In this document: positions 1 to 64,000 of the stretch, one piece after another | How positions within the stretch are numbered: the first letter of the stretch is position 1 | Layout: each line of letters opens with the position of its first letter | Assembly (NCBI GenBank): GCA_026075535.2 | Contig: AP026550.1 | Location: 8,122,001 to 8,186,000, forward strand | DNA from: Tricholoma matsutake | Taxonomy: Eukaryota > Basidiomycota > Agaricomycetes > Agaricales > Tricholomataceae | Direction of reading: 5' to 3' | Length of the DNA: 64,000 nucleotides | Translations under genes and position numbers: made by a program | Notes under the pieces: model-generated | Seen by the model: the letters and a program-made list of their open reading frames with translations, nothing else | What the model was told of the DNA's origin: nothing | The model's database searches: none

Positions 1-154
1 CTATTCTTTATCTGAAGCTTTGAAAAACACTAATATCACCGGACTCAAGAAAATCATTTTGATTTATGATATAATGTGCCAGTATTGGAAGAGGCTCAGA
101 CTTTGGATGGAGGAGAGTCAGTATATCCAGCTACCACTCAGCATCACCATTCTG
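1..154 (+). pseudogene. KDZ-family transposase, 5' fragment (piece 1)
   Basis: The frame reads into the window and shows the KDZ hallmark segment with the metal-site Asp in the motif IYDIMCQYWK (about residues 22-31 of the visible part). KDZ proteins are cut-and-paste transposases common in mushroom fungi. The frame stops at E1, which begins at 155. If E1 and one copy of the 8-bp duplication CCATTCTG are removed, the frame continues without a shift into the piece at 2137. The N-terminal part lies left of the window. Confidence 0.8.
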
Positions 155-474
155 GAGGTCTTTACACTCCCCCCCATATTCCTATAGGAATCCAATGATT
201 CTGATGATTCCAATTGGACTCCAATTGGAATCCAACCATATTCCGATGTCATTTTCACCAGCCAAATTGACATGAAATGGCACATTTAGTCCTAGTCCAG
301 TCTGATGTAGTCTGAGCAGATTCCGATCAGACTATCAGAATTTCCTAGGAATTTCCGATCATAGAGATCACATAGGACTAGTCTGAAGTTATGCTAAGAC
401 ATCAGACAACATAAGATTCTGATAGGAATGAAAGCAGCCTTGCTTAGCAAATATAGTATGAAAAATTAAACACA

Positions 475-557
475 CACACGAGAATTGAACACTTGACATT
501 ACAGAAGATTATGTAAGCCTAAACTGACAATAATACCATTAGGCTAAGCAGTCAGTA
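475..557 (-). ncRNA. tRNA-like unit of E1, left end, pointing outward
   Basis: On the minus strand an A-box-like TAGCCTAATGG (plus 536-546) is followed 44 bases on by a B-box-like GTGTTCAATTC (plus 482-492), and then by a T-run (TTTTT, plus about 463-467) that could end Pol III transcription. A D-arm-like fold is possible. A folded functional tRNA with a convincing acceptor stem is not seen, so this is called tRNA-like and not a tRNA gene. Confidence 0.45.
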
Positions 558-837
558 CAGGTAAGTGATCATACTACACTACATACCATTCTCGCAGGTG
601 TGATGACAAAGCACATAGCCGCATCATCACACCTGCCAGCTCATCACTCCCACCACCACCAACGATGACAAGCATGCCACTTCCATCCCCCCCACCTCAA
701 CCACCTCAACCCAGCAACTCCCACCACTCCCACTCCACCCCCATCTCTAGATGAGCCCCCAAGACTGGAAACAACCAGTTTCAACGTCATGCAGCCCAAA
801 TGACACCCAAATGATGCAATCATTGTTTGGGCCCATA

Positions 838-903
838 GTAAGTTTTTTTTTTCATTCATTTCTTACTTTTGTAAACTAACTAATTCATTTGTTTTGTTTC
901 TAG
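838..903 (+). other. Intron-like cassette of E1 with upstream palindrome
   Basis: The cassette has donor GTAAGT, a long T-rich tract, a branch-like ACTAACT and an acceptor TAG, 66 nt in all. It lies directly after a palindrome of the type CCCAAACGATG/CATCGTTTGGG (here 806-834). The same palindrome-plus-intron unit occurs at 3841, 12137, 12509, 23366 and, on the minus strand, 46250. Conservation of both splice signals in diverged copies argues against chance. Confidence 0.6.
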
Positions 904-1793
904 ATTCTAATCTACATGGGTAACAACAGACCAATGCAAGCCAACCCACACCCAACGACGCCACTGGCAACCCCCCTCCTCCTCATCAAAACGGGATGTG
1001 AGGGTATTGATTGTGGTCAGGAGTGCGGGGAGCAACACCAGGAGACCCCAGAAGGGGAATACCTGCCCGGTAAGCACCACACAACCCCTCCCCTCGTGCC
1101 ACATCACTGATGAACTGACAATGCACCCACCCCATGCCTACAAGCTGCTGCTCGTAGGGTGGATCATGAGTGTATGGACCCCCCACAACACTGATGACCT
1201 CCAGCACTCCCCATCACCGCCATGAGCGACTGCTCACAGGGTGTATATGGGGTGCGAGAGCACAGGAATGGCATGGAGGGATGACAATGGCACCAAATGA
1301 TGCACCTACAAGCAGCTGCCCATAGGGTGGTTTGTGGGTGCAGACAATGAGGGGGATGAACTACAAGGGTGACGAGGGGGGGGGACAAAACAACAAGGGG
1401 AAAGGGAGATGATGACCAGAAGAGGAGGGAGGGGAAGGAAGCCATGGGGGAGGCAAGGTGAGAGAGGCGAGACATGATGGAGACAAGAGGGAGGGGAAAT
1501 GATGGGACAGGGCTGATGAGACAGCTGACATGATGCACCACCACCCCCTCCCCCCCATTTTGTGGGGGGGTGGGTTTTTTTTGTAGAATTTGAAATAGTA
1601 TAATTAAATAGTATAATTAATTCTCCCCCCATGTTTGCGTGGGGGTTTTTTTTTAAATCTATATTAGTTATGTACTCCCTCGCGAAGACGTGAGGGCTCA
1701 ACAATTTTTTTTCAAGCTCTTTTGAGAGAGGTTAAAAATAAGTGAACTAATCCTAAGTGCTTTAAATGGACTTTATATTACATATTTATTAAT

Positions 1794-1888
1794 GCTCCTG
1801 TGGCTCAACTGGTTGAGCACTTGTTTGGTAGTCATGTCACTTATATACCAAGGTCTGGGGTTCAATTCCTGCTCTGCCCATTTATTTT
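1794..1888 (+). ncRNA. tRNA-like unit of E1, right end, pointing outward
   Basis: A box TGGCTCAACTGG starts at 1801 inside a D-stem GCTC/GAGC. B box GGTTCAATTCC lies at 1859-1869 and a TTTT terminator follows at about 1884-1887. The spacing between the boxes is about 58 bases, long for a standard tRNA but possible with an intron or long variable arm. A near-identical arrangement closes E4 (24055-24149). Confidence 0.5.
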
Positions 1889-2136
1889 GTAAGCACTTTC
1901 ACCATGTCAAGTCTTCCAAAATGGTGTGGTATTCCGACTACTACCTGTTGGAATTGCATAGGACTTTACTCAGAATTTACTAGGAATTTCTTGGAAATAA
2001 AAGTACATGGTCATCAAGATACATTCCGATTGGACTCCTAGGACTAGTAGGACTCCTATCAGACTCCTATCAGAAAACTTGGACTCCTAGGACTCCGATA
2101 GGAATACAGGGGGGAGTGCAAAGTTTACCCATTCTG

Positions 2137-2364
2137 CATGGTATTGGTCTTTTTCATGTCAGTGGCCATGTCTGGGAATGTTTCTCATGCTTTTCACTGA
2201 GTTTCATTCCCGGTGCTGGACAAGTGGATGGAGAAATCCTTGAATCATTGTGGTGAGTGTTGAATGAAATCTCACCTAGTACCCAAAATGCTACCATTTC
2301 TGGATGGATTGAAACCTTGGATGATCATATGGGGGATTCCAACTTCAAAAAAATGCAGGACAAC
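2137..2364 (+). pseudogene. KDZ-family transposase, middle fragment (piece 2)
   Basis: This continues piece 1 in frame after E1. It contains the KDZ block IGLFHVSGHVWECF, then SFIPGAGQVDGEILES and LNEISPSTQNA, ending near HMGDSNFKKMQDN. The Glu of DGEILE and the histidines match the family's conserved C-terminal catalytic part. The frame is cut at 2365 by the DDE element, and the KDZ gene resumes near 8920. Confidence 0.85.
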
Positions 2365-2668
2365 AGGTAGGTCTCATTCAGAACCAGCTTGATCACATGC
2401 ATCAGGAAAACCACTTTTTGACACAAGCTTTCCCAGGGTTAAAGGCTATTTCCCAGGACCCATCAAGTGCCCTGGAGTACCCTATGATGCCCTGTGATGT
2501 CCTGTGCCATATGATATTATACTGTAATTGCACCTCTGAGCATTTCAACAATGTCAACATAATTTTTAAATCAATTTTATAACAATCTAAAAGTAGATTA
2601 TATGACATTACATGATACACTAATGATACACTACTGTATTCTACTCTACCACTATGCAATGTCTAACC

Positions 2669-3245
2669 TATGCTGGCCTCTTGTCTAATTGGGACCTTCA
2701 AACGACACCTGAATAGAGTCAGAATAAGCCTAAGATCAGATCAAACAGATGAGAACTTACTAAGATCTCAAGTACCTCATATCAAGCCCCTACTAACAAA
2801 GATGTGGTTGTTGCAAAAGAATGAGTAAGCGCTGGCCTCTCATCTAAGCGGGACTTTCAAATGACACCTAAACAGAGTCAGAATAAGCCCAAGATCAAAT
2901 CAAACAGATGAGAACTTACTAAGATCTCAAGTACTCATATCAAGCCCCTACTGACAAAGATGTAGTTGTTGCGAAAGAATGAGTAAGCGCTGGCCTCTCG
3001 TCTAAGTGGGACCTTCAAACGACACCTAAACAGAGTCAGAATAAGCCTAAGATCATATCAAACAGATGAGAACTTACTAAGATCTCAAGTACTCATATCA
3101 AGTCCCTACTGACAAAGATGTGGTTGTTGCAAAAGAACAAGTAGGTGCTGGCCTCTTGTCTAATCAGGACCTTCAAACAACATCTAAATAGAGTCAGAAT
3201 AAGCCTAATATCATATAAAACAGACCAGGACTCACTTAAGATCTA
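2669..3245. repeat. Tandem array, unit about 158 bp, 3.6 copies
   Basis: The word GCTGGCCTCT recurs near 2670, 2832, 2990 and 3147. Whole units can be aligned between these points with few changes, mostly transitions. No coding frame runs through the array. Confidence 0.85.
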
Positions 3246-3264
3246 GAGCAACCAAAAACATACT

Positions 3265-4080
3265 CATACAGAAGGCAGGTTAAGTGTGGGTCACGGGTGA
3301 CAAAAGTGTGACCCATACCTGTACCCGGAGATACCCATAGCTATGACCCGCATGGGTTACCCCAGGCTCAAATTCAAGTTGGAAAGATAAGTCAATGTGC
3401 CCCATGGGGCGCAGCATTCCCACAGGTTGTTCACGTGACCACTGTGGTCAACAGTTGTCAATGCGAGATTATGCGTGATGTGGGGCTCTTGCAGCCCCAT
3501 GCAGCAGTCACTCGAGGGGATGGGTGCAGGTGGTGTGTCGGCTATAGTCATTGTTGTCAGGGATGATGTTTAAGTGAATTAAAATACCATGAGTAGAGCA
3601 CCCCATGGGGCACTCATGTGACTTATTCTATACAAGTGAATCAACTTAGAATAATAACCACCTTCAACAATGCTGCCATCCACCCTTTCACCTCACTAGT
3701 ACCACCTTTCCACTCCATCAACATCCACCACTGTGACTCCCATGCACATTCCCATGCCAGCAAGAACCACTAATGACCACCAACAAACCCTCTTGGGTGC
3801 AATGCAGGCCCAAACGATGATGGCATCATTTGGGCCCTAGGTAAGTTCTTTTCTCTGTTCCTTGTTCTTTTCAACTAAATAATGTATTTTGTTCATTTTT
3901 AGGAAGTATACTACTGACAGAGACATGTGCTGACATGATACACTCACAACTGAGACAATGGGGATGACGGGATGACAGGGATGAGATGACATGGATGATG
4001 AGGAGGCCCCAGGGACTTTCTGTACATATTAGTTTTTCTTTTGTAGTTATTTTGTACATACAAAAGAACATATAAACCCT
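3265..4080 (+). repeat. E2: relative of the E elements inside element L (modules without clear ends)
   Basis: A GGGTCACGGGTGAC-rich start is followed by a CA-rich stretch, the palindrome at 3812-3838 and an intron-like cassette at 3841-3902 (GTAAGT, CAACTAAAT, TTTTTAG). The sequence after the acceptor, TATACTACTG, matches those behind the cassettes of E3 and E4. Terminal repeats like those of E1 are not seen, so this is a degraded or chimeric relative. Confidence 0.5.
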
Positions 4081-4086
4081 AATAAC

Positions 4087-4795
4087 TCAAACTCAGTAGA
4101 TAAGTTGTAAAGACCCAAAAACCTAGTATGCCAACAATAGTAATGAAGTAAGTAAATGATTGTAATGAAGTAAACAATTTGTAATGAGGTTAGTAACCGG
4201 TCAATAACAGTTTGTAATGAAGTAAGTAAATAATTGTAATGAGGTTGGTAACAAGTCAATAACAGTTTGTAATGAAGGAAGTAAATAATTGTAATGAGGT
4301 TAGTAACAAGTCAATTACAGTTTGTAATGAAGTAAGTAAACAATTGGTAATGAGGTTAGTAACAGGTCAATTACTATTTGCAATGAATTCAGTAATACTT
4401 TTGTAATGAAGTCAGTAATGAAGTAAGTAAGCAATTGTAATGAGGTGAGTAACAAGTCAATGACAGTTTGTAATGACATAAGTAAATAATTGTAATGAGG
4501 TTAGTAACAAGTCAATAACAGTTTGTAATGAAGTAAGTAAATAATTGTAATGAGGTTAGTAACAAGTCAAATACAGTTTGTAATGAATTAAGTAAATAAT
4601 TGTAATGAGGTTAGTAACAAGTCAATAACAGTTTGTAATGACACAAGTAAATAATTGTAATGAGGTTAGTAACAAGTCAATTACAGTTTGTACTGAAGTA
4701 AGTAAAAAATTTGTAATGAGGTTAGTAACAGGTCAATTACCATTTGCAATGAATTCAGTAACACTTTTGTAATGAAGTCAGTAACAATCTTTGTA
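4087..4795. repeat. AT-rich minisatellite, unit about 58 bp, roughly 12 copies
   Basis: The words GTAATGAGGTTAGTAAC and GTAATGAAGTAAGTAAA alternate with a period near 58 bp through the interval. Units have no unique spacers, so this is a satellite and not a CRISPR array. Related single units recur up to 5540. Confidence 0.85.
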
Positions 4796-4799
4796 GTTG

Positions 4800-5530
4800 T
4801 AGGGACTTTGTGCATGAAAAAAGCCTGACGCAATATAGTGGACACCTAGTTTCATGCCTCGCGGTTTCTGGCCACAACACAACCAAACAAAACCCCTTGC
4901 CTTCTACAAGAGAAGAAATGACTTCCTCTTTACTACTTGTTATTTTGTAAGTCTTTTGTTAGTTAATGTGTTGACAGTGGGTAACAAATGTCATATTTAC
5001 AGGCTAATGGTATCAACAAGCTTCAACTACTGCATTATAAACTTGTTTACTGACTTCAATACAAATAATTACTCACTGCCTCAATACAAACCAAACTATT
5101 ATAAACAGTTTATACTGACTTCAATGCAAACTATTACAAGCAATTACCAACTTCAATAGGAACTATTATGAACAGGTCAGTTACAAACTTGTTCAATACA
5201 AACTATTACTCATGGACCCCCTCTATGCTATACTTATAGTCTAATATAATAATATTAGTAGCTGCATCAACAAGATGCTACTGCACTACACTAACTTTGT
5301 AAGTCCTTTGTTAGTCAATGCATTTACAGTTTCAATTAATGTTATATTTGCAGCCTAATTCTGTCTGTGTATTAACAAGCTATTACTACTTACACTCATG
5401 GATTTTTTCAAGTCCTGTAGTGACTGACCAAGAACTCATCAAGTTCATAAGTAGTAATGGTTTGTATTGAAGTTAGTAACATATTTGTAACAACTATAAT
5501 GAAGTTGGTAAAGAAATTTGTAATGATGTT
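4800..5530. other. No gene seen: degenerate relatives of the minisatellite
   Basis: This AT-rich tail of element L has two similar segments (about 4930-5040 and 5280-5400), each with a GTAAGT..TTTGTTAGT..ACAG layout and followed by CAAGCT. They resemble duplicated intron-like pieces. Frames are short and unsupported. Confidence 0.4.
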
Positions 5531-5804
5531 AGTGACATCTTTAGGGCAGGCCTTTGCTCAAGTGTCAGAGGCTATCCAGGAAGCATATGAATCATACATT
5601 CCTGAGGTGCCCTGGAGCACTTTGGACCAAAATTCACTACCCTGAAGACTGGCAAATAATGGCACTTTACCTACAGAGTGCCCAGGGTAGACAATTGCCT
5701 TGGATGCCCTGGCATGTCCCAAGGCATCCTAGGGTAACCCAGGACACCCTGGGGACAAAAGCAACTTTCCTGATGTGGTTGTGACCACATTATTAGGATA
5801 TAAA

Positions 5805-6813
5805 TCAAATTCTTTGTTTCTGGTCAAATTGGGTCAGAATGTCAGCAGGAATTGTCTGGTGCCCTCGAAATTTCTTTGCAGCTCAGGCAGCGTTCCATTC
5901 AAACCCATCTGATATGCATTCATGAATCAGAGTGATCGTGTCACAAACCTGGAAAGCAACAACTGTTGTCAAGTTAGGCATCTGATGACTCAGAAATAGA
6001 CATTGCAAATTACTCACCATCGCATGGATATCAAGGGAACTTCATCCAGTGCTTGAAGAACATTCTGCTCTAGGTCATCCTCCTTAGATGATGGGGGAAA
6101 TATTCGGTATTGTCTTTTTGCGTGTCCCCAGCATTGTTTGATGAAATTTAATTCACAGTGGAATTTTGGAAGAAACAAAATCTGAAATCCTTGTGCTTTG
6201 CATCAGCCTCAAGGATTGAATCAACATTCTTGAAATCTGGCTCGTTATAAAGCATCCTGTGGCAGCAATATGTTGTCGATCCTTCAAGGCAGTCAGTGAA
6301 TTTTTTACTGCATTGTGCCTTCATATTCTTGATGCCCTGATAACCTCGCTCTTCCAGGATTTGTACCATCCCTTTGAATTGTCCTGCATGCTTGTGCCCC
6401 TCAGGGTAATAGAACTGTTGTTCTGTTCCATCCTTGAATTTTCTGTTAGCCATTGGAATTTTCCGCTTCAAGATCTTTCCATCTGGTCCATAGATTGCTT
6501 TTCCTGTGTCATCTGTTGCATTAACTTCAACACAGAAATTTGCTGATGCCCCTTTTGTCATCTTTGAGGCTGATAGTTATCCTCCAGCCCATTTAAGCTG
6601 TGTCATGGCATTGTCAAAGATCAGAATGTGCCTCTCATGGGGATAATGCTTCTTTAAGATCTCCAATGCATGCGCAGCCTGTGTGCAGATATTTTCATTG
6701 TCAAAGTATCCATCGCAACCTTTCCCAGCTCTGAAAATGACACGAGCACTTTCTTTCCCATCTGGTGACCACAACCAACCATAATCTGCTGAGACGAAGT
6801 CAGCAATCATAAG
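5805..6813 (-). pseudogene. DDE-superfamily transposase, C-terminal part
   Basis: This is the catalytic half of a fungal DDE transposase. In reading order it has SADYGWLWSPDG, then the second catalytic Asp in LIFDNAMTQ, a Cys-rich stretch with FTDCLEGSTTYCCHRML, and the segment LNFIKQCWGHAK, followed across a short intron by RGHQTIPADIL near the end. In this family the third acidic residue is the Glu of LNFIE; here it is Lys, a G-to-A change that should abolish catalysis. A TGA also replaces a Trp codon near the C-terminus. The upstream half lies at 7529-8531, split off by the Gypsy LTR. Confidence 0.75.
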
Positions 6814-6818
6814 GGAAT

Positions 6819-7523
6819 TGTTAAGAACTGATCCTAGAGGGCTCATCGGAATCTGATCAGATGCTGTGGGTGATAATGGTGGGGACTGTTGGGTCGATGT
6901 GGATTCTGTGGGAGGGGAAACAGAAAGGACTTGGCTTCAGCTTGTAAGAAGCTGCGCCCTTCACCTCATCTGGTGTCCTAATTTCAAGTCATAAGTCTGG
7001 AGGCAGGAGCAGGAAAGTGTGGGTAAATGTGGGGAGGAGTACGGGAGGACTTAGGTTAAGTTCAGATGGAACTAGAACTTCAGAGGGAGACTAGAGGTCG
7101 AGTTGAATGGAGTTCAGACTCTTAGAAGACGGAGGTAGGAGTAGAAGGAGATTTGGATTGACAAGTTAAAGTCAAGTCTATGTTGATATACGAACTGAGG
7201 AATACAAGGCGAAACTAACTAGGCTTAAATACTGTAGTCCAGAATAATGTGGAAATGGAACAAAGACTGCGGCAGTGTCTCAACTGCATAGATAAATTAT
7301 CTTGCAGGAGCCGCACAGGAATCCGTAGTTGAATTTGCAATAGAGATGGCAGCCTTGGGAAGGCAGCCGTGGATGCTGTACAAGGTGGCCTGTTGCATAG
7401 CAGTGTGGGCAGTGCAGGGTGGCTGGGACAAAATCGGAAGGAGTAGGTAAATGTCGGGTTAGATGTGCAGAAAAGGGTCAGATGGAATGCGGGTTCCGAT
7501 CAGGTGAGGAATGGTTCTTGACA
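6819..7523 (-). mobile_element. Gypsy-type solo LTR (705 bp)
   Basis: Read on the minus strand it starts TGTCAAGAACC and ends GTTCTTAACA, with TG..CA termini. A perfect 5-bp duplication flanks it (GGAAT at 6814-6818 and 7524-7528). It is homologous to the LTR at 11477-13884. It is therefore a complete solo LTR, left by recombination of a full element within the DDE transposase gene. It also supplies an unoccupied version of the site where E3 inserted. Confidence 0.85.
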
Positions 7524-7528
7524 GGAAT

Positions 7529-8531
7529 GACCTTCTCCTTTGGCATAAGGTGTCACCTTTTCTGATTTGTGAACCCAGCATGTCTTCTGACAATCATGGC
7601 CATAGAACGTCGATTCATCATGGAAACACAAGACAGTATGAGGCTCATCAGATGACCCCTCCTCTGCCCCATCTCTGCCCCACTTCCATGTCTTAGCTTC
7701 TAACTCTTGGATGGCTGGAAGAAAGACATTTTGACAGTAGTTGACGACATCGGGTCTCTCATGCCCATCCACATACTGTCCATGTGGATGCACTGTCCAC
7801 CAGTACCCCATTTTCTGCATCCAGCAGTGGGCAGTTGCATGTGAAATGGTTGCTTTCTGGTTCAGCTTTGCCAAATTTTCAGGCCGTGCGACATAACAGA
7901 TAATGTCCTCTGTTGTGCAATATTCTCCAATACTCTGCAAGTGTAGGTGTAATTCCTGTGCAAAATCATCATCATCAATATGAGAATGGCTGGTGCACCC
8001 ATTCTGATGGTGCTCTGGGATAAATTCAGGATATGCAATGAACGCACAAGTCGAATCTCAGAGTGTCCATGCCATATAAATGTTGCTGCCAAGACTATTT
8101 GCTGTGCACAATGAAGCCGCTCCCCATCGTGATGAGGTAGGCTTTGCTTTCTGCATCTTGACATAGTTGTAGCACAATAACTTCATACCAGATAGCCATT
8201 CTGTGACAATTCTATCCAAACCTGGATCTTTAAATCCAGATCCTTTCTTGCGGCGTGGTTTCAGTATGTTTCCAAGATCATGAAAGGCTCTTTCAGCTTG
8301 TTCAACTGAAGGAGGGGGGATGAAATGTCCTGTCTTCCTTGGTTCCTCTGGTTCTTCCTCATCATCTCCACTATCAATTGGTCCAGTGTCATCTTGACCA
8401 TGCAACATTTCATCCTCATCATCCCAGGTCTCCTCATCATTGACTGGACTTTCTTCAGGTATTGTACCTGGTTCCTCAAACATGATCCCATCCAGAATCA
8501 ATGTTGCCATGACATTAGATTCTGCCAACAC
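7529..8531 (-). pseudogene. DDE-superfamily transposase, N-terminal part
   Basis: Frames on the minus strand carry an acidic N-terminal region, then LHLQSIGEYCTTEDIICYV, a helix-turn-helix-like region (KATISHATAHCWMQKMGY), GQYVDGHERPDVVNY and the first catalytic Asp in CFHDESTFYGHD. Similar coding continues upstream to about 8670. At least one in-frame TGA (near 8057, behind MAWTL) lies where the family continues. The protein is continued at 5805-6813 once the LTR is removed. It mobilised the element at 2365-8919 and is now dead. Confidence 0.75.
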
Positions 8532-8919
8532 AGATCATATAGAAGGATACTCTTGGCATGATGGAGTTGGTTCTCGAAGCAATTCCTGTGCATAATATGG
8601 GACAGGTGGGGTGTCAATACTGTCTATAACAGTCCCTGATGTGACCTGCTTTGGTGGCAGCCTTCCAAATCGGGAACATAGATTAGATTGAAAGTTTGCA
8701 ACATGAAAAATCTAATGGAGCTTCTCTACAACCAAAATTAAAAAATCAGTTCACAAGGAACCCTGGAGATTATGTTTTAGAAACTTTCTGTGCGGCCTAA
8801 ATTTTTAAATATGCTATTTTGTGAAGTGCATTAACTTTCTACTGGTCACCTCTGCCAAAATGTCACTCTCTGTCACTCTTTGATCATGTGATCAAGCTGG
8901 GTCTGAATGAGACCTACCT

Positions 8920-9232
8920 TAGGTGAGTACATGTTTGCACATTGCACCAGATTGACTTGGAACCAGATGCAGTGGTTACCACCACCCACCAATTCAGAGC
9001 CACTGTGGCAGGTGAGGAGGAACATTGGGTGGACCTATTGCAGTACACAACAAACTCAGACCCTGAGGAGATTGCAACCTAGAAAGAATTGGAAAAACAC
9101 TCTCAGGCAACACATCTAACCAATCCAGAAGCAATGGACATCTATAATATAAATCCTGGCCAGGTAGTGTTAACATGAAGCGACCTTCAAATAAACCTTC
9201 CAGAGGATGAAGATGAAACTGGTGATTAGTGA
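8920..9232 (+). pseudogene. KDZ-family transposase, C-terminal fragment (piece 3)
   Basis: After the DDE element a KDZ-like tail resumes, possibly behind an intron (GTGAGT at about 8924). It reads QYTTNSDPEEIAT, one TAG, NPEAMDIYNINPG, one TGA, then LPEDEDETGD. The motif MDIYNINPG is typical of the linker that precedes the C-terminal KDZ block. It is cut by the MITE at 9233. Confidence 0.6.
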
Positions 9233-9805
9233 ATGGCAGGGGTATGCAAAACCCTGGGGGTATTTGTCAAGCATAGGTGAGGGTAGGGGTGAGGGTACAG
9301 AATTTTTACCCTCAGCTAACCCTTACCCTTGGAAAGGGTCTGAGGGTAGGTAGAATCTCCTCTGGATGGGGGCATATAATACCAGGACTTCTACACAGAT
9401 TGCCCCAGTACCAGTCTGGTTTATGTTTTTGAGACAGTTCATAGTGCATGGCACAGCTCTTTTCTGGTTGTACATGTATGATATTTTTTATAAAAGGACT
9501 GCAACTGCAGTTCAACTGGCCATGACTGCAACTGGTGGTCCAGTTTAAGTCCTTTTTTTTTTTTTGTTCTATGGACAGGACTTTTAAACACTAACCACCT
9601 ACTAGTAACAGTTAATAGTTAAGGTGATTTTAAGTCACTTGTCTGACAATACCCTGGTGCACTACCCTGGGGGTATTGTGTACCCTCCATACCCCTCCAT
9701 ACCCTTACCCATACCCCTCAAAACCCTGACCCTTCCAAGGGGTAAGGGGTTTTGGAGGGTAGGGGTAAGGGTAGCCTCAAAATACCCCAGGGTTACCCCT
9801 GCCAT
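9233..9805. mobile_element. MITE with GGGTA-rich ends (573 bp)
   Basis: The ends ATGGCAGGGGTA (9233) and the complement TACCCCTGCCAT (ending 9805) are followed inward by arrays of GGGTAAGGGT and GAGGGTA words on both sides. No protein is encoded. It separates two KDZ fragments. A target duplication is not obvious. Confidence 0.7.
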
Positions 9806-11009
9806 ACTCTACCAGTGATGGAAAGGGTGAAACCACCTGGCTTGCTCTTGGCCTCAAACTTGAGGAAGCCCAGTGCATATCTGGCCATTGCAAAATATTC
9901 CTATGCTAACTGATATCAGACTGGCCATTCAGACCTTTATACATCAGCAGTGTTTAGTGTTGTCCAAGGCCGATAAGCTGAAGATTGCAACAAAGTGGCA
10001 AAACCTTGATACCAGAGTGGATTCCTTCATTGCTAAATCAGAACAATTTGTGAACAATGACACATTGGATGCACTGCAAAAGCTTGATGACTTGCCACTG
10101 AGACCAGTACTCCTATCACAAGCTCCTGATTACCAGACTAACTAGGATGATGATGATCAAAGCAACCCATTCATTACAAGGCCCCTGGTAGCAGCAGTCC
10201 ATACCACTGAAACATGCCCATTACCTCTTCCCTCTACATTTGGCTTTCCACAAATTACTCAGCTTGGTTTGGATTCCCTCACCCAGAAAGAGTTGAAATT
10301 GAGGGAAGGGCAAGCAAACAATGAGCTCCAGGGTGTTAGAATGGCTTTTGGTGAGAAATCTTTCTTATTCAGAAAGAATTTACATCTTGCCACATCCAAG
10401 AACAAAAAGGGAAGGGCTTGGTCAAAGGTGCATGCTATTAGCCACCGGGTTCAAGCACATTGTCAGGTATACAATACTGTGAGGGCTGCAATGGTATCAT
10501 TGGGATGTTCAGCTGAGATGCAGTCCAAGTATCAGGTATTCTGCTGGGATGCACTCAAGATTTCAGCTGCTATGGTGAGGGGTGGTACTGGCAATGCTGA
10601 TGGTGGAAGCCAGAGAGAGGATGAACCATTGGCATGGCTTTGGACCATTAATGTCCAAGCTGATGTCGAGGCAAACGAAATGATGAAAGAATGTAAGTAC
10701 ACCTCAATTCACTTCAATGAGTGCCTTCACTATTATTTAGTCTACAGGGTGCACTGGTTATGGGCAAATGCCAAACATGATAGATGTTTGGAGGAGTTAT
10801 CAATTACTAGTCATGAAATGGCTTGGATCCCACATTATTTTCTTCACAAAGCAGAGGTCTGGGTTAACTGCTTGGAGACTCAGACATCGCCAGGAGCTGT
10901 GGCATATACCAAATGTCAGGTGGCAAACTGGAAAAGGATGGCCACTTCCTCCATGCATATTTTCAAAGCCATACATCCAAGGGTAGGAAATGTCTGGGGT
11001 TTTGAGTAG
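9806..11009 (+). pseudogene. KDZ-family transposase, C-terminal fragment (piece 4)
   Basis: The coding holds the KDZ C-terminal block: KELKLREGQANNELQGVRMAFGE, then ARNK-like FRKNLHLATSKNKKGRAWSKVHAISHRVQ split by few changes, HYYLVYRVHWLWANAKHDRCLEEL and a final amphipathic stretch. From 10269 to 11009 the frame is open for 246 residues. Upstream (9873-10145) it is open in the same sense with a TAG between. This is the end of the gene entering at base 1. Confidence 0.75.
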
Positions 11010-11476
11010 CCAGGTAATCTGGCAATATCAGCTTGCAACCCCCAATGTTACATATGCAACAACAGAGGTGGTGTTTGCACTATTCAATCATACTTGCTGC
11101 ATGTACCATGCCACCAGCATTGTAACTCTGGCCCCACTGATGACACATCCATCTATCGCCAAATGGCTCCAATGGCTTGGATGGCTCAATTCAAGCCATG
11201 ACTGAAGACAACAAATGATGGTTTACTAATGTTACCTTTTTTTATAAAATTCTAAATAATTGGTGGACCAACCAGGTAATAATACTCCACTACTAGCTGT
11301 TCTGCTCAGGGACATTGTGATATATTAAGGTGTGCTGAGAGGATTAAAGGTGTACTGATCGAAGTCTGGGGTATATTAGGGTATATTGGGGCTGAAATAT
11401 GACCTGTAAATAGGCCTCAGGGACAGTCTGATGCAATATCAAGGTACCTAATGTATTTGCCAGCACAACCTGTGTA
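11010..11476. other. No gene seen between KDZ end and Gypsy LTR
   Basis: This is AT-rich sequence with short frames only. A stretch near 11330-11390 has GGGTATATTAGGGTATATTGG-like short repeats. It may be the 3' flank of the KDZ element; its terminal repeat was not identified. Confidence 0.35.
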
Positions 11477-11877
11477 TGTCACAATCTGTTCCTCGCCTGA
11501 TCGGAACCCACAATTATCCAACCCTTTTCTGCCAACATTCTTCAAACTCATTCCACTTTGTTCCCGGCCACCTTGCACTGCCCACACTGCTGTGCACCAG
11601 GCCACCTTGTACAGCACCCATGGGAGGTCTTTACACTCCCCCCCCCCAATCTGAGCGGAGTCTGCTTGGACACTCGGACTGTCCAAGGACTTTACTCAGA
11701 CTTTGCTCAGACTTTGCTCAGACTTCTTTGGCTGAAAGTCCTGCTAAACTAAATGTACAGTCTGAGCTGAGTCCTTGGACTGTCCAAGTGTCCAAGTGGA
11801 GTCTGAGTGGACCAGCACTCATACAGTCCTACGACAGTCCAAGTTGCTTATATAATTGACTGAAAAATCAGTGGCTA

Positions 11878-11952
11878 CTGCAGGGATTGAACCCTCATAG
11901 TCACATGATAAAGTATATTTAAGGCAGCGATATAACCGTTAGACTAAAGCAT
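11878..11952 (-). ncRNA. tRNA-like unit of E3, left end, pointing outward
   Basis: On the minus strand TAGTCTAACGG (plus 11936-11946) is a good A box and GGTTCAATCCC (plus about 11882-11893) a near-perfect B box, with a TTTTT run just beyond (plus about 11864). The A-to-B spacing of about 43 bases fits a tRNA. It is the most tRNA-like of the set. Acceptor-stem pairing was not established. Confidence 0.55.
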
Positions 11953-12136
11953 CATTACAGGTAAGTAGTTATATCTCTCTATGTACTGCCCCAGCTGTGA
12001 TGACAAATCAACACAGCTGCATCATCAACAACACTGGCACATCACCTTCAATGGCACTGCCTCCTCCTTACCTCCTACCCCAATAATCAACAACGGGAAT
12101 GAGCCCAACCAATGGCATTGTCATTTGGGCTCACTT

Positions 12137-12564
12137 GTAAGTGTTTTTTTACATGATTTTTGTTGTTTTGTTTAACTAACTGAATGTTCCTTAATCATAG
12201 GTTTAATCTATGTTATAATGATGTTGCAGCCTCAAAACCATGACAATGGCTGACACAGCCACCACTATAGGATCCAGAACCACCATCACAAGCAACTGCT
12301 TGTGGGGTGGGAATGGGTACAACTGCAAAATGGCAGGACAACAGCGATGCCAACTTGGCCAAACAGAATGACAATGCAATGAGGTGACTGGAGACAACGG
12401 GGACTGGGAGATGGAATGACGAGGGGACAAGCAGGAAACAATGAAAGGAAGGCAAAGCAAATGAAGAAAAGGCCCAAGAGATGTTGTTTGATGTCTCTTG
12501 GGCTGTTGGTAAGTTTTTTTTTCTTTTCTCATTTCATTTTTTGATGCTAACTAGCTTTTTATAG
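12137..12564 (+). other. Two palindrome-plus-intron cassettes of E3
   Basis: The first cassette runs 12137-12200 (GTAAGT..AACTAACTGAATG..TCATAG), after a GCCCAACCAATG/CATTGTCATTTGGGC palindrome. The second runs 12509-12564 (GTAAGT..TGCTAACTAGC..TATAG), after CCCAAGAGATG/TGTCTCTTGGG. The second acceptor is followed by ACTACTACTGGCGATGATG, matching the sequence behind the E4 cassette. If transcribed, the transcript could be spliced twice. Confidence 0.55.
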
Positions 12565-13047
12565 GTACAAACTACTACTGGCGATGATGACGATGACGAC
12601 GATGACACCACCACCACTGCTGTGAGCCCCTGCTCGCAGGGTGGAAGGTAAGGGGGAAGAGATGAGGGGAAGGGAGATGAGAGGGAAGGGAGACAACGAC
12701 AAGAGTGGGGACACCCACAATGACACCTGCCCCATGCCTACAAGCATCTGCTCATGGGGTGGTTCAGGGGGGAGAAGAATGGGGACAGGAGAGTGAGATG
12801 GCCAGGGGACAACCCGGGGAGAGATGAACACCGCCACGAGCAACTGCTCATGGTGGGTGTTTTTAATTTATTTTTATAATTGATAGTTACAGCCCCCTCC
12901 CCTCGACCTTGCAAGGGGAGGGCTTAGTATTATACATATTAATTACCCCTCGCACAGATGCAAGGGGGTGAATTTATTAATCTATTTATGATATTAAAAA
13001 AATTAGATTTCAGTAATAAATAGATATAATGTATGTCATTTTGAATG

Positions 13048-13144
13048 ACTACTTGGCTTAAGTGGTAGAGTGTGCATGTTTCATTGTCATGTTGCTAGTC
13101 CAGAAGGCTGTTGGTTCAATTCCTGCTGTGCACACATTATTTTG
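13048..13144 (+). ncRNA. tRNA-like unit of E3, right end, pointing outward
   Basis: A-box-like TGGCTTAAGTGG lies at 13054-13065 and B box GGTTCAATTCC at 13113-13123. A TTTT terminator follows within 20 bases (about 13141). It shares the internal word TGTCATGT with the right-end units of E1 and E4, which suggests one common ancestor. Confidence 0.5.
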
Positions 13145-13927
13145 TGAGACTTATAAGACTTTCTCTAAGACTGGAACTCGGACTTTACTTGGACAGTACT
13201 TTAAAGGTGTAAATAAATGCACAATTGATGTTGTCTGAGCAAAGTCCGAGTGCAGTCTGAGTGCAGTCTGTGGACTTTACTCGGACAGTCTGAGTGTCCG
13301 AGTGTGTCCGAGCGGAGTCCACTCGGACTCGGGGGGGGAGTGTAAAGTACTGACCCAAGGCTGCCATCTCTTTTGCAAATTCGACTATGGATTCCTGTGT
13401 GGTTCCCACTAGGTCATTTATCTATGCAGTCGAGACACTGCCGCAGCTCCCACTTCTGTTCTGCTTTTATTCCTGACTTTAGTATTTAAGCTTAGTTAGT
13501 TTCGTCTTGTATTCCTCAGCTCATATAGCAACATAGACTTGACTTAACCTGCCAATTCAAATCTTGTTCCACTCCTACCTCTGCCTCTAAGAGTCTGAAC
13601 TCCTTTGACTCAAACCTCTAGTTCTCCCTGTGAAGTTCTGGTCTCATATGAGCTCAACCTAAGTCCCTCCATACTCCTACCTGCACTTCCCCACTTCTAC
13701 CTCCAAACCTTTGTCTTGGAATTAGGACACCAGACGAGGTGAAGGGCGCAGCTTCTTACAAGCTGAAGCCAAGTCCTTTCCATTTCCCCTCTGCAATATC
13801 TGCTACGACCCAACAAACTTCCACTATCACAACCTGCCAGGTCTGACCAGATTCTGATGTGCCCCTTTGGATCAGTTTTTAACAGTATATACAAACTCAC
13901 ACTTCACTCCTCTCACCACACTCCTTC

Positions 13928-15432
13928 ATGACCCCTACTGACACTCTTTCCGGTAGCTCCCTGTCTAACCTCAGCTGGAAGGACTCCACCAGTCCTTCCT
14001 CATCTACCATTCAATCCTCTTCGAATTCTGCTCATGGTAACACCTCCAATCTGCAGTTTTCCATGACAAAGAACACTCCCCGGGACAAGCCCAGGTCATC
14101 TATCTCTGATAATTTGGGGAAGAACAGCAACCTTACTGGGGAGGAACGAGAATGTCGCATGAGAGAATGACTATGTCTCTACTGTGGTGAGGAAGGGCAT
14201 ATAGCAGGAAAGTGCAAGAAATCCAAGGGTGCAAAAGCTCATGCTTCCACAATCACTCCCAACACCTCTGTGTCATCCAAGACCGACTCTGCAGACTCAG
14301 AAAAATAGTCCACAACCCTCAGGAAACAGCCATTGGGGCTGGGGGTTGCATTGACCTTACCCACTTGGCTGCCTATGTTCATCTCAATGTGTCCGCTCTT
14401 TCTGACCCTGATTCCCTTACCATTCTTTTAACCATTCCTGACTCTTCCACTCTTGTCAGAACCCTCATCAATTCTGGCTCCTCCCACTGCTTCCTCGACT
14501 CTTCTGTCATGTTGAATAACCAACTCAGCATGGATTCCATTAACCCAATCAGTCTATGACTTTTTGATGGATCTTGCAACTCCACCATAACCCAGGTCGT
14601 CAAACTTCCGGTCACCTTTCCTGCTGGTGAAGTGTTCAATCTGACATTCTATGTAACCTCGCTTGACTCTTCCTGCTCCACCATACTTGGTCATAACTGG
14701 CTGAAGCAATACAATCCATTGATTGACTGGTCTTCAAGCCAAATTGCTTTCTGCTCTGCAGATCATAGAGGTCCAGCACCCCCGACATCACCTTTGTCCC
14801 TGAACCTTCCAGTAGAAATCCTTGATTCCTCCACACTTTCTGAAACCCCCACTCCTAAGCTTACACCTTCTGACATCTCTCTCATCAATGCTGCTGCTTA
14901 TGGGCATGCTAGCAAACTTCCTGGGGCAGTAGCCTTTCAGATGATCTTTGCTCCTGAAAGGTTATCTGCCCAACCTGCTATCTCTTCTGACCTTTCCGAT
15001 ATTCCACCCGAGTATCACAAATTTGCTGATGTCTTTAATAAGACCAAAGTGGATACCCTTCCTCCTCATCAGTCTTATGACCTCAAGATAGAGACAGAAG
15101 ACAATGCTCCTCCACCTCCAGGCTGCATGTATTCTCTCTCCCCCTCTGAATAAGAAGCCTTACGAGTGTTCATTGATGAAAATGTCTGCTCAGGTTTCAT
15201 CCACCCATCCAAGTCTCTGCATGGTGCTCCTATTCTCTTCATCAAGAAGAAAGATGACAGTCTATGACTTTGTGTTGACTACCGAGGCCTCAACCATCTT
15301 ATGAAGAAGGACTGCTACCCACTTCTGCTCATCTCTGACCTTCTCGACTCTCTGTGCAAAGCCCACTTATTCACCAAGATAGACTTGCAGCATGCTTATC
15401 ACCTAGTCTGCATTGCGGATGGTGACGATGAT
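13928..15432 (+). pseudogene. Gypsy retroelement gag-pol remnant (zinc knuckle, protease, start of RT)
   Basis: In order: a Ser-rich Gag end, the CCHC knuckle CLYCGEEGHIAGKCKK (about 14174-14221), the protease motif LINSGSSHCFLDSS (about 14463-14505), a linker, then the RT start with [65 protein letters not shown] and FTKIDLQHAYHLV. The protease Asp of the D-S-G motif is Asn. Several stops are present and the element is cut inside RT near 15432, before the catalytic YxDD box. The middle of Gag is also missing. Confidence 0.85.
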
Positions 15433-16139
15433 GATACTCAACCAGGAAACCCAAACAAAACCCACAATAAGGGCTTGAATGGTATAACACTAGTTAGAGG
15501 AAGGTTGCAAGGTGGTACTAAATATCACCACTGTTACCCAAGGCTATGAAAACAATTCTAGAGGGCATCCGACAAAGTTCAATGAGGTTCAAGAGTATTT
15601 GAAGCGCTACAAAGGTGTTTGAGAGAAGTTCAATAAAGATCGAACATGTACAAAGTGCTGCGATGATGTTCAAAGAAGTTTGAAGAGGTGCAATAATGTT
15701 CAAAGAAGTTTGAAGGGCTTTATAGAAGACAAGGACATTTTTGACGATGGCTGAGGATAGACTATAGGGATGTAGAAAGGCATTGAGAGGGGATAGACGA
15801 TATGTGATAGTTCCAAAAAGCTAGTATGAGGAGTTCAAGGAAATTTGGCATAAAACACTGAAATTTGAGACTAAGTCGAGACACTTGGACTCAAGTTGGG
15901 TGAAAGTACATGTATCACCCGTAATTCAGTAACCTGGCTGAATTGATCTGAGGGATGCCAAGAAAACGCTCACAAAATGTATGAATGAATTTCAAAATTC
16001 AATGTACCTTGAACTTGGGGTTCAAATGGTTGTGTTGGGAGGATGGGTAAATCCAGCCAGAAAGAGGAAGTGGAGCATGTATGTACATTCACCTGGCATT
16101 TAATGGCAACTAATGAAGAATTTGTAGGTTTGAAACAAA
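15433..16139. other. No gene seen: spacer with short GTTCAAAGAAGTTTGAAG repeats
   Basis: This follows the broken RT. Between about 15575 and 15720 the words GTTCAAAGAAGTTTGAAG and relatives recur. The rest has no frame worth supporting. It may be part of an LTR of another element. Confidence 0.4.
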
Positions 16140-17302
16140 TAGCTTTCTAGGCAACAATAAGCCAAATTTCATAGCCAACAAACCTGGGTGGCATGAAAAG
16201 CCTATTGCAGACACATTCGAGGCATACATTGAGGAATATCTCACCGCCGATGAAGAGGAGAAATTGGGGATATGACCTGATGGTGGGGCAAAGCCTAAAC
16301 AGATCCTGGAGACTGGAGTGAAGGGGAAGCCAGCTCCTGGCGAACTGTCTTATCTGCCATGGCGACAATGCCCAGTTTTTGAATTACCAAAAACAAGTTT
16401 TATGGGCATACATTGAAAGGATGTACAGTGAGTGAACCATGTTTGATTAATGAAGATACTGATCTCTGGCAAGATTTAGCTGCAAGGAGGACCTCTGGTC
16501 ATGTGCCATGGCTTGATATTTACACACAGCAACCCAAATTTATCAACCAGGTGGATTACATGCCTCTGCAGAAAGGAGGAATCAGCTGCGCATCTTTGTC
16601 AGCGTCAGGGAGATCATGAACATGAAGTGCAGCACTGGAAGAATCAGATGAATTGCTGGATGGGGAGTTTGTATTATTGTGGGAACCATCTAAAATGCAT
16701 AAACATGAAATTGAGGCATGTTTTACCCTTTGGATGGGAAGTCAGGAGGAAGGAAAGATTGGTTTCAGATTCACAAATGTCCTTAATTCACAGGAGGGAA
16801 CACTTCAGCCAGCAGTTTGATTACAAGAACTTACAGACTTGGATGACATGGATCCCAAAGGAATGACAGCACCACCATGCAATCTGCCAAGGCCCAAACA
16901 AACAAAAAAGAAAACCAAAGGCAAACGGCGTAAGGCCACCACACAGCAACCCAAAAGTGAGAGTGCACCGGTACCAAAAGAAAAAAAGAAAAAGCAGCCC
17001 CATACTACTCCACCGGCTATTACACCTATCAACCAACAAGCTGCTGGGTTAGCTCCACTGATACCCAAAGATTTGATGCCACTGGAATGGGACCTTTTCA
17101 TCGATCCAATGCTCCAGAAGGCACTAATTCCACCTGGCCAATATGTAACAGCAGAGGATCACAATATTGCAGTGATGATGGGTTTGACCAGTGGTCCTAC
17201 AGCAGTCAACATGACTGAGCCTACATACACTAGATCTGGAGCATGGGGGTTATTTAATGAATGGTCCAGTTCCTGCATGGATGCAAAATGGTATTATCCA
17301 TA
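16140..17302 (+). pseudogene. Orphan gene with Lys-rich middle, interrupted by TGA codons
   Basis: A plausible coding path runs with only TGA interruptions and one or two shifts: KPNFIANKPGWHEKPIADTF, EELSYLP-like text, DIYTQQPKFINQVDYMPLQK, EGKIGFRFTNVLNS, then a basic stretch rich in Lys (about 16885-17000, KKKTKGKRRKA, KEKKKKQ) and a C-terminal part ending AKWYYP. TGA codons stand near 16273, 16618, 16624 and 16819. I do not recognise the family. The style (repeated conserved words, basic linker) suggests an agaric orphan or transposon-borne gene. No domain is assigned. Confidence 0.45.
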
Positions 17303-17850
17303 ATTCCCCTCTGACTAGCAATTTGGCAAGGTCACAATTCTCAGCAGAACATGACACTAGCTTCATTACCAATGGATATCATCCCTGAGGCAACATCAGT
17401 TGCTTCAACTGATAGTGCAATCCCTGACTACAGAAAGTGTTGGATGAAAAAACACAATCAAGATCCCACACTCGCAACACTGATGAAATCACTACAACAC
17501 AGGATCCCAGAATGAGTACACCAGCAGAAGGTAGCAAGAGATCCCACACTTGCAACACCGATGAAGTCACTACAACACAGCATGCCAGAATGAGTACACT
17601 GGTGGAACATAGCAGGAAAAGGCTTAAAAGAGCATAGTCAAATGACCACAATAGTCGCAGCCAGCAGCTTAAAAAATCAAAGCCCAGCAACACTGATGTC
17701 CAAGCCATGTATGTGACAGTGGATCCCAGTCTCTGTCCAAAGCCAAGACCAAAAGCTCATGGAGATGCATCCACTGAACCCCAGGATACTTTTGACTTAA
17801 GACACTGACATGCAGGATAAACCACCCATTTGCATATCACTGGGGTTGGT
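17303..17850. other. No confident gene; two copies of an 85-bp unit
   Basis: The words ATCCCACACTCGCAACAC and GATGAAATCACTACAACAC recur at about 17452 and 17540 with a period near 90 bp. Frames through them (66 residues, repeated SHTRNTDE/SHTCNTDE) may be the tail of the preceding orphan gene. Confidence 0.35.
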
Positions 17851-19200
17851 GGATGCTTTTTTTTCAGCACTGCCATGCATCAATATATTCAATATATCCC
17901 TTATACACTTCATCTACTAATGGAATAACCATGCATATATTCATTGAGATATGTTACCCTAAGTGCCAATGCATTATCACTGCTGTTGTCACTACTGTCA
18001 CCAGCCACTACAATGTACCATTTTTGTATATATTCTTGTATGGGAAGGGCCCATACACATTTCTTTAGGTCATGTACAGTGACCATCACCGATCATGGCA
18101 CCAGTCATTTGCTTAGCTCTGAAGTTGTACGCTTATCACCCCCGGTGACATTATCACTACTGGCGCCAGTCTCTACAATGTACTGTATTCAAGACCTGTA
18201 TGCTATAGTCATGTGGGCCCATAATGTTTTCCTTTTACTATTATGGGCCCACATGATCAATCCATCAAGTGTATCATTTGTATAGGCCCATTTCCATGTA
18301 TTATGTTAGGATGGGCCCATACACATTTTCTTGCCTCATGGGGTTCTCCAGTAACTGGCGCCGTTCATTCACTTAGCTCTTGACTTGGATGCTTATCACC
18401 ACCAGTGACTTTATCACTACCAGTGCCAGTCACTACAATGTACTGTTTTTGCATATCCTTGTATCCTCCCACAGTTTTACAGCATGTCATTGCTTTTGGT
18501 TATCCATGTTCTAGTGACCACCGGTGGTGATTAGCATACAAGTCTAAGAGCTATGGGGTTATCTTTTCCAGCACCAGTCACTACAATGTACTGTTTTAGC
18601 ATATATTCTTTATGATTTGTAATGACAGCAGTAATTCAAGTCCCGTACACTATAGTCATGTGGGCCCATACTGTTTTGCTTTTACTATCATGGGCCCACG
18701 TGATCATTCCATCCAGTGTATCATTTGTATGGGCCCACTTCCCTGTATTATGCTAGGATGGGCCCATACACATTTTCTTAGCTAATGGGGCTCTACGGTA
18801 CCTGGCGCTGGTCATCCACTGAGCTCCAGTGTTATGCTTATGGCTGCCAGTGACTTTATCACTAATAGTGTTGGTCACTTCAATGTACTGTTTTTGCATG
18901 TATCCTTGTATCCTCCTTCCACATTCCTGCAGCACGTTACCACTGCTGTGTTTATTATTTATGTTCTAGTGACCAATGGCAACTAGTAGCATACAATTCT
19001 TCATTTAAGAGCTATGCAAAAGACCGGCACTGACTTCATCTCTACTGGCATCAGTCACTACAATGTACCATTTTTGCATGGTAACATTTTCACTACCAGC
19101 TGTAAAATTGCTGTATATATTGATTAATTCAATATATATCTCATATTCCATCCATTAATGAAACAACTATGCATATAGTGATCAAAATATATACACAAAT
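17850..19200. repeat. Complex satellite, unit about 425 bp, with GGGCCCA palindromes
   Basis: Two long units (about 18205-18640 and 18640-19070) share ATGTGGGCCCATA..TATGGGCCCAC palindromic blocks, the phrase CAGTCACTACAATGTACTG and CTAGTGACCA. Direct repeats with TCAATATAT and CATGCATAT border the block near 17880 and 19110. No gene is supported inside. Confidence 0.7.
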
Positions 19201-19244
19201 AGGCTTAGTCTAAACAATATCATGAATTTTTATTCAACGTAGAA

Positions 19245-19742
19245 TTATGCCAGGGGTGTTGATGTTTTTGAAATAGAGACAGTGGTATCCAGCAGGAGGG
19301 GGGACATTTTTGTGGTGTTTTTTGATGTTGGATCCAGGGAGGTCGAAGTTGCACATGCATCACTAAAAGAGGTGGCGTGAGGGATTGCCAACATAGCTCT
19401 GGTCATAATGGTGAGAACAGGCAATGGTGGGGACTGAATGGATTCATGCAAATTTGCTGGATTGACAAAAATTGAAGACTTTGGCAGATGGATCATCAAT
19501 GGCGCCATGGCATCTGCATTCGGTGGGTGTTCATCTTCTGATTCCTCCTTGGAGCTTCCCTTGGTCTCCAATTTGGCCAGCTGCTTGTTTGTTGCTGCCA
19601 ATTGACCACACAACATCAATACCTCCTGCTTCATCTTCTCCAACTCCATCCCATTCCTCAAACCCCTCATCTCAGCCTCCATGGAAGGATGCTGAGTTTG
19701 GCAGCCTACACTAGACTTAGGTTTACTAAAAGACAGGATCAA
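19245..19742 (-). CDS. Orphan protein fragment with coiled coil (165 aa frame)
   Basis: The open frame has a predicted coiled coil (EMRGLRNGMELEKMKQEVLM..LAATNKQLAKLE, about residues 24-60), then an acidic Ser/Glu patch and a low-complexity tail. It resembles the C-terminal part of the disrupted gene at 20647-24336, where LMLCG also follows a helical stretch. It may be a second copy or its displaced end. Function unknown. Confidence 0.35.
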   Translation of the reverse strand: MILSFSKPKSSVGCQTQHPSMEAEMRGLRNGMELEKMKQEVLMLCGQLAATNKQLAKLETKGSSKEESEDEHPPNADAMAPLMIHLPKSSIFVNPANLHESIQSPPLPVLTIMTRAMLAIPHATSFSDACATSTSLDPTSKNTTKMSPLLLDTTVSISKTSTPLA

Positions 19743-19904
19743 ATTATCTTTGTTGCATGGAAGTAGGAACCGATAAGTTACTACAATTAAAAGAATAGGA
19801 AGTTACTATACCTTCGTTGCATGGAAGTAGGAATGAAGGTTAAGGAATAAAAAACAAGTAATATATAAGAAAAAGATTGACCATGTAAGTAAAAGGCCAC
19901 ATCA

Positions 19905-20545
19905 GGTGTAGTCACATAATAGGAAGGTACTGCATCAATGGGATAATGTCAGCATTGCTGGATGTGGATGGAAGGGCAATAAGGATGTATGGTGCCATTG
20001 CCAGGATGCATATTGCTGGTGTGTTGTTGTCATATTCGCTGGTGGCTGTGCTGGCAGCGAGGGTGATTGTGTCAGCGCCATGGGAGTGGGTTGGCAGCAT
20101 AGGGTGGCCATAACTCACTGTAACACAGACATTGATATATCTGGTGTTGGTGAGTTGTTTATGTGCCATAGGTGGCTATGCAATTGCCAGTGGCTGTGTC
20201 GGCAATCTGTGTGGCTGTGCCGGCACCATGGAAGTGTGTAATGGTGGTGTAGTAATGTAACACAGACATTGGTATGTCTGGTGTTGGTGAGTTGTTTATG
20301 TGCTGTAGGTGGCTGTACCGGTGCCAAGGATGATTGTGTCAGCAATGGGTGTGGCTGTGTCAGCGCCTTGGGAGTGTGTTGGCAGCATAGGGTGGCCGTA
20401 ACTCACTGTAACACAGACATTGGTTGGTGAGTTGGTGATGTGCTGTAGGTGGCTGTGCTATCACCGGTGGCTGTGTCGGTGGCAAGGGTGGTTGTGTCGG
20501 CAATGTGTGTGGTGTGCCAGCACTGTGGAAGTGTGTAATGGTGGC
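19905..20545. repeat. Tandem array, unit about 143 bp, about 3-4 copies
   Basis: GTAACACAGACATTG recurs near 20120, 20261 and 20404, followed each time by TGGTGAGTTG and TGTAGGTGGCTGT. GTGGCTGTG motifs fill the units. No coding is supported. Confidence 0.75.
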
Positions 20546-21300
20546 ATAGGTAAATTAACTTGTCATAATGTCATGAGTCTGTGGGGCCAGACTTACACTC
20601 CAGCACCAGAATGCTCACCAGCACCTTTTCTCTCAACCCACTCATCTCAGCCTCCAACCAGAATGCTCACCATCATCTTGTCCTTCAACATGTTGAGACC
20701 CTCTATGTATCCACACAACATCAAGCTTTCCTCATCCAATTTCCCTTGATTTTGTGCCAAGACTGATACGAGGACATGGAGGTCTTGAAGCTCCCACTGT
20801 AAACCACCAACAACACTTGGCACACGACTGGGATGGGTGACACGACCTGGTGGTGGTGGTGCAGGAAGCATAATGTCAAGGGTTTGCAGCATCGTGAGGC
20901 TTGTTGAGGCGACAGGCTCAGGGGTTGGTATGTGGTGGGAGGTGCATGAAGTCAAGGCAACTGGGGCTGGAGTGACCAGAACATACTCTTCTGACTGCTC
21001 ACTGGCAGTGTCTTCTGCCCAGCATTTTCTCTTTGGCACCATTCTCCATCATTCACTTTCCTCTGCCTTCACCTTTTTCTTCTCAACGACCTTTTTGCTC
21101 CCCTTGAGCTCCCCTGCCACTATCAATTCATCCCACTGTGCTGTATGTGATGCCATATATGAGCATTTTGTCTTGCCCTTGTGGCACATCATGCAAGCAA
21201 TCTGGATGCCCATCATTCTGCAGATTGGCAAGTGCCTCAAACTGCAGGTGTCGCACAGAGGAGTGGGCCATTCTGCAATGGACCTCCATATATTGTCTTC

Positions 21301-22095
21301 ACACAACATGCAGGGCAAAACCTTCCCAGAGAGAAAATGTAGAGAAAATGTGGAGATCATTTAGCAAACAAGTAGGGAAAAACTAGTGAAAACAACTTAT
21401 TTTCTGTTCATTTTCTCTTCAATCTGCCTAAGGAGAAATATGTCATTTTTGTGGAGAGAAAAAAAGGGAATCTGCACTGAAAAAAACTTATTTCTTCTTG
21501 ATTTCCCCCTAATTTTTGCATAGGAAAAAAGCAAATCAGAAATGTTGAGTGAATATAACTTATTTCTTCCAAATTTTGACCTGGAAAACTGCATGTGAAA
21601 AAGTGTAATTTTCTCCTCATGTTTGCCAGCTTTTCACCAGGAGAAAAAGAAACTCCTGCCTGTTTGGGTCAAGAGCACAGCCACCAATGTTAACATAAGC
21701 AGGCAAGAGTTTCTTTTTCTCCTGGTGAAAATCTGGCAAACATGAGGAGAAAATTACACTTTTTCACATGCAGTTTTCCAGGTCAAAATTTGGAAGAAAT
21801 AAGTTATATTCACTCAACATTTCTGATTTGCTTTTGCAGGAAATATCACTCTTTTTGCCTATGCAAAAATTAGGGGGAAATCAAGAAGAAATAAGTTCTT
21901 TTCACTTCAGATTCCCTTTTTTTTCTCTCCACAAAAATGATATATTTTTCCTTAGGCAGATTGAAGAGAAAATGAACAGAAAATAAGTTATTTTCACCAG
22001 TTTTTCTTTGCTTGTTTGCTACATGAAAAAATCTAATTTTCTCCATGTTTTCTCCATACTTTCACTCAGGCAAAATGTTGCCCTGCCTGTTGTGT
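21301..22095. mobile_element. Foldback MITE: 0.8-kb near-perfect palindrome
   Basis: Arms of about 360-390 bp (21301-21660 and 21705-22095) are inverted copies around a spacer of about 40 bp. The outer ends read ACACAACATGCAGGGCAA and its near complement. The arms are AT-rich and end in short frames with no meaning. It interrupts the coding of the orphan gene. A target duplication is not clear. The right arm has a 27-bp stretch (about 21834-21860) lacking in the left. Confidence 0.8.
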
Positions 22096-22999
22096 CAGGT
22101 AGAGAGGGAGTGGCCATCATGATTGCCATGGGGGCATGGATGAATGGGTTCTCTTTTGTGACATCACTGTCCTCCATTTCAAGGTGGTGAGGTGGCACCA
22201 GCTGTGGCAACACCTTTTGGCATTTTGACTGAGGTGGAGCCAGTTGTTCTATGACCCTCTTTTCCTTGCCCTTGCCCTTGGCCTTGCTCTGGCCTCTTGC
22301 AGCCGCTTCTGCTTGGTTGGTCTGAGCTTCTGACATTGTAGTTTGCATGGTGGTGGGAATGGGTGTGGAAACTGCAATGGGTGGTGTAGCCGTGGTGGGA
22401 GATCGGAGTGTAATGTGCATGGCCAGGAGTGCTGCTTGGTGCAATGATGGGTGAAGTTGGACAAAAATATGTGCTATGGTCAATGGATTCCCAAGGTGCT
22501 GGGCCAGACTTATTCCACTCATGAAGGACTTTGAACACGTGTTTGAGGAATGGCGTCATCGGTGCTTCCTTAGCCAACACCTTTTTCCTATAATCCAACT
22601 TCAAAGCCTTCTGAGAAAGATTCATAGGACATAAGAAAAATCATGCACCAGCTTTCCCAACATGGATTTCTCATCCACGGTTGTCCGACTACCATCCAAA
22701 AATGTATTGAGGGCATGCTCCATGGATTCGATGTACTGAGAAGACAGAGTACTTTACACTCCCCCACCTATTCCAGTTGGATTCTGGTTTGTCCAGCCAG
22801 AATTTCTGGAATTTCTGGAATCCAGTGGAATTTTTTTTGTATGTAGTTTTCCCTATGCAGCACAATTCCAGTTGGACTAAGGATCCAATTTACACCTGGA
22901 ATCCCCGGAATCTGACTGGACTCATCACAACTGGACTAACTGGAATGCATGGACTAACCTAACCAGACTCATGTGCTTTCCCAAATAAAAGTTTCACAT

Positions 23000-23080
23000 C
23001 CAGTAAGAATTGAACACTCGACCTTGGGTCTACACAGGTTTATACACTGAACAACATGCTTAACCACTGATCTACCAAGT
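23000..23080 (-). ncRNA. tRNA-like unit of E4, left end, pointing outward
   Basis: On the minus strand TAGATCAGTGG (plus 23064-23074) continues as GTTAAGC, an A-box and D-loop-like text. GTGTTCAATTC (plus 23007-23017) is a B-box variant and TTTT follows (plus about 22988). The E1 left unit has the identical B box. Confidence 0.5.
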
Positions 23081-23365
23081 CTTTACTCCTACCTACATTC
23101 AATACCATTATTACCCTTTTACCCTTTTAAGGGTGTAGTAATGCATACGCATAGCCACATGCATTGCATGACACATGACATGTGACTGCCAGCTCACAAC
23201 CACCACCATCATCAATGCTGCCTCCTCCTCTCCACTCTATCACCACCACTGTGCCCACCCACCACCAGCACTCCCATGCCCACTCTCACCATCACCACCA
23301 CCCTCAAACAAGCTGACTGGACGGAACATGGGCCCAAACGATGGCAACTGTCGTTTGGGCCATGG

Positions 23366-23427
23366 ATAAGTTTTTCTTTTTTTTCTTTGTTTTATCAATC
23401 AACTAATTGTATTTTATTGCTTTTTAG
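23366..23427 (+). other. Intron-like cassette of E4 with upstream palindrome
   Basis: The donor reads ATAAGT where the other copies have GTAAGT, a single G-to-A change that should block normal splicing. Branch-like CAACTAAT and acceptor TTTTTAG are kept. The palindrome CCCAAACGATG/TCGTTTGGG immediately upstream is the best-preserved example. Confidence 0.55.
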
Positions 23428-23625
23428 GTTATATACTACTGGGGATGACCTGCCACAACGAAAAATGTGCAACCCATGCCCATGCCCACCCAATCCCCTC
23501 CTCCCCATTCAAATGGGATGTGAGGCTGTTGACATGGGCTAGGAGGGTGCAGAGGGATGCCAGGAGACCCCAGAAGGGGGGGGTACCTTCCTAGTAAGCA
23601 CCCACCAACCTCTGTACTGGCACCC

Positions 23626-23740
23626 CATCACACTGACACACCAACCCCCATCACACTGACACACCAACCCCCATCACACTGACACACCAACCCCCATCAC
23701 ACTGACACACCAACCCCCATCACACTGACACACCAACCCC
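23626..23740. repeat. Microsatellite, 23-bp unit, 5 copies
   Basis: The unit CATCACACTGACACACCAAC plus a C-run repeats five times almost without change and ends in a C/A homopolymer pair. It lies inside E4. Confidence 0.9.
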
Positions 23741-24053
23741 CCACCCCCCCAAAAAAAAAAAAAACAGAAATCCAAACCAGGGACAACAGTGATGAACAAC
23801 GACAAGCTACCCACCCCCAGCCTCACAAGCAACTGCTCATGGGGTGGTTTTTATATATATAAATAAAACTCCCTCTTGCATCTTGTGAGAGAGAGTTTAT
23901 GTGTGTAATTACATCCCCACATCCCTCAAGTTCAATGCGAGGGATGTGGTTGAATCAAAAAATTTGATCTTAATTATCTGACTTCAAAAAAATGTACAGT
24001 CACAAGTTTGAGTGTCATAAATAAACCTTGTATTACTAACTCATAATTCTCCT

Positions 24054-24150
24054 GTGGCTCAATTGGTTGAGCACAGTAGTTTGGTTTGTCATGTGATCAT
24101 TTCACTGCAAGGTCTTGAGTTCAATCCTTACTCTGTACAAAGTTATTTTG
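24054..24150 (+). ncRNA. tRNA-like unit of E4, right end, pointing outward
   Basis: A box TGGCTCAATTGG begins at 24055 within a GCTC/GAGC D-stem. B-box-like GAGTTCAATCC lies at 24117-24127 and a TTTT terminator at 24146. It is closely related to the unit at 1794-1888. Confidence 0.5.
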
Positions 24151-24388
24151 TAGGCACTTCAAGAACTTAGGCTTGAAATGTGACTCTCTCGATTATGGTA
24201 TACTATAATAAGTTGAGCATCTGGAATAACTAGAGTGCTGGAATCTGATTGGAATAACTGGAATCCAACTGGAATTTCTGGAGTCCATGGAGTCCGACCA
24301 GAATAGGTGGGGCAGTGTAAATTACAGAGAAGACATGGTAAAACCATTTGTACTTAGGGTGGATGCAGTTGATAGTGTCAATAACCCA

Positions 24389-25619
24389 AGTCTTTGCGGA
24401 CTTTAGGTCTGCAATAGCAATCAAAATTCTGGCTGTGAATCCCACACCAGAGATTGCTAAGATGGCTGACAAGTTCGAGCACCTCACGGCTGCCAACGTT
24501 GCCATCCCCAAACTAGTTCAGGCAATGATCCTACTTGCTGCAATGCCATGCGAGTACAATTCTTTGTCCACCATGGTCCTTAACATGACCGCTACTAGTG
24601 CCTTGACATTTAAACATGTCAAGGACTCCATTGTTGCTGATGCCTCAAGGTGCACGGCAGTAGGATAGCCCGCTGGCCAGCCTCAGGCCAACAAACTTTC
24701 TGCTGTCAAATGCAAAGGGGGAAACCCCAAATGGCAGCCCAAAGAAGGGCAAAACAACAATGGAGATTCATCCCAAAAATGTGGACAATGTGGGGACAAA
24801 AAGACTAAGGAGGAAAAGCCTAAAGAGAAACATACCCACCTCACCTCCAGTGCCTTTACCACCATAAATGGCAATGGCACCATCATACCGCCAATGCCAC
24901 TCATTCAGCACATCGAAAAGCGCGACCACACTCCCACAAGGGATCCTTGCCACCGACCACCTACACAGGCATATACAGGCACGGCCTCTACCTCTCATTT
25001 GGTTTACACCGAATATCAGCAAGCTCAAGACACCCTCGAGCAAATGCATCTTCCATGCAGTGCAAAAAATCTGTGACCACTGGAAGAGCACCTAACGGTG
25101 CAAGAAAGTAAGAGGAGAAGGGTCGAACCAGAATTGAGGATTGTGGAGGTAGAAGATGACATTGTCTCCCTTGGATCCAAACCTCCAGTTTCTGATGAGG
25201 AAGTATGGAAAGCTGTCAACAAGATGCTCGTCAATGAACCACTTGAAATGGGAGGATATGATGATAGGTCAGTCCTTTTCCCTGCCGCAAGCACTAAGAT
25301 TAATATTCCAATGATTACAGCAAACTTTTCATGTGAAATTTTACCACTATTAAATGTATCATGGAACTATTTAGATCTTAATATATGTGTTATGTGTGCA
25401 AATGGAAATTGTAAGAAAGGTGCCGACTGGATCATGGATTCAGGCACATCAAAACACTTCACTGGTGAAATGAAAGATTTCACTTCTTACGAGCCTTTAC
25501 CAAGAAAGGACTCTACCTTGGTTCAAACAGCCACAGGTACTACTCATATAGTAGGAAAAGGAGCAGTCTTCATTAGACATCAGGTAGTATGTCACGGGAA
25601 GTCAGAGACACGTGAAACA
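24389..25619 (+). pseudogene. Copia gag and protease remnant
   Basis: Gag text (IAIKILAVNPTPEIAKMADKF.., MILLAAMPCEYNSL, KHVKDSIVADAS) is followed by a stop at 24666 and by a frame with DWIMDSGTSKHFTGEMKDF, the Copia protease motif D-S-G at about 25434. The segment KCGQCGDKKTK at about 24780 aligns with RG-stop-HGNRK in copy 2. Frame changes occur between 24670 and 25100. Confidence 0.75.
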
Positions 25620-26905
25620 TGATTATACCCTGTCTACTACATACCCGACTGTAATACTCAATTACTGTCAATGGGTGTCTTTTTACAAGATGGAAGTGAT
25701 GTGCATGGTTTCTCCACACACATTTCATTTTTCGAGAAAGGAAACCCAATTATGGATTGTGTCCCTCTTAGGAGACATGACACGATTTATTGGGCTCGGA
25801 CTCATATATTGAGCACCAAGAGGATCAATGTCATGACCATGTATGTCGCAGACTACTTGACTTGGCATAAGCAACTTGGACACCCATCCAAGGAAGCGCT
25901 AGGGAAAATGCCTAACAGCACCATAAAATTCCCAAGGAATTTAATTATTCCTACAGACAAAATTATATGTCCAGGGTGTGCTGAAGGGAAAATGACATCA
26001 AAATCTTTTCCCAAATCAAATTCACGCGCAGAGAAGTCCTTTAAATTAATACATTCCAATCTAAAGGAACTCCCAGTACTATCGTACCACAAACATAAAT
26101 ACTTTATTGTATTTCTGGATGACAAAATGTCACATATCTGGGTCCAATGCCTCAGAAAGAAGTCTGATGCTACTGCAGCAATTAGACAATTTCAGGCAAT
26201 GGCTTTGACCCAATATGGCACTACAATCAAGTGCTGGCATGTTGATCCAGGGGGGGGGGGGGGGGGGTTCAAAGATTGTGAGCTACAAAATATGCTCAAG
26301 AATTTCAGCATCAAAATAGAGATGTCCGCACCCCATGTTCACCAACAGAACAGGTGTGCAGAGCGCACCATAAGGACAATAATGGAAAAGTCACAAACCC
26401 TGTGATTTACCGCTTGTCTACCACAATCATGGTGGGAATTTTGCATTGAACATGCAACACACCTATACAACCAAACCCCAATAAGGCACCTGAAATGGCT
26501 GACACCTTTTGAGGACCTGACGAAGGTCCACCCAGATCTAAACAATTTGAAGGTTTTCGGTTGCAGTGCTTATGTCTATCTACCCAAGGAGAAACATCCA
26601 ACCACATTAGCTCCTCGATCGGAGTTAATGATGTACCTTGGATTAGAAGATGGCATTAAAGCATACTGTTTCATGCGACTTAATGGCGCAATATTCATTG
26701 GTGCTATGGCACTATTTGATGAAACATTGTTCCCATGCGGTCCCAGAGCTAAAACCCCTGCCAAGACAGACCTTGGTGATTTTCCACCTCCAGAACCAGA
26801 AGATGATGACCACTCATCTGGAATGGATGGCGATGATCCTATACCGCCACAAAATCTGCCCCTTCCTCCATCATATATTGGAAGAGATCTGTGGGTCAAG
26901 ATTTG
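25620..26905 (+). pseudogene. Copia integrase remnant
   Basis: The pre-integrase zinc motif is visible (TWHKQLGHPSKEALGKMP, CPGCAEGK). The core has IHSNLKELPVLSYHKHKYFIVFLDD, where the first catalytic Asp is Asn. The second Asp region is WHVDP followed by a run of 18 G (26250-26267), and the Glu is kept in QQNRCAERTIRT. A TGA at 26402 stands where the family continues (QTL-stop-FTACLPQSWW). Downstream are YNQTPIRHLKWLTPFE and VFGCSAYVYLPKEK. Inactive. Confidence 0.85.
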
Positions 26906-27079
26906 GATCATAACCAAACACAACCACAATCTCAACAGCAAGAACTGGTTGCTGGACCGAGTTCGGCACCCCACGAGAGTGTGCCTGATTCCAATAATCA
27001 AGAACATGATCACCCAATGGGGGAACCAGACAAAGCAGGTTATATTCAAAAGATAACCAAGGAAGGTGGAGATAAGCTT

Positions 27080-28668
27080 ATTCGCTGGCTGTTGTCAAAA
27101 GCAGTCAAACCATCAAGCAAAATAAGCCAAGTTCCAAACCAATTTTGCAATATTGCATGCCTACCATGGCAGCAGCAACTTGAGTGGAAACAGGCTTGTC
27201 ATGAAGAATTAGAGGCTCTTCACAAGCGACAAGTCTATGACATCACCAATCTTCCACATAATCAAAAAATGATCAAAAATAGATGGGTTTTCTCCATGAA
27301 ATCAGACAGAAGAAAATGAGCCAGACTTGTGGCAAAAGGCTTTTCACAAGTTGAAGGTGTTGACTTTGATGAGATTTTCTCACCAGTAGTCCGCTATGAG
27401 ACCGTATGCCTCATGTTTGCACTTGCATCTCTAGAAGGCATGTATATGACCGGTCTAGATGTAAAAACCACATTTTTATACGGCAAACTAGAAGAGGAGA
27501 TCTATATGGATCAACCCGAGGGTTTCAGACTCGAGGGAAAAGAGTGCAAAGTAATGCGCTTACGCCGAGCATTGTATGGCCTTAAACAGGCCTTACTAGC
27601 ATGGTGGAAAGAGCTAAGGCATTTATGCGCACCATTGGGTTTGTGTGTGCCAGCTCCGATGCCAGCATTTTCATACACAAGGATCCTAAGACAGGCAGCA
27701 TTGTTATTGTCCTGGTCTATGTTGATGATGGCTTGTTCATGGGGAAGAACAAGAAACTTGTGGATGAAAAGAAGAATGCTTGTCTGAAGCATTGGGAGTG
27801 CTGCAGTACTGAAAACGTCATGGAATTCTTAGGCATGCACGTCACCCAGACTGCAAGCAAAGTCAAACTTGATCAAACTGAATATCTCACCAAAGTGCTC
27901 GAGAGGTTCGAGATGACAAATGCCAAAGCTGCCCCCACTCTGCTCCCGACTGGTTACACACCATCGGAAAACACAGTGATGCCAAATGCGGTGTTTAGAT
28001 CAAAATATCAGTCTGTGATCGGATCTTTATTGTATCTGATGCTTGGAACATGACCTGATATCGCTTATGTGGTAATCAAGATGTCGCAATTCTTGGCTAA
28101 TCCTAGCCAAGAACATCTAGACAAAGTGATGTACATCATGCGCTATCTGGTGGGAACCCAGAAATATAACATAGTCTACAATGGAGAGAAATCCGAAGGG
28201 CTACAGGCCTTCACAGATTCTGATTGGGCAGCTGACACTGTCAAATGCTGATCTACAATGGGTTACTTTGCTACTCTAGCGAGTGGCATTGTGTGCTGGC
28301 AGTCCCGTTTACAAAAAACTGTAGCACTGTCATCCACAGAAGCCAAATATATGGCTCTCTCCAACACTTGTCACCAGATAGTGTGGATAGAGTCCCTATT
28401 CCAGGAACTTGGATATATACTGAAGCACGTACCAATCTGTGCTGACAATCAGGGATCCATCTTTATCGGATCAAATCCAGTTCAGGAAAGGAGGACTAAA
28501 CACATAGACATTTGCTACCACTACACCCGCGAATGCATAGAAAATGACAAAGTCACAGTCGTTTTCATTCCTGGAAGTGATAATCCGGCTGACATGTTCA
28601 CAAAGAACCTTGGCGCCATTCTATTTAGGAAATTTAGAGACTCTCTTGGAATTACTTTCGAGGTTTAA
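27080..28668 (+). pseudogene. Copia reverse transcriptase and RNase H remnant
   Basis: RT begins with NRWVFSMKSDRRK, one TGA (27318), then ARLVAKGFSQVEGVDFDEIF. LDVKTTFLYGKLEEEIYM carries the first RT Asp and VLVYVDDGLFMG the YVDD box. A one-base shift lies near 27600 (AWWKEL to AFMRTIGF). RNase H has TDSDWAADTVKC, SSTEAKYMALS and ADNQGSIFIGSN. TGA codons at 28051 (GT-stop-PDIAY) and 28249 (KC-stop-STMGY) replace invariant Arg codons. Confidence 0.88.
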
Positions 28669-28706
28669 ACTTAGCTGCTTAGAGTGCTTCACAGTTTGAG
28701 GGGGGG

Positions 28707-28967
28707 TGTTGAAATTAATTACCAATATTGTTGCATGTGCATATTCTCCCACATTAATTACCAATATTGATACATGTTTCATATGCATATTCCTCTGGAG
28801 TCATGTGATATCCTTACTATTATGTATATAAGGAGAACCTGTACTGTAGTAGGAATATAGTGTTCTTACCTCTGCTAACCCTAGCTGTAAGTCTAACTAA
28901 ACCCCAGGTAGGTTGTAAGGAATGTGTTGTCTCTTCCCCTGTGCAGCATATATAGTCTGCTCCAACA
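28707..28967 (+). repeat. 3' LTR of Copia 1 (261 bp)
   Basis: It starts TGTTGAAATTAATTACC directly behind the polypurine tract and ends TGCTCCAACA. A TATA-like TATATAA at 28825-28831 may drive transcription. It is homologous to 55977-56239, with an inserted ACC/AATATTG stretch near its start. Confidence 0.85.
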
Positions 28968-29287
28968 CCCCTCGCAGTGCAGTAGAGGCTTGAAGGGTTG
29001 CTTAAGGCTTGCCGATGAATACTGTTCCGCAGGTGGGACTCAGGTGGTGTCATACTACATTACAAAGTATTTCTCCTTACTCAAGCAGAAGCTAATTAAC
29101 ATTTTATAAATAACGATCCACGAGGCATTCTTCTATTGTAGTCCTACACATATACAGCTATTACTTGGACTACATCGGACAAGAATTCTATCTAAATTTC
29201 ATCAAAAGCCAATGTAAGTAACTTCCTCTCCTCCAGATTCCACGTAAACGAAGAAAAGAAGAAAAGAACCCCAACGAACGAACCCAT
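28968..29287. other. No gene seen: transition from transposon to gene island
   Basis: Behind the Copia LTR the sequence changes from CpG-poor to CpG-containing at about 29110-29260. No frame is supported. A pyrimidine-rich promoter-like tract runs into the island. Confidence 0.4.
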
Positions 29288-30220
29288 GACTTCCACTCAT
29301 AAACGGCCCTCCTCGGAAAAGGAAGTCTCATCGCCTTAACTCCATTGTGTATTGCTAGAATACAATATGGCGCTCGTGTCACCACTATGGTGCACCCTTT
29401 GTATCAGCCAGGATTTCGACTTCCATTCAATCAATTGTAACTTCCCTTCGATCAATGTTAACAACTCTCATGTTCCAGTGTATCTTGAGTTATGTCTGAT
29501 GTTGCCCCACCCCCTCCTCTTGACATTCTTGGCAGGTGGTTGGGTTTCTGTAAGGTTGAAGAATGCTGTTGTAATTACCTTCAAAATACGTCTATGTATG
29601 AGGCTTCCTCAAGGCTTGATAAAGAAAAATCCTGTCCCATGAAGCAGGAATTTGGCATAAGTGGCATCGTTGAGGTTGAAGGCCCCAAAGTTCAAACGGC
29701 ATGAAGCGGCAACAGGCGGCAACAGCCCGATTGTGAGATTTTCCAAACTCAACATCCACTTGTGGCAGCACTCTCCTTCCCAGCTCCTCCCTATACAGCA
29801 ACGTGGAGGACATAAGGATCATCAATATTCACAACCATTCCCTGGCCCAGGCCCCACTCTCAACAGCACAGCTGTGGGTTAGTGCACAGCCGACTTCGAG
29901 CAACGTGTCATCTGACAGTGTCGACATACCCATGGATAACATTGTCATCGCACTCCTTGCGCATCCCACACATGATGATCCAGCAAAAATCCTCCTCATG
30001 GCTGCATAGCATACCCTATCCAGGCCATCCTGCACTTCTGCTTCGTTGTCTTATCGGAGAGACTGTAACTCATTCACCGCTATGGAATGCCGGCATGCGC
30101 ATGCCACTAACGACTTCCGATGTACCGTACGTGATGGTAAGTCTTATCATCGATACAAACAATTATACTGGGGCTGATGCACTCGTTAGATACAATGGGA
30201 GGGTCCTCAACTTCGAGTAA
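29288..30220 (+). pseudogene. P1: unknown intron-containing gene or fragment, paralogue of P2
   Basis: A possible start is MTSTHKRPSSEKEV at 29288. Similarity to the inverted segment P2 begins near 29390 and continues to about 29990: GGWVSVRLK..VVITFK, then VEDIRIINIHNHSLAQAP, VSAQPTSSNVSSDSVDIPMDNIVIALLAHP. P2 keeps VADTKIIDILDCSSP and TQPTSSDMS at matching places. The alternation of coding-like frames suggests several short introns. I do not recognise the family and cannot tell whether it is intact. Confidence 0.4.
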
Positions 30221-30578
30221 TATAGTGTATATATGTAGGCTCAGATTGAATGCCCATGCAATTTGCGACCTCGCGGGTCTCCAGAAGGACTTGGATGATG
30301 TTTCACTGAGCTCATAAATAAATATACAGCTCCTCAACCTGAAATCTTGTGGTATGTTGATTCTGCACTATTGCCTGAGGCCCAGTACTGATAATAAACT
30401 CCAGATCTACACAGCTAGTCAGACTTGATGCTTCAATTGTGCATCAGCAAGTCATCGAAGCAGTCCCTGGCTGATACAAAATTTTGTGATCTTGCTAGGT
30501 GTTGCAGAAATAAGGTTTGACAGCAAATCCGCCACACAACGTTGAAGGGTTCGTAACGCCTCTCCACCTCGAAAAAAC

Positions 30579-32972
30579 ATGGTCCTCTGCAGCAAGTGTG
30601 GTGTCAATTTTCCTAAGCTTTCTGTACCGGAACCTGTGCCTCCGGTCCTGTCTCCTCCGTTATGCAAAAAGTGCGCGAAGCTTCTTAACGCTACTTCTGA
30701 AGCTGAGCGCGAGGCAGCCGAGGTCAGTTCTATGGACATCGTGCATAAATATAGTCTGACGTCACGTCTTACAGGCTGAACCACAGTGTGCAGGTTGTGG
30801 ATGTGTATACCGATTTCTGAAGAAAGTCTACTGTGGTGGGTGCGAAGCAAAAGACAAGGGATCCAATGTTGAATGTAAGGTATCAGTATTTCTGTAATTC
30901 TTGGCTTAATCAGGTTCTTCAGGTGTTGAATCTGTTGAGCAGAACCTGTTGAGCCGAGCACTTGACAGCCAGCAGCGTGCTTCTGAACACCGATTGAACC
31001 AACCCTCAGGCAGACAAAATCCTGCTCTCCAAGCTGCAACAAATGCAAAGGAAAGGCTTGCCGCATTGAAGAAGCAAAGCAAGGCAGACATGGTCACAAT
31101 TGAGATGTCACTGTTTGTATTTCCCCCAAATGGTACTAAAGCTAAAAAGGTATGCCAATTTAATTTTGTGAGTAGTTGATATGCCGATATGACTTGTTGC
31201 AACCTTTTAGATGCAGATTCTTCCCCTTCTCAAGAAGTTTGTTGGTTCTGACTATGCCATGGATGTATTTCAGTATGCCAAAACTGAGCTGAAGAATGCA
31301 TTGACTGCCTCACCAGCTTCACATCAAGTCAACGTAAGCTTACTGAACTTCGAGGAGTGAGTAATCCATCTTCGGGACTCTGAATAGCACATAGCTAACA
31401 TAGCTGCTATTTTCAGGCCTATCTTTGGTGTCACTATTGGAAGCAAGGTTCACAACATCAATCTAAAGGAGAACCAATACTGCGGAACAATCGACACAAT
31501 GTTCAATCACTTGCGAAGCGATGCACAGTTGAGTGAGGGAGATGTGAAGAACAAGAACATCCCTCTTCATCTTTTTGTGCATGAGACCCATCCTGCAAGT
31601 ATTTACTTGTCAAGAGAACCCAGTCGCTGACTCTTGGTGGCACCAGGATTGGTCAGAACCTGAAGACATCCCTGCCAAATCTTCTGTATGCAGCGGCTCT
31701 GCTTCTACAGCTCATGCAAGTGTAAAACGCAAAGTGTCCCACAGTAGGCATGCTTCGTTGGCTTTTCTTCAATTGTTCTAATTCAATAGCTAGGTTTTTC
31801 ATCTACTACCCAGTATACCAGTTCATTCCAGCCTCGAAAGGTCCCAACGATCATTCCTGATGAGGCGCTTGAAATTCAATATGACCATTACAGATTCACC
31901 TCAACAACTTTCACTGTGGATCATGCAGGCAATGTTGATGAGCATATTGGCCTCGAAGCGAAGACGATCAAAATCTCTCGTGACTGGAGACAAAACGTGG
32001 GTGACAAACCTAAGGGCGGGTACCTTGCAAAAGGGCTTATGAAGTATGCCTTTATGGTAGGTTTCAACATGTCGTGCATAAATTTACAATGAACTGGTTC
32101 TCGTAGGGCTGCTTGAATGGGAAAGTGTACGCTATCTTCCAATGCAAGCCGGGGAGAGTCACGGAGTCCCAGAACCTTATTGATTTGACTGCCGAGTTGC
32201 GCCTGCTCGCTCTTGGACAGTACTTTGCTGAGTCATTTGCCAAGCGGGCTGCCATAAACAGTGTGGATGTACCGAGTACATCAATTTTATGAGTTACAGA
32301 TCCTGCGTATCGCTGATTTTATATCCAGGTATCCGTTGGAATTTTGCTGATGCTTTTCTTGGCACCATCACATCTGGGTTACTGCCTGCACCAATGGAAG
32401 GGGAGGCTGACTCTCGAAGCCTTGTCTTCAAGACATTCCTTGCTGCACCTCTCCTCAAAACTAGTGGACTCTACAATGAGCGGAAATTCAGTGGAAGTGA
32501 CATGGCAGGGGATAATGTGGATACAGTTGGGCGTGCAATTGATGCTTATGCACACCACATCCTGGCAGATAGTAATGGAAGCCTGTTGATGACTGACTTG
32601 CAAGGTATGACATGACTATGCCTGGTCACGTTTAATTGACTCATTCAACACCAATAGGGGTCATTGGCCCTGATAAGGAGGTCATTTTATTTGACCCTCA
32701 GACACACTCGTGAGCTTTGTAACACATGCCATGTCGCTTTCTGCTGACCAGCCGCCAGGTCAGAAAAAAACACGGGATTCTGGGATGGTGGTCACGAATG
32801 CATACTTGCATGGCTGAAGGATCATAAATGCAAGACACTCTGTAAGAAGCTTGGTTTGAAGGACATAGTTATTGATGTCGACATTACCAACAATATGGCC
32901 TCTCGAATGACAGGTACCTCTAAAGGAGGTCCCCTTCGCATCGGATTTCCCTCCCCAAAGAAAGAGATTTAA
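30579..32972 (+). CDS. Atypical alpha-kinase (MHCK/eEF2K type), about 10 exons
   Basis: Exons that keep frame: 30579-30722, 30775-30874, 30914-31149, 31211-31356, 31417-about 31590, about 31605-31730, 31815-32056, 32107-32275, 32329-32604, 32658-32709, 32759-32972. The N-terminus has zinc-ribbon-like CSKCG..CKKC and CAGCG..CGGC pairs. The C-terminal kinase domain shows GGYLAKGLMKYAFM, AIFQCKPGR, HHILADSNGSLLMTDLQG, LFDPQTHS and NTGFWDGGHECILAWLKDHKC, the usual end of alpha-kinases (Asp of the DLQG and zinc-site Cys). The family phosphorylates Ser/Thr in helical segments and is expanded in mushrooms. The join near 31590-31605 is unresolved (a one-base shift or an unusual intron). Confidence 0.8.
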
Positions 32973-33031
32973 CTTCGAATAATTTTATATGTCTACCATA
33001 CATTGAATGACAGTTGAGATCACTACTATTG

Positions 33032-34617
33032 CTACATGAGACGAAGAAGCTCCTTGAAAACTATCCAGACATTGTCAAAGGTCAGGGAAGTAATCTGCAG
33101 AGTATCGAAGGCAGCCTGTGCTCGAGCAGCATATTCAGGATATACAAACTGGATCAACTCCTCACCGCCAATCTCCTCCATAAGGTTACGAACAACAGCA
33201 ACATCCACCGGCTGAAGACAATCAATTGCATCGTACTTGTGAAAAAGTGCAAATGCGACCTTGGGCGAGACACCAGAAGGGAGACTCTTGTTTTTGTCGA
33301 AGTGAACTTTGTGGTCGTTCATTGTTTGGCGGAAGTTATCGAGCTCCTGTTGAATGAGTTTCGGCCAAAGCCACTGAACAATTTCGCTGTTTTTAAGATG
33401 ATCAATATGTAAAGTACATCAGTAGAGGAAGGACTAGACATACTAATGCTTTGGAATCGACACATCATAAACACCCTGACCAGCATCCCAGTAGAGACGA
33501 ACATTATCACCCCAGTGCAGGCGAAGTCGTAACCATCCTCGCTCGATGGTAATATTATAAATACTCCTGAGAAATCTATGTGCTGGCCCAATCTCGACTA
33601 CATCGAGGGCTGGGGAAAAGTATTCACTAAGTAACCACAGTTAGAATAATATCCTACAGAGTTAAGACATGATGATTCACCGTAGCGCAACTGCAAGCCC
33701 ATGTAGAAGCGTGGTTTCAGAGCCACAATCAGTCGTCGACTGTATTGGCATCCCTGTTAGGCAACAATTTACTCAGCACGCAATCAAGAGATATTATTGG
33801 AGAGTAGCTAACCTCCCAACTCGGCAACAAGACTCAGATATAAGTATGCAATCGAAGCTTGATACCGATTGTTGGGCAACACCCAAAGTCCAAGCCATTT
33901 ACCCGACCACTTGTCTCTTATCCCATAAACAGGGAAGCCAATCTGCGTAAGCTTATTGTGACCGTCAGCCGACCACTCGTGGTGAGGCCCCAAGCTAATA
34001 AGAACACCACGCTTGACCTTCTTGGCACTAGGCTCACGCAACGCAAACCCCTCAGGATGGTGAAGACGCATCTCATCAATGATGCATTGTCTACGGGACA
34101 TGGTGAGTGACAAAAAAGGGCCAAGAATCAAGTAAATACAGACCGAGTCAGACGCACTCCGGTGTGAAAGATGATGGCCTCCCTTGTGAGAACTGGTCCT
34201 CTGCGCCCAGTCGGATCCTGAGACATCTGGTCGAGGACAAGCTGGTGTTTGTCGGTTTCCGACATTTGACGAGTGGTTTTCCCGCTCCCGTGAAGCCCGA
34301 GATCGTCACAACGCCAGGCCACTGTAGCCTGACTGAGTGCCATCTGATAGTTAATGTCCATTCACAGAAAAGCTACGACATCAGACAAACCTCATTTTGA
34401 TGTTGTGTTCGGCCTCGAGAAGCTCGCTGATCACAACTCGATTCGTAATGTTGCGTTTGAAGTAAGCCCGTAAGAGCTCAGCAAGATGCTCGTCACCCTT
34501 TTTCGCTAATGAAAAGATTTGGTCAATATCGACACTCTGAACACCATATTTGGGTCACGTACGACAGAGCTTGTGCTGATTGATCCCAGTAGGATTGTTG
34601 TTGGCCTTTTGAGACAT
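33032..34617 (-). CDS. Integrase-core (DDE) domain gene, six or so exons, one in-frame TGA
   Basis: This belongs to the agaric integrase-core family. The conserved parts are NIKMSQATVAWRCDDLGLHG joined across an intron, DPTGRRGP, HPEGFALREP, then the core: HHEWSADGHNKL (first Asp), QSTTDCGSET (second Asp), YNITIERGWLRLRLHWGDN (Glu), and the tail EIVQWLWPKLIQQEL, SLPSGVSPKVAF, YPEYAARAQAAF. All three acidic residues are present and all introns keep frame. A single TGA (34557-34555) breaks HKLCRT/PKYGVQ, most simply a former CGA. No terminal repeats were found next to it, so it may be a resident, possibly domesticated, gene. Divergent from no partner; it faces the alpha-kinase tail to tail. Confidence 0.78.
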
Positions 34618-35320
34618 CGCTGAGGAGAACTGGGGGGTTACGAAGAATTGAGCCAGTGATTTTATACTCTAGTGTCCACTGGCAAGCGTTGGCAGTAGTA
34701 AGACACAGACAACGCAACATCCATTAACAGACTAGACATGAGCAGGTAGACGTAACTGACAAGGGTTGTATCTATGCGGCTCAATGGATCCACCCATTGA
34801 CGCAAGACCCATGTATAATAGGATCATCAGTCTTACCTCAACTAAACAAACGAGGCCACTGACGTACTGTTACAAAAGTAAACAGCACTATAATAAAACC
34901 TTGAGACGAAGCAATGAGCTTGTAAGGTGGTGGAGATACAGTTAACAAGACCTCTTACCAGACTTGCAAATACACCCAATACATTTCAAGCTCTTGTCTA
35001 GCACTGCCCCAAATCGTTGTATCAAATGTGCTGCTATAAATTTAACGCACGTATTAGAAGTCTAGAAGCATGCAATGGATGAAGAGCGCAGGTAAACTGA
35101 AGTAGTTTACCTGTTCTACCATCGTTCCACATCCGAGTCCTTATGGACGTGTTCTACATCCGCGATACGCACACGTTGTAGAAGGCAACACTGGGAGACA
35201 GACAAAGGGATGCCCAGGTAGGTAGGTAGGTAGCACCCAAACCTTGATCCACGTCGTTCGACGGAGTGTATTCTTTCGCTCTATGTGGCTGGAGCTCCAG
35301 AAATTCTGGCAAGTCGTCAA
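34618..35320. other. No gene seen upstream of the integrase gene
   Basis: This is probably the promoter region of the minus-strand integrase gene. It contains a GTAG microsatellite (35217-35233). No frame is supported. Confidence 0.4.
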
Positions 35321-35324
35321 GAAG

Positions 35325-35960
35325 TCATTGAACATTCAAAACAACAGGGAGCACAATAACTTGAAGTAGGTTAGAAGATTGTAGCAAATATCTTAATATT
35401 ATGTCTACGTACCTGCTAGTTAGGGCAATCAGAAGACAATGACAAGACATGTCGCTCGAAGTTGGCTGTGTGCGTGCCCAGTCAGTGATTGGATGCTCCT
35501 GTCGGCAGTGGGGGGAGGAACAGTCGAGGATGTCGATGATCTTTGTGTCTGCCACACTATACGGAGGCGTTAACGTTGAGGAGAGTGCTACTGTCACGAA
35601 CGCCTACGTATGCGGAGTTCCGAAAATTCTCACCAAAAACATACAAAAAACAAGGTCCCCGTGCCGTTGTTATGCCGAAATCCTGCCCAGAGGATTTTCA
35701 AGTTTTTGCAGAAAGCCCGACGTACTCAGGCTTATCATCATTCAGTGGACATACTTTGAAGGTAATTACAACGACAATCTTCAACCTCAGAAACCCAACA
35801 TCTGCCTGGTAGTAATGAGGGCAGCAAGGGAACTTGAACGTAGGACAATACAGTGAATGTACTAAGAGATAATCGAAGGGAAGTTGAAACTGATCGAAGA
35901 GAAGTCGAAATCCTGGCTGATACAAAAGGTGCACCGTACACCACGCTCTGTCCTGTACCC
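35325..35960 (-). pseudogene. P2: inverted paralogue of P1, unknown
   Basis: On the minus strand it matches P1 from the block ending near 35955 (CTTTTGTATCAGCCAGG) through ADVGFLRLKIVVVITFKV, YSVADTKIIDILDCSSP, TDWARTQPTSSDMS. Similarity is clear in DNA and in conceptual protein, so it is a diverged duplicate. It stops near 35420. No domain is recognised. Confidence 0.4.
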
Positions 35961-36125
35961 AACAGGCAACATGCACTCTACAAGACCGTCGGATGTGCGC
36001 TGCGTTAGAAGCACGCAGGGGGAATGAATTAACGTCAGGGGTCCTATACGATTGCAGCCTTCAGATCCCACTTGACGTACGTACATTAATTGCCGAATGT
36101 AGGGGTCATTATAATGCGTTGCGTT

Positions 36126-38552
36126 CTATCTGTGTTGCTCCATTACCATGCGAGAGAACTTGCTCCGTTTGCGAATTACTGGCCCGTAAAAATACAATGC
36201 CTGTATACCCAAACCTCGTCAATAAACGCGCAGACTGATATTAATTAGGAATCAAACGGTTAACGCACGTATGGAATGGGTATCATGAAGAGAGCGATGA
36301 ATGCAAAAAGGGAATTGGCCCACTTGTACCCGAGGGCGCGCAACATTTGATTAGTGAATAATGGGAATGCGGTACCCATAAGATTACCTGGTGATGATGG
36401 TCAGCGTGTAGTTGACAATCGGCCTCTAGAGACCTACGTGCGAGACTCTGTCCTGCCAATGCAGATGACGCGTAAGGACCGTAACTAATACACGAAATAA
36501 GGATAGTTACCAAAAGGCGACCCTGTAACAGGTAAAGAAATAAACACTCACCAGTCAGCGAGATATGAAAATACGGCAAGATACATGATAAACACCGCCC
36601 AGATAAACAGCTGTGGGCAATAAAGATGAGAAGAAGGACGATATTACAATAGACTGATGCATACAGTTATTGCAATTGCCTGGACGATCCAGTGTACGCT
36701 GCGAAACGACGACCAAGCGTACATGAACATGCTAACAGGGAAAAGGATAGCAGCAAAGCACGCCCAGTGTAGACGAGCCTCCGGTCCGCGCGTTGGGAAG
36801 TATTTCCTAAAAAAAAAAAAAGCGCCTCATATGGTAGCCGCTATGCAAAGATATAAAGGTCCACTAACTGATACAGCGTTTCCTGATGCATGTTCGTGAA
36901 GAACCCAATAAACGAGCCGATCCTACATGAGTTTTCGTGATTACACAATCACAAAGATAGAACAGCGACGAACGTCATGGCAGCAAAAGTACTCCCAACT
37001 TGACCAGTATTAAACCCGTGAAGGACGCGGAAAATGGATCCAATGGATCTAAACCCAATTTAGCCATGTGTGTGAAATGAGACGATGTCGAAATTGAAAA
37101 TTCACTCTATCATGCAGAATACAATCCCCCATGCGAACCCGATCCACAGCTGCACGACACAACTAATTAATGTGAGCAATTACTAGGGTACAGATGGCGT
37201 ACGCTGAAGCTCAGCACTACTGGCTCTGTAAACATCAGGACTATACCACGAATACGGTTAATTGATTTCAAGGGGAAACGTTAGGGTGGTGGACATACAG
37301 ATAGGTCGGGTGCAGGATATATAAATTAGGGTTCTCAGAGGCGGTCGTTCGTCTTCTACTCTAGCGCGGTACCGGTCGTTACCCGTCTCCTTCCTGATCT
37401 TTTTCGCAAGTCGGACGAGGAGTACGGATGATCGTGTTTCTTTCAAGAGAATGGGAGCTAACACAAAGAAAAGTGAAAAAATACTGTCGGAAGCTCAGTC
37501 AGGCATAGATAGATTCATCGAGACATGTGATTTGGAAACTCACATCATTTGATACCACTGGATCCATCTCCATTCAAGACGGGGATTCATCTCGACCCAT
37601 CCAGCTACCACCGGACCTATGCCCGTTCCACCAATAGCGGCCAGTGCAAATATAGACATTGGTAGTCCGCGACTAGACTGTTGTTCAGTCACGGACCTTC
37701 GATAAACGTAAGCAAGATAAACTTACTCCTTAGGTGCCCATATATCCGCAATAGTTCCTCCAACCATCGTTGCCCCTGTCGATCCAAATGAACCCTGTAA
37801 AAAACGGGCCAGAATGACAGTCTGGATATTTTTTGATCTTCGGTATGTAAATGGATATCAGGTGAATTCAGGTAACAATGAAGGGAGGACGTATTACAGT
37901 GCGACCATCAGATACATGAGAAGGAATCCGATGGCGGAACCAATGTAAAGGGGTTGTCGCCCAAACTCCTCACTTAAACTAGCGGTCACAAGTGGTACGA
38001 CCCCGAATCCAAGCCCATAGACACTGAGACCGATGGTTGCTTGAAAATTCGTACAGTTCAAATCCTGTCTCATCGATGCAAAGCCCATGTTATACGCCGA
38101 GGAGGTTGTTGCTGGAGTTCCAGACGAGAAGAATTGATGAATATATAAGGAAACATATAAAAGCCACGTACATGCGAAGATCGTTGAAATGCAAGCCATG
38201 GCTGTGATTATCCATTTCTTACGCAGGCTGAAGTTGGCAGGATTGCGTTGATCTCCTTCCTCGAATTCGACCTACATCAGCCACTAACTCATTACAAAAA
38301 AAAACATGCGTGACTGAACGGATGACTCACGTAAATCGTTTTATCCGATGCAGTACTGTTTTTCTCTGTGAAAAACGAGACCGCATTATCTGGTGTATCG
38401 AGACCAAGTTTTCTTTCCTTCAAAGTCGGGTCCAGATCTTCATTCGGCCTCACAAGACATGAAGGATCGTGAGCGTACAGTGTGTGGTTATCCTCTGGAG
38501 AGCTTTCCACGTCGTTAGCGAAATTTGAGGAAACTTCACCGTCCAGTGTCAT
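36126..38552 (-). CDS. MFS transporter (DHA1-like, 12 TM expected)
   Basis: The start is at 38552. A hydrophilic N-terminus of about 85 residues ends at an intron (donor at 38330). Then VEFEEGDQRNPANFSLRKKW leads into the first helix, followed by SSAYNMGFASMRQDLNC, VGLSVY-like GLSVYGLGFGVVPL and the MFS signature SEEFGRQPLYIGSAIGF. The middle loop is KETRSSVLLVRLAKKIRKET and RYRARVEDERPPLRTL. The end has SYGPYASSALAGQSLAR, MGTAFPLFTNQMLRALGYKW, IPIPY and, past the last intron, ALYFYGPVIRKRSKFSR to a TAG at 36126. It should sit in the plasma or vacuolar membrane and export small molecules or polyamines by proton antiport. Substrate unknown. It looks intact. Confidence 0.82.
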
Positions 38553-40170
38553 GAGATACGCAAATACTGGATCGGTTCATAGTGAACGCGGGGAGTAGGG
38601 GTTTCTTATATACATCGACAGATCGCGTCGTCGGGCCGAGAGGCTTCAAGACTCTGCCGGAACCAAACCCGGCTTCTCTGGAAGAAGTTGTAAATAGACT
38701 CTCTGCGTGTACGTCTTGCTTAGCGATAATGGTACCAGGGATGCTTAGTAGATCGCAAAGCATTGGACGCCTTTATGTTTTCATACTCCCATCGATATCT
38801 GTGTGTGCCGATGGCATCGTATCAGATCGTAGCGTGTAAGTCGTTCGGGTTTGAATTGAACATTCGGCAAGGAAACAGAGTGTAGCTACTAGAAAATAAT
38901 AGGTCCAAACATTCAATTAAATCGACCCTGGGCCTGAGTTGAACCCGAGGACCTTGACATGTCTGGCCTGAGGAATACATTGGGACTTGGATAACTAGCT
39001 TGTTGACGTAGTGACCTTGTAGCGATGAATCATGATGGGCTTTTCCCTGCTTTTTCCCTGCTATGACCCTGGGCATTCTATAGATCAGAATAACGTTATG
39101 GGCGGATCTACGAATCTGACCCAAAACTAATTTAAGGTGCCTGGCGTGTAATACCCTATACCTTCCGTTCTCCTGATATGCTCATACACAGTGAGTATAC
39201 CAGTCTTGTGATGTGCCAAGGACAGTCCTTCGTGGTATAAAGAAGTTTGCCGAGATGCCACGGCCGTTAGGACCTGTTAACAAAGGCTTGCTAATTCCTG
39301 TTTTCACGTAGGATTCGTCGTTTGAGTTCCGGCAGTGTTCCCGGTACCTCTCTAATTGACCGCAAGATGCGCTACGATCGGTGGAGCAAAATCGAGCACC
39401 CTTTTAATAGATAAACAGCTCGAGATCTCGCTCGAGATGCTGAACAAAAATGAGGCCGTTTGAACAGATTTCGAATCTCGCTCGTATTTAATTAGTCATT
39501 CCCTCCCAACATGCTATCCAGTGCAGACAATGACGATATAGAGACAAAGAAGTTATGTGAGAGCAAATAGAGCGCGCACCTGAGTACCGCATTATCGTTG
39601 CTTCCCATGCTGCAGCGCTTGCTCTTCCTGCCACTTCTCCCCCAATATCCTACGCCAGCCGCTGCTGTTTGTCAACCTGGAGCATGAGTTGTTTACAAGT
39701 AAAAATAACTCACTTAGTCATCATAGCCGCGCGTCATTGCTCGCGTAAACTTTCTCATCAAAATCTCCATGCAAACACCGAAGTTTGCAGAGACATAAAG
39801 GGAGGGAGGGACGCGTGCGAGGAGAGAGACGTGTGCGACGCAGATGGGACACGTGGCCGTGGTCAGGAAGAAGCTGGGGGAAAAGCCAAAGTCGTGGGGA
39901 TGCCAGCAGCTTTTGAATATCACATGATTCGATGAGGAGGATGTCCTAGTCAAAGCAAAGAAGTTGACAGTCTGTTGCTACCGTTGGCTCGAGTATGTTA
40001 GCCGGTCGACCTCAACAATGTCGGTAAATACCAAATCGAAATCCAGGCTTCTGTCGTTTAAAACTTTTCAAGTATATACTGAACATATTTTGCAGACTTG
40101 CACACTGGCAGGGACCAACTTGGTGACCTTCGACAATAGGCTCAGCCGATTCCAGAACGCCCAAAGAATC
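38553..40170. other. Intergenic, no confident gene
   Basis: CpG-rich sequence. Short CTCGAGATCTCGCTCGAGA-like words lie at 39419-39475. An 82-residue frame at 39964 may include an exon beginning MS at 40018 with a GTAAAT donor, but nothing supports it further. Confidence 0.4.
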
Positions 40171-40246
40171 AAAGATGTGTGTGGGCTTTTACCCCATGAC
40201 CTCCGACAATAGGCTCAGCCGACTCCAGAACGCCCAAAGATGTGTG
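40120..40246. repeat. Local direct duplication, about 75 bp apart
   Basis: The phrase CGACAATAGGCTCAGCCGA with CCAGAACGCCCAAAGA occurs at about 40133 and 40206, both followed by GATGTGTGTGG. It lies at the 5' edge of the frame at 40175. Confidence 0.85.
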
Positions 40247-40846
40247 TGGTCGCATCTCATCTGGAGAAAAATGCCATCCGCATCAATAGCGTGCTTAACG
40301 GGTTATAATTTGGATCATCCATTCCGATCGGAATTTTTAACCGGGACGGAGCATTTGAAACGTTTTGGGCCTTCGCTTAGGGATAGTATATACGTCCTCA
40401 GGAACAGGTATGCTACGGCTATCTCCACTTTCGCTCGCTGTGAAAACTGTCCATGTACACTCCTGGTAATGCACTCGCTAGTGGGCTGTCTCTTTAGCTT
40501 CTTTCCCCAACAAAATCGATGCGCAAACTTGGAGTTGCATCTGGATGACATCGATGGTGAATCGGTGATTAGATCAGAGATCTCCCGGTTTTCCGATCTC
40601 TCCATACACTGGCATAACATGTTCGTTACACATGGAAGCATCACCGAAGCACGAAACGAGTGTATCTCCGCTGTCGTTAACGGACAGCTTGTCCTGAGGC
40701 AGGCCCGTCTTCGAGTTGATGCAGCTAGTTTGGACTCTGGAGCGTCGTTGGTTGGACTTGTTGAATTGTGGGCCCAGGGCAAGCAGTTGCTGATTGACCG
40801 GTCCTCGTCCTCTGAGCGTTCGACCTTTGTGATGATACCAACTTGA
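40175..40846 (+). CDS. Hypothetical protein (223-codon open frame)
   Basis: This is the longest open frame of the island's right half without an intron. The predicted product has no recognised domain. Its second half (LELHLDDIDGESVIRSEISRF..VLRQARLRVDAASLDSG) is protein-like, while its first 40 residues come from the local duplication, so the true start may be later. A 155-codon frame lies on the opposite strand of the same stretch; the plus frame is preferred on length only. Confidence 0.3.
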   Translation: MCVGFYPMTSDNRLSRLQNAQRCVWSHLIWRKMPSASIACLTGYNLDHPFRSEFLTGTEHLKRFGPSLRDSIYVLRNRYATAISTFARCENCPCTLLVMHSLVGCLFSFFPQQNRCANLELHLDDIDGESVIRSEISRFSDLSIHWHNMFVTHGSITEARNECISAVVNGQLVLRQARLRVDAASLDSGASLVGLVELWAQGKQLLIDRSSSSERSTFVMIPT

Positions 40847-41584
40847 GTTCAAGGCGGCCCTCTAGACATAACAAGCAAAAACATCCAGCAAGAGCCGGGA
40901 AAAAAGAAGAAACCCGAAAGTAACTTGGAAAGTAATTATGTTTTACTACGTGAAAAAAAATATCACAAAGGGAAGCGATACAACAGAAATCAGAACATAG
41001 AACACAGCTACAGAGCAGTGATGATTCACGAAGAGAAGTCTTGCCAGTGATCAATCATATTGGCTGTAAATATCTCTGAACACTACATATCATTTTCCAT
41101 CCATTTTAGGGATGGGTACAACAATTGAAAAACTCGTGCCAGATCATTCGGGCCAAAACTTTCTAATTCTGTTACACTGACTTCGTGGCAATCTATGCTT
41201 CTAGACTAGGTCTCCTTGATGCTGTGGCTCCATCTCTTTCGTTTGCCCAAGTCGAGAACAAAGCCTATAATTCCAAGGGACTGACGAACATGTTGAAGGT
41301 GATTGGAGATAACGCAACGTAACATTCGAGAAACTCCTTTTCATCATCTCACTTTGTCCATACAGATCGAAGCACTGCAAGCAGCGCCTAGGTAGCTGAC
41401 ATAGATACTTTTGCTGTGGTCCTCACAAATGAAGGTGGAGATTAGTACGCTGCTTATACATTATTTTTAACTCTATGGAATTCATGATAGTATCGCGTTA
41501 TGCTCAATTCATATCCCACTCCTCGTATAGTAACTATAACCCAGACTGTGAAAGATACCCGTACATGTAGAGGCGAGTACGTGG
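40847..41584. other. No gene seen; contains one copy of a dispersed direct repeat
   Basis: The part at about 41137-41240 (CATTC/GGGCCAAAACTTTCTAA, TGTTACACTGACTTC, CTTGATGCTGTGGCTC) is repeated at about 43228-43345. The 3' end of the HECT remnant may extend into the right part. Confidence 0.4.
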
Positions 41585-42186
41585 TCACCTAGCGATATGC
41601 AGGGCTTGATATTGCTGTATATAGTCCCTCCATAGAAGTTTAGCGAGGAAGAATCCAGCAAAGCGACGTCGACGAGGAAACGCCTTGCCAAGTATCCTAT
41701 AAATTGATACCAATTCGAGCTGTGCCTTGTGTGAACCGCAATGATCAACCGGCCAACCCTCACGAACAACAAAAGAGAAAAAATTACCCTCGGTAGTGTA
41801 CGCATGCGGGGTCGGATACAACTCATTCTTCATATTCGCTAACGAAAGCCCACGATCGGTATCAAAAACTTTTTTACACAACGAAGCGCAAAACCACTCA
41901 CTCCTCCCCAAACTGATCAATAAACGTAATCTCAACCGGAGCCTTCAAATCCGCCTCTAAGTTTATCAAACCCATCCTGCGCCACACTCCCCCTACACAC
42001 CTGGACCCTCGTCTTCTCGAGCCGGTTCTCATCTACATCTGCATGGGGTTAAGAGAGAAATGAGATTGAGAACGGGATTGAGAGTGTTGCCGTCGTTGAA
42101 TACAAAGCTGCGGAATATGGAGACCCGGACGTCGAAGGGAATGGAGAAGGGGATGTTGTTGAGGACGAGGTAGGCTAGTTGGCGTT
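41585..42186 (-). pseudogene. HECT-type ubiquitin ligase fragment (HUL5/UBE3C-like), degenerate
   Basis: Reading on the minus strand, the pieces match the N-lobe of a HECT domain in order: LNNIPFSIPFDVRVSIFRSFV, ENRLEKTRVQVCRGSVAQDGF, LKAPVEITFIDQFGEE, VFDTDRGLSLANMKNELYP with HAYTTE, WYQFIG, and FAGFFLAKLL. They lie in different frames with stops and at least three shifts. The C-lobe with the catalytic Cys is absent. HECT ligases of this type extend ubiquitin chains at the proteasome. This copy cannot work. Confidence 0.75.
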
Positions 42187-43093
42187 TGGTGTGTGTGTGG
42201 GTACGTGTGGCGGGCGTCGTTGGTTGTGAAAAGTTATTGTTCTTCGAAGCTGGGGGATAATTTAGTTTTTGGCTGGAGGGAGAAAGGATGGATTGGATGG
42301 CTGCTTCTACGAGCAACTGTACGTCGATTTGAGATGTGCGTTTGGTGTGTGTGTGGGTACGTGGGGCGGACGTCGTTGGTTGCGAAGAGTTGTTTTTCTT
42401 CGAAGGTAGGGGAGGCGAGGTCGGTTTGGGCTGGGCAGGGGAAAGGATGTTTACTCTCACGTAAAGATATACACAACGGCTCCGTCCTTCCTGCTCTCAT
42501 CGAATGTCTATTTGCGCCAAGCACCCTGTGGCCCACAGTGCTCGGACGCGGTCCTCGCAGCAGGTGCGGGCTTGATTGGAGAATTCGAGAAGTCTATCGA
42601 GGGTACATAAGAGGTAGGGTAGCTTGGTAACGACGCGAGCGGGTCTACGACGTTGTGGTATCATGGGAATAGCGTTCTTGATACGGGCAGGCATTGAAGA
42701 CTGTGGGGATGACGAGCTTCTTGGAGCTTCGGATTCGGGTTCGGGGATGGAAATGGGGACGCAATGAGCAAGTGCTGGGTTCGTCCTCATCTTCGTTGTC
42801 CGTACGAGATAGGACCGACCCAGACGCAGAAGAATCCGTTAACCTTGGATGAACTGAGATCGTTCAGTCGGCAGTTGTTGAGGAGAATGCAAGGAGAAAG
42901 AGGGCGATGCGAATGGGGGATGGGCATCATGGCTAGGCTTGTTGGGGGGCGGGTGCCGATGGTGGAGGGTAGTACAGCTATGCGTGGGTGTACAGGAAAA
43001 GGTGACGAGGTATCGCGTCTGAGGAGCAACCGCAGCTTGAAGCTTGAAAGCTTGAGCCGTCACCTCTACTGTACGACGCGGCGAGAAGGTCAC
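42187..43093 (-). pseudogene. Probable upstream remnant of the HECT gene with an internal duplication
   Basis: A direct duplication of about 110-130 bp (about 42181-42300 and 42333-42450) repeats HTHTKR-coding text and GCGTTTGGTGTGTGTGTGG. Frames further up (VVTKLPYLLCTLDRLLEFSNQA, about 42590-42640) are protein-like but not recognised. Assignment to the HECT gene is by position only. Confidence 0.35.
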
Positions 43094-43450
43094 CGCGATG
43101 AAGGAGATGCACGTGCTGTTTTATATCATTCCCACGATCCAAATAAGGACCAAGCTCGAGGTCCCATTAGCAACGATTGTCTTCCTTTGATTTGGTCTGC
43201 CTACGGGAGACTACATCTCGTGTAATCTGATCATTCTGGCCAAAATTTGCTAATCATGTTACACTGATTTCATGGCAATCCATGCTTCTAGATACACTGG
43301 TTCTGTGGTGATCAATGCTTCCTCCTTGATGCTGTGGCTCATCTGTTTCATAGATGGTCTTGATCGAACACCCACAAATAACTTATAAGTGTCCGTAGTA
43401 TGCTCAATGCTCATGAAATTCAACATTGCCCTCCACCTTCAAGTATTAGT

Positions 43451-44939
43451 ATGACCATCACTCCTGATGATAGTGCACGCCTTCAGCATGTGGGTATTAT
43501 ATTTCTCACAAACCTTGCAACTCTCATAACAATAACCTTGCTACAAGGTAATGCTGTTACATTTTACCCTGTTGATGTTCTAATCCAACTCTAACCTTTC
43601 TATATCAGGCATATTCATAATGGTCTTCTCTATTGCAGTACACACCACCTTGTTTGTCCAAGCCTACACTGCTTATTTTAGAGGTCTAACTTCTGTTTAC
43701 AGGTGCCAGGGACTCAAATCTCACCCAACATGGGCAATCTTTATTCTAATCATCCTCAGCTTCACTGTAACCACCATAAACTGGGCTGCATGTATGGCAG
43801 CTGTTACAATTCAGATCCGCTCAGTGCTTGTGAGGAATGTTGGTATGGAGTTGTCTGAGAAGATGGCTCTATCGAATACAGCAATAACTAAGCTGTACTT
43901 TATCAACTTGGAATTGCCATCTTTTATGGTGTTGTAAACTCAATTTTCCATCTTACATCCTTCTGAAATGTATCCTCCTGCCATTTCTAGTGGTTCATTA
44001 ATGATATTGTGGTTATATGGCGAGCTTGGGTCCTCTTTCCACAGCACCAATGGGTCATGATTGGCCCTCTTTTCTTTTTGTTGCTGACATTTGGTGAGAT
44101 TTGAAGTTTCACAGTTATCCAACTCAGATTGCTGACTCATATGATGGTGTCTGCATCAGTGACAATGCTCATTGCCATTGCCATGGCAGTAAAATCACAG
44201 AATATGTCGGACATTATGTCCACCTGCAACTTTGCTGCCTCTATCGTAACTAACCTTCTTGCTACCTTGCTGATTGCCTACAAGCTATGGTTGGTCAATA
44301 TTTCCTCTGATGTCAGTAATTATTTGCTCATTCCTGATAGGGACTACCAAAAAGCCACCAAGAATCTTGGTCTGAAGAAACAACAATCTCCTGTGCAAAA
44401 AGTGCTGTTTCTTCTTGTAGAGTCAGGAGTTATCTTCCTCATATTACAAGTGAGTTTTGATTCTGCTTTCATGTACATGTCAGCTAGCTACTGATCAAAT
44501 GACTCATCATGTCTTAGTTGGCAAACTTGTTGCTCACCATTTTAACAAATACCCTAGGTACAGCTGCTTACTATGCACAAGCTGTTTTTAATTCCATTTA
44601 TAATGAGTTGGTGGCAAGTCTTCCATCAGCCCATGATCTGTGTTGGCATTTCACTGACCTGACAAATTCTGCCAGGCAATGTATCCAGCACTCATACTTA
44701 TCATTGTCAACAAAAAGCACTCAATCATAGACACAGTTGGTTTCAACACAGTACTTGGGAGCAATTTGAATGGTGAAGGCCATGCAACCAGTGCTGAACA
44801 TCGACCAGCAACTATTGGTCATCTTGTCTTTGCCAACCCACCCACCAATAACAGTGTAGATAATGGACAGTTACCTTCAACCAGACATTCCAATGTCCCT
44901 GATGGTCTTGAAAAAAGCAGTGATTCATCCAAGGTCTAG
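43451..44939 (+). CDS. Multi-pass membrane protein of agaric type, several introns
   Basis: The start MTITPDDSARLQHVG (43451) precedes the first helix. The first intron is at 43547-43609. Helices follow in pieces: IFIMVFSIAVHTTLF, WAIFILIILSFTVTTINWAACM, IRSVLVRNVGMELSEKMALSN, LGIAIFYGVVNSIF, NDIVVIWRAWVLFPQHQWVMIGPLFFLLLTF, SIVTNLLATLLIAYKLW, VLFLLVESGVIFLIL, YPALILIIVNKKHSIIDT, then a hydrophilic tail to 44939. The layout (about seven helices, NDIVVIWRAW, cytosolic tail) fits a large, unnamed agaric membrane-protein family. Function unknown. The exon joins near 43900-44000 are uncertain. Confidence 0.6.
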
Positions 44940-45193
44940 TGTTAGAAAACAATTATATAATAAAATTTTTCTTTTATTTTTTTATATCAGAATACTGTAA
45001 GAGTGCCCTCTTACAACAGCATCCATTATCACATGTTATCCTGATAGCATATAGTCTATACCTCGAGTCTTGTACTGTAGCTTAGTTTCCTCCCCCAAAA
45101 TATACTAAGTTCATAATATGTCTCATTCTCCTTGAGTGTTGGAAGCTCCAGCTTCCTTCCACTTTTTTTCTGTTATGAACTTACTATTACACT
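44940..45193. terminator. 3' flank of the membrane-protein gene
   Basis: An AT-rich stretch with AATAAAATTTT at about 44958 is a likely polyadenylation region. It ends at the target duplication of E5 (45194-45201). Confidence 0.35.
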
Positions 45194-45639
45194 CTCTACA
45201 CTAGTGTTTGAAAGTCTGGTCCAGTCCAGTTTTTTGCCCACCTCAGGGGGCAACCGTGGACCAGACTGGTCCATATATTTCAAATATTACATGCAACTGT
45301 AGACTGGACCAGTATAAACCAGTCCATCATGGTTCCCTGATGGTTGCTGGACTGGTCACAACCAGTCCAGTACTAAACTGGTCAGGACCACGTAAGTAAT
45401 ACAAGTTGTACACTAAGTTAAACACTAAATAGAAATTCTAAAACTAATATTCACACCCTGAGAGCAGAAGCTCACAGCAGTGGAGGGTGCTACAAATAAT
45501 AAATGAAAGAAAAACAGATAATTCCCCCACAGGATGTGTGGGGGTCCACATTAGCATATGAAAAAAAAGAAGAAAAAACCAAAAGAAAAAGAAAAGAAAT
45601 AGCCCCACCATCTCATGTTTGTAACAAGGGTGGGGTCCT

Positions 45640-45985
45640 GCTGCCATTCGTTTGTCGTTCCCTGTCATTTGTCATTTCCTGCCGTTTGTCATTCCCCGCT
45701 GTTGGTCGTTCCCTGTTGCTGGTTGTTCCCTGCCATTGGTTGTTTCCCATTGTTGGTTGTTCCCCATCATTCGCCATTCCCATTGTTTGTTGTTGGTCGT
45801 TCCCTGTTGCTGGTCGTTCCCTGTTGCTGGTTGTTCCCTGCCGTTGGTCATTCCCCATTGTTTGTTGTTCCCATTGTTCGCCGTTCCCGTTGTTCATTGT
45901 TCCCCATTGTTTGCCATTCCCATTGCTTGTCGTTGGTTGTTTCCTGTTGCTGGTTGTTCCCTGCCGTTGGTTGTTCCCCATCATT
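45640..45985. repeat. Minisatellite of E5, unit about 15 bp
   Basis: Words such as GTTGGTCGTTCCCTG and GTTGGTTGTTCCC repeat through 345 bp. On the minus strand this gives an open frame rich in Asn, Gln, Gly and Thr (45613-45984). The frame is a by-product of the repeat unit length and is not called as a gene. Confidence 0.85.
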
Positions 45986-46196
45986 CATTATCCCTCCTGG
46001 TCAGCACCTCCATACCTCCCTACGAGCAGTGGCTCACAGGCAGGGTGGTGGTGCTGTGTGATGTGGCATTGGCAGTGGTCATCACTGGACAGAAAAGGGC
46101 CCGTTGCCACCCTGCGAGCAGAGGCTCGCAGCAGTGGCACAGGGTTTCTGTGTGTCATTCAGTGGGTGGGCGATGTCGTAGTCAAGATGCAAGAAC

Positions 46197-46250
46197 CTAA
46201 AAGAAAAACATTTAGTTAGTAAAAGAAACAACTCAACAAATAATACTTAC
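46197..46250 (-). other. Intron-like cassette of E5
   Basis: On the minus strand: donor GTAAGT, a perfect branch site TACTAAC, acceptor TTTTAG, 54 nt in all, directly after the GGCCTGAACGATG/CGTTGTTTGGGCC palindrome. This is the cassette with the best splice signals. Confidence 0.6.
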
Positions 46251-46769
46251 ACTGGGGCCCAAACAACGACTAGCATCGTTCAGGCCTCCTGCCTTGTGTT
46301 TGTTTGTTTGGGTCATGGTGTGCATGTTGTTGGTGGTGGGTGCGGATGGAGGCTAGAGTAGGGTGGGAAACAAGTGTGTCAACTTTGTGTGATACAAGCA
46401 AATGCATCAACACGTGATGCAACAACACATATTACGTGTTCATTTACTGTGAACAAATATGTACAACTACAGTAACATATATAAGCCCCACCAATTCATG
46501 TGGCATCCCCCCTCATAGTTAGTTTATTATATACAATATGTACATTAGTTTATTGTTTTATAGGGTATGTAATCTAAGTGTAAGAAGACTGGTTGTAACT
46601 GGTTTTATAATGGTTTTCAAATGTTTTCAAAACAAGTGAACTGGCAACCAAACCATGGTTTCGGTTGCTCACTTTTTCAGACAAATGGATGAAACCACAG
46701 CATGGACCACGGTTCAGTCCAGTTCGGTCTTCGGTCCTATGGACTGAACCTTCAAACACTACTCTACAC

Positions 46770-47441
46770 TCTAATCTCTCATGATGTGTTCTTCTCCCAA
46801 TGCCCCGCTGACCCTGAAATTTCTAAAACAGCGGAATTTGTCACACCAGCAGTTTGCATAATAACGAGGGCAACCCTTGATTCACCCCACATATCACCAT
46901 TTTTTTCCAATGCCACTGTCCTTTTTCCCCCATTCCCTTTTCTTTGAAGCTGGCACCCTTGATTCAGCCCCATATCACCATTTCACCATTTTTCACCAAT
47001 GCCACCCTCTTCTTACTCCTTGCTTTGATGCTGGCACCCTCCATTAACCCTGTTTTTTGCCAATGCCACCATCCTCTTGCCCCCATTTGCCTTGCTTTGA
47101 TGTGGGCCTCCATGTGCCCCCATCATGGCCTGTGCATCCAAGCCACTCCCAGTACAGCCATAAATGAGCTATCATATAAGTTGAATTCAGAAAATTTGGG
47201 TATTGGTGCATAGACCTGTTGACTTAGAAGCTCTGTTGGCTGAGGATTTGAAAACTCCCACTACATGTGTTGTAGTCATGGACCATCTCTGTTGTTAGGC
47301 TCATGATGTTTCAGATCCCCACATAAAAGAAGGTGTCCCAATTTTCTATTTCTTCTGACAAGTATGTGCAGTGTTGGCCTTTTATTGCTTTGAGTTATCT
47401 TTGTGTAAAGCAACTCCTTTGGCTGCAAAAGCAGAATTGAA
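46770..47441. repeat. No gene; imperfect tandem of about 85 bp
   Basis: The phrases ATGCTGGCACCC, CACCAATGCCACC and CTTGCTTTGATG recur at about 46870, 46950 and 47030. The rest up to 47441 holds no supported frame and may contain the promoter of the following gene. Confidence 0.5.
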
Positions 47442-49539
47442 ATGAGTCAAAGTTATCCCCCCTCATCTGGGTACACCCAAGTACAACAATTTGAATCCAG
47501 TTACGCTCATGTAAGTGCTTGCCTTTTGCTTCTTCATTTTTATTAACCTAGTTATCACAAGTTGCCTCCCTGCTGCAACATTGGCATCAACTGTGTCGCC
47601 CACTCACCCAAAGTAAGGTCATATCCACAATAATTTTTCCATGGTCTGATTACTTTGTATTGCTAGGAGGCACGTCATCAAGACTGAGAAGGTTCTAGCT
47701 GCTGAAGCCAAGCTTGAGAAAACTCCAAGGAAGTGGTATGATTTCTACTGATCCATTTTATTTTATGACTCACTTCCACCACAGATTGTCAAAATCCACT
47801 TATAATCTTGGTTCTCAAGCTGAACAATCTGTTCTCGAGGACAGGTCTGATTTAACTTTTTAATGCTGTCAATTGTTAAAGGCTATGCATAGTCTGGTTA
47901 TACAACTGCCCAAGTTTGTCTCCCAAACAACGTCATGGCAATGTTGACTTATCTGATGATGAGGATCCATGCACCCACATCATATGTATTGATATCCTTC
48001 CCACCATTATGTTTACTTAATATTTTGCAAGGTTGCTGGAGATCCTGGATCAATGTTTGTCTCCTGGTCCCACCAAACAGGCTCAGTCACCAGTGGCAAT
48101 GCTGCAGTTGGTTCAAGTTACTCAGCATCTCCATGCTCTGATGTTTGTTCTTTACAGTCAAAAAGGAGTGAAGCAAAAAAATCCTTTTGTAGATGACGAA
48201 TGCAAGGTCTCTGGTGATGCACTTAGTGACTTGGCTGCTGCTAGTGATGCAGAAAGTCTGCTGTGGGTTTAGCTATGCTGTTATTACTTTTGTTAAACTC
48301 ATTGCCCAACAATTTAAAGTCCAGAGCCAGAAGGTGAGGCACAGCATGAAGCTGGCAAGACTGCACCTGCTTCTGATGCAGTCACACAAGTTGAACAGTC
48401 TGATGACAAAGTGGCTGGCACAGGTGCTGAAGGTGATGAGTCTGACAGAGTTGACTCTGACCATCAGGCTGTTACCCATCACATGTTTCAAGACAAAGTA
48501 CTTTGGAATTACCAATTTTACAAAGATTTACCTTATATACCATGCGTGGCATCTCTTTGAACAGTCCTTTCTCATCTAATGAAGCTTTGTCAGAACATTG
48601 TACACTTTCCAAACGTATGATCAGAAGGTGGTGTTGTTTGATGAATATATATTGATTGAAAGTTTGGGCAAAACATTTGATGCAAATGTGTTACAGTATG
48701 TCCTACATTATCATTATGTACACCTTTCATAACCTCTATGTTGAACAGGTCAATTCTAGCTTTTTTGAAGTTCTCTCAGTCAGGAACATATGTCAACATG
48801 GCTCATGCTACCCCACATTATTCATGCTGGGTTTTCCTGTAAAATTTGCAGGAAAGAATATGTTCCCCATTTCTCTTATGGCTATCTCTATCCAAGAGTT
48901 GTTTCTCTGATCACCAGGTTTTTTTGGAAATTCAGCGACTCTTCCTGTCTACAAGATCACAGGTCACCCATTCACACAGGAGTGGGGACATGATGTATCA
49001 TTGTGGTGTTCACTTTTGGGATTTGAGGAGGGCGTTGAAGTTGCAGGTCCCATTGGTCCATTAGGCATGACTTTTCAGACTAAGACACCATCTAAGTCTG
49101 AGACTGTGAGTCAAAGTATGTGTTCTTTCTTAGTTGATCATCACTTCTAAAGCAGTTGAATAGCCTGGAGTCCTGTCAAACCCAGCAAGTCCAAGAATTC
49201 CATCTGCATGCCCTGGGAAGTTTAATCAACCTTCCCATCCTTTTGAAGTCTCTGGTATGTATTCATTGTGATTGGTGTCTTTGTCTTCAACTATGACTCT
49301 ATCTATCTAGTTCTGATTTCTGATGGCAGGAGCTCTGCTATGCATCCTCCTTTCATGTTTTCTGATGTTGACTTCAAAAAGCTGCCATCTTGGCCTACAT
49401 GGAAGGGTAACAATGAGTTACCTGATGACTCCCTCATTGTGGTGGGTTATACCTGGACTACCTATGTCAATTCCTCTCAGATGACAATGTTTTCAAGCAA
49501 CCTCTTGTTCATCATTTTGCTTGGCCTTGGTACTTAAAA
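47442..49539 (+). pseudogene. Unknown multi-exon gene (many small exons)
   Basis: A start MSQSYPPSSGYTQVQQFESSYAH (47442-47510) is followed by a clean intron (GTAAGT..CCTAG). Later coding-like exons are KTEKVLAAEAKLEKTPRKW, SKSTYNLGSQAEQSVLEDR, DLSDDEDPCTHII, LEILDQCLSPGPTKQAQSP, an acidic stretch (DDKVAGTGAEGDESDRVDSD), YDQKVVLFDEYILIESLGKTF, a globular stretch (LPVYKITGHPFTQEWG, VSLWCSLLGFEEGVE), and the last exon, with ELPDDSLIVVGYTWTTYV and LLFIILLGLGT to a TAA at 49539. Some joins do not keep frame (near 47612-47667 and 47735), so it may be decayed. I do not recognise the family. Confidence 0.4.
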
Positions 49540-49808
49540 TGAGAACCCACTAGTTAGCCCACACTCTGTATTGTTTGAATAAATTGTTGTTGACTGGTTT
49601 CTGAATGTCAAAAAGTGGGGGTCTGAACTGATGGGTTCAAGCACTCCTGATCTAAATCTCAGGCTCATGCAGATTTTTATGGTTGGGCTTCTATTTTTGG
49701 TTTATTCAGTTTGGATGTCTGATTATCGGCTTTTTCCTGCCCCAAGTTCAACTGCTCAAAACAAACAACATCAAATTTTGCTTCATTTCTCCCCTCGTGC
49801 ACCTGCTA

Positions 49809-52800
49809 CTATGGTGCCCAATGGGTCTGAATTCTCCCATGGTGTCTGAATTTTGATTTTCTTATTTTATTGTCTTGCGCTATCCGTCCAGAGTTTTGTG
49901 GGATTTCATTGCATAGTACCCATGCATCTATATGTGATTTTACTAAGGAATACAAAATGTAGGAGCAGTCGAGAAATAGTAGCCAGAGTGATCAGTCAGT
50001 GACTTTGATGTAAGTACCTTGCTCACAACTTCATACTCCACTCCGAGGGCTCAGAAAAAAAAGAAAGGAAGTGTGACAAAACATGTTGAGGTTCAGGCTC
50101 CGCCAGAAACATATTGATGCATTCAGGTTTTTGTACTGCATGCATGCCAGAGTGCACATGTGATGAGACCAAGGAACTACTCAAAGAGGGCTGCTGCCGC
50201 CTTGTCCATGAGAAGCCCAATGGCATTAAGATTAATGTCAAACAGACAGCTTGTGATCTCAATGTTCCTTATACTACTCTTCAGGCTCGCTTTCTCAACA
50301 TCCACAAGCCTGCTTGAGAAGCTCACACATCTCAACAATTCCTCTCTCCTTCACAAGAGAACCTTCTTGCCAAATGGATTGAGCACCTCAGGGCCACTGG
50401 CTGTCCTCTTCGTAAATGGACTATCTGAGTCAGAGCACAGCACCTTCACCCAGACAACAAGTGGCCCAGCAAAAACTGTATTTATGCCTTTCTCAAATGA
50501 CATCCTGACATTGTACTATCCTCAGTGTCTGGCCTTGACCCAAAACATGCAAAGGCCTTTAACCATCCTGTTGTCAACTGATACTTTGATGAACTCACTG
50601 TGCTTGTTGAATCACTGGGTATTCCCATTGAGAACATATACAACATGGATGAGAAGGGATGCCAGAGGGGTGGTGGGAAGAAGAGTAGCCAAAGGAAGTA
50701 CTTATACTCATGGAGACAGTGTGCCAAGTACAAGCATCGCAGTGCTAATCTTGAACTTATCACTATCATTGAGGCTATCTGTGCAGATGGAACTGAGCTT
50801 AAGCCAGGCTTTGTATTTCCAGGAACATTGTTCAGCCCTGAGTGGTTTGACAGTCATCCAGACATTGTGTGCATGTAGAACTCATTCAAGTTGGTTTTGT
50901 TATATGTTTTTGCTGACAGCTTTGATGTCAGTGTTGTGACATCTCAGAATGGCTGGACAGATGATTTCATTGGTGCAGAGTGTCTTGAGAAATCATTCAT
51001 TCCACAGTCTACAGCATGAAACAAGTCAGGAAAACCAATTCTCCTTGTTCTTGATGGTCATGGCTCACATGAAACTTCTGAAATCATTTGCCTTACTGAG
51101 CTCCACAGTATCATTATCTTATGCCTTCTACCTCATACCACTCACAAGTTGCAACCTCTTGATATTGGCGTCTTTGGACCATTCCAGTGTGCTTGGCTGG
51201 ATCGATGTGATTGCATTGTGGAACTTACTGGGTCAGAGATGCCAAAAGAGGATTTTATTAAGGAATACATGCAGGTTAGGCCGGAGTCTTTCTGTCCATC
51301 TACTGTCATCTCGGCCTTCAAAAAAAGTGGTGCTTGGCCCATCAATAGGACTGTCTTCACGGACAATGATTTTGTAACCAGCATTCCATATTCCACAGAG
51401 GCACACAATTTCCTGCCACTCCCTGAGTTTATACCATTCCCACCACTGGACCTGGACTCTGATAGCAACTCGGACAGCAAATCGGGGTCTGACAGTAGTG
51501 ATTCTGACAGTGATTCTGATTCCAAACCATGAGAAGCACATCCTCAAATGCCTCCCACAGTTGATCGTTCTCATTGCCCAGGCATGTTGTCTACACCAGC
51601 TCTCACACCCTCTGCAATACCTCCTGCGACTGACTCTCACTCTGCTAACAATTCCTCACCAACACCAGCCTCATCATCATCTCCCATTCCTCCGACTCAA
51701 TTTTATCATGATCCAGTTCTTTTTGCGTGAATTTCCCATCTTGAGGCCAGCCTGGAACAGCTGACTGGACAAGTTAAGATGGTTGAGCTTGAGCTACAAA
51801 ATGAGAAATGCAAAAATAACCAGTGTGATGGCAGACCAAGCAAACAGTGGATAAGCTCAACATGGAGGCACAGGTGTTGACATCAGCAGAGGGCAAACAG
51901 TTAGCAGCAGAAAAGGATGCAGAGCAAGCAGCAAAGGAACAGAAGAAGATGGATACAGCCATGCAATGAAAGCAGAAAGAGAATGACAGGGAGCAGCAGT
52001 GACAAGACTGGGCACCTGACACACCATTTATGGGTTCTCTCTCTTCAAAAAGCAAGCCTGATTTGCAGGAGATTGCAGGCACACTTTCTCTGGCTGAGAA
52101 AGGTACAAAGGAAGTGTTGCTTCATAGAATCAATTCCTTCTTTGACTCACATCCATGCCTTTGCAATAGCAAAAGGTTCACAGGCCTGTTCAGTCATGCT
52201 CACAGGTGGCGAATTGACACAAACAGCACTACCCAGCCCCAAATTTTGGACAATTCATTGCATATCCCTTTGGCATCTCAAGCTTCCATTCCTGTATCAC
52301 ACTTCCCACTCACTGCTAACATCACAAACCTGTCAATTGCTGGTCCAAGTGCATCACACAGCACTTTCACTCCTGTCCCACCATATCATCTCCAATTCAA
52401 TTTCTACCCCCTGGGAACACTTCATCACCATTACAACACCCATCAGTCTCCATTCTACCCACCTGCACACTAGCTTTTGAACATACATTCACCTCCCCAG
52501 CCCATAAGCACCAACTTAGATCATACCCAATCCTATAACTCATTTCAAGTTATTCCTCAGTAGATATTACATTTATTTCATCTTTTAGGTCATACCTTAC
52601 TTTCTACATAGTTGTACATACCTCAATTCAAATAGTTGCTCTGGTTTTGTGTGTAATGTGGCCATTGACAATGCAGTGTGCGAGCGGAGAACAAATCTGA
52701 TTGTGACAAAGTGTGACAAAAGAGACAAAATCTCCTCTCCCCTCCCAAGCACAGGCACACCACACCAGGAACTCAAAGTGAGTATGTGCCTGTGTTTTAT

Positions 52801-53074
52801 TTCAGTATAGATAGCCTGCATTTTTTTTCTGAGCCCTCCAAGTGGAGTATGAAGTTGTGAGCAATGTACTTACATCAAAATCACTGACTGATCACTCTGG
52901 CTACTATTTCTCGACTGCTTCTACATTTTGTATTCCTTAGTAAAATTGCATATAGATGCATGGGTACTATGTGATGAAATCCTATAAAACTCTGGAGGGA
53001 TAGCACAAGACAATAAAATAAGAAAATCAAAATTCAGACACCATGGGAGAATTCAGACCCATTGGGTGCCATAG
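49809..53074 (+). mobile_element. Pogo-like DNA transposon with 252-bp inverted repeats
   Basis: The inverted repeats (49809-50060 and 52821-53074) start CTATGG and are about 95% identical. They are flanked by TA at 49807-49808 and 53075-53076, the TA duplication expected of Tc1/mariner-pogo elements. The transposase remnant lies between them. The total length is 3266 bp. The ends are complete, so the element could be mobilised in trans, though its own protein is dead. Confidence 0.88.
50114..52473 (+). pseudogene. Pogo-like DDE_1 transposase with C-terminal SAP domain
   Basis: In order: an N-terminal helix-turn-helix region, a CENP-B-like part (SPSQENLLAKWIEHLRATGCPLRKWT), then the DDE_1 core with NIYNMDEKGCQRGGG (Asp 1), KYKHRSANLELITIIEA, LVLDGHGSHETSE (Asp 2) and TTHKLQPLDIGVFGPF (Asp 3). 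Behind it are an acidic Ser/Asp run, a coiled coil and a SAP motif (DLQEIAGTLSLAEKGTKEVLL, near 52051). The catalytic Asp residues are kept. Stops are nearly all TGA (50316, 50425, 50498, 50578, 51018, 51529), plus a TAG at 50876. Confidence 0.88.
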
Positions 53075-53076
53075 TA

Positions 53077-54200
53077 CTCTCAAGCTTTCTTTTGTTGGGT
53101 TTCTTTCCTGTATTCAACATCCCCCCAATTTTAAGTGAGTTTCATGTCTCCTTTAATGATCCTGGTCATTTAGAGACCAATATTCTGCACTCTTTGGTGC
53201 CGTACTCTTGCCATGCCCAAAATGGACCATTGGCCATCTCTTCCCAAGTCCTTGGTGAACCCTGTAGTGCCATGCAATCTGTTTCACATCATGTGGAACT
53301 GTTTTTCTGGAACATTTCCTCTGATCTTGACTTGCATTGCTCAACATCTTGTTCTTTTTTGGTGACCTTGGCTGACTCATCTTTTAATTTAACCCCTGTC
53401 AAAACCATTATTTCTTGTGAATCTTGGTTATCTTAGAATCACTTACATGTGATTTTTCTGTCTACATTACCTCGCTTACCAGCAAATTTTCTTGGAACTG
53501 TGCATTCATATGTTTTGTGTGTCTTGGAGTCACTTTGTCTTGATTGATGCAGTTCCTTACCGCTCTTCAAAATCTATATGTGTCTTGATTAAGCTTTTAA
53601 TGTGGAGACAATTGATGCCCAAGCATGACTTCCATGTTGTTGTTTTTTGGGCTCAGTTTTTTTGCCACTCAGCACTGGAGATCTATGACTTTGTTGCAAT
53701 TGATCTTATTGTTTGTCATAGGTCACTTCACAAACTTCCACCTGCTTGCAAATTTCTCACATTCCATCCCCGCTGCTGGTGATTCTTCAATTGACAAAGT
53801 AATTGGAGGTTGAGTTCCATATCCATTTCCACCAGCATTAATTATGCCACATGTCAAATATCATCGATGCATGGACATTGACTGGGACAACTATGATGCT
53901 TTTCATCTCAGGTATGTGGCTCATATAGGTGATGACATGGCTAACTCATCTTGCCAATATATGGAAAACCTTGTTTGTGCCAACATTCCACTAGGTATCC
54001 TATACTGGTCAAGGCCATTCGTGATATTGCTAGAATCCACAGCATCTCCATTCACCAGCAGGCTCAGGACAATAGGGAGCACCTATGTTGAGTTATTTCT
54101 AGATCATTGCTGCACTAGTTGTGTCTCTCACCATTCACTTTTCTCAATCCAAGTCACAAAGAAGAATAACTGCAGGCAAGCAATAACCAATAAAAGAACT
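53077..54200 (+). other. Region upstream of the Helitron domain, coding unclear
   Basis: Frames of 96-129 codons exist (53062, 53492, 53844). DDMANSSCQYMENLVCANIPLGILYW near 53930 is protein-like and could be the N-terminal part of the Helitron protein. Nothing is firmly recognised. Confidence 0.3.
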
Positions 54201-54201
54201 C

Positions 54202-55976
54202 ATGCAAGAAGATGTGTCAGATCAAAAACCTGATTTCCCTCCGCTGCCTCTTGATGATCATTTAGCTCACCACATCGTTAGTGAGTTTTGCAATGCACTG
54301 TCACCAGAAAGCTTCAAAGAAGCTGGTTGTGCCATATGCTGTGAGTTGAAACCTTTCTCAAACCTGTCATGCCTGAAACATGTCAAACAGTTATTCCATC
54401 TACTTCATGTGCCTGGTGTCACTTGAGTTGAGCATAGAAAACCATCTGTGATCCGTGAGTACCCTGGTCCTGTGCTTGATCACAGTTGTGATATGATATG
54501 TGACAATTGTCATCAGGGTTTACACAAGGGAAAGCTTCCCCAGCTTGCTTTGGCTAGAGGCCTGTGGATTGGGAAAGTGCCAATGGAGCTTTGTGATTTG
54601 AATTGGATCGAACATTTGTTAATAGCATGAGTCCAACATAATGGTTGTTTTGTCCAGGTCTCATTGGGTCATAGCTAGTGTTGCCATGGCTTAAGCTGAC
54701 TTAAGCCGAGGTTTTTTGCTATCTTGGGAGATAAATTACGTAAAATTGCCAAAATATTTGAGGAGCTAGATTCCATCTAAAGCCGAGGGGTCCTCTGCCA
54801 ACTCTAAGCGATCAGAGAAGCCATTCCTGAGATATTTAAATGGCTTTGAAATGGCTCTGAAATGGCTTGGCTTGAGCTGTTTCAAAGCTGCTTAAATATC
54901 TCTGGAAAGGCTTCTCTGATCGCTTAGAGTTTGCAGAGGACCCCTTGGCTTTAGATGGGATCTAGCTCCTCAAATATTTTGGTAATTTTATGTAATTTTT
55001 TCCCCAAGATCACAAAAAGCCTCGGCTTAAGTCAGCTTAAGCTGTGGCAACACTAGTCATAGCAAAATAGTACCCCATGTGGTTGCATTTGAATCCCCCA
55101 TACAGAAGGTGTATATAGCTCTCCCACCACTGGTCGCTGACTTGGATGATGTCCTTGCAGTTCTATTTACTGGACCGTGTATGCCATGAACTGATGAATT
55201 CAAGCGCCTCAAACCTTTGTTAGTCCAGAGGAATAAAGTTGCCTTGGCATTAGAATGGCTCAAGTTGAATCATGCAGACTACACTGACTTGGAGATTGCA
55301 TACAAGAATCTCAAGGAGTACCCAGAAGATACACCCCCTGTTGCGATACACTACAGAGCACTTGAGTCAAACAAATTTCCTGAGGCAACTAGTAAATTTG
55401 ATACCAAAGCTGAGGATGGTGTTGAAAGTGGTGAGATTCCATTTATTGTCCATGGTCTTACTGGGCAACAGCTTGACACCAAGTTGGCTACTGCTTTGAA
55501 AGGTATTGCATTAAGGCATTGGAATTGGTGTGGTAAGGTTCTCATGATTGGGAGGGAGCCCGACTTGGTGTCAGTCTAGGTGGTATTGGACTGGACTAAC
55601 AAAACTAGCTGATATTGCACACAAACGACATCTGTAGATGTACCACAATAAGTGTTTTCAGTGTGACCCAAATTTCCCTTTCATGGCCTTCAGCCACAAA
55701 CAAATAAAAGTGTGTTTGCAGAGTTCCTTTTTGGCAGTTAATAAAGAAACTTTGATAGCATTGCCAATTGTATGCTATATGTGAATCCTGATATGCTTGA
55801 ATCACTTGCTAAATGGATGTCCAATGGAGAAATTTTTTGTCCTGAATCAGAGGAAGAAAAAAAATGCTTCTGTCTGGTCAGCGATATTGACTGTATTGGC
55901 AGAAAAGTACCTGGCATGATTTCGTGCAAAAAAGATCAGAGAAATGAAATATGGTCTCTCACATATTCCAAAGGTG
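54202..55976 (+). pseudogene. Helitron protein, DUF6570-like and Helitron-helicase-like part
   Basis: It opens with FPPLPLDDHLAHHIVSEFCNAL and the Cys motif GCAICCELKPFSNLSCLKH, then REYPGPVLDHSCDMICDNCHQGL, KLPQLALARGLWIGKVP, the MITE at 54676, then VALALEWLKLNHADYTDLEIAY, DGVESGEIPFIVHGLTG, FPFHGL-like text, SLAKWMSNGEIFCPESEEEKKCF, DIDCIGRKVPG and RNEIWSL, where Copia 2 cuts it. The order matches the N-terminal half of agaric Helitron RepHel proteins. Later parts reappear at 61595. Several stops and shifts. Confidence 0.85.
54676..55055. mobile_element. hAT MITE, 380-bp palindrome, in the Helitron gene
   Basis: The ends TAGTGTTGCCA are flanked by a perfect 8-bp duplication GTCATAGC (54668-54675, 55056-55063). 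The two halves are inverted copies of each other almost to the centre. Removing it with one duplication joins the Helitron frame (LGHSKIVPHVVAFESP). Confidence 0.93.
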
Positions 55977-57928
55977 TGTTGAAATTAAACCCCAAGATAC
56001 ATGCTGCATACATGAGGCAATACATGCAGCATACACATGTTACTGTGCTTACTGTGCATACATGTGGTAAACACATTCCCAAGTCATGTGACATCCTTAT
56101 TATTATGTATATTGGGAGAACCTGTACCGTAGTAGGAATACAGTGTTCTTACCTAGCTGTAAGTCTAACTAAACCCCAGGTAGGTTGTAAGGAACATGTA
56201 GTCTCTTCCCCTGTGCAGTGTATATGGTCTGCTCCAACAGGTTTGGGCCCTGCTGGGCACATTGTGAACATGCCTTAACTGGCTGCAAACGATATTGACA
56301 TCATAGTCTCCAAATTATAACCTTGTGCTCCCTGCGAGCTGCACTTAAAACCTAGCATGACTAGGGTTCTTCACACTCTGAAGGAGTGCTTTCTCCTGAG
56401 ATCATTAAACGTGTTTCATTGAGTAAAAGACTGATTGAGCATTTTTAACCGCTGCCACCACATATCATGTCTTCAACTCTTGAAAAACTTGTTCAAATGT
56501 TCAATGGTTCAAATTACATACAATGGGCCAACTCCATGAAGGCGTGGCTCAGGTCTCAAGGCCTCTGGCAGATAACTAGCAGGGCAGAACACAAACTGCC
56601 TCTGGCACCTCCCTTGATAGTGATGAACGCTACTGCGGTAGTGGAAGCTACTGCCAAGCTCCAGACCTGGAGCAACAAAAACAACCAGGCCATTGGTAGC
56701 CTAGTGCTCCACCCTCCATTTGGCAGCATGCCAACACCAGGGACACTGCTGAGGTGGTGTGGGAACTCATTCACACTGATTATGGTGTCGATGGCCCCTT
56801 CCAAGTCTTTGCAGACTTTAGGTCTGCAATAGCAATTAAAATCCCGGCTGCAAATCCTGCACCAGAGATTGCTAAAATGGCTGACAAGTTTGAGTGCCTC
56901 ACGGCTGCCAATGTTGCCATCCCCGAACTAGTACAGGCAATGATCCTACTTGCTGTGATGCCACATGAGTATGATTCATTATCCACCACGGTCCTTAACA
57001 TGACTGCTACTAGTGCCTTGATATTCAAACACGTCAAGGACTCCATTGTCGCTGAATCCTCTAGGCACACAGCAGTTGGAAAGCCCACTGGCCCACCTCA
57101 GGCTAATAAGCTTTCCACTGTCAAGCACAAAGGCAACAACCCCAAGTGGCAGCCCAAAGAAGGGCAAGACAACAATGGAGAGTCATCCCAAAAGCGTGGA
57201 TGACATGGGAACAGAAAGACTAAGGAGGATAAGCCCAAAGCAAAGCATACCCACCTCACCTCCAGTGCCTTTACCACCATGAATGGTAATGGCACCATCA
57301 TACTGCCAATGCCGCTCATTCAGCAAATTGAACAGTGTGACCACACTCCCACAAGGACCCTCACCGCCAACTGCCTGCACAGGCCTATATGGGCACAGCC
57401 TCTACCTCTCATTCAGTTTATGCCAAATATCAGCAAGCTCGAGACACCCTTGAGCAAATGCAACTTCCACGCAGCATGAAAAATCTGCAACCACTGGAAG
57501 AGCACCTGACAGTGCGAGAAGGTAAGAGAAAGAGGATTGAACCAGAAGAACTGAAAGAGCCTAGGATCATGGAGGTAGAAGACAATACCATTTCCCTCGG
57601 ATCAGAGCCTCTAGTCTCTGATGAAGAAGCGTGGAAGGCCATCAACAAGATGCTCATCGATGAACCACTTGACATTGGTGGATATGATGACAGGTCAGTC
57701 CTTTTCCCTGCCACAAGCACTAAGATTAATATTCCAATGAATACAGCAAACTTTTCATGTGAAATTTTACTGCTATTAAATATATCATGGAGTTATATAG
57801 ATCTAAATATATGTGTTTTGTGTGCAAATGGAAATTGTAAGAAAGGTGCTGACTGGATCATTGATTCAGGTGCATCAAAGCACTTCACTGGTGAAATGAA
57901 AGATTTTGCTTCCTACGAGCCTTTATCG
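55977..57928 (+). mobile_element. Copia retroelement 2, 5' LTR with gag and start of protease
   Basis: The LTR 55977-56239 (TGTTGAAATTAA..CTGCTCCAACA) is homologous to 28707-28967. Gag starts at 56467 (MSSTLEKLVQMFNGSNYIQWANS), shifts frame near 56800, then IAIKIPAANPAPEIAKMADKF to 57200. The second frame ends with DWIIDSGASKHFTGEMKDFASYEP, the protease motif. At 57929 it ends abruptly at the short terminal repeat of the next element, so integrase and RT are missing. It lies inside the Helitron gene. Confidence 0.88.
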
Positions 57929-58295
57929 ATGGAGTAGGGTGAGTACTCCAGGTAGTCATGTGACCTTGTTGGTAGAGTCACATAGTCACATGGTCATAGT
58001 TCAGGATTGATATACCATCTTGTGGCCTCGCCATTGCTATAGGGCACCTCTGGGGTGTCCATCTTGGCAATGAGAGCGTGATTTGACTCACGCAGCTTTG
58101 TCCTTCCATCTGGTTCTTGAGCTTGAGTCTTGTGTTGTGTCTCCTGAGTTTTGTGTTCTCGTGTGCCACATCACAACGTATCGAGTTTGTGTTGAGCTTC
58201 CAATCTGCTTTTGGATATTGTCTTTGAGCTCTCAGCTTTCCACCTCAGTCTACTAGTATACCAGCTCCTTAGCTTGCCACCTGCCAACCACCAGC

Positions 58296-61200
58296 ATGCC
58301 AGGCCCAGGAGGCAAACAAAGCCAGAAGAAGAAATGGCACGATAACGTGAAAAATGCAGCCACTACATGCACTATTACAACAGCAATAGCATCTACTACT
58401 ACAGACACAGCAGCTGCAACTGCAATCAATGCCAATGATGCGACATGTGTCTGCACAGCCACTGCCACATCATCAGACGACGCAACAACACAACCACCAC
58501 CGTTTACCTACACACATGAAGAAGTCCAAATACTCTTGGACAAAGCTTGACTCAATGGATGGGAAGGTGTAGAAGAAGGACTAAAGATGAGGAAGGAGAA
58601 AATACTCGAGAATGGACAGAAGATGTGGGAAAAGGGGAAGAATGCTGAATATAGGTTAGGAAGAAAGGATGGTCTTGACAAAGGGGAGAAGTTGGCAGGC
58701 CATGGGGAAGGGCTTTGTATCTCAAAGGGGGCCCACACCCATGAGGTATGGAGAGGTGCTGTCCTCCTGGATGAGGCTCAAGTCCAGACTGACCCTGAAA
58801 TGACCACTTGGACCGATGCTAGCACCCAGGCAGCTCCCATGACTGACAAAATGACTGTGCAGACCAATGCCCCCCCCCCGAATGTCACTGTACTGCCCTG
58901 CAAATGGAGCTGCCTGCCTTTGAAGACCCCCAGCCCTCGAAAATCGCCCAAATGGTTGCTACCAATGATATCTGCACCCAAATCACACCCAGTACCAATG
59001 AGATGGCTAGCCAAACAGAGAACAAACACTACCCAGCTCTCGTTACCCCCCAGAACCCCCCTTCCACCACTGCCACATCACTGTCAACAGCAGCAACAAC
59101 ACCCGAACCAAACAGCCAAAAAACGACAACTTGGGCAACAACTAGCACCCAAATGGCTGTGCCCACCTTAGAGATGGCTAACCAGGCCATAAACAGTGCA
59201 CAGAGATGCTCTACAGTCCAGAAAACAAAGTTGTGCAATAAGGACCAAACCTGCCTGTCAAAACACATTGTTTGCTTGACAAATCAATCCAGGAGCTGCC
59301 CACGTCACCCTGCTCCCCCCTGCTCGTGCCCCAGAAACCCATGGAAATAGTGTTTAAAGGTCCAGTCTGTAGAACCAAAAAAAAGACCGAAACTGAACTG
59401 AACTGGACTGATTAGGACCGGATCAGTGGTCTATTTATAGAGCAGTCTTTTTTAGTCCAGTTGCTGGTCTTTCGTTTTGAAAAATATAGTAGGACCAATG
59501 AAAAACTGGTTAAAACCAGTTGCAACTGGTCTTTTGTCTCAACGTATGTTGGACCTTACTCCCACCAATATTTACTTCATTTTTGGTCCCTGGATCATCA
59601 AAAACGGTCAAGAATTGGTCGAGATATGACCAAAAACATTTTTGTATGAGTATTTTGTTGTATCAGAACAACTTTGATTGCATTGCTTATTACCTGAGCT
59701 ATAATTTTTTTTGTACAGCTATATGACATCATAAAAGTAACAACAACACACCTAATCATCTGTACCATGGGATTTTATTCATATAACAGCCCAAATGAGT
59801 GCAACTACAAACTACAAATTACAAATTACAAACCGCAACTTGAATGCATGACCTTTTGGTTTTGGCCATATCTCAGTCAAATCTTGACGGAATTGCTTAA
59901 ATGTTGAATCGGTCTATGGAGAATTACAATCTCTATCCATGAATATAATATATATGAGGTAATGGTCATATTTGTTGAGATACATATGGGTTATTTGGCA
60001 TGATAAATTTTATGACAAAAGACCGGTCCGAACCAGTCTTTTTTTGGTCCATGGACTGATTAGGACCAGTCCTAAAGGGTCCGGTTGCAGTCCTCCAATA
60101 TCCAGGTTGGTCTTAGACCAGTTGCGGTTGCTGGTTGCCTCATTTGGAAGTCAAAAACCAGACTGGACTGGACCTTTAAACACTACATGGAAACCCCCAA
60201 ACTACCCATCGCAATGGCCACATCATCATCGACGATGGCTGAACCCCCTTCTATACCACATTCTGGACCATGACCCACAGCTCAGAAATGACAAAACAAA
60301 CTACTGGAACCCTCAGAACACCCCCAAGCCCTGTCCCAGACACCCAGCTTGCCCCAGCATGCCCGAAAACATACCATTTTGCTACCTACAACAGATGAAT
60401 ACTGACAGCTATAAAACAACACCATGGTGATGATGGCACCACCCCCCAGACCCTCTTGTTCCCCCCACCAGCCCCCATCATCAACACCTGCCATCCATAT
60501 CAACTCCAGTGCCCAGACCATGCCCAGTACCAGCGAGATGGCCCCACAGACTAGTGGAAGCCCTGCAGTTCCAAAATCAAGCGCAGAAGGAGTTGAACCC
60601 CCCCTGCAGTTGCAGAATGTGACACCGGCAGTTCGCACCAGCTCTACCACCCAAACTAACACCAATGTCATCACCACCATTGATGCCAACACTTAGACGA
60701 CCTCAACCAGCCCTGTCATCATTGATGCCAGCACCCAGACAATGCACTGCCCCAGGCAGAGAGTGGCTGCAATGCAGACTGAGCCCCCAGACAAGGAACA
60801 GCCACATACATCAAGATACATTGAAGTGTTGACAAGCTCAAACCCCACTATTGTTGCTGATCCCCAGGTCGAGTCCCAAGCCTCCCATTCCACCTGCAAG
60901 ACGAGTTGGTCGAAACCCCAGAACAAAAGATTACACCTGCCCCACCACTTGTACCTGAACCCAGCCGATGTTTTGACTGGGCAGAGGATGCTGAGTCATT
61001 ACCCATCACCTCTCAGTCGCCACTGCCACAAGACCTTTCGGCACTACGTTCTAATACCCCCCGAGCTTTCAACTCTATACAAAGACAAACCCACCATTGT
61101 AATCAAGTGAGGAACCCCCCAATCCATTCATTCACTCGACGAGGTCAACCAGTGTGGACTGCAGGTCCTATCATCACTTGCAAACATCCTTTTGGACTGG

Positions 61201-61318
61201 GCCCAGGTAAACCAACCATTCCAAGTCCTGTATTTCAAGAGCCCCCACCAAAACTTGATTGGGACAGTGACTCTCGACTAGCAGATCTGAGTAGAGTGCT
61301 TTGAGCTTTGGGATGGGC
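58296..61318 (+). pseudogene. Gag-like orphan ORF (MPGPGGKQSQ..LDWDSDSRLADLSRVL)
   Basis: It starts MPGPGGKQSQKKKWHDN, has a Thr/Ala-rich part, the motif PPFTYTHEEVQILLDKA, one TGA, a Lys/Glu/Gly helical stretch (RKEKILENGQKMWEKGK, GRKDGLDKGEKLAGHGEGL), a Thr/Pro-rich middle with repeated TQT phrases, and a C-terminus FDWAEDAESLPIT..LSALRS..KLDWDSDSRLADLSRVL, one TGA, ALGWAPC. Both TGA codons sit where Arg (CGA) would fit. The MITE at 59348 splits the middle. It is a recurrent unnamed ORF type in agaric repeats; no enzymatic domain is seen. Confidence 0.55.
59348..60185. mobile_element. hAT MITE (838 bp), TIR type of E5
   Basis: The ends TAGTGTTTAAAGGTCCAG are flanked by a perfect 8-bp duplication CATGGAAA (59340-59347, 60186-60193). 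The subterminal regions hold ACTGGTCC/GGACCAGT words. No coding. Removing it joins RNPWK with PPKLPIAMAT in frame. Confidence 0.93.
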
Positions 61319-61594
61319 ACCATGTTGAGTTGTCTTTTTTATATCACACATAGAATTTTTTACTGCACTGGTTTTATTATTCATATACCTACATATTGTT
61401 TCCTTTTCTTTTCCTTTCCTTTCCTTCTTTTTCAGAGGCAACGGGGATGTTGCCATCTTGGAGAGGGGCAGATGGAGTAGGGTGAGTGGTCACCTACTCC
61501 AGGTAGTCATGTGAACTTGTTGGTAGAGTCATGTAGTCACATGGTTGTAGTTCAGGATTGATATACCATCTCGTGGCCTCGCCATTGCTATAGC

Positions 61595-61974
61595 TCACTT
61601 TCACCTGATGAAACCTGGAAAAGGATTTTGGACCCTACTTCAGAATTTTGTCAAAAACTGATCGATTATCTTGAGAAAGCTCACATTGGGGAATTTATGA
61701 CAGGCAGTCGTGATCATTGCTCACATCGAACATGAAAGGTTGAGCCCAGATTATGTGGATCCATGTGAAACTATCCCCTCTTTGCCTCCTAATTACTGCA
61801 AAAAAAAAATGTGGGGCTTGTTCTGCATGTAAATCAGCCAATGGCTGGTGGTCTTACTTCAAATCCAAAGTGGATCATATATTAACTCTCTCAAATATTC
61901 ACACTTGCTCCAGCACTTTAAAGAAGGATGGCACTCGAGATAAGTTCAGTACACTGGTTGCTTAGACAACATTT
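61595..61974 (+). pseudogene. Helitron protein, continuation fragment
   Basis: The text LSPDETWKRILDPTSEFCQKL, DYLEKAHIGEFMTG, then ACKSANGWWSYFKSKVDHIL and NIHTCSSTLKKDGT matches the Helitron region that follows RNEIWSL by about 100 residues. So the block 55977-61594 replaced that part of the gene. One TGA (61732), a K-run and a late shift (to GCLDN) are present. It ends at the Gypsy 3 LTR. Confidence 0.8.
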
Positions 61975-62662
61975 TGTTAGGAAACCACCCCATTACCTAA
62001 TTTTTATTTTATTATGTTGAATTATGCTACATTACGCCAAATTATGCTAAATGATGCTACACTTTGATAGCATGAGAATTTTATTTCGCACGCATCAATA
62101 TGTACATGCATGTATGAGTGCATCAGTAACAACAAAGTACAATATATGTAACATAATATATAAACCCTAAATATATGCCTAGGGGACCCCAGTTGTGTTC
62201 TCTTATGTATTCCATTTATGCTTGTGGTGTGAATGGCCTATCTCAACAAACTCACCTATTAATAACCCCTCACATCAAAATCATCAGTTCCCCAATCACG
62301 CACGTGGATCCTGCCCCCTTCTTGTAGAGAGAACCTGCATGGTCTTAGCTAGCAGATAGTGGGTGTCACCCTAACAGAAGAACACAACTTCCCATATCAG
62401 TGCACCTTCTCTTACTTGCGCATACATCATTGTTTCACCATGCCACATCCAATTACTCATCCTTTCAGCATGACCCGGAAGTACTTGTATATACATAATC
62501 TACCTTTTCTTTCATAAGCCGATGCCAGGCCTTGCCTTACATTGAGACTGCCAGTGATCGAGAGGCAGCGCTTATCATTAGGACAGCTGCAACCAGACAA
62601 CTGATTGGATCTGGTTTAGTCATGATTTACATCACTCTATTTGGACGATTATTTTAGTTACA
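61975..62662 (+). repeat. 5' LTR of Gypsy 3 (688 bp)
   Basis: It starts TGTTAGGAAACC and ends TTTTAGTTACA (TGT..ACA). TATATAAA at about 62157-62164 is a likely promoter. The following AGCCAAATTCAG would be the primer-binding region; no clear tRNA match is claimed. Confidence 0.65.
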
Positions 62663-62862
62663 AGCCAAATTCAGTGTTATCCCTGAGATCAGGCACTGTT
62701 GAAGGGGTTATTGATCTGAAGTGTCAAATTAGGCACCTGATGAACGACGAACCATTGATGAACAATCGACAAACAATCACATGACCCGTAAACGTTTGGA
62801 GAGGTCTCAAAGAACAAATCTTGAGTTTGTCGAAGAAGTGATTCATCACAGATTTTACCATT
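62663..62862. other. Leader of Gypsy 3
   Basis: A leader of 200 bp between the LTR and the first gag ATG. It has the tandem CGAACCATTGATGAACAATCGACAAACAATC-like text, no gene. Confidence 0.5.
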
Positions 62863-63974
62863 ATGTCTGAACCCTCAACTTCTAATCCTGGTCCTAATCC
62901 TGTTCCCACACCAGCACTAGAGGCGAAAATTGATGCACTGTAATGTCGCAATTAGTGTCAGTGTTGGCAGCATCACAGCCCAGACAAGTGGAAGTACAGC
63001 CAGAGACGACAGGAGAAAGAGATGATGAGATGGAGGAGATGGTGGAGTGGATGTCACAGGAGGATGAGACGGCGGAGAAATCTGGAAATGGAAAAGCATG
63101 CTTACCTAAGTATGTGCCTCTGCAAATCTTTGATGGTACCATGGAGAATACAAAATCCTTCATCAGCTCTATAGTATTGTACATCCATGGGAGGAAGCCA
63201 GAATTTTGTACAGCCGAGTCTAGGATTATGTTTGCTCTCTCATACATTCAGGGGGGGAAAGCACAGTTCTGGAGAAATGAGGCTATTAATCAAATTGCCG
63301 TGGGAAATAAACCATTTGCAACCTTCAAGGGATTTCTGGAGAGATTGGAGGCACAGTTTGGGGACCCTAATCCAAAGGCGACAGCCAATGCTAAATTAAA
63401 GACCATGTGCCAAGGTTCCCAGATGGTGTGGGAATTTATTTTGCAGTTCAAAGCAGAAGCTTTGCAGACAGATATGGGAGAAGCCGCATTGGTAGAGTTT
63501 TTGAAAGCAGGATTAAATCCCTCTTTATTCAAGTCTATCTACCGACTACCTTCTATGCCAGAGAAGTTGGATGAGTGGTATAATAATTGGGCAATGCACC
63601 TTGACCAGCAATATCGGCAGGAACAGGCGGAGTCAAAGTTGATGTATGGAAGTAGTAAATTTGGAAAGTCATCAGGAGGAAAGTCCGAGAAAGGAAAGGT
63701 GCCTCAGGCACAAACTCTGAGGGCACAGCCATCGGCCATGGCAGTGACACCTATAGTTGCAGAGTCAGCAGCACCAGCAGAGGCAATGGAGGTTGATCAA
63801 GCAGGGAGACAAGCTCCACTTAAATGTTTTAACTGTGGGCAGTTAGGACACATCGCTAGGAATTGTAGGCAGAAAAGACAGATTAGGGAAGCTACAATCG
63901 AGGAAGTGAAGCCAGAGGAAGGCAGGCAGAAGAATTTTGTGGAAGAGTCCCAGCGAAGGTTTCCCCATTGGTGA
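62863..63974 (+). CDS. Gypsy 3 Gag (retrotransposon capsid and zinc knuckle)
   Basis: A first frame starts at 62863 (MSEPSTSNPGPNPVPTP, 26 codons) and ends in TAA at 62941-62943, overlapping the ATG of the long frame (62943-63974, 343 codons). The long frame has the coil start SQLVSVLAASQP, an acidic part, the capsid region (FDGTMENTKSFISSIVLY, GGKAQFWRNEAI, FLERLEAQFGDPNPKATA, EFLKAGLNPSLFKSIY), and the CCHC knuckle CFNCGQLGHIARNC. Gag packages the element RNA. This is the best-preserved retroelement of the window and probably the youngest. The element continues past the right edge. Confidence 0.85.
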
Positions 63975-64000
63975 CCCAGAATTGTTACAATGTATTAGTA

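What the first reader, a model, noticed from the sequence alone, without database searches (positions are those of the whole stretch)
155..46761. A family of transposase-less hAT-like elements with a shared, structured non-coding interior
E1 (155-2128), E3 (11624-13352), E4 (22747-24327) and E5 (45202-46761) are 1.6-2.0 kb, have 8-bp target duplications (one with a mismatch) and no transposase. All share, in the same order, a palindrome, an adjacent intron-like cassette, GAGC/GCTC hairpins and G/C-rich hairpins near one end. Flanking sequence diverges much more than these modules. Seen: modules and duplications. Inferred: the interior is kept because its RNA does something, for the element or the host. 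I do not know a described family of this kind.
Basis: partly seen in the sequence, partly recalled or inferred. Interest (0 to 1): 0.88.

Follow-up and report, generated by a model that had tools for sequence, protein, structure and literature searches.

The report
Matsutake transposons carrying hairpin RNA modules
The matsutake mushroom genome holds thousands of copies of gene-less jumping elements that share a non-coding interior of small hairpins and introns, and the way the hairpins have changed over time suggests that they matter as RNA; no one has yet shown that the RNA is made.

Summary
Confirmed: E1, E3, E4 and E5 are 1.56-1.97 kb elements with 8-bp target duplications (E3 with one mismatch) and no Pfam domain in the frames scanned. 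The genome is the 13-chromosome Tricholoma matsutake assembly. All share, in order: a hairpin directly before an intron-like sequence, GAGC palindromes, and G/C hairpins often followed by T runs. Genome counts: 4,050 exact cassette hairpins and 10,774 GAGC motifs, controls 0 and 1. On the first 3 Mb of chromosome 1, 44 of 92 GAGC hits have a cassette upstream, 1 downstream. Both stem types covary beyond shuffles, partly through G-U intermediates. The interior occurs behind different terminal repeats, while E6, with E5-type ends, lacks it. Against a required function: E4-type copies have lost the splice donor, excess conservation is uneven, the G-U strand bias rests on few events, whole-interior folding shows no strand preference, and nothing here shows transcription. 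Best reading: a non-coding transcription unit carried by several non-autonomous hAT-like families, its hairpins kept at RNA level in the lineages that amplified.

The parts
155..2128 (+). E1, whole element (TIR GAGGTCTTTACACTCCCCCC), inserted in a KDZ-type transposase gene
   Evidence: TSD CCATTCTG both sides; the two flanks match PF18758 at profile positions 114-137 and 150-179, both below the curated cut-off; frame open across the empty site
806..831 (+). E1 cassette hairpin
838..903 (+). E1 intron-like sequence (GTAAGT ... CTAAC ... TAG)
   Evidence: sequence
1141..1236 (+). E1 GAGC hairpins, cores at 1141-1154 and 1223-1236
1546..1700 (+). E1 G/C hairpins; the first two are followed by T runs
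   Evidence: hairpin at 1546; the others read from the sequence
478..565 (-). E1 left A/B-box-like (tRNA-promoter-like) stretch, pointing outward
   Evidence: nhmmer profile built with this stretch among its seeds; no tRNA by ARAGORN or Rfam
1787..1886 (+). E1 right A/B-box-like stretch, pointing outward
   Evidence: seed of the profile; A box 24 of 25 identical between E4-group and E1-group majorities
3807..3902 (+). E2: further cassette (hairpin 3807-3836, intron-like 3841-3902) in a truncated repeat
11624..13352 (+). E3, whole element
   Evidence: TSD ACCCATGG/ACCCAAGG
12100..12200 (+). E3 first cassette: hairpin 12100-12133, intron-like 12137-12200
12471..12564 (+). E3 second cassette (GAGATG stem type): hairpin 12471-12503, intron-like 12509-12564
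   Evidence: relatives
12289..12850 (+). E3 GAGC hairpins, cores starting at 12289, 12623, 12741 and 12837 (one before and three after the second cassette)
12895..12968 (+). E3 G/C hairpins
   Evidence: 12895; second read from the sequence
22747..24327 (+). E4, whole element
   Evidence: TSD AGAAGACA twice; a 23-mer of its left end occurs 242 times in the genome, control 0
23331..23427 (+). E4 cassette: hairpin 23331-23361, intron-like 23366-23427 with ATAAGT in place of a GT donor
23826..23839 (+). E4 GAGC hairpin core
23869..23947 (+). E4 G/C hairpins (23869-23895, 23919-23947)
   Evidence: sequence, coordinates
45202..46761 (-). E5, whole element (TIR TAGTGTTTGAA); the interior reads on the minus strand
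   Evidence: TSD CTCTACAC twice
46197..46289 (-). E5 cassette: hairpin 46254-46289, intron-like 46197-46250
46023..46128 (-). E5 GAGC hairpins (46115-46128, 46023-46036); a third at 45462-45473 lies beyond the G/C hairpins
45518..45638 (-). E5 G/C hairpins (45602-45638, 45518-45546)
   Evidence: sequence, coordinates
59348..60185 (.). E6: 838-bp element with E5-type ends but no cassette or GAGC hairpin (natural control)
   Evidence: TSD CATGGAAA twice, 0 cassettes, 0 GAGC

Best explanation
These are non-autonomous, hAT-like DNA transposons of Tricholoma matsutake that carry a shared non-coding transcription unit. Its strand-specific anatomy is: one or more 'hairpin + intron' cassettes (the stem ends a few nt before a splice donor), then GAGC hairpins, then G/C hairpins often followed by T runs that look like 3'-end or termination signals. 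SHOWN: the anatomy, its order, its abundance, its presence behind at least two terminal-repeat types, lack of recognised coding content in the frames tested, and compensatory change in two stem types. INFERRED: the unit is or was transcribed on the intron strand in the source copies; the hairpins work in that RNA; the transposase comes in trans from hAT elements; after insertion most copies decay neutrally. Most likely mechanism (inferred): the cassette hairpin holds the splice donor in a defined structure so that the transcript is spliced or retained in a controlled way, and the 3' hairpins end it. The structured RNA favours the element, for instance by stability or by keeping read-through away from the terminal repeats, and the module was passed between terminal-repeat families by recombination or gap repair.
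For: Covariation of the cassette stem in 28 hand-picked diverse rows: 87.3% of cells paired (shuffles 82.0, 0/500), 9 of 15 pairs changed on both sides (1/500), 31 such cells (shuffles 15.8, 0/500), slid structures at most 50.9% paired; arm-swap permutation 365 vs mean 343.2, maximum 362 of 5,000. Positional sample from chromosome 1, inner five pairs: 305 of 380 paired vs 288.6, p=0.0012, 76 unique of 84. GAGC flanks: 46 unique combinations, 156 of 184 paired vs 143.5, maximum 154 of 5,000. Both-side changes: CTG/CAG, CTA/TAG, TCA/TGG with G-U intermediate CTG/TAG; CCAAA/TTTGG, CTGAA/TTTGG (two G-U), CTGAA/TTCAG; GGCCC/GGGCC, GGCCC/GGGTC (G-U), GACCC/GGGTC. G-U versus A-C: 27:4 in the cassette pairs from 7-40 to 19-28 other than the CpG pairs, against 9:9 at the two CpG pairs; GAGC flank pairs 1-3 60:8, against 50:46 at the core CpG pairs. 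Introns: of 40 palindromes from chromosome 1, 26 showed a donor on one side (25 with branch and acceptor too), none had all three signals on the other side. Order 44:1 of 92. 20 of 33 G/C-rich hairpins followed by TTTT, none preceded by AAAA alone.
Against: No transcription evidence. GT donor lost in all 11 E4-type cassettes and in ten of the 40 sampled cassettes by eye, so splicing is not needed for amplification. Excess conservation uneven. Whole-interior folding of 12 chosen elements: the intron strand has the lower mean z-score in only 7 of 12, and the less stable raw energy in 11 with one tie. The G-U excess depends on which pairs are taken: with all 15 cassette pairs it is 39:22, the two stem-end pairs alone giving 2:7 and 1:2; GAGC flank pair 2 is 4:4, and position 9, outside the stem, 10:52. 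In the oriented chromosome-1 sample it is weak (10:5 at pairs 12-13, 16:12 at the CpG pairs). Counts are copies, resting on perhaps half a dozen independent events. One covariation measure, further pair types, was not above shuffles (54/500). Palindromes have mutational routes to repair. No transposase partner found: 3 of 100 listed E4 ends within 8 kb of one of 150 listed hAT domains, 1.4 expected, and the one opened held a complete element that does not include the hAT domain; 0 of 76 typed TIR-B places on chromosome 1.
Confidence: 0.5

Rival explanations
1. DNA-level palindromes: the stems are binding sites for dimeric proteins or sites that form cruciforms, and arm-to-arm matching is kept by quasi-palindrome repair (template switching), not by RNA function. 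Introns and T runs are neighbours without a shared role.
For: The stems are near-perfect and short-looped, good substrates for palindrome correction (recalled knowledge). Whole-interior folding shows no strand preference. Decay at CpG pairs is strand-symmetric, as expected if most copies are never selected. The G-U bias is weak in the chromosome-1 sample.
Against: Template switching makes Watson-Crick pairs, yet several subfamilies hold G-U states and few hold A-C within the stems outside CpG pairs (27:4 and 60:8). The cassette hairpin keeps its orientation and distance to an intron signal in 26 of 40 sampled places, and by eye also in most of the others, where the donor is mutated.
Confidence: 0.22
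2. Passive inheritance: the interior is the untranslated, intron-bearing part of an old autonomous element (or a captured host RNA gene). It looks conserved because the families are related by recent exchange, and covariation dates from when the ancestor was functional.
For: Uneven excess conservation between subfamilies. Donor loss in prolific subfamilies. Strand-symmetric decay in copies. Non-autonomous elements often keep terminal and UTR parts of their parent (recalled).
Against: The stems went on changing in a compensatory way between sister subfamilies (E5 versus E5b; the GGCCC/GGGCC, GGCCC/GGGTC, GACCC/GGGTC series). Elements with E5-type ends exist both with and without the interior, so it is a separable module. 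Of 30 hAT-domain neighbourhoods compared with the elements, 6 showed similarity; only L029 was read in full, and there the hAT fragment appears by eye to be a nested insertion; the other 5 were not resolved.
Confidence: 0.22
3. Protein-coding remnant: the modules are decayed exons of a hAT transposase or another protein, and the palindromes are incidental.
For: Introns with good consensus normally belong to mRNAs.
Against: No Pfam match at E<=0.1 for 10 long frames of several interiors nor for the E5 antisense ORF at E<=0.01; no relative of the E4 sense-strand frame at E<=0.001; tandem units of about 150 bp with a hairpin in each.
Confidence: 0.04

Closest known systems
Non-autonomous hAT elements (hAT superfamily; fungal hAT families in PMC12730594, passages seen)
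   Same: 8-bp target duplications, short terminal inverted repeats, subterminal repeats, no own transposase
   Different: The interior is not a shortened transposase gene but an ordered set of covarying hairpins and introns, shared between families with different ends
Zisupton/KDZ transposons (Zisupton 8-bp, Kyakuja 7-bp duplications, PMC12730594 passages)
   Same: An 8-bp duplication is also compatible with Zisupton; E1 sits inside a KDZ-type gene
   Different: The ends were not compared with Zisupton ends, and no search for KDZ genes inside these elements other than the Pfam scans was made
MITEs
   Same: Very many non-coding copies with terminal inverted repeats
   Different: Larger (1.37-2.16 kb, one of 2.69 kb, for cassette-bearing elements with a duplication), with orientation-specific introns and hairpins with T runs
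tRNA-derived SINEs / megB1 of Agaricomycetes (megB1 in PMC10627285, passages seen)
   Same: A- and B-box-like motifs near the ends of E1/E3/E4-type elements
   Different: Terminal inverted repeats and 8-bp duplications point to DNA transposition; boxes face outward at both ends; no tRNA fold; the megB1 sequence was not compared
Introner-like elements (recalled)
   Same: Intron-like units present in very many copies
   Different: Here the intron is one module inside a larger transposon, with a hairpin in the upstream exon; a duplication of the intron's own was not tested for

Membership tests
hAT superfamily (non-autonomous member) | 8-bp target site duplication | tested here: met
   21 distinct cassette-bearing elements, 17 exact and 4 with one mismatch; the scan listed only elements with such a duplication, so it gives no failure rate
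hAT superfamily (non-autonomous member) | short TIRs of hAT type (TAGNG/CAGNG-like start, recalled consensus) | tested here: inconclusive
   E5/E6 start TAGTG; E1/E3/E4 ends start GAG, CAG, CTG or GTA followed by a TTTACAC/TTTGCAC core
hAT superfamily (non-autonomous member) | an autonomous relative with the same ends and a hAT transposase | tested here: inconclusive
   No convincing partner: 100 of 242 E4 ends against 150 listed hAT domains, and 76 typed places of 702 TIR-B ends against the 15 of these on chromosome 1; 449 hAT candidates, 150 scored
MITE | small size (below about 0.8 kb, recalled) | tested here: not met
   1.37-2.16 kb for cassette-bearing elements, and one of 2.69 kb
tRNA-derived SINE | tRNA head detectable as tRNA; no TIRs | tested here: not met
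   no tRNA by ARAGORN or at Rfam gathering score in the window, none at E<=1 in E1 and five loci; TIRs present; four box regions folded without a cloverleaf
Conserved structured RNA | compensatory base changes beyond shuffled and slid controls | tested here: met
   one of five measures not above shuffles
Conserved structured RNA | transcription and splicing of the unit | not testable with these tools
   no RNA data available
Conserved structured RNA | match to a described RNA family | tested here: not met
   none at gathering scores in the window; at E<=1 in E1 and five loci only matches below the families' cut-offs, the strongest (82.6 bits, cut-off 195) outside the element of L070

The most novel reading that the evidence does not exclude
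A transferable RNA cargo: a structured, spliced non-coding RNA gene that several different non-autonomous DNA transposon families have taken up, and that drives their success (over 10,000 hairpin modules in one genome) by acting as RNA for the element. This would be a class of RNA-bearing DNA transposon for which I know no parallel.
Probability: 0.2. Interest if true: 0.87.

Novelty: new variant of a known kind. Interest (0 to 1): 0.62.

Why it matters
Matsutake repeats include 40.9 Mb 'unclassified' (PMC10211490, passages), and these elements may make up part of it. If the interior is kept as RNA, non-autonomous DNA transposons can be selected for an RNA product and not only for their ends. 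That would make directly testable the question of why some non-autonomous families hold on to long interiors. The compensatory series, with symmetric CpG decay inside the same stems, gives a built-in neutral control that other studies could use.

Tried and rejected
Protein-remnant reading: rejected for lack of any Pfam or protein relative in the frames tested. Known RNA families: none. tRNA/SINE reading: box motifs only, no tRNA. Global folding: no strand preference in 12 chosen elements. Carriers outside the genome: the cassette pattern hits 93 stretches of viral contigs, none with the cassette profile, the GTAAGT continuation or the GAGC motif, so I take them as chance matches. Autonomous partner: no convincing case; C4:6846631 was opened because a hAT domain lay 4.3 kb away, but the E4-type element there is complete (2,160 bp) and does not include it. 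A leader sequence next to the L069 cassette proved to belong to another abundant repeat, 188 first-look candidates, that also carries an intron but a degenerate hairpin. Literature: a five-term search on hAT MITEs in Basidiomycota returned 0 papers; two broader searches returned 25 papers (12 listed) and 2 papers, none with such a title or abstract start (listings only). In the earlier T. matsutake TE paper (PMC6980582, term search only) hAT, DNA transposon, MITE and SINE do not occur. Papers not held by this library were not searched, so 'not described' is limited to these searches. A search for tRNA-Ile in Tricholoma added nothing.

Rows dropped before counts: overlapping duplicate loci (L001, L039, L056, L062, L063); cassette hits close to a better one, mostly antisense echoes of palindromes; for A1 all but 28 chosen diverse cassettes of 69. 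One search left out cassettes scoring under 40, those under 25; the two CpG pairs and the two stem-end pairs are given apart from the 27:4 count. One search used 40 places of the 84 distinct places listed: the first in order, without the three in L005, most repeats within arrays and recurring copies. One search compared 76 typed TIR-B places of chromosome 1 (one per close pair) and not the listed places of C2.
Full report
WHERE. The window is G000:C13:8122001-8186000 of a 161,040,721-bp, 13-contig genome. The total and the chromosome lengths seen equal those of the Tricholoma matsutake telomere-to-telomere assembly (PMC10211490, passages read). A gag protein from the window matches 47 proteins, one of them named as T. 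matsutake.

OBSERVATION. E1/E3/E4 share a CTTTACACTCCCCC-like terminal repeat, each with its own subterminal palindromes (read from the sequence). E5 has a different one (TAGTGTTTGAA) and is inverted. Extending the check to the fetched loci listed 23 distinct elements with a duplication (at most 1 mismatch, ends free to shift 2 bp); 21 carry a cassette hit and 2 do not. The two without (window 59348-60185 and L072:1052-1870) have E5-type ends, so the interior is separable from the ends. E1 sits in a KDZ-type transposase gene whose two halves match PF18758 on either side, both below the curated cut-off.

THE MODULES. Module 1 is a stem (typically GGCCCAAACGATG...CATCGTTTGGGCC) followed within about 7 nt by an intron-like sequence: GTAAGT, CTAAC, YAG. 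It can be tandemly repeated: 18 of 19 successive spacings under 400 bp on the first 3 Mb of chromosome 1 lie between 126 and 171 bp. Module 2 is a palindrome around CGAGCAnnTGCTCG with paired flanks (123 copies). Module 3 is a set of G/C-rich hairpins. Of 33 hairpins classed as G/C-rich by a simple rule, 20 are followed by TTTT; 7 of these also have AAAA before them and none has AAAA alone. A few of the 33 are not module 3, such as one in E3's subterminal part.

ABUNDANCE AND ORDER. GGCCCAAA-N8..24-TTTGGGCC occurs at 4,050 places (a palindrome, so counted alike on both strands) and its reversed-pattern control at 0. YRAGCNNNTGCTYRNRGGGTGG occurs 5,371 + 5,403 times, control 0 + 1. On the first 3 Mb of chromosome 1, 44 of 92 plus-strand GAGC hits have an exact cassette hairpin within 1.2 kb upstream and 1 downstream, against 2.5 and 2.4 for random positions; 25 of 50 GAGC clusters have no exact cassette hairpin near. 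Of 40 cassette hairpins from the same region, 26 showed a splice donor on one side, 25 of them with branch and acceptor signals too; none had all three on the other side. Of the other 14, ten have an intron-like sequence whose donor reads ATAAGT (8) or ATATTT (2), three have off-consensus GT donors, and one (L188) is an unrelated GC-rich hairpin (my reading).

RNA OR DNA? In 28 diverse cassettes 87.3% of stem cells pair (shuffled 82.0%), 9 of 15 pairs have changed on both sides, and the covariation score exceeds all 500 shuffles; the number of further pair types does not stand out (54 of 500 shuffles reach it); sliding the partner by 1-3 columns drops pairing to at most 50.9%. Swapping whole arms between sequences never reached the observed value in 5,000 trials. 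Caveats: the rows were picked for diversity and are related. The chromosome-1 sample, not chosen by me but conditioned on perfect outer arms, still shows inner-stem covariation (305 of 380 vs 288.6, p=0.0012). GAGC flanks covary too: CTG/CAG, CTA/TAG and TCA/TGG, with CTG/TAG as a G-U intermediate. Stem series through G-U: CCAAA/TTTGG, CTGAA/TTTGG, CTGAA/TTCAG and GGCCC/GGGCC, GGCCC/GGGTC, GACCC/GGGTC.

STRAND TEST. CpG decay inside the stems is symmetric: G-U 9 to A-C 9 in cassette pairs 15-32 and 16-31, and 27:24 and 23:22 in the GAGC core. The other cassette pairs from 7-40 to 19-28 give 27:4, and GAGC flank pairs 1-3 give 60:8, in favour of G-U on the intron strand. This is what RNA-level selection on that strand predicts. 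The weak side: the two cassette pairs at the ends of the stem go the other way (6-41, 2:7; 20-27, 1:2), so all 15 pairs give 39:22; pairs 18-29 and 19-28, which supply 17 of the 27, may also descend from CpG; the counts are copies over few independent events; GAGC flank pair 2 is 4:4, and position 9, outside the stem, is 10:52; in the oriented chromosome-1 sample the excess is only 10:5 at pairs 12-13 and 16:12 at the CpG pairs.

E5 group (11 copies) versus E5b group (4 copies) majorities: splice sites 29 of 30, GAGC 58 of 67, cassette hairpin 27 of 34, G/C hairpins 28 of 37, ends 436 of 539, spacers 419 of 577, the spacers also with many gaps (Fisher p 0.002 for splice sites, 0.012 for GAGC, 0.43 for the hairpin, 0.001 for the ends; G/C hairpins not tested). 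E4 group (8) versus E1 group (3): A-box-like stretch 24 of 25 (p 0.0001), hairpin 25 of 32 (p 0.04), splice-like 21 of 28 (p 0.12), GAGC 17 of 30 and G/C 31 of 50 (not above spacer, 498 of 837), ends 229 of 407. Repeated GAGC and G/C modules may be misaligned there. So the excess is real for some modules and absent for others.

CODING. No Pfam domain in 10 long frames of several interiors or the E5 antisense ORF, and no protein relative of the E4 sense-strand frame. Most of the longest frames lie in tandem low-complexity repeats. Not every frame was searched.

HOW IT MAY WORK. The parts in reading order - hairpin-guarded donors, introns, hairpins, T-run hairpins - look like a spliced non-coding transcription unit with its own 3'-end signals. 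I infer that source copies make this RNA, and that its hairpins were selected there, while most other copies drift. Splicing itself cannot be essential everywhere, since all 11 E4-type cassettes have lost the GT. The transposase supplier is unknown: proximity tests found no convincing case for 100 E4 ends against 150 hAT domains or 76 TIR-B places on chromosome 1 against the 15 of these there.

VERDICT. The elements are a new variant of non-autonomous hAT-like transposons. The RNA reading is favoured but unproven.

Noticed in passing
window 478-565, 1787-1886, 11875-11965, 13042-13143, 22998-23090, 24041-24148: A/B-box-like (tRNA-promoter-like) stretches near both ends of E1/E3/E4-type elements, both pointing outward; no profile hit fell inside a delimited E5-type element (those in L047 and L049 lie beside it). 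They could act as pol III promoters or TFIIIC-type boundaries. No tRNA fold or Rfam match.
   Followed up: partly
window 23366 and L174, L186, L191, L192, L197, L201, L204, L205: The donor reads ATAAGT instead of GTAAGT in at least two cassette types (GATAAGT and CATAAGT), each in several copies, with branch point and acceptor mostly kept. Why a dead donor amplifies is unexplained.
   Followed up: partly
L168:1501-1756 and L069:651-905: Another abundant repeat (188 first-look candidates) with its own leader sequence carries a similar order: degenerate hairpin, intron, GAGC-like motifs, G/C hairpins with T runs. A possible promoter-bearing relative of the module.
   Followed up: partly
G000:C1, e.g. 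1201093-1201535 and 1379845-1380288: Many E5-type end pairs about 443 bp apart facing each other: a short element family with E5-type ends and too little room for the interior.
   Followed up: no
L029 about 1290-2530: A short hAT-like element with a broken transposase C-terminus, TIR TAAGGCTCCAACCG and duplication AACCAGCC (read by eye), nested in a module-bearing repeat.
   Followed up: partly
window 2672-3244 and 4168-4795: Two tandem arrays (158-bp unit x3.6; 55-bp unit rich in GTAATGAAGTAAGTAA) on either side of the truncated E2.
   Followed up: no
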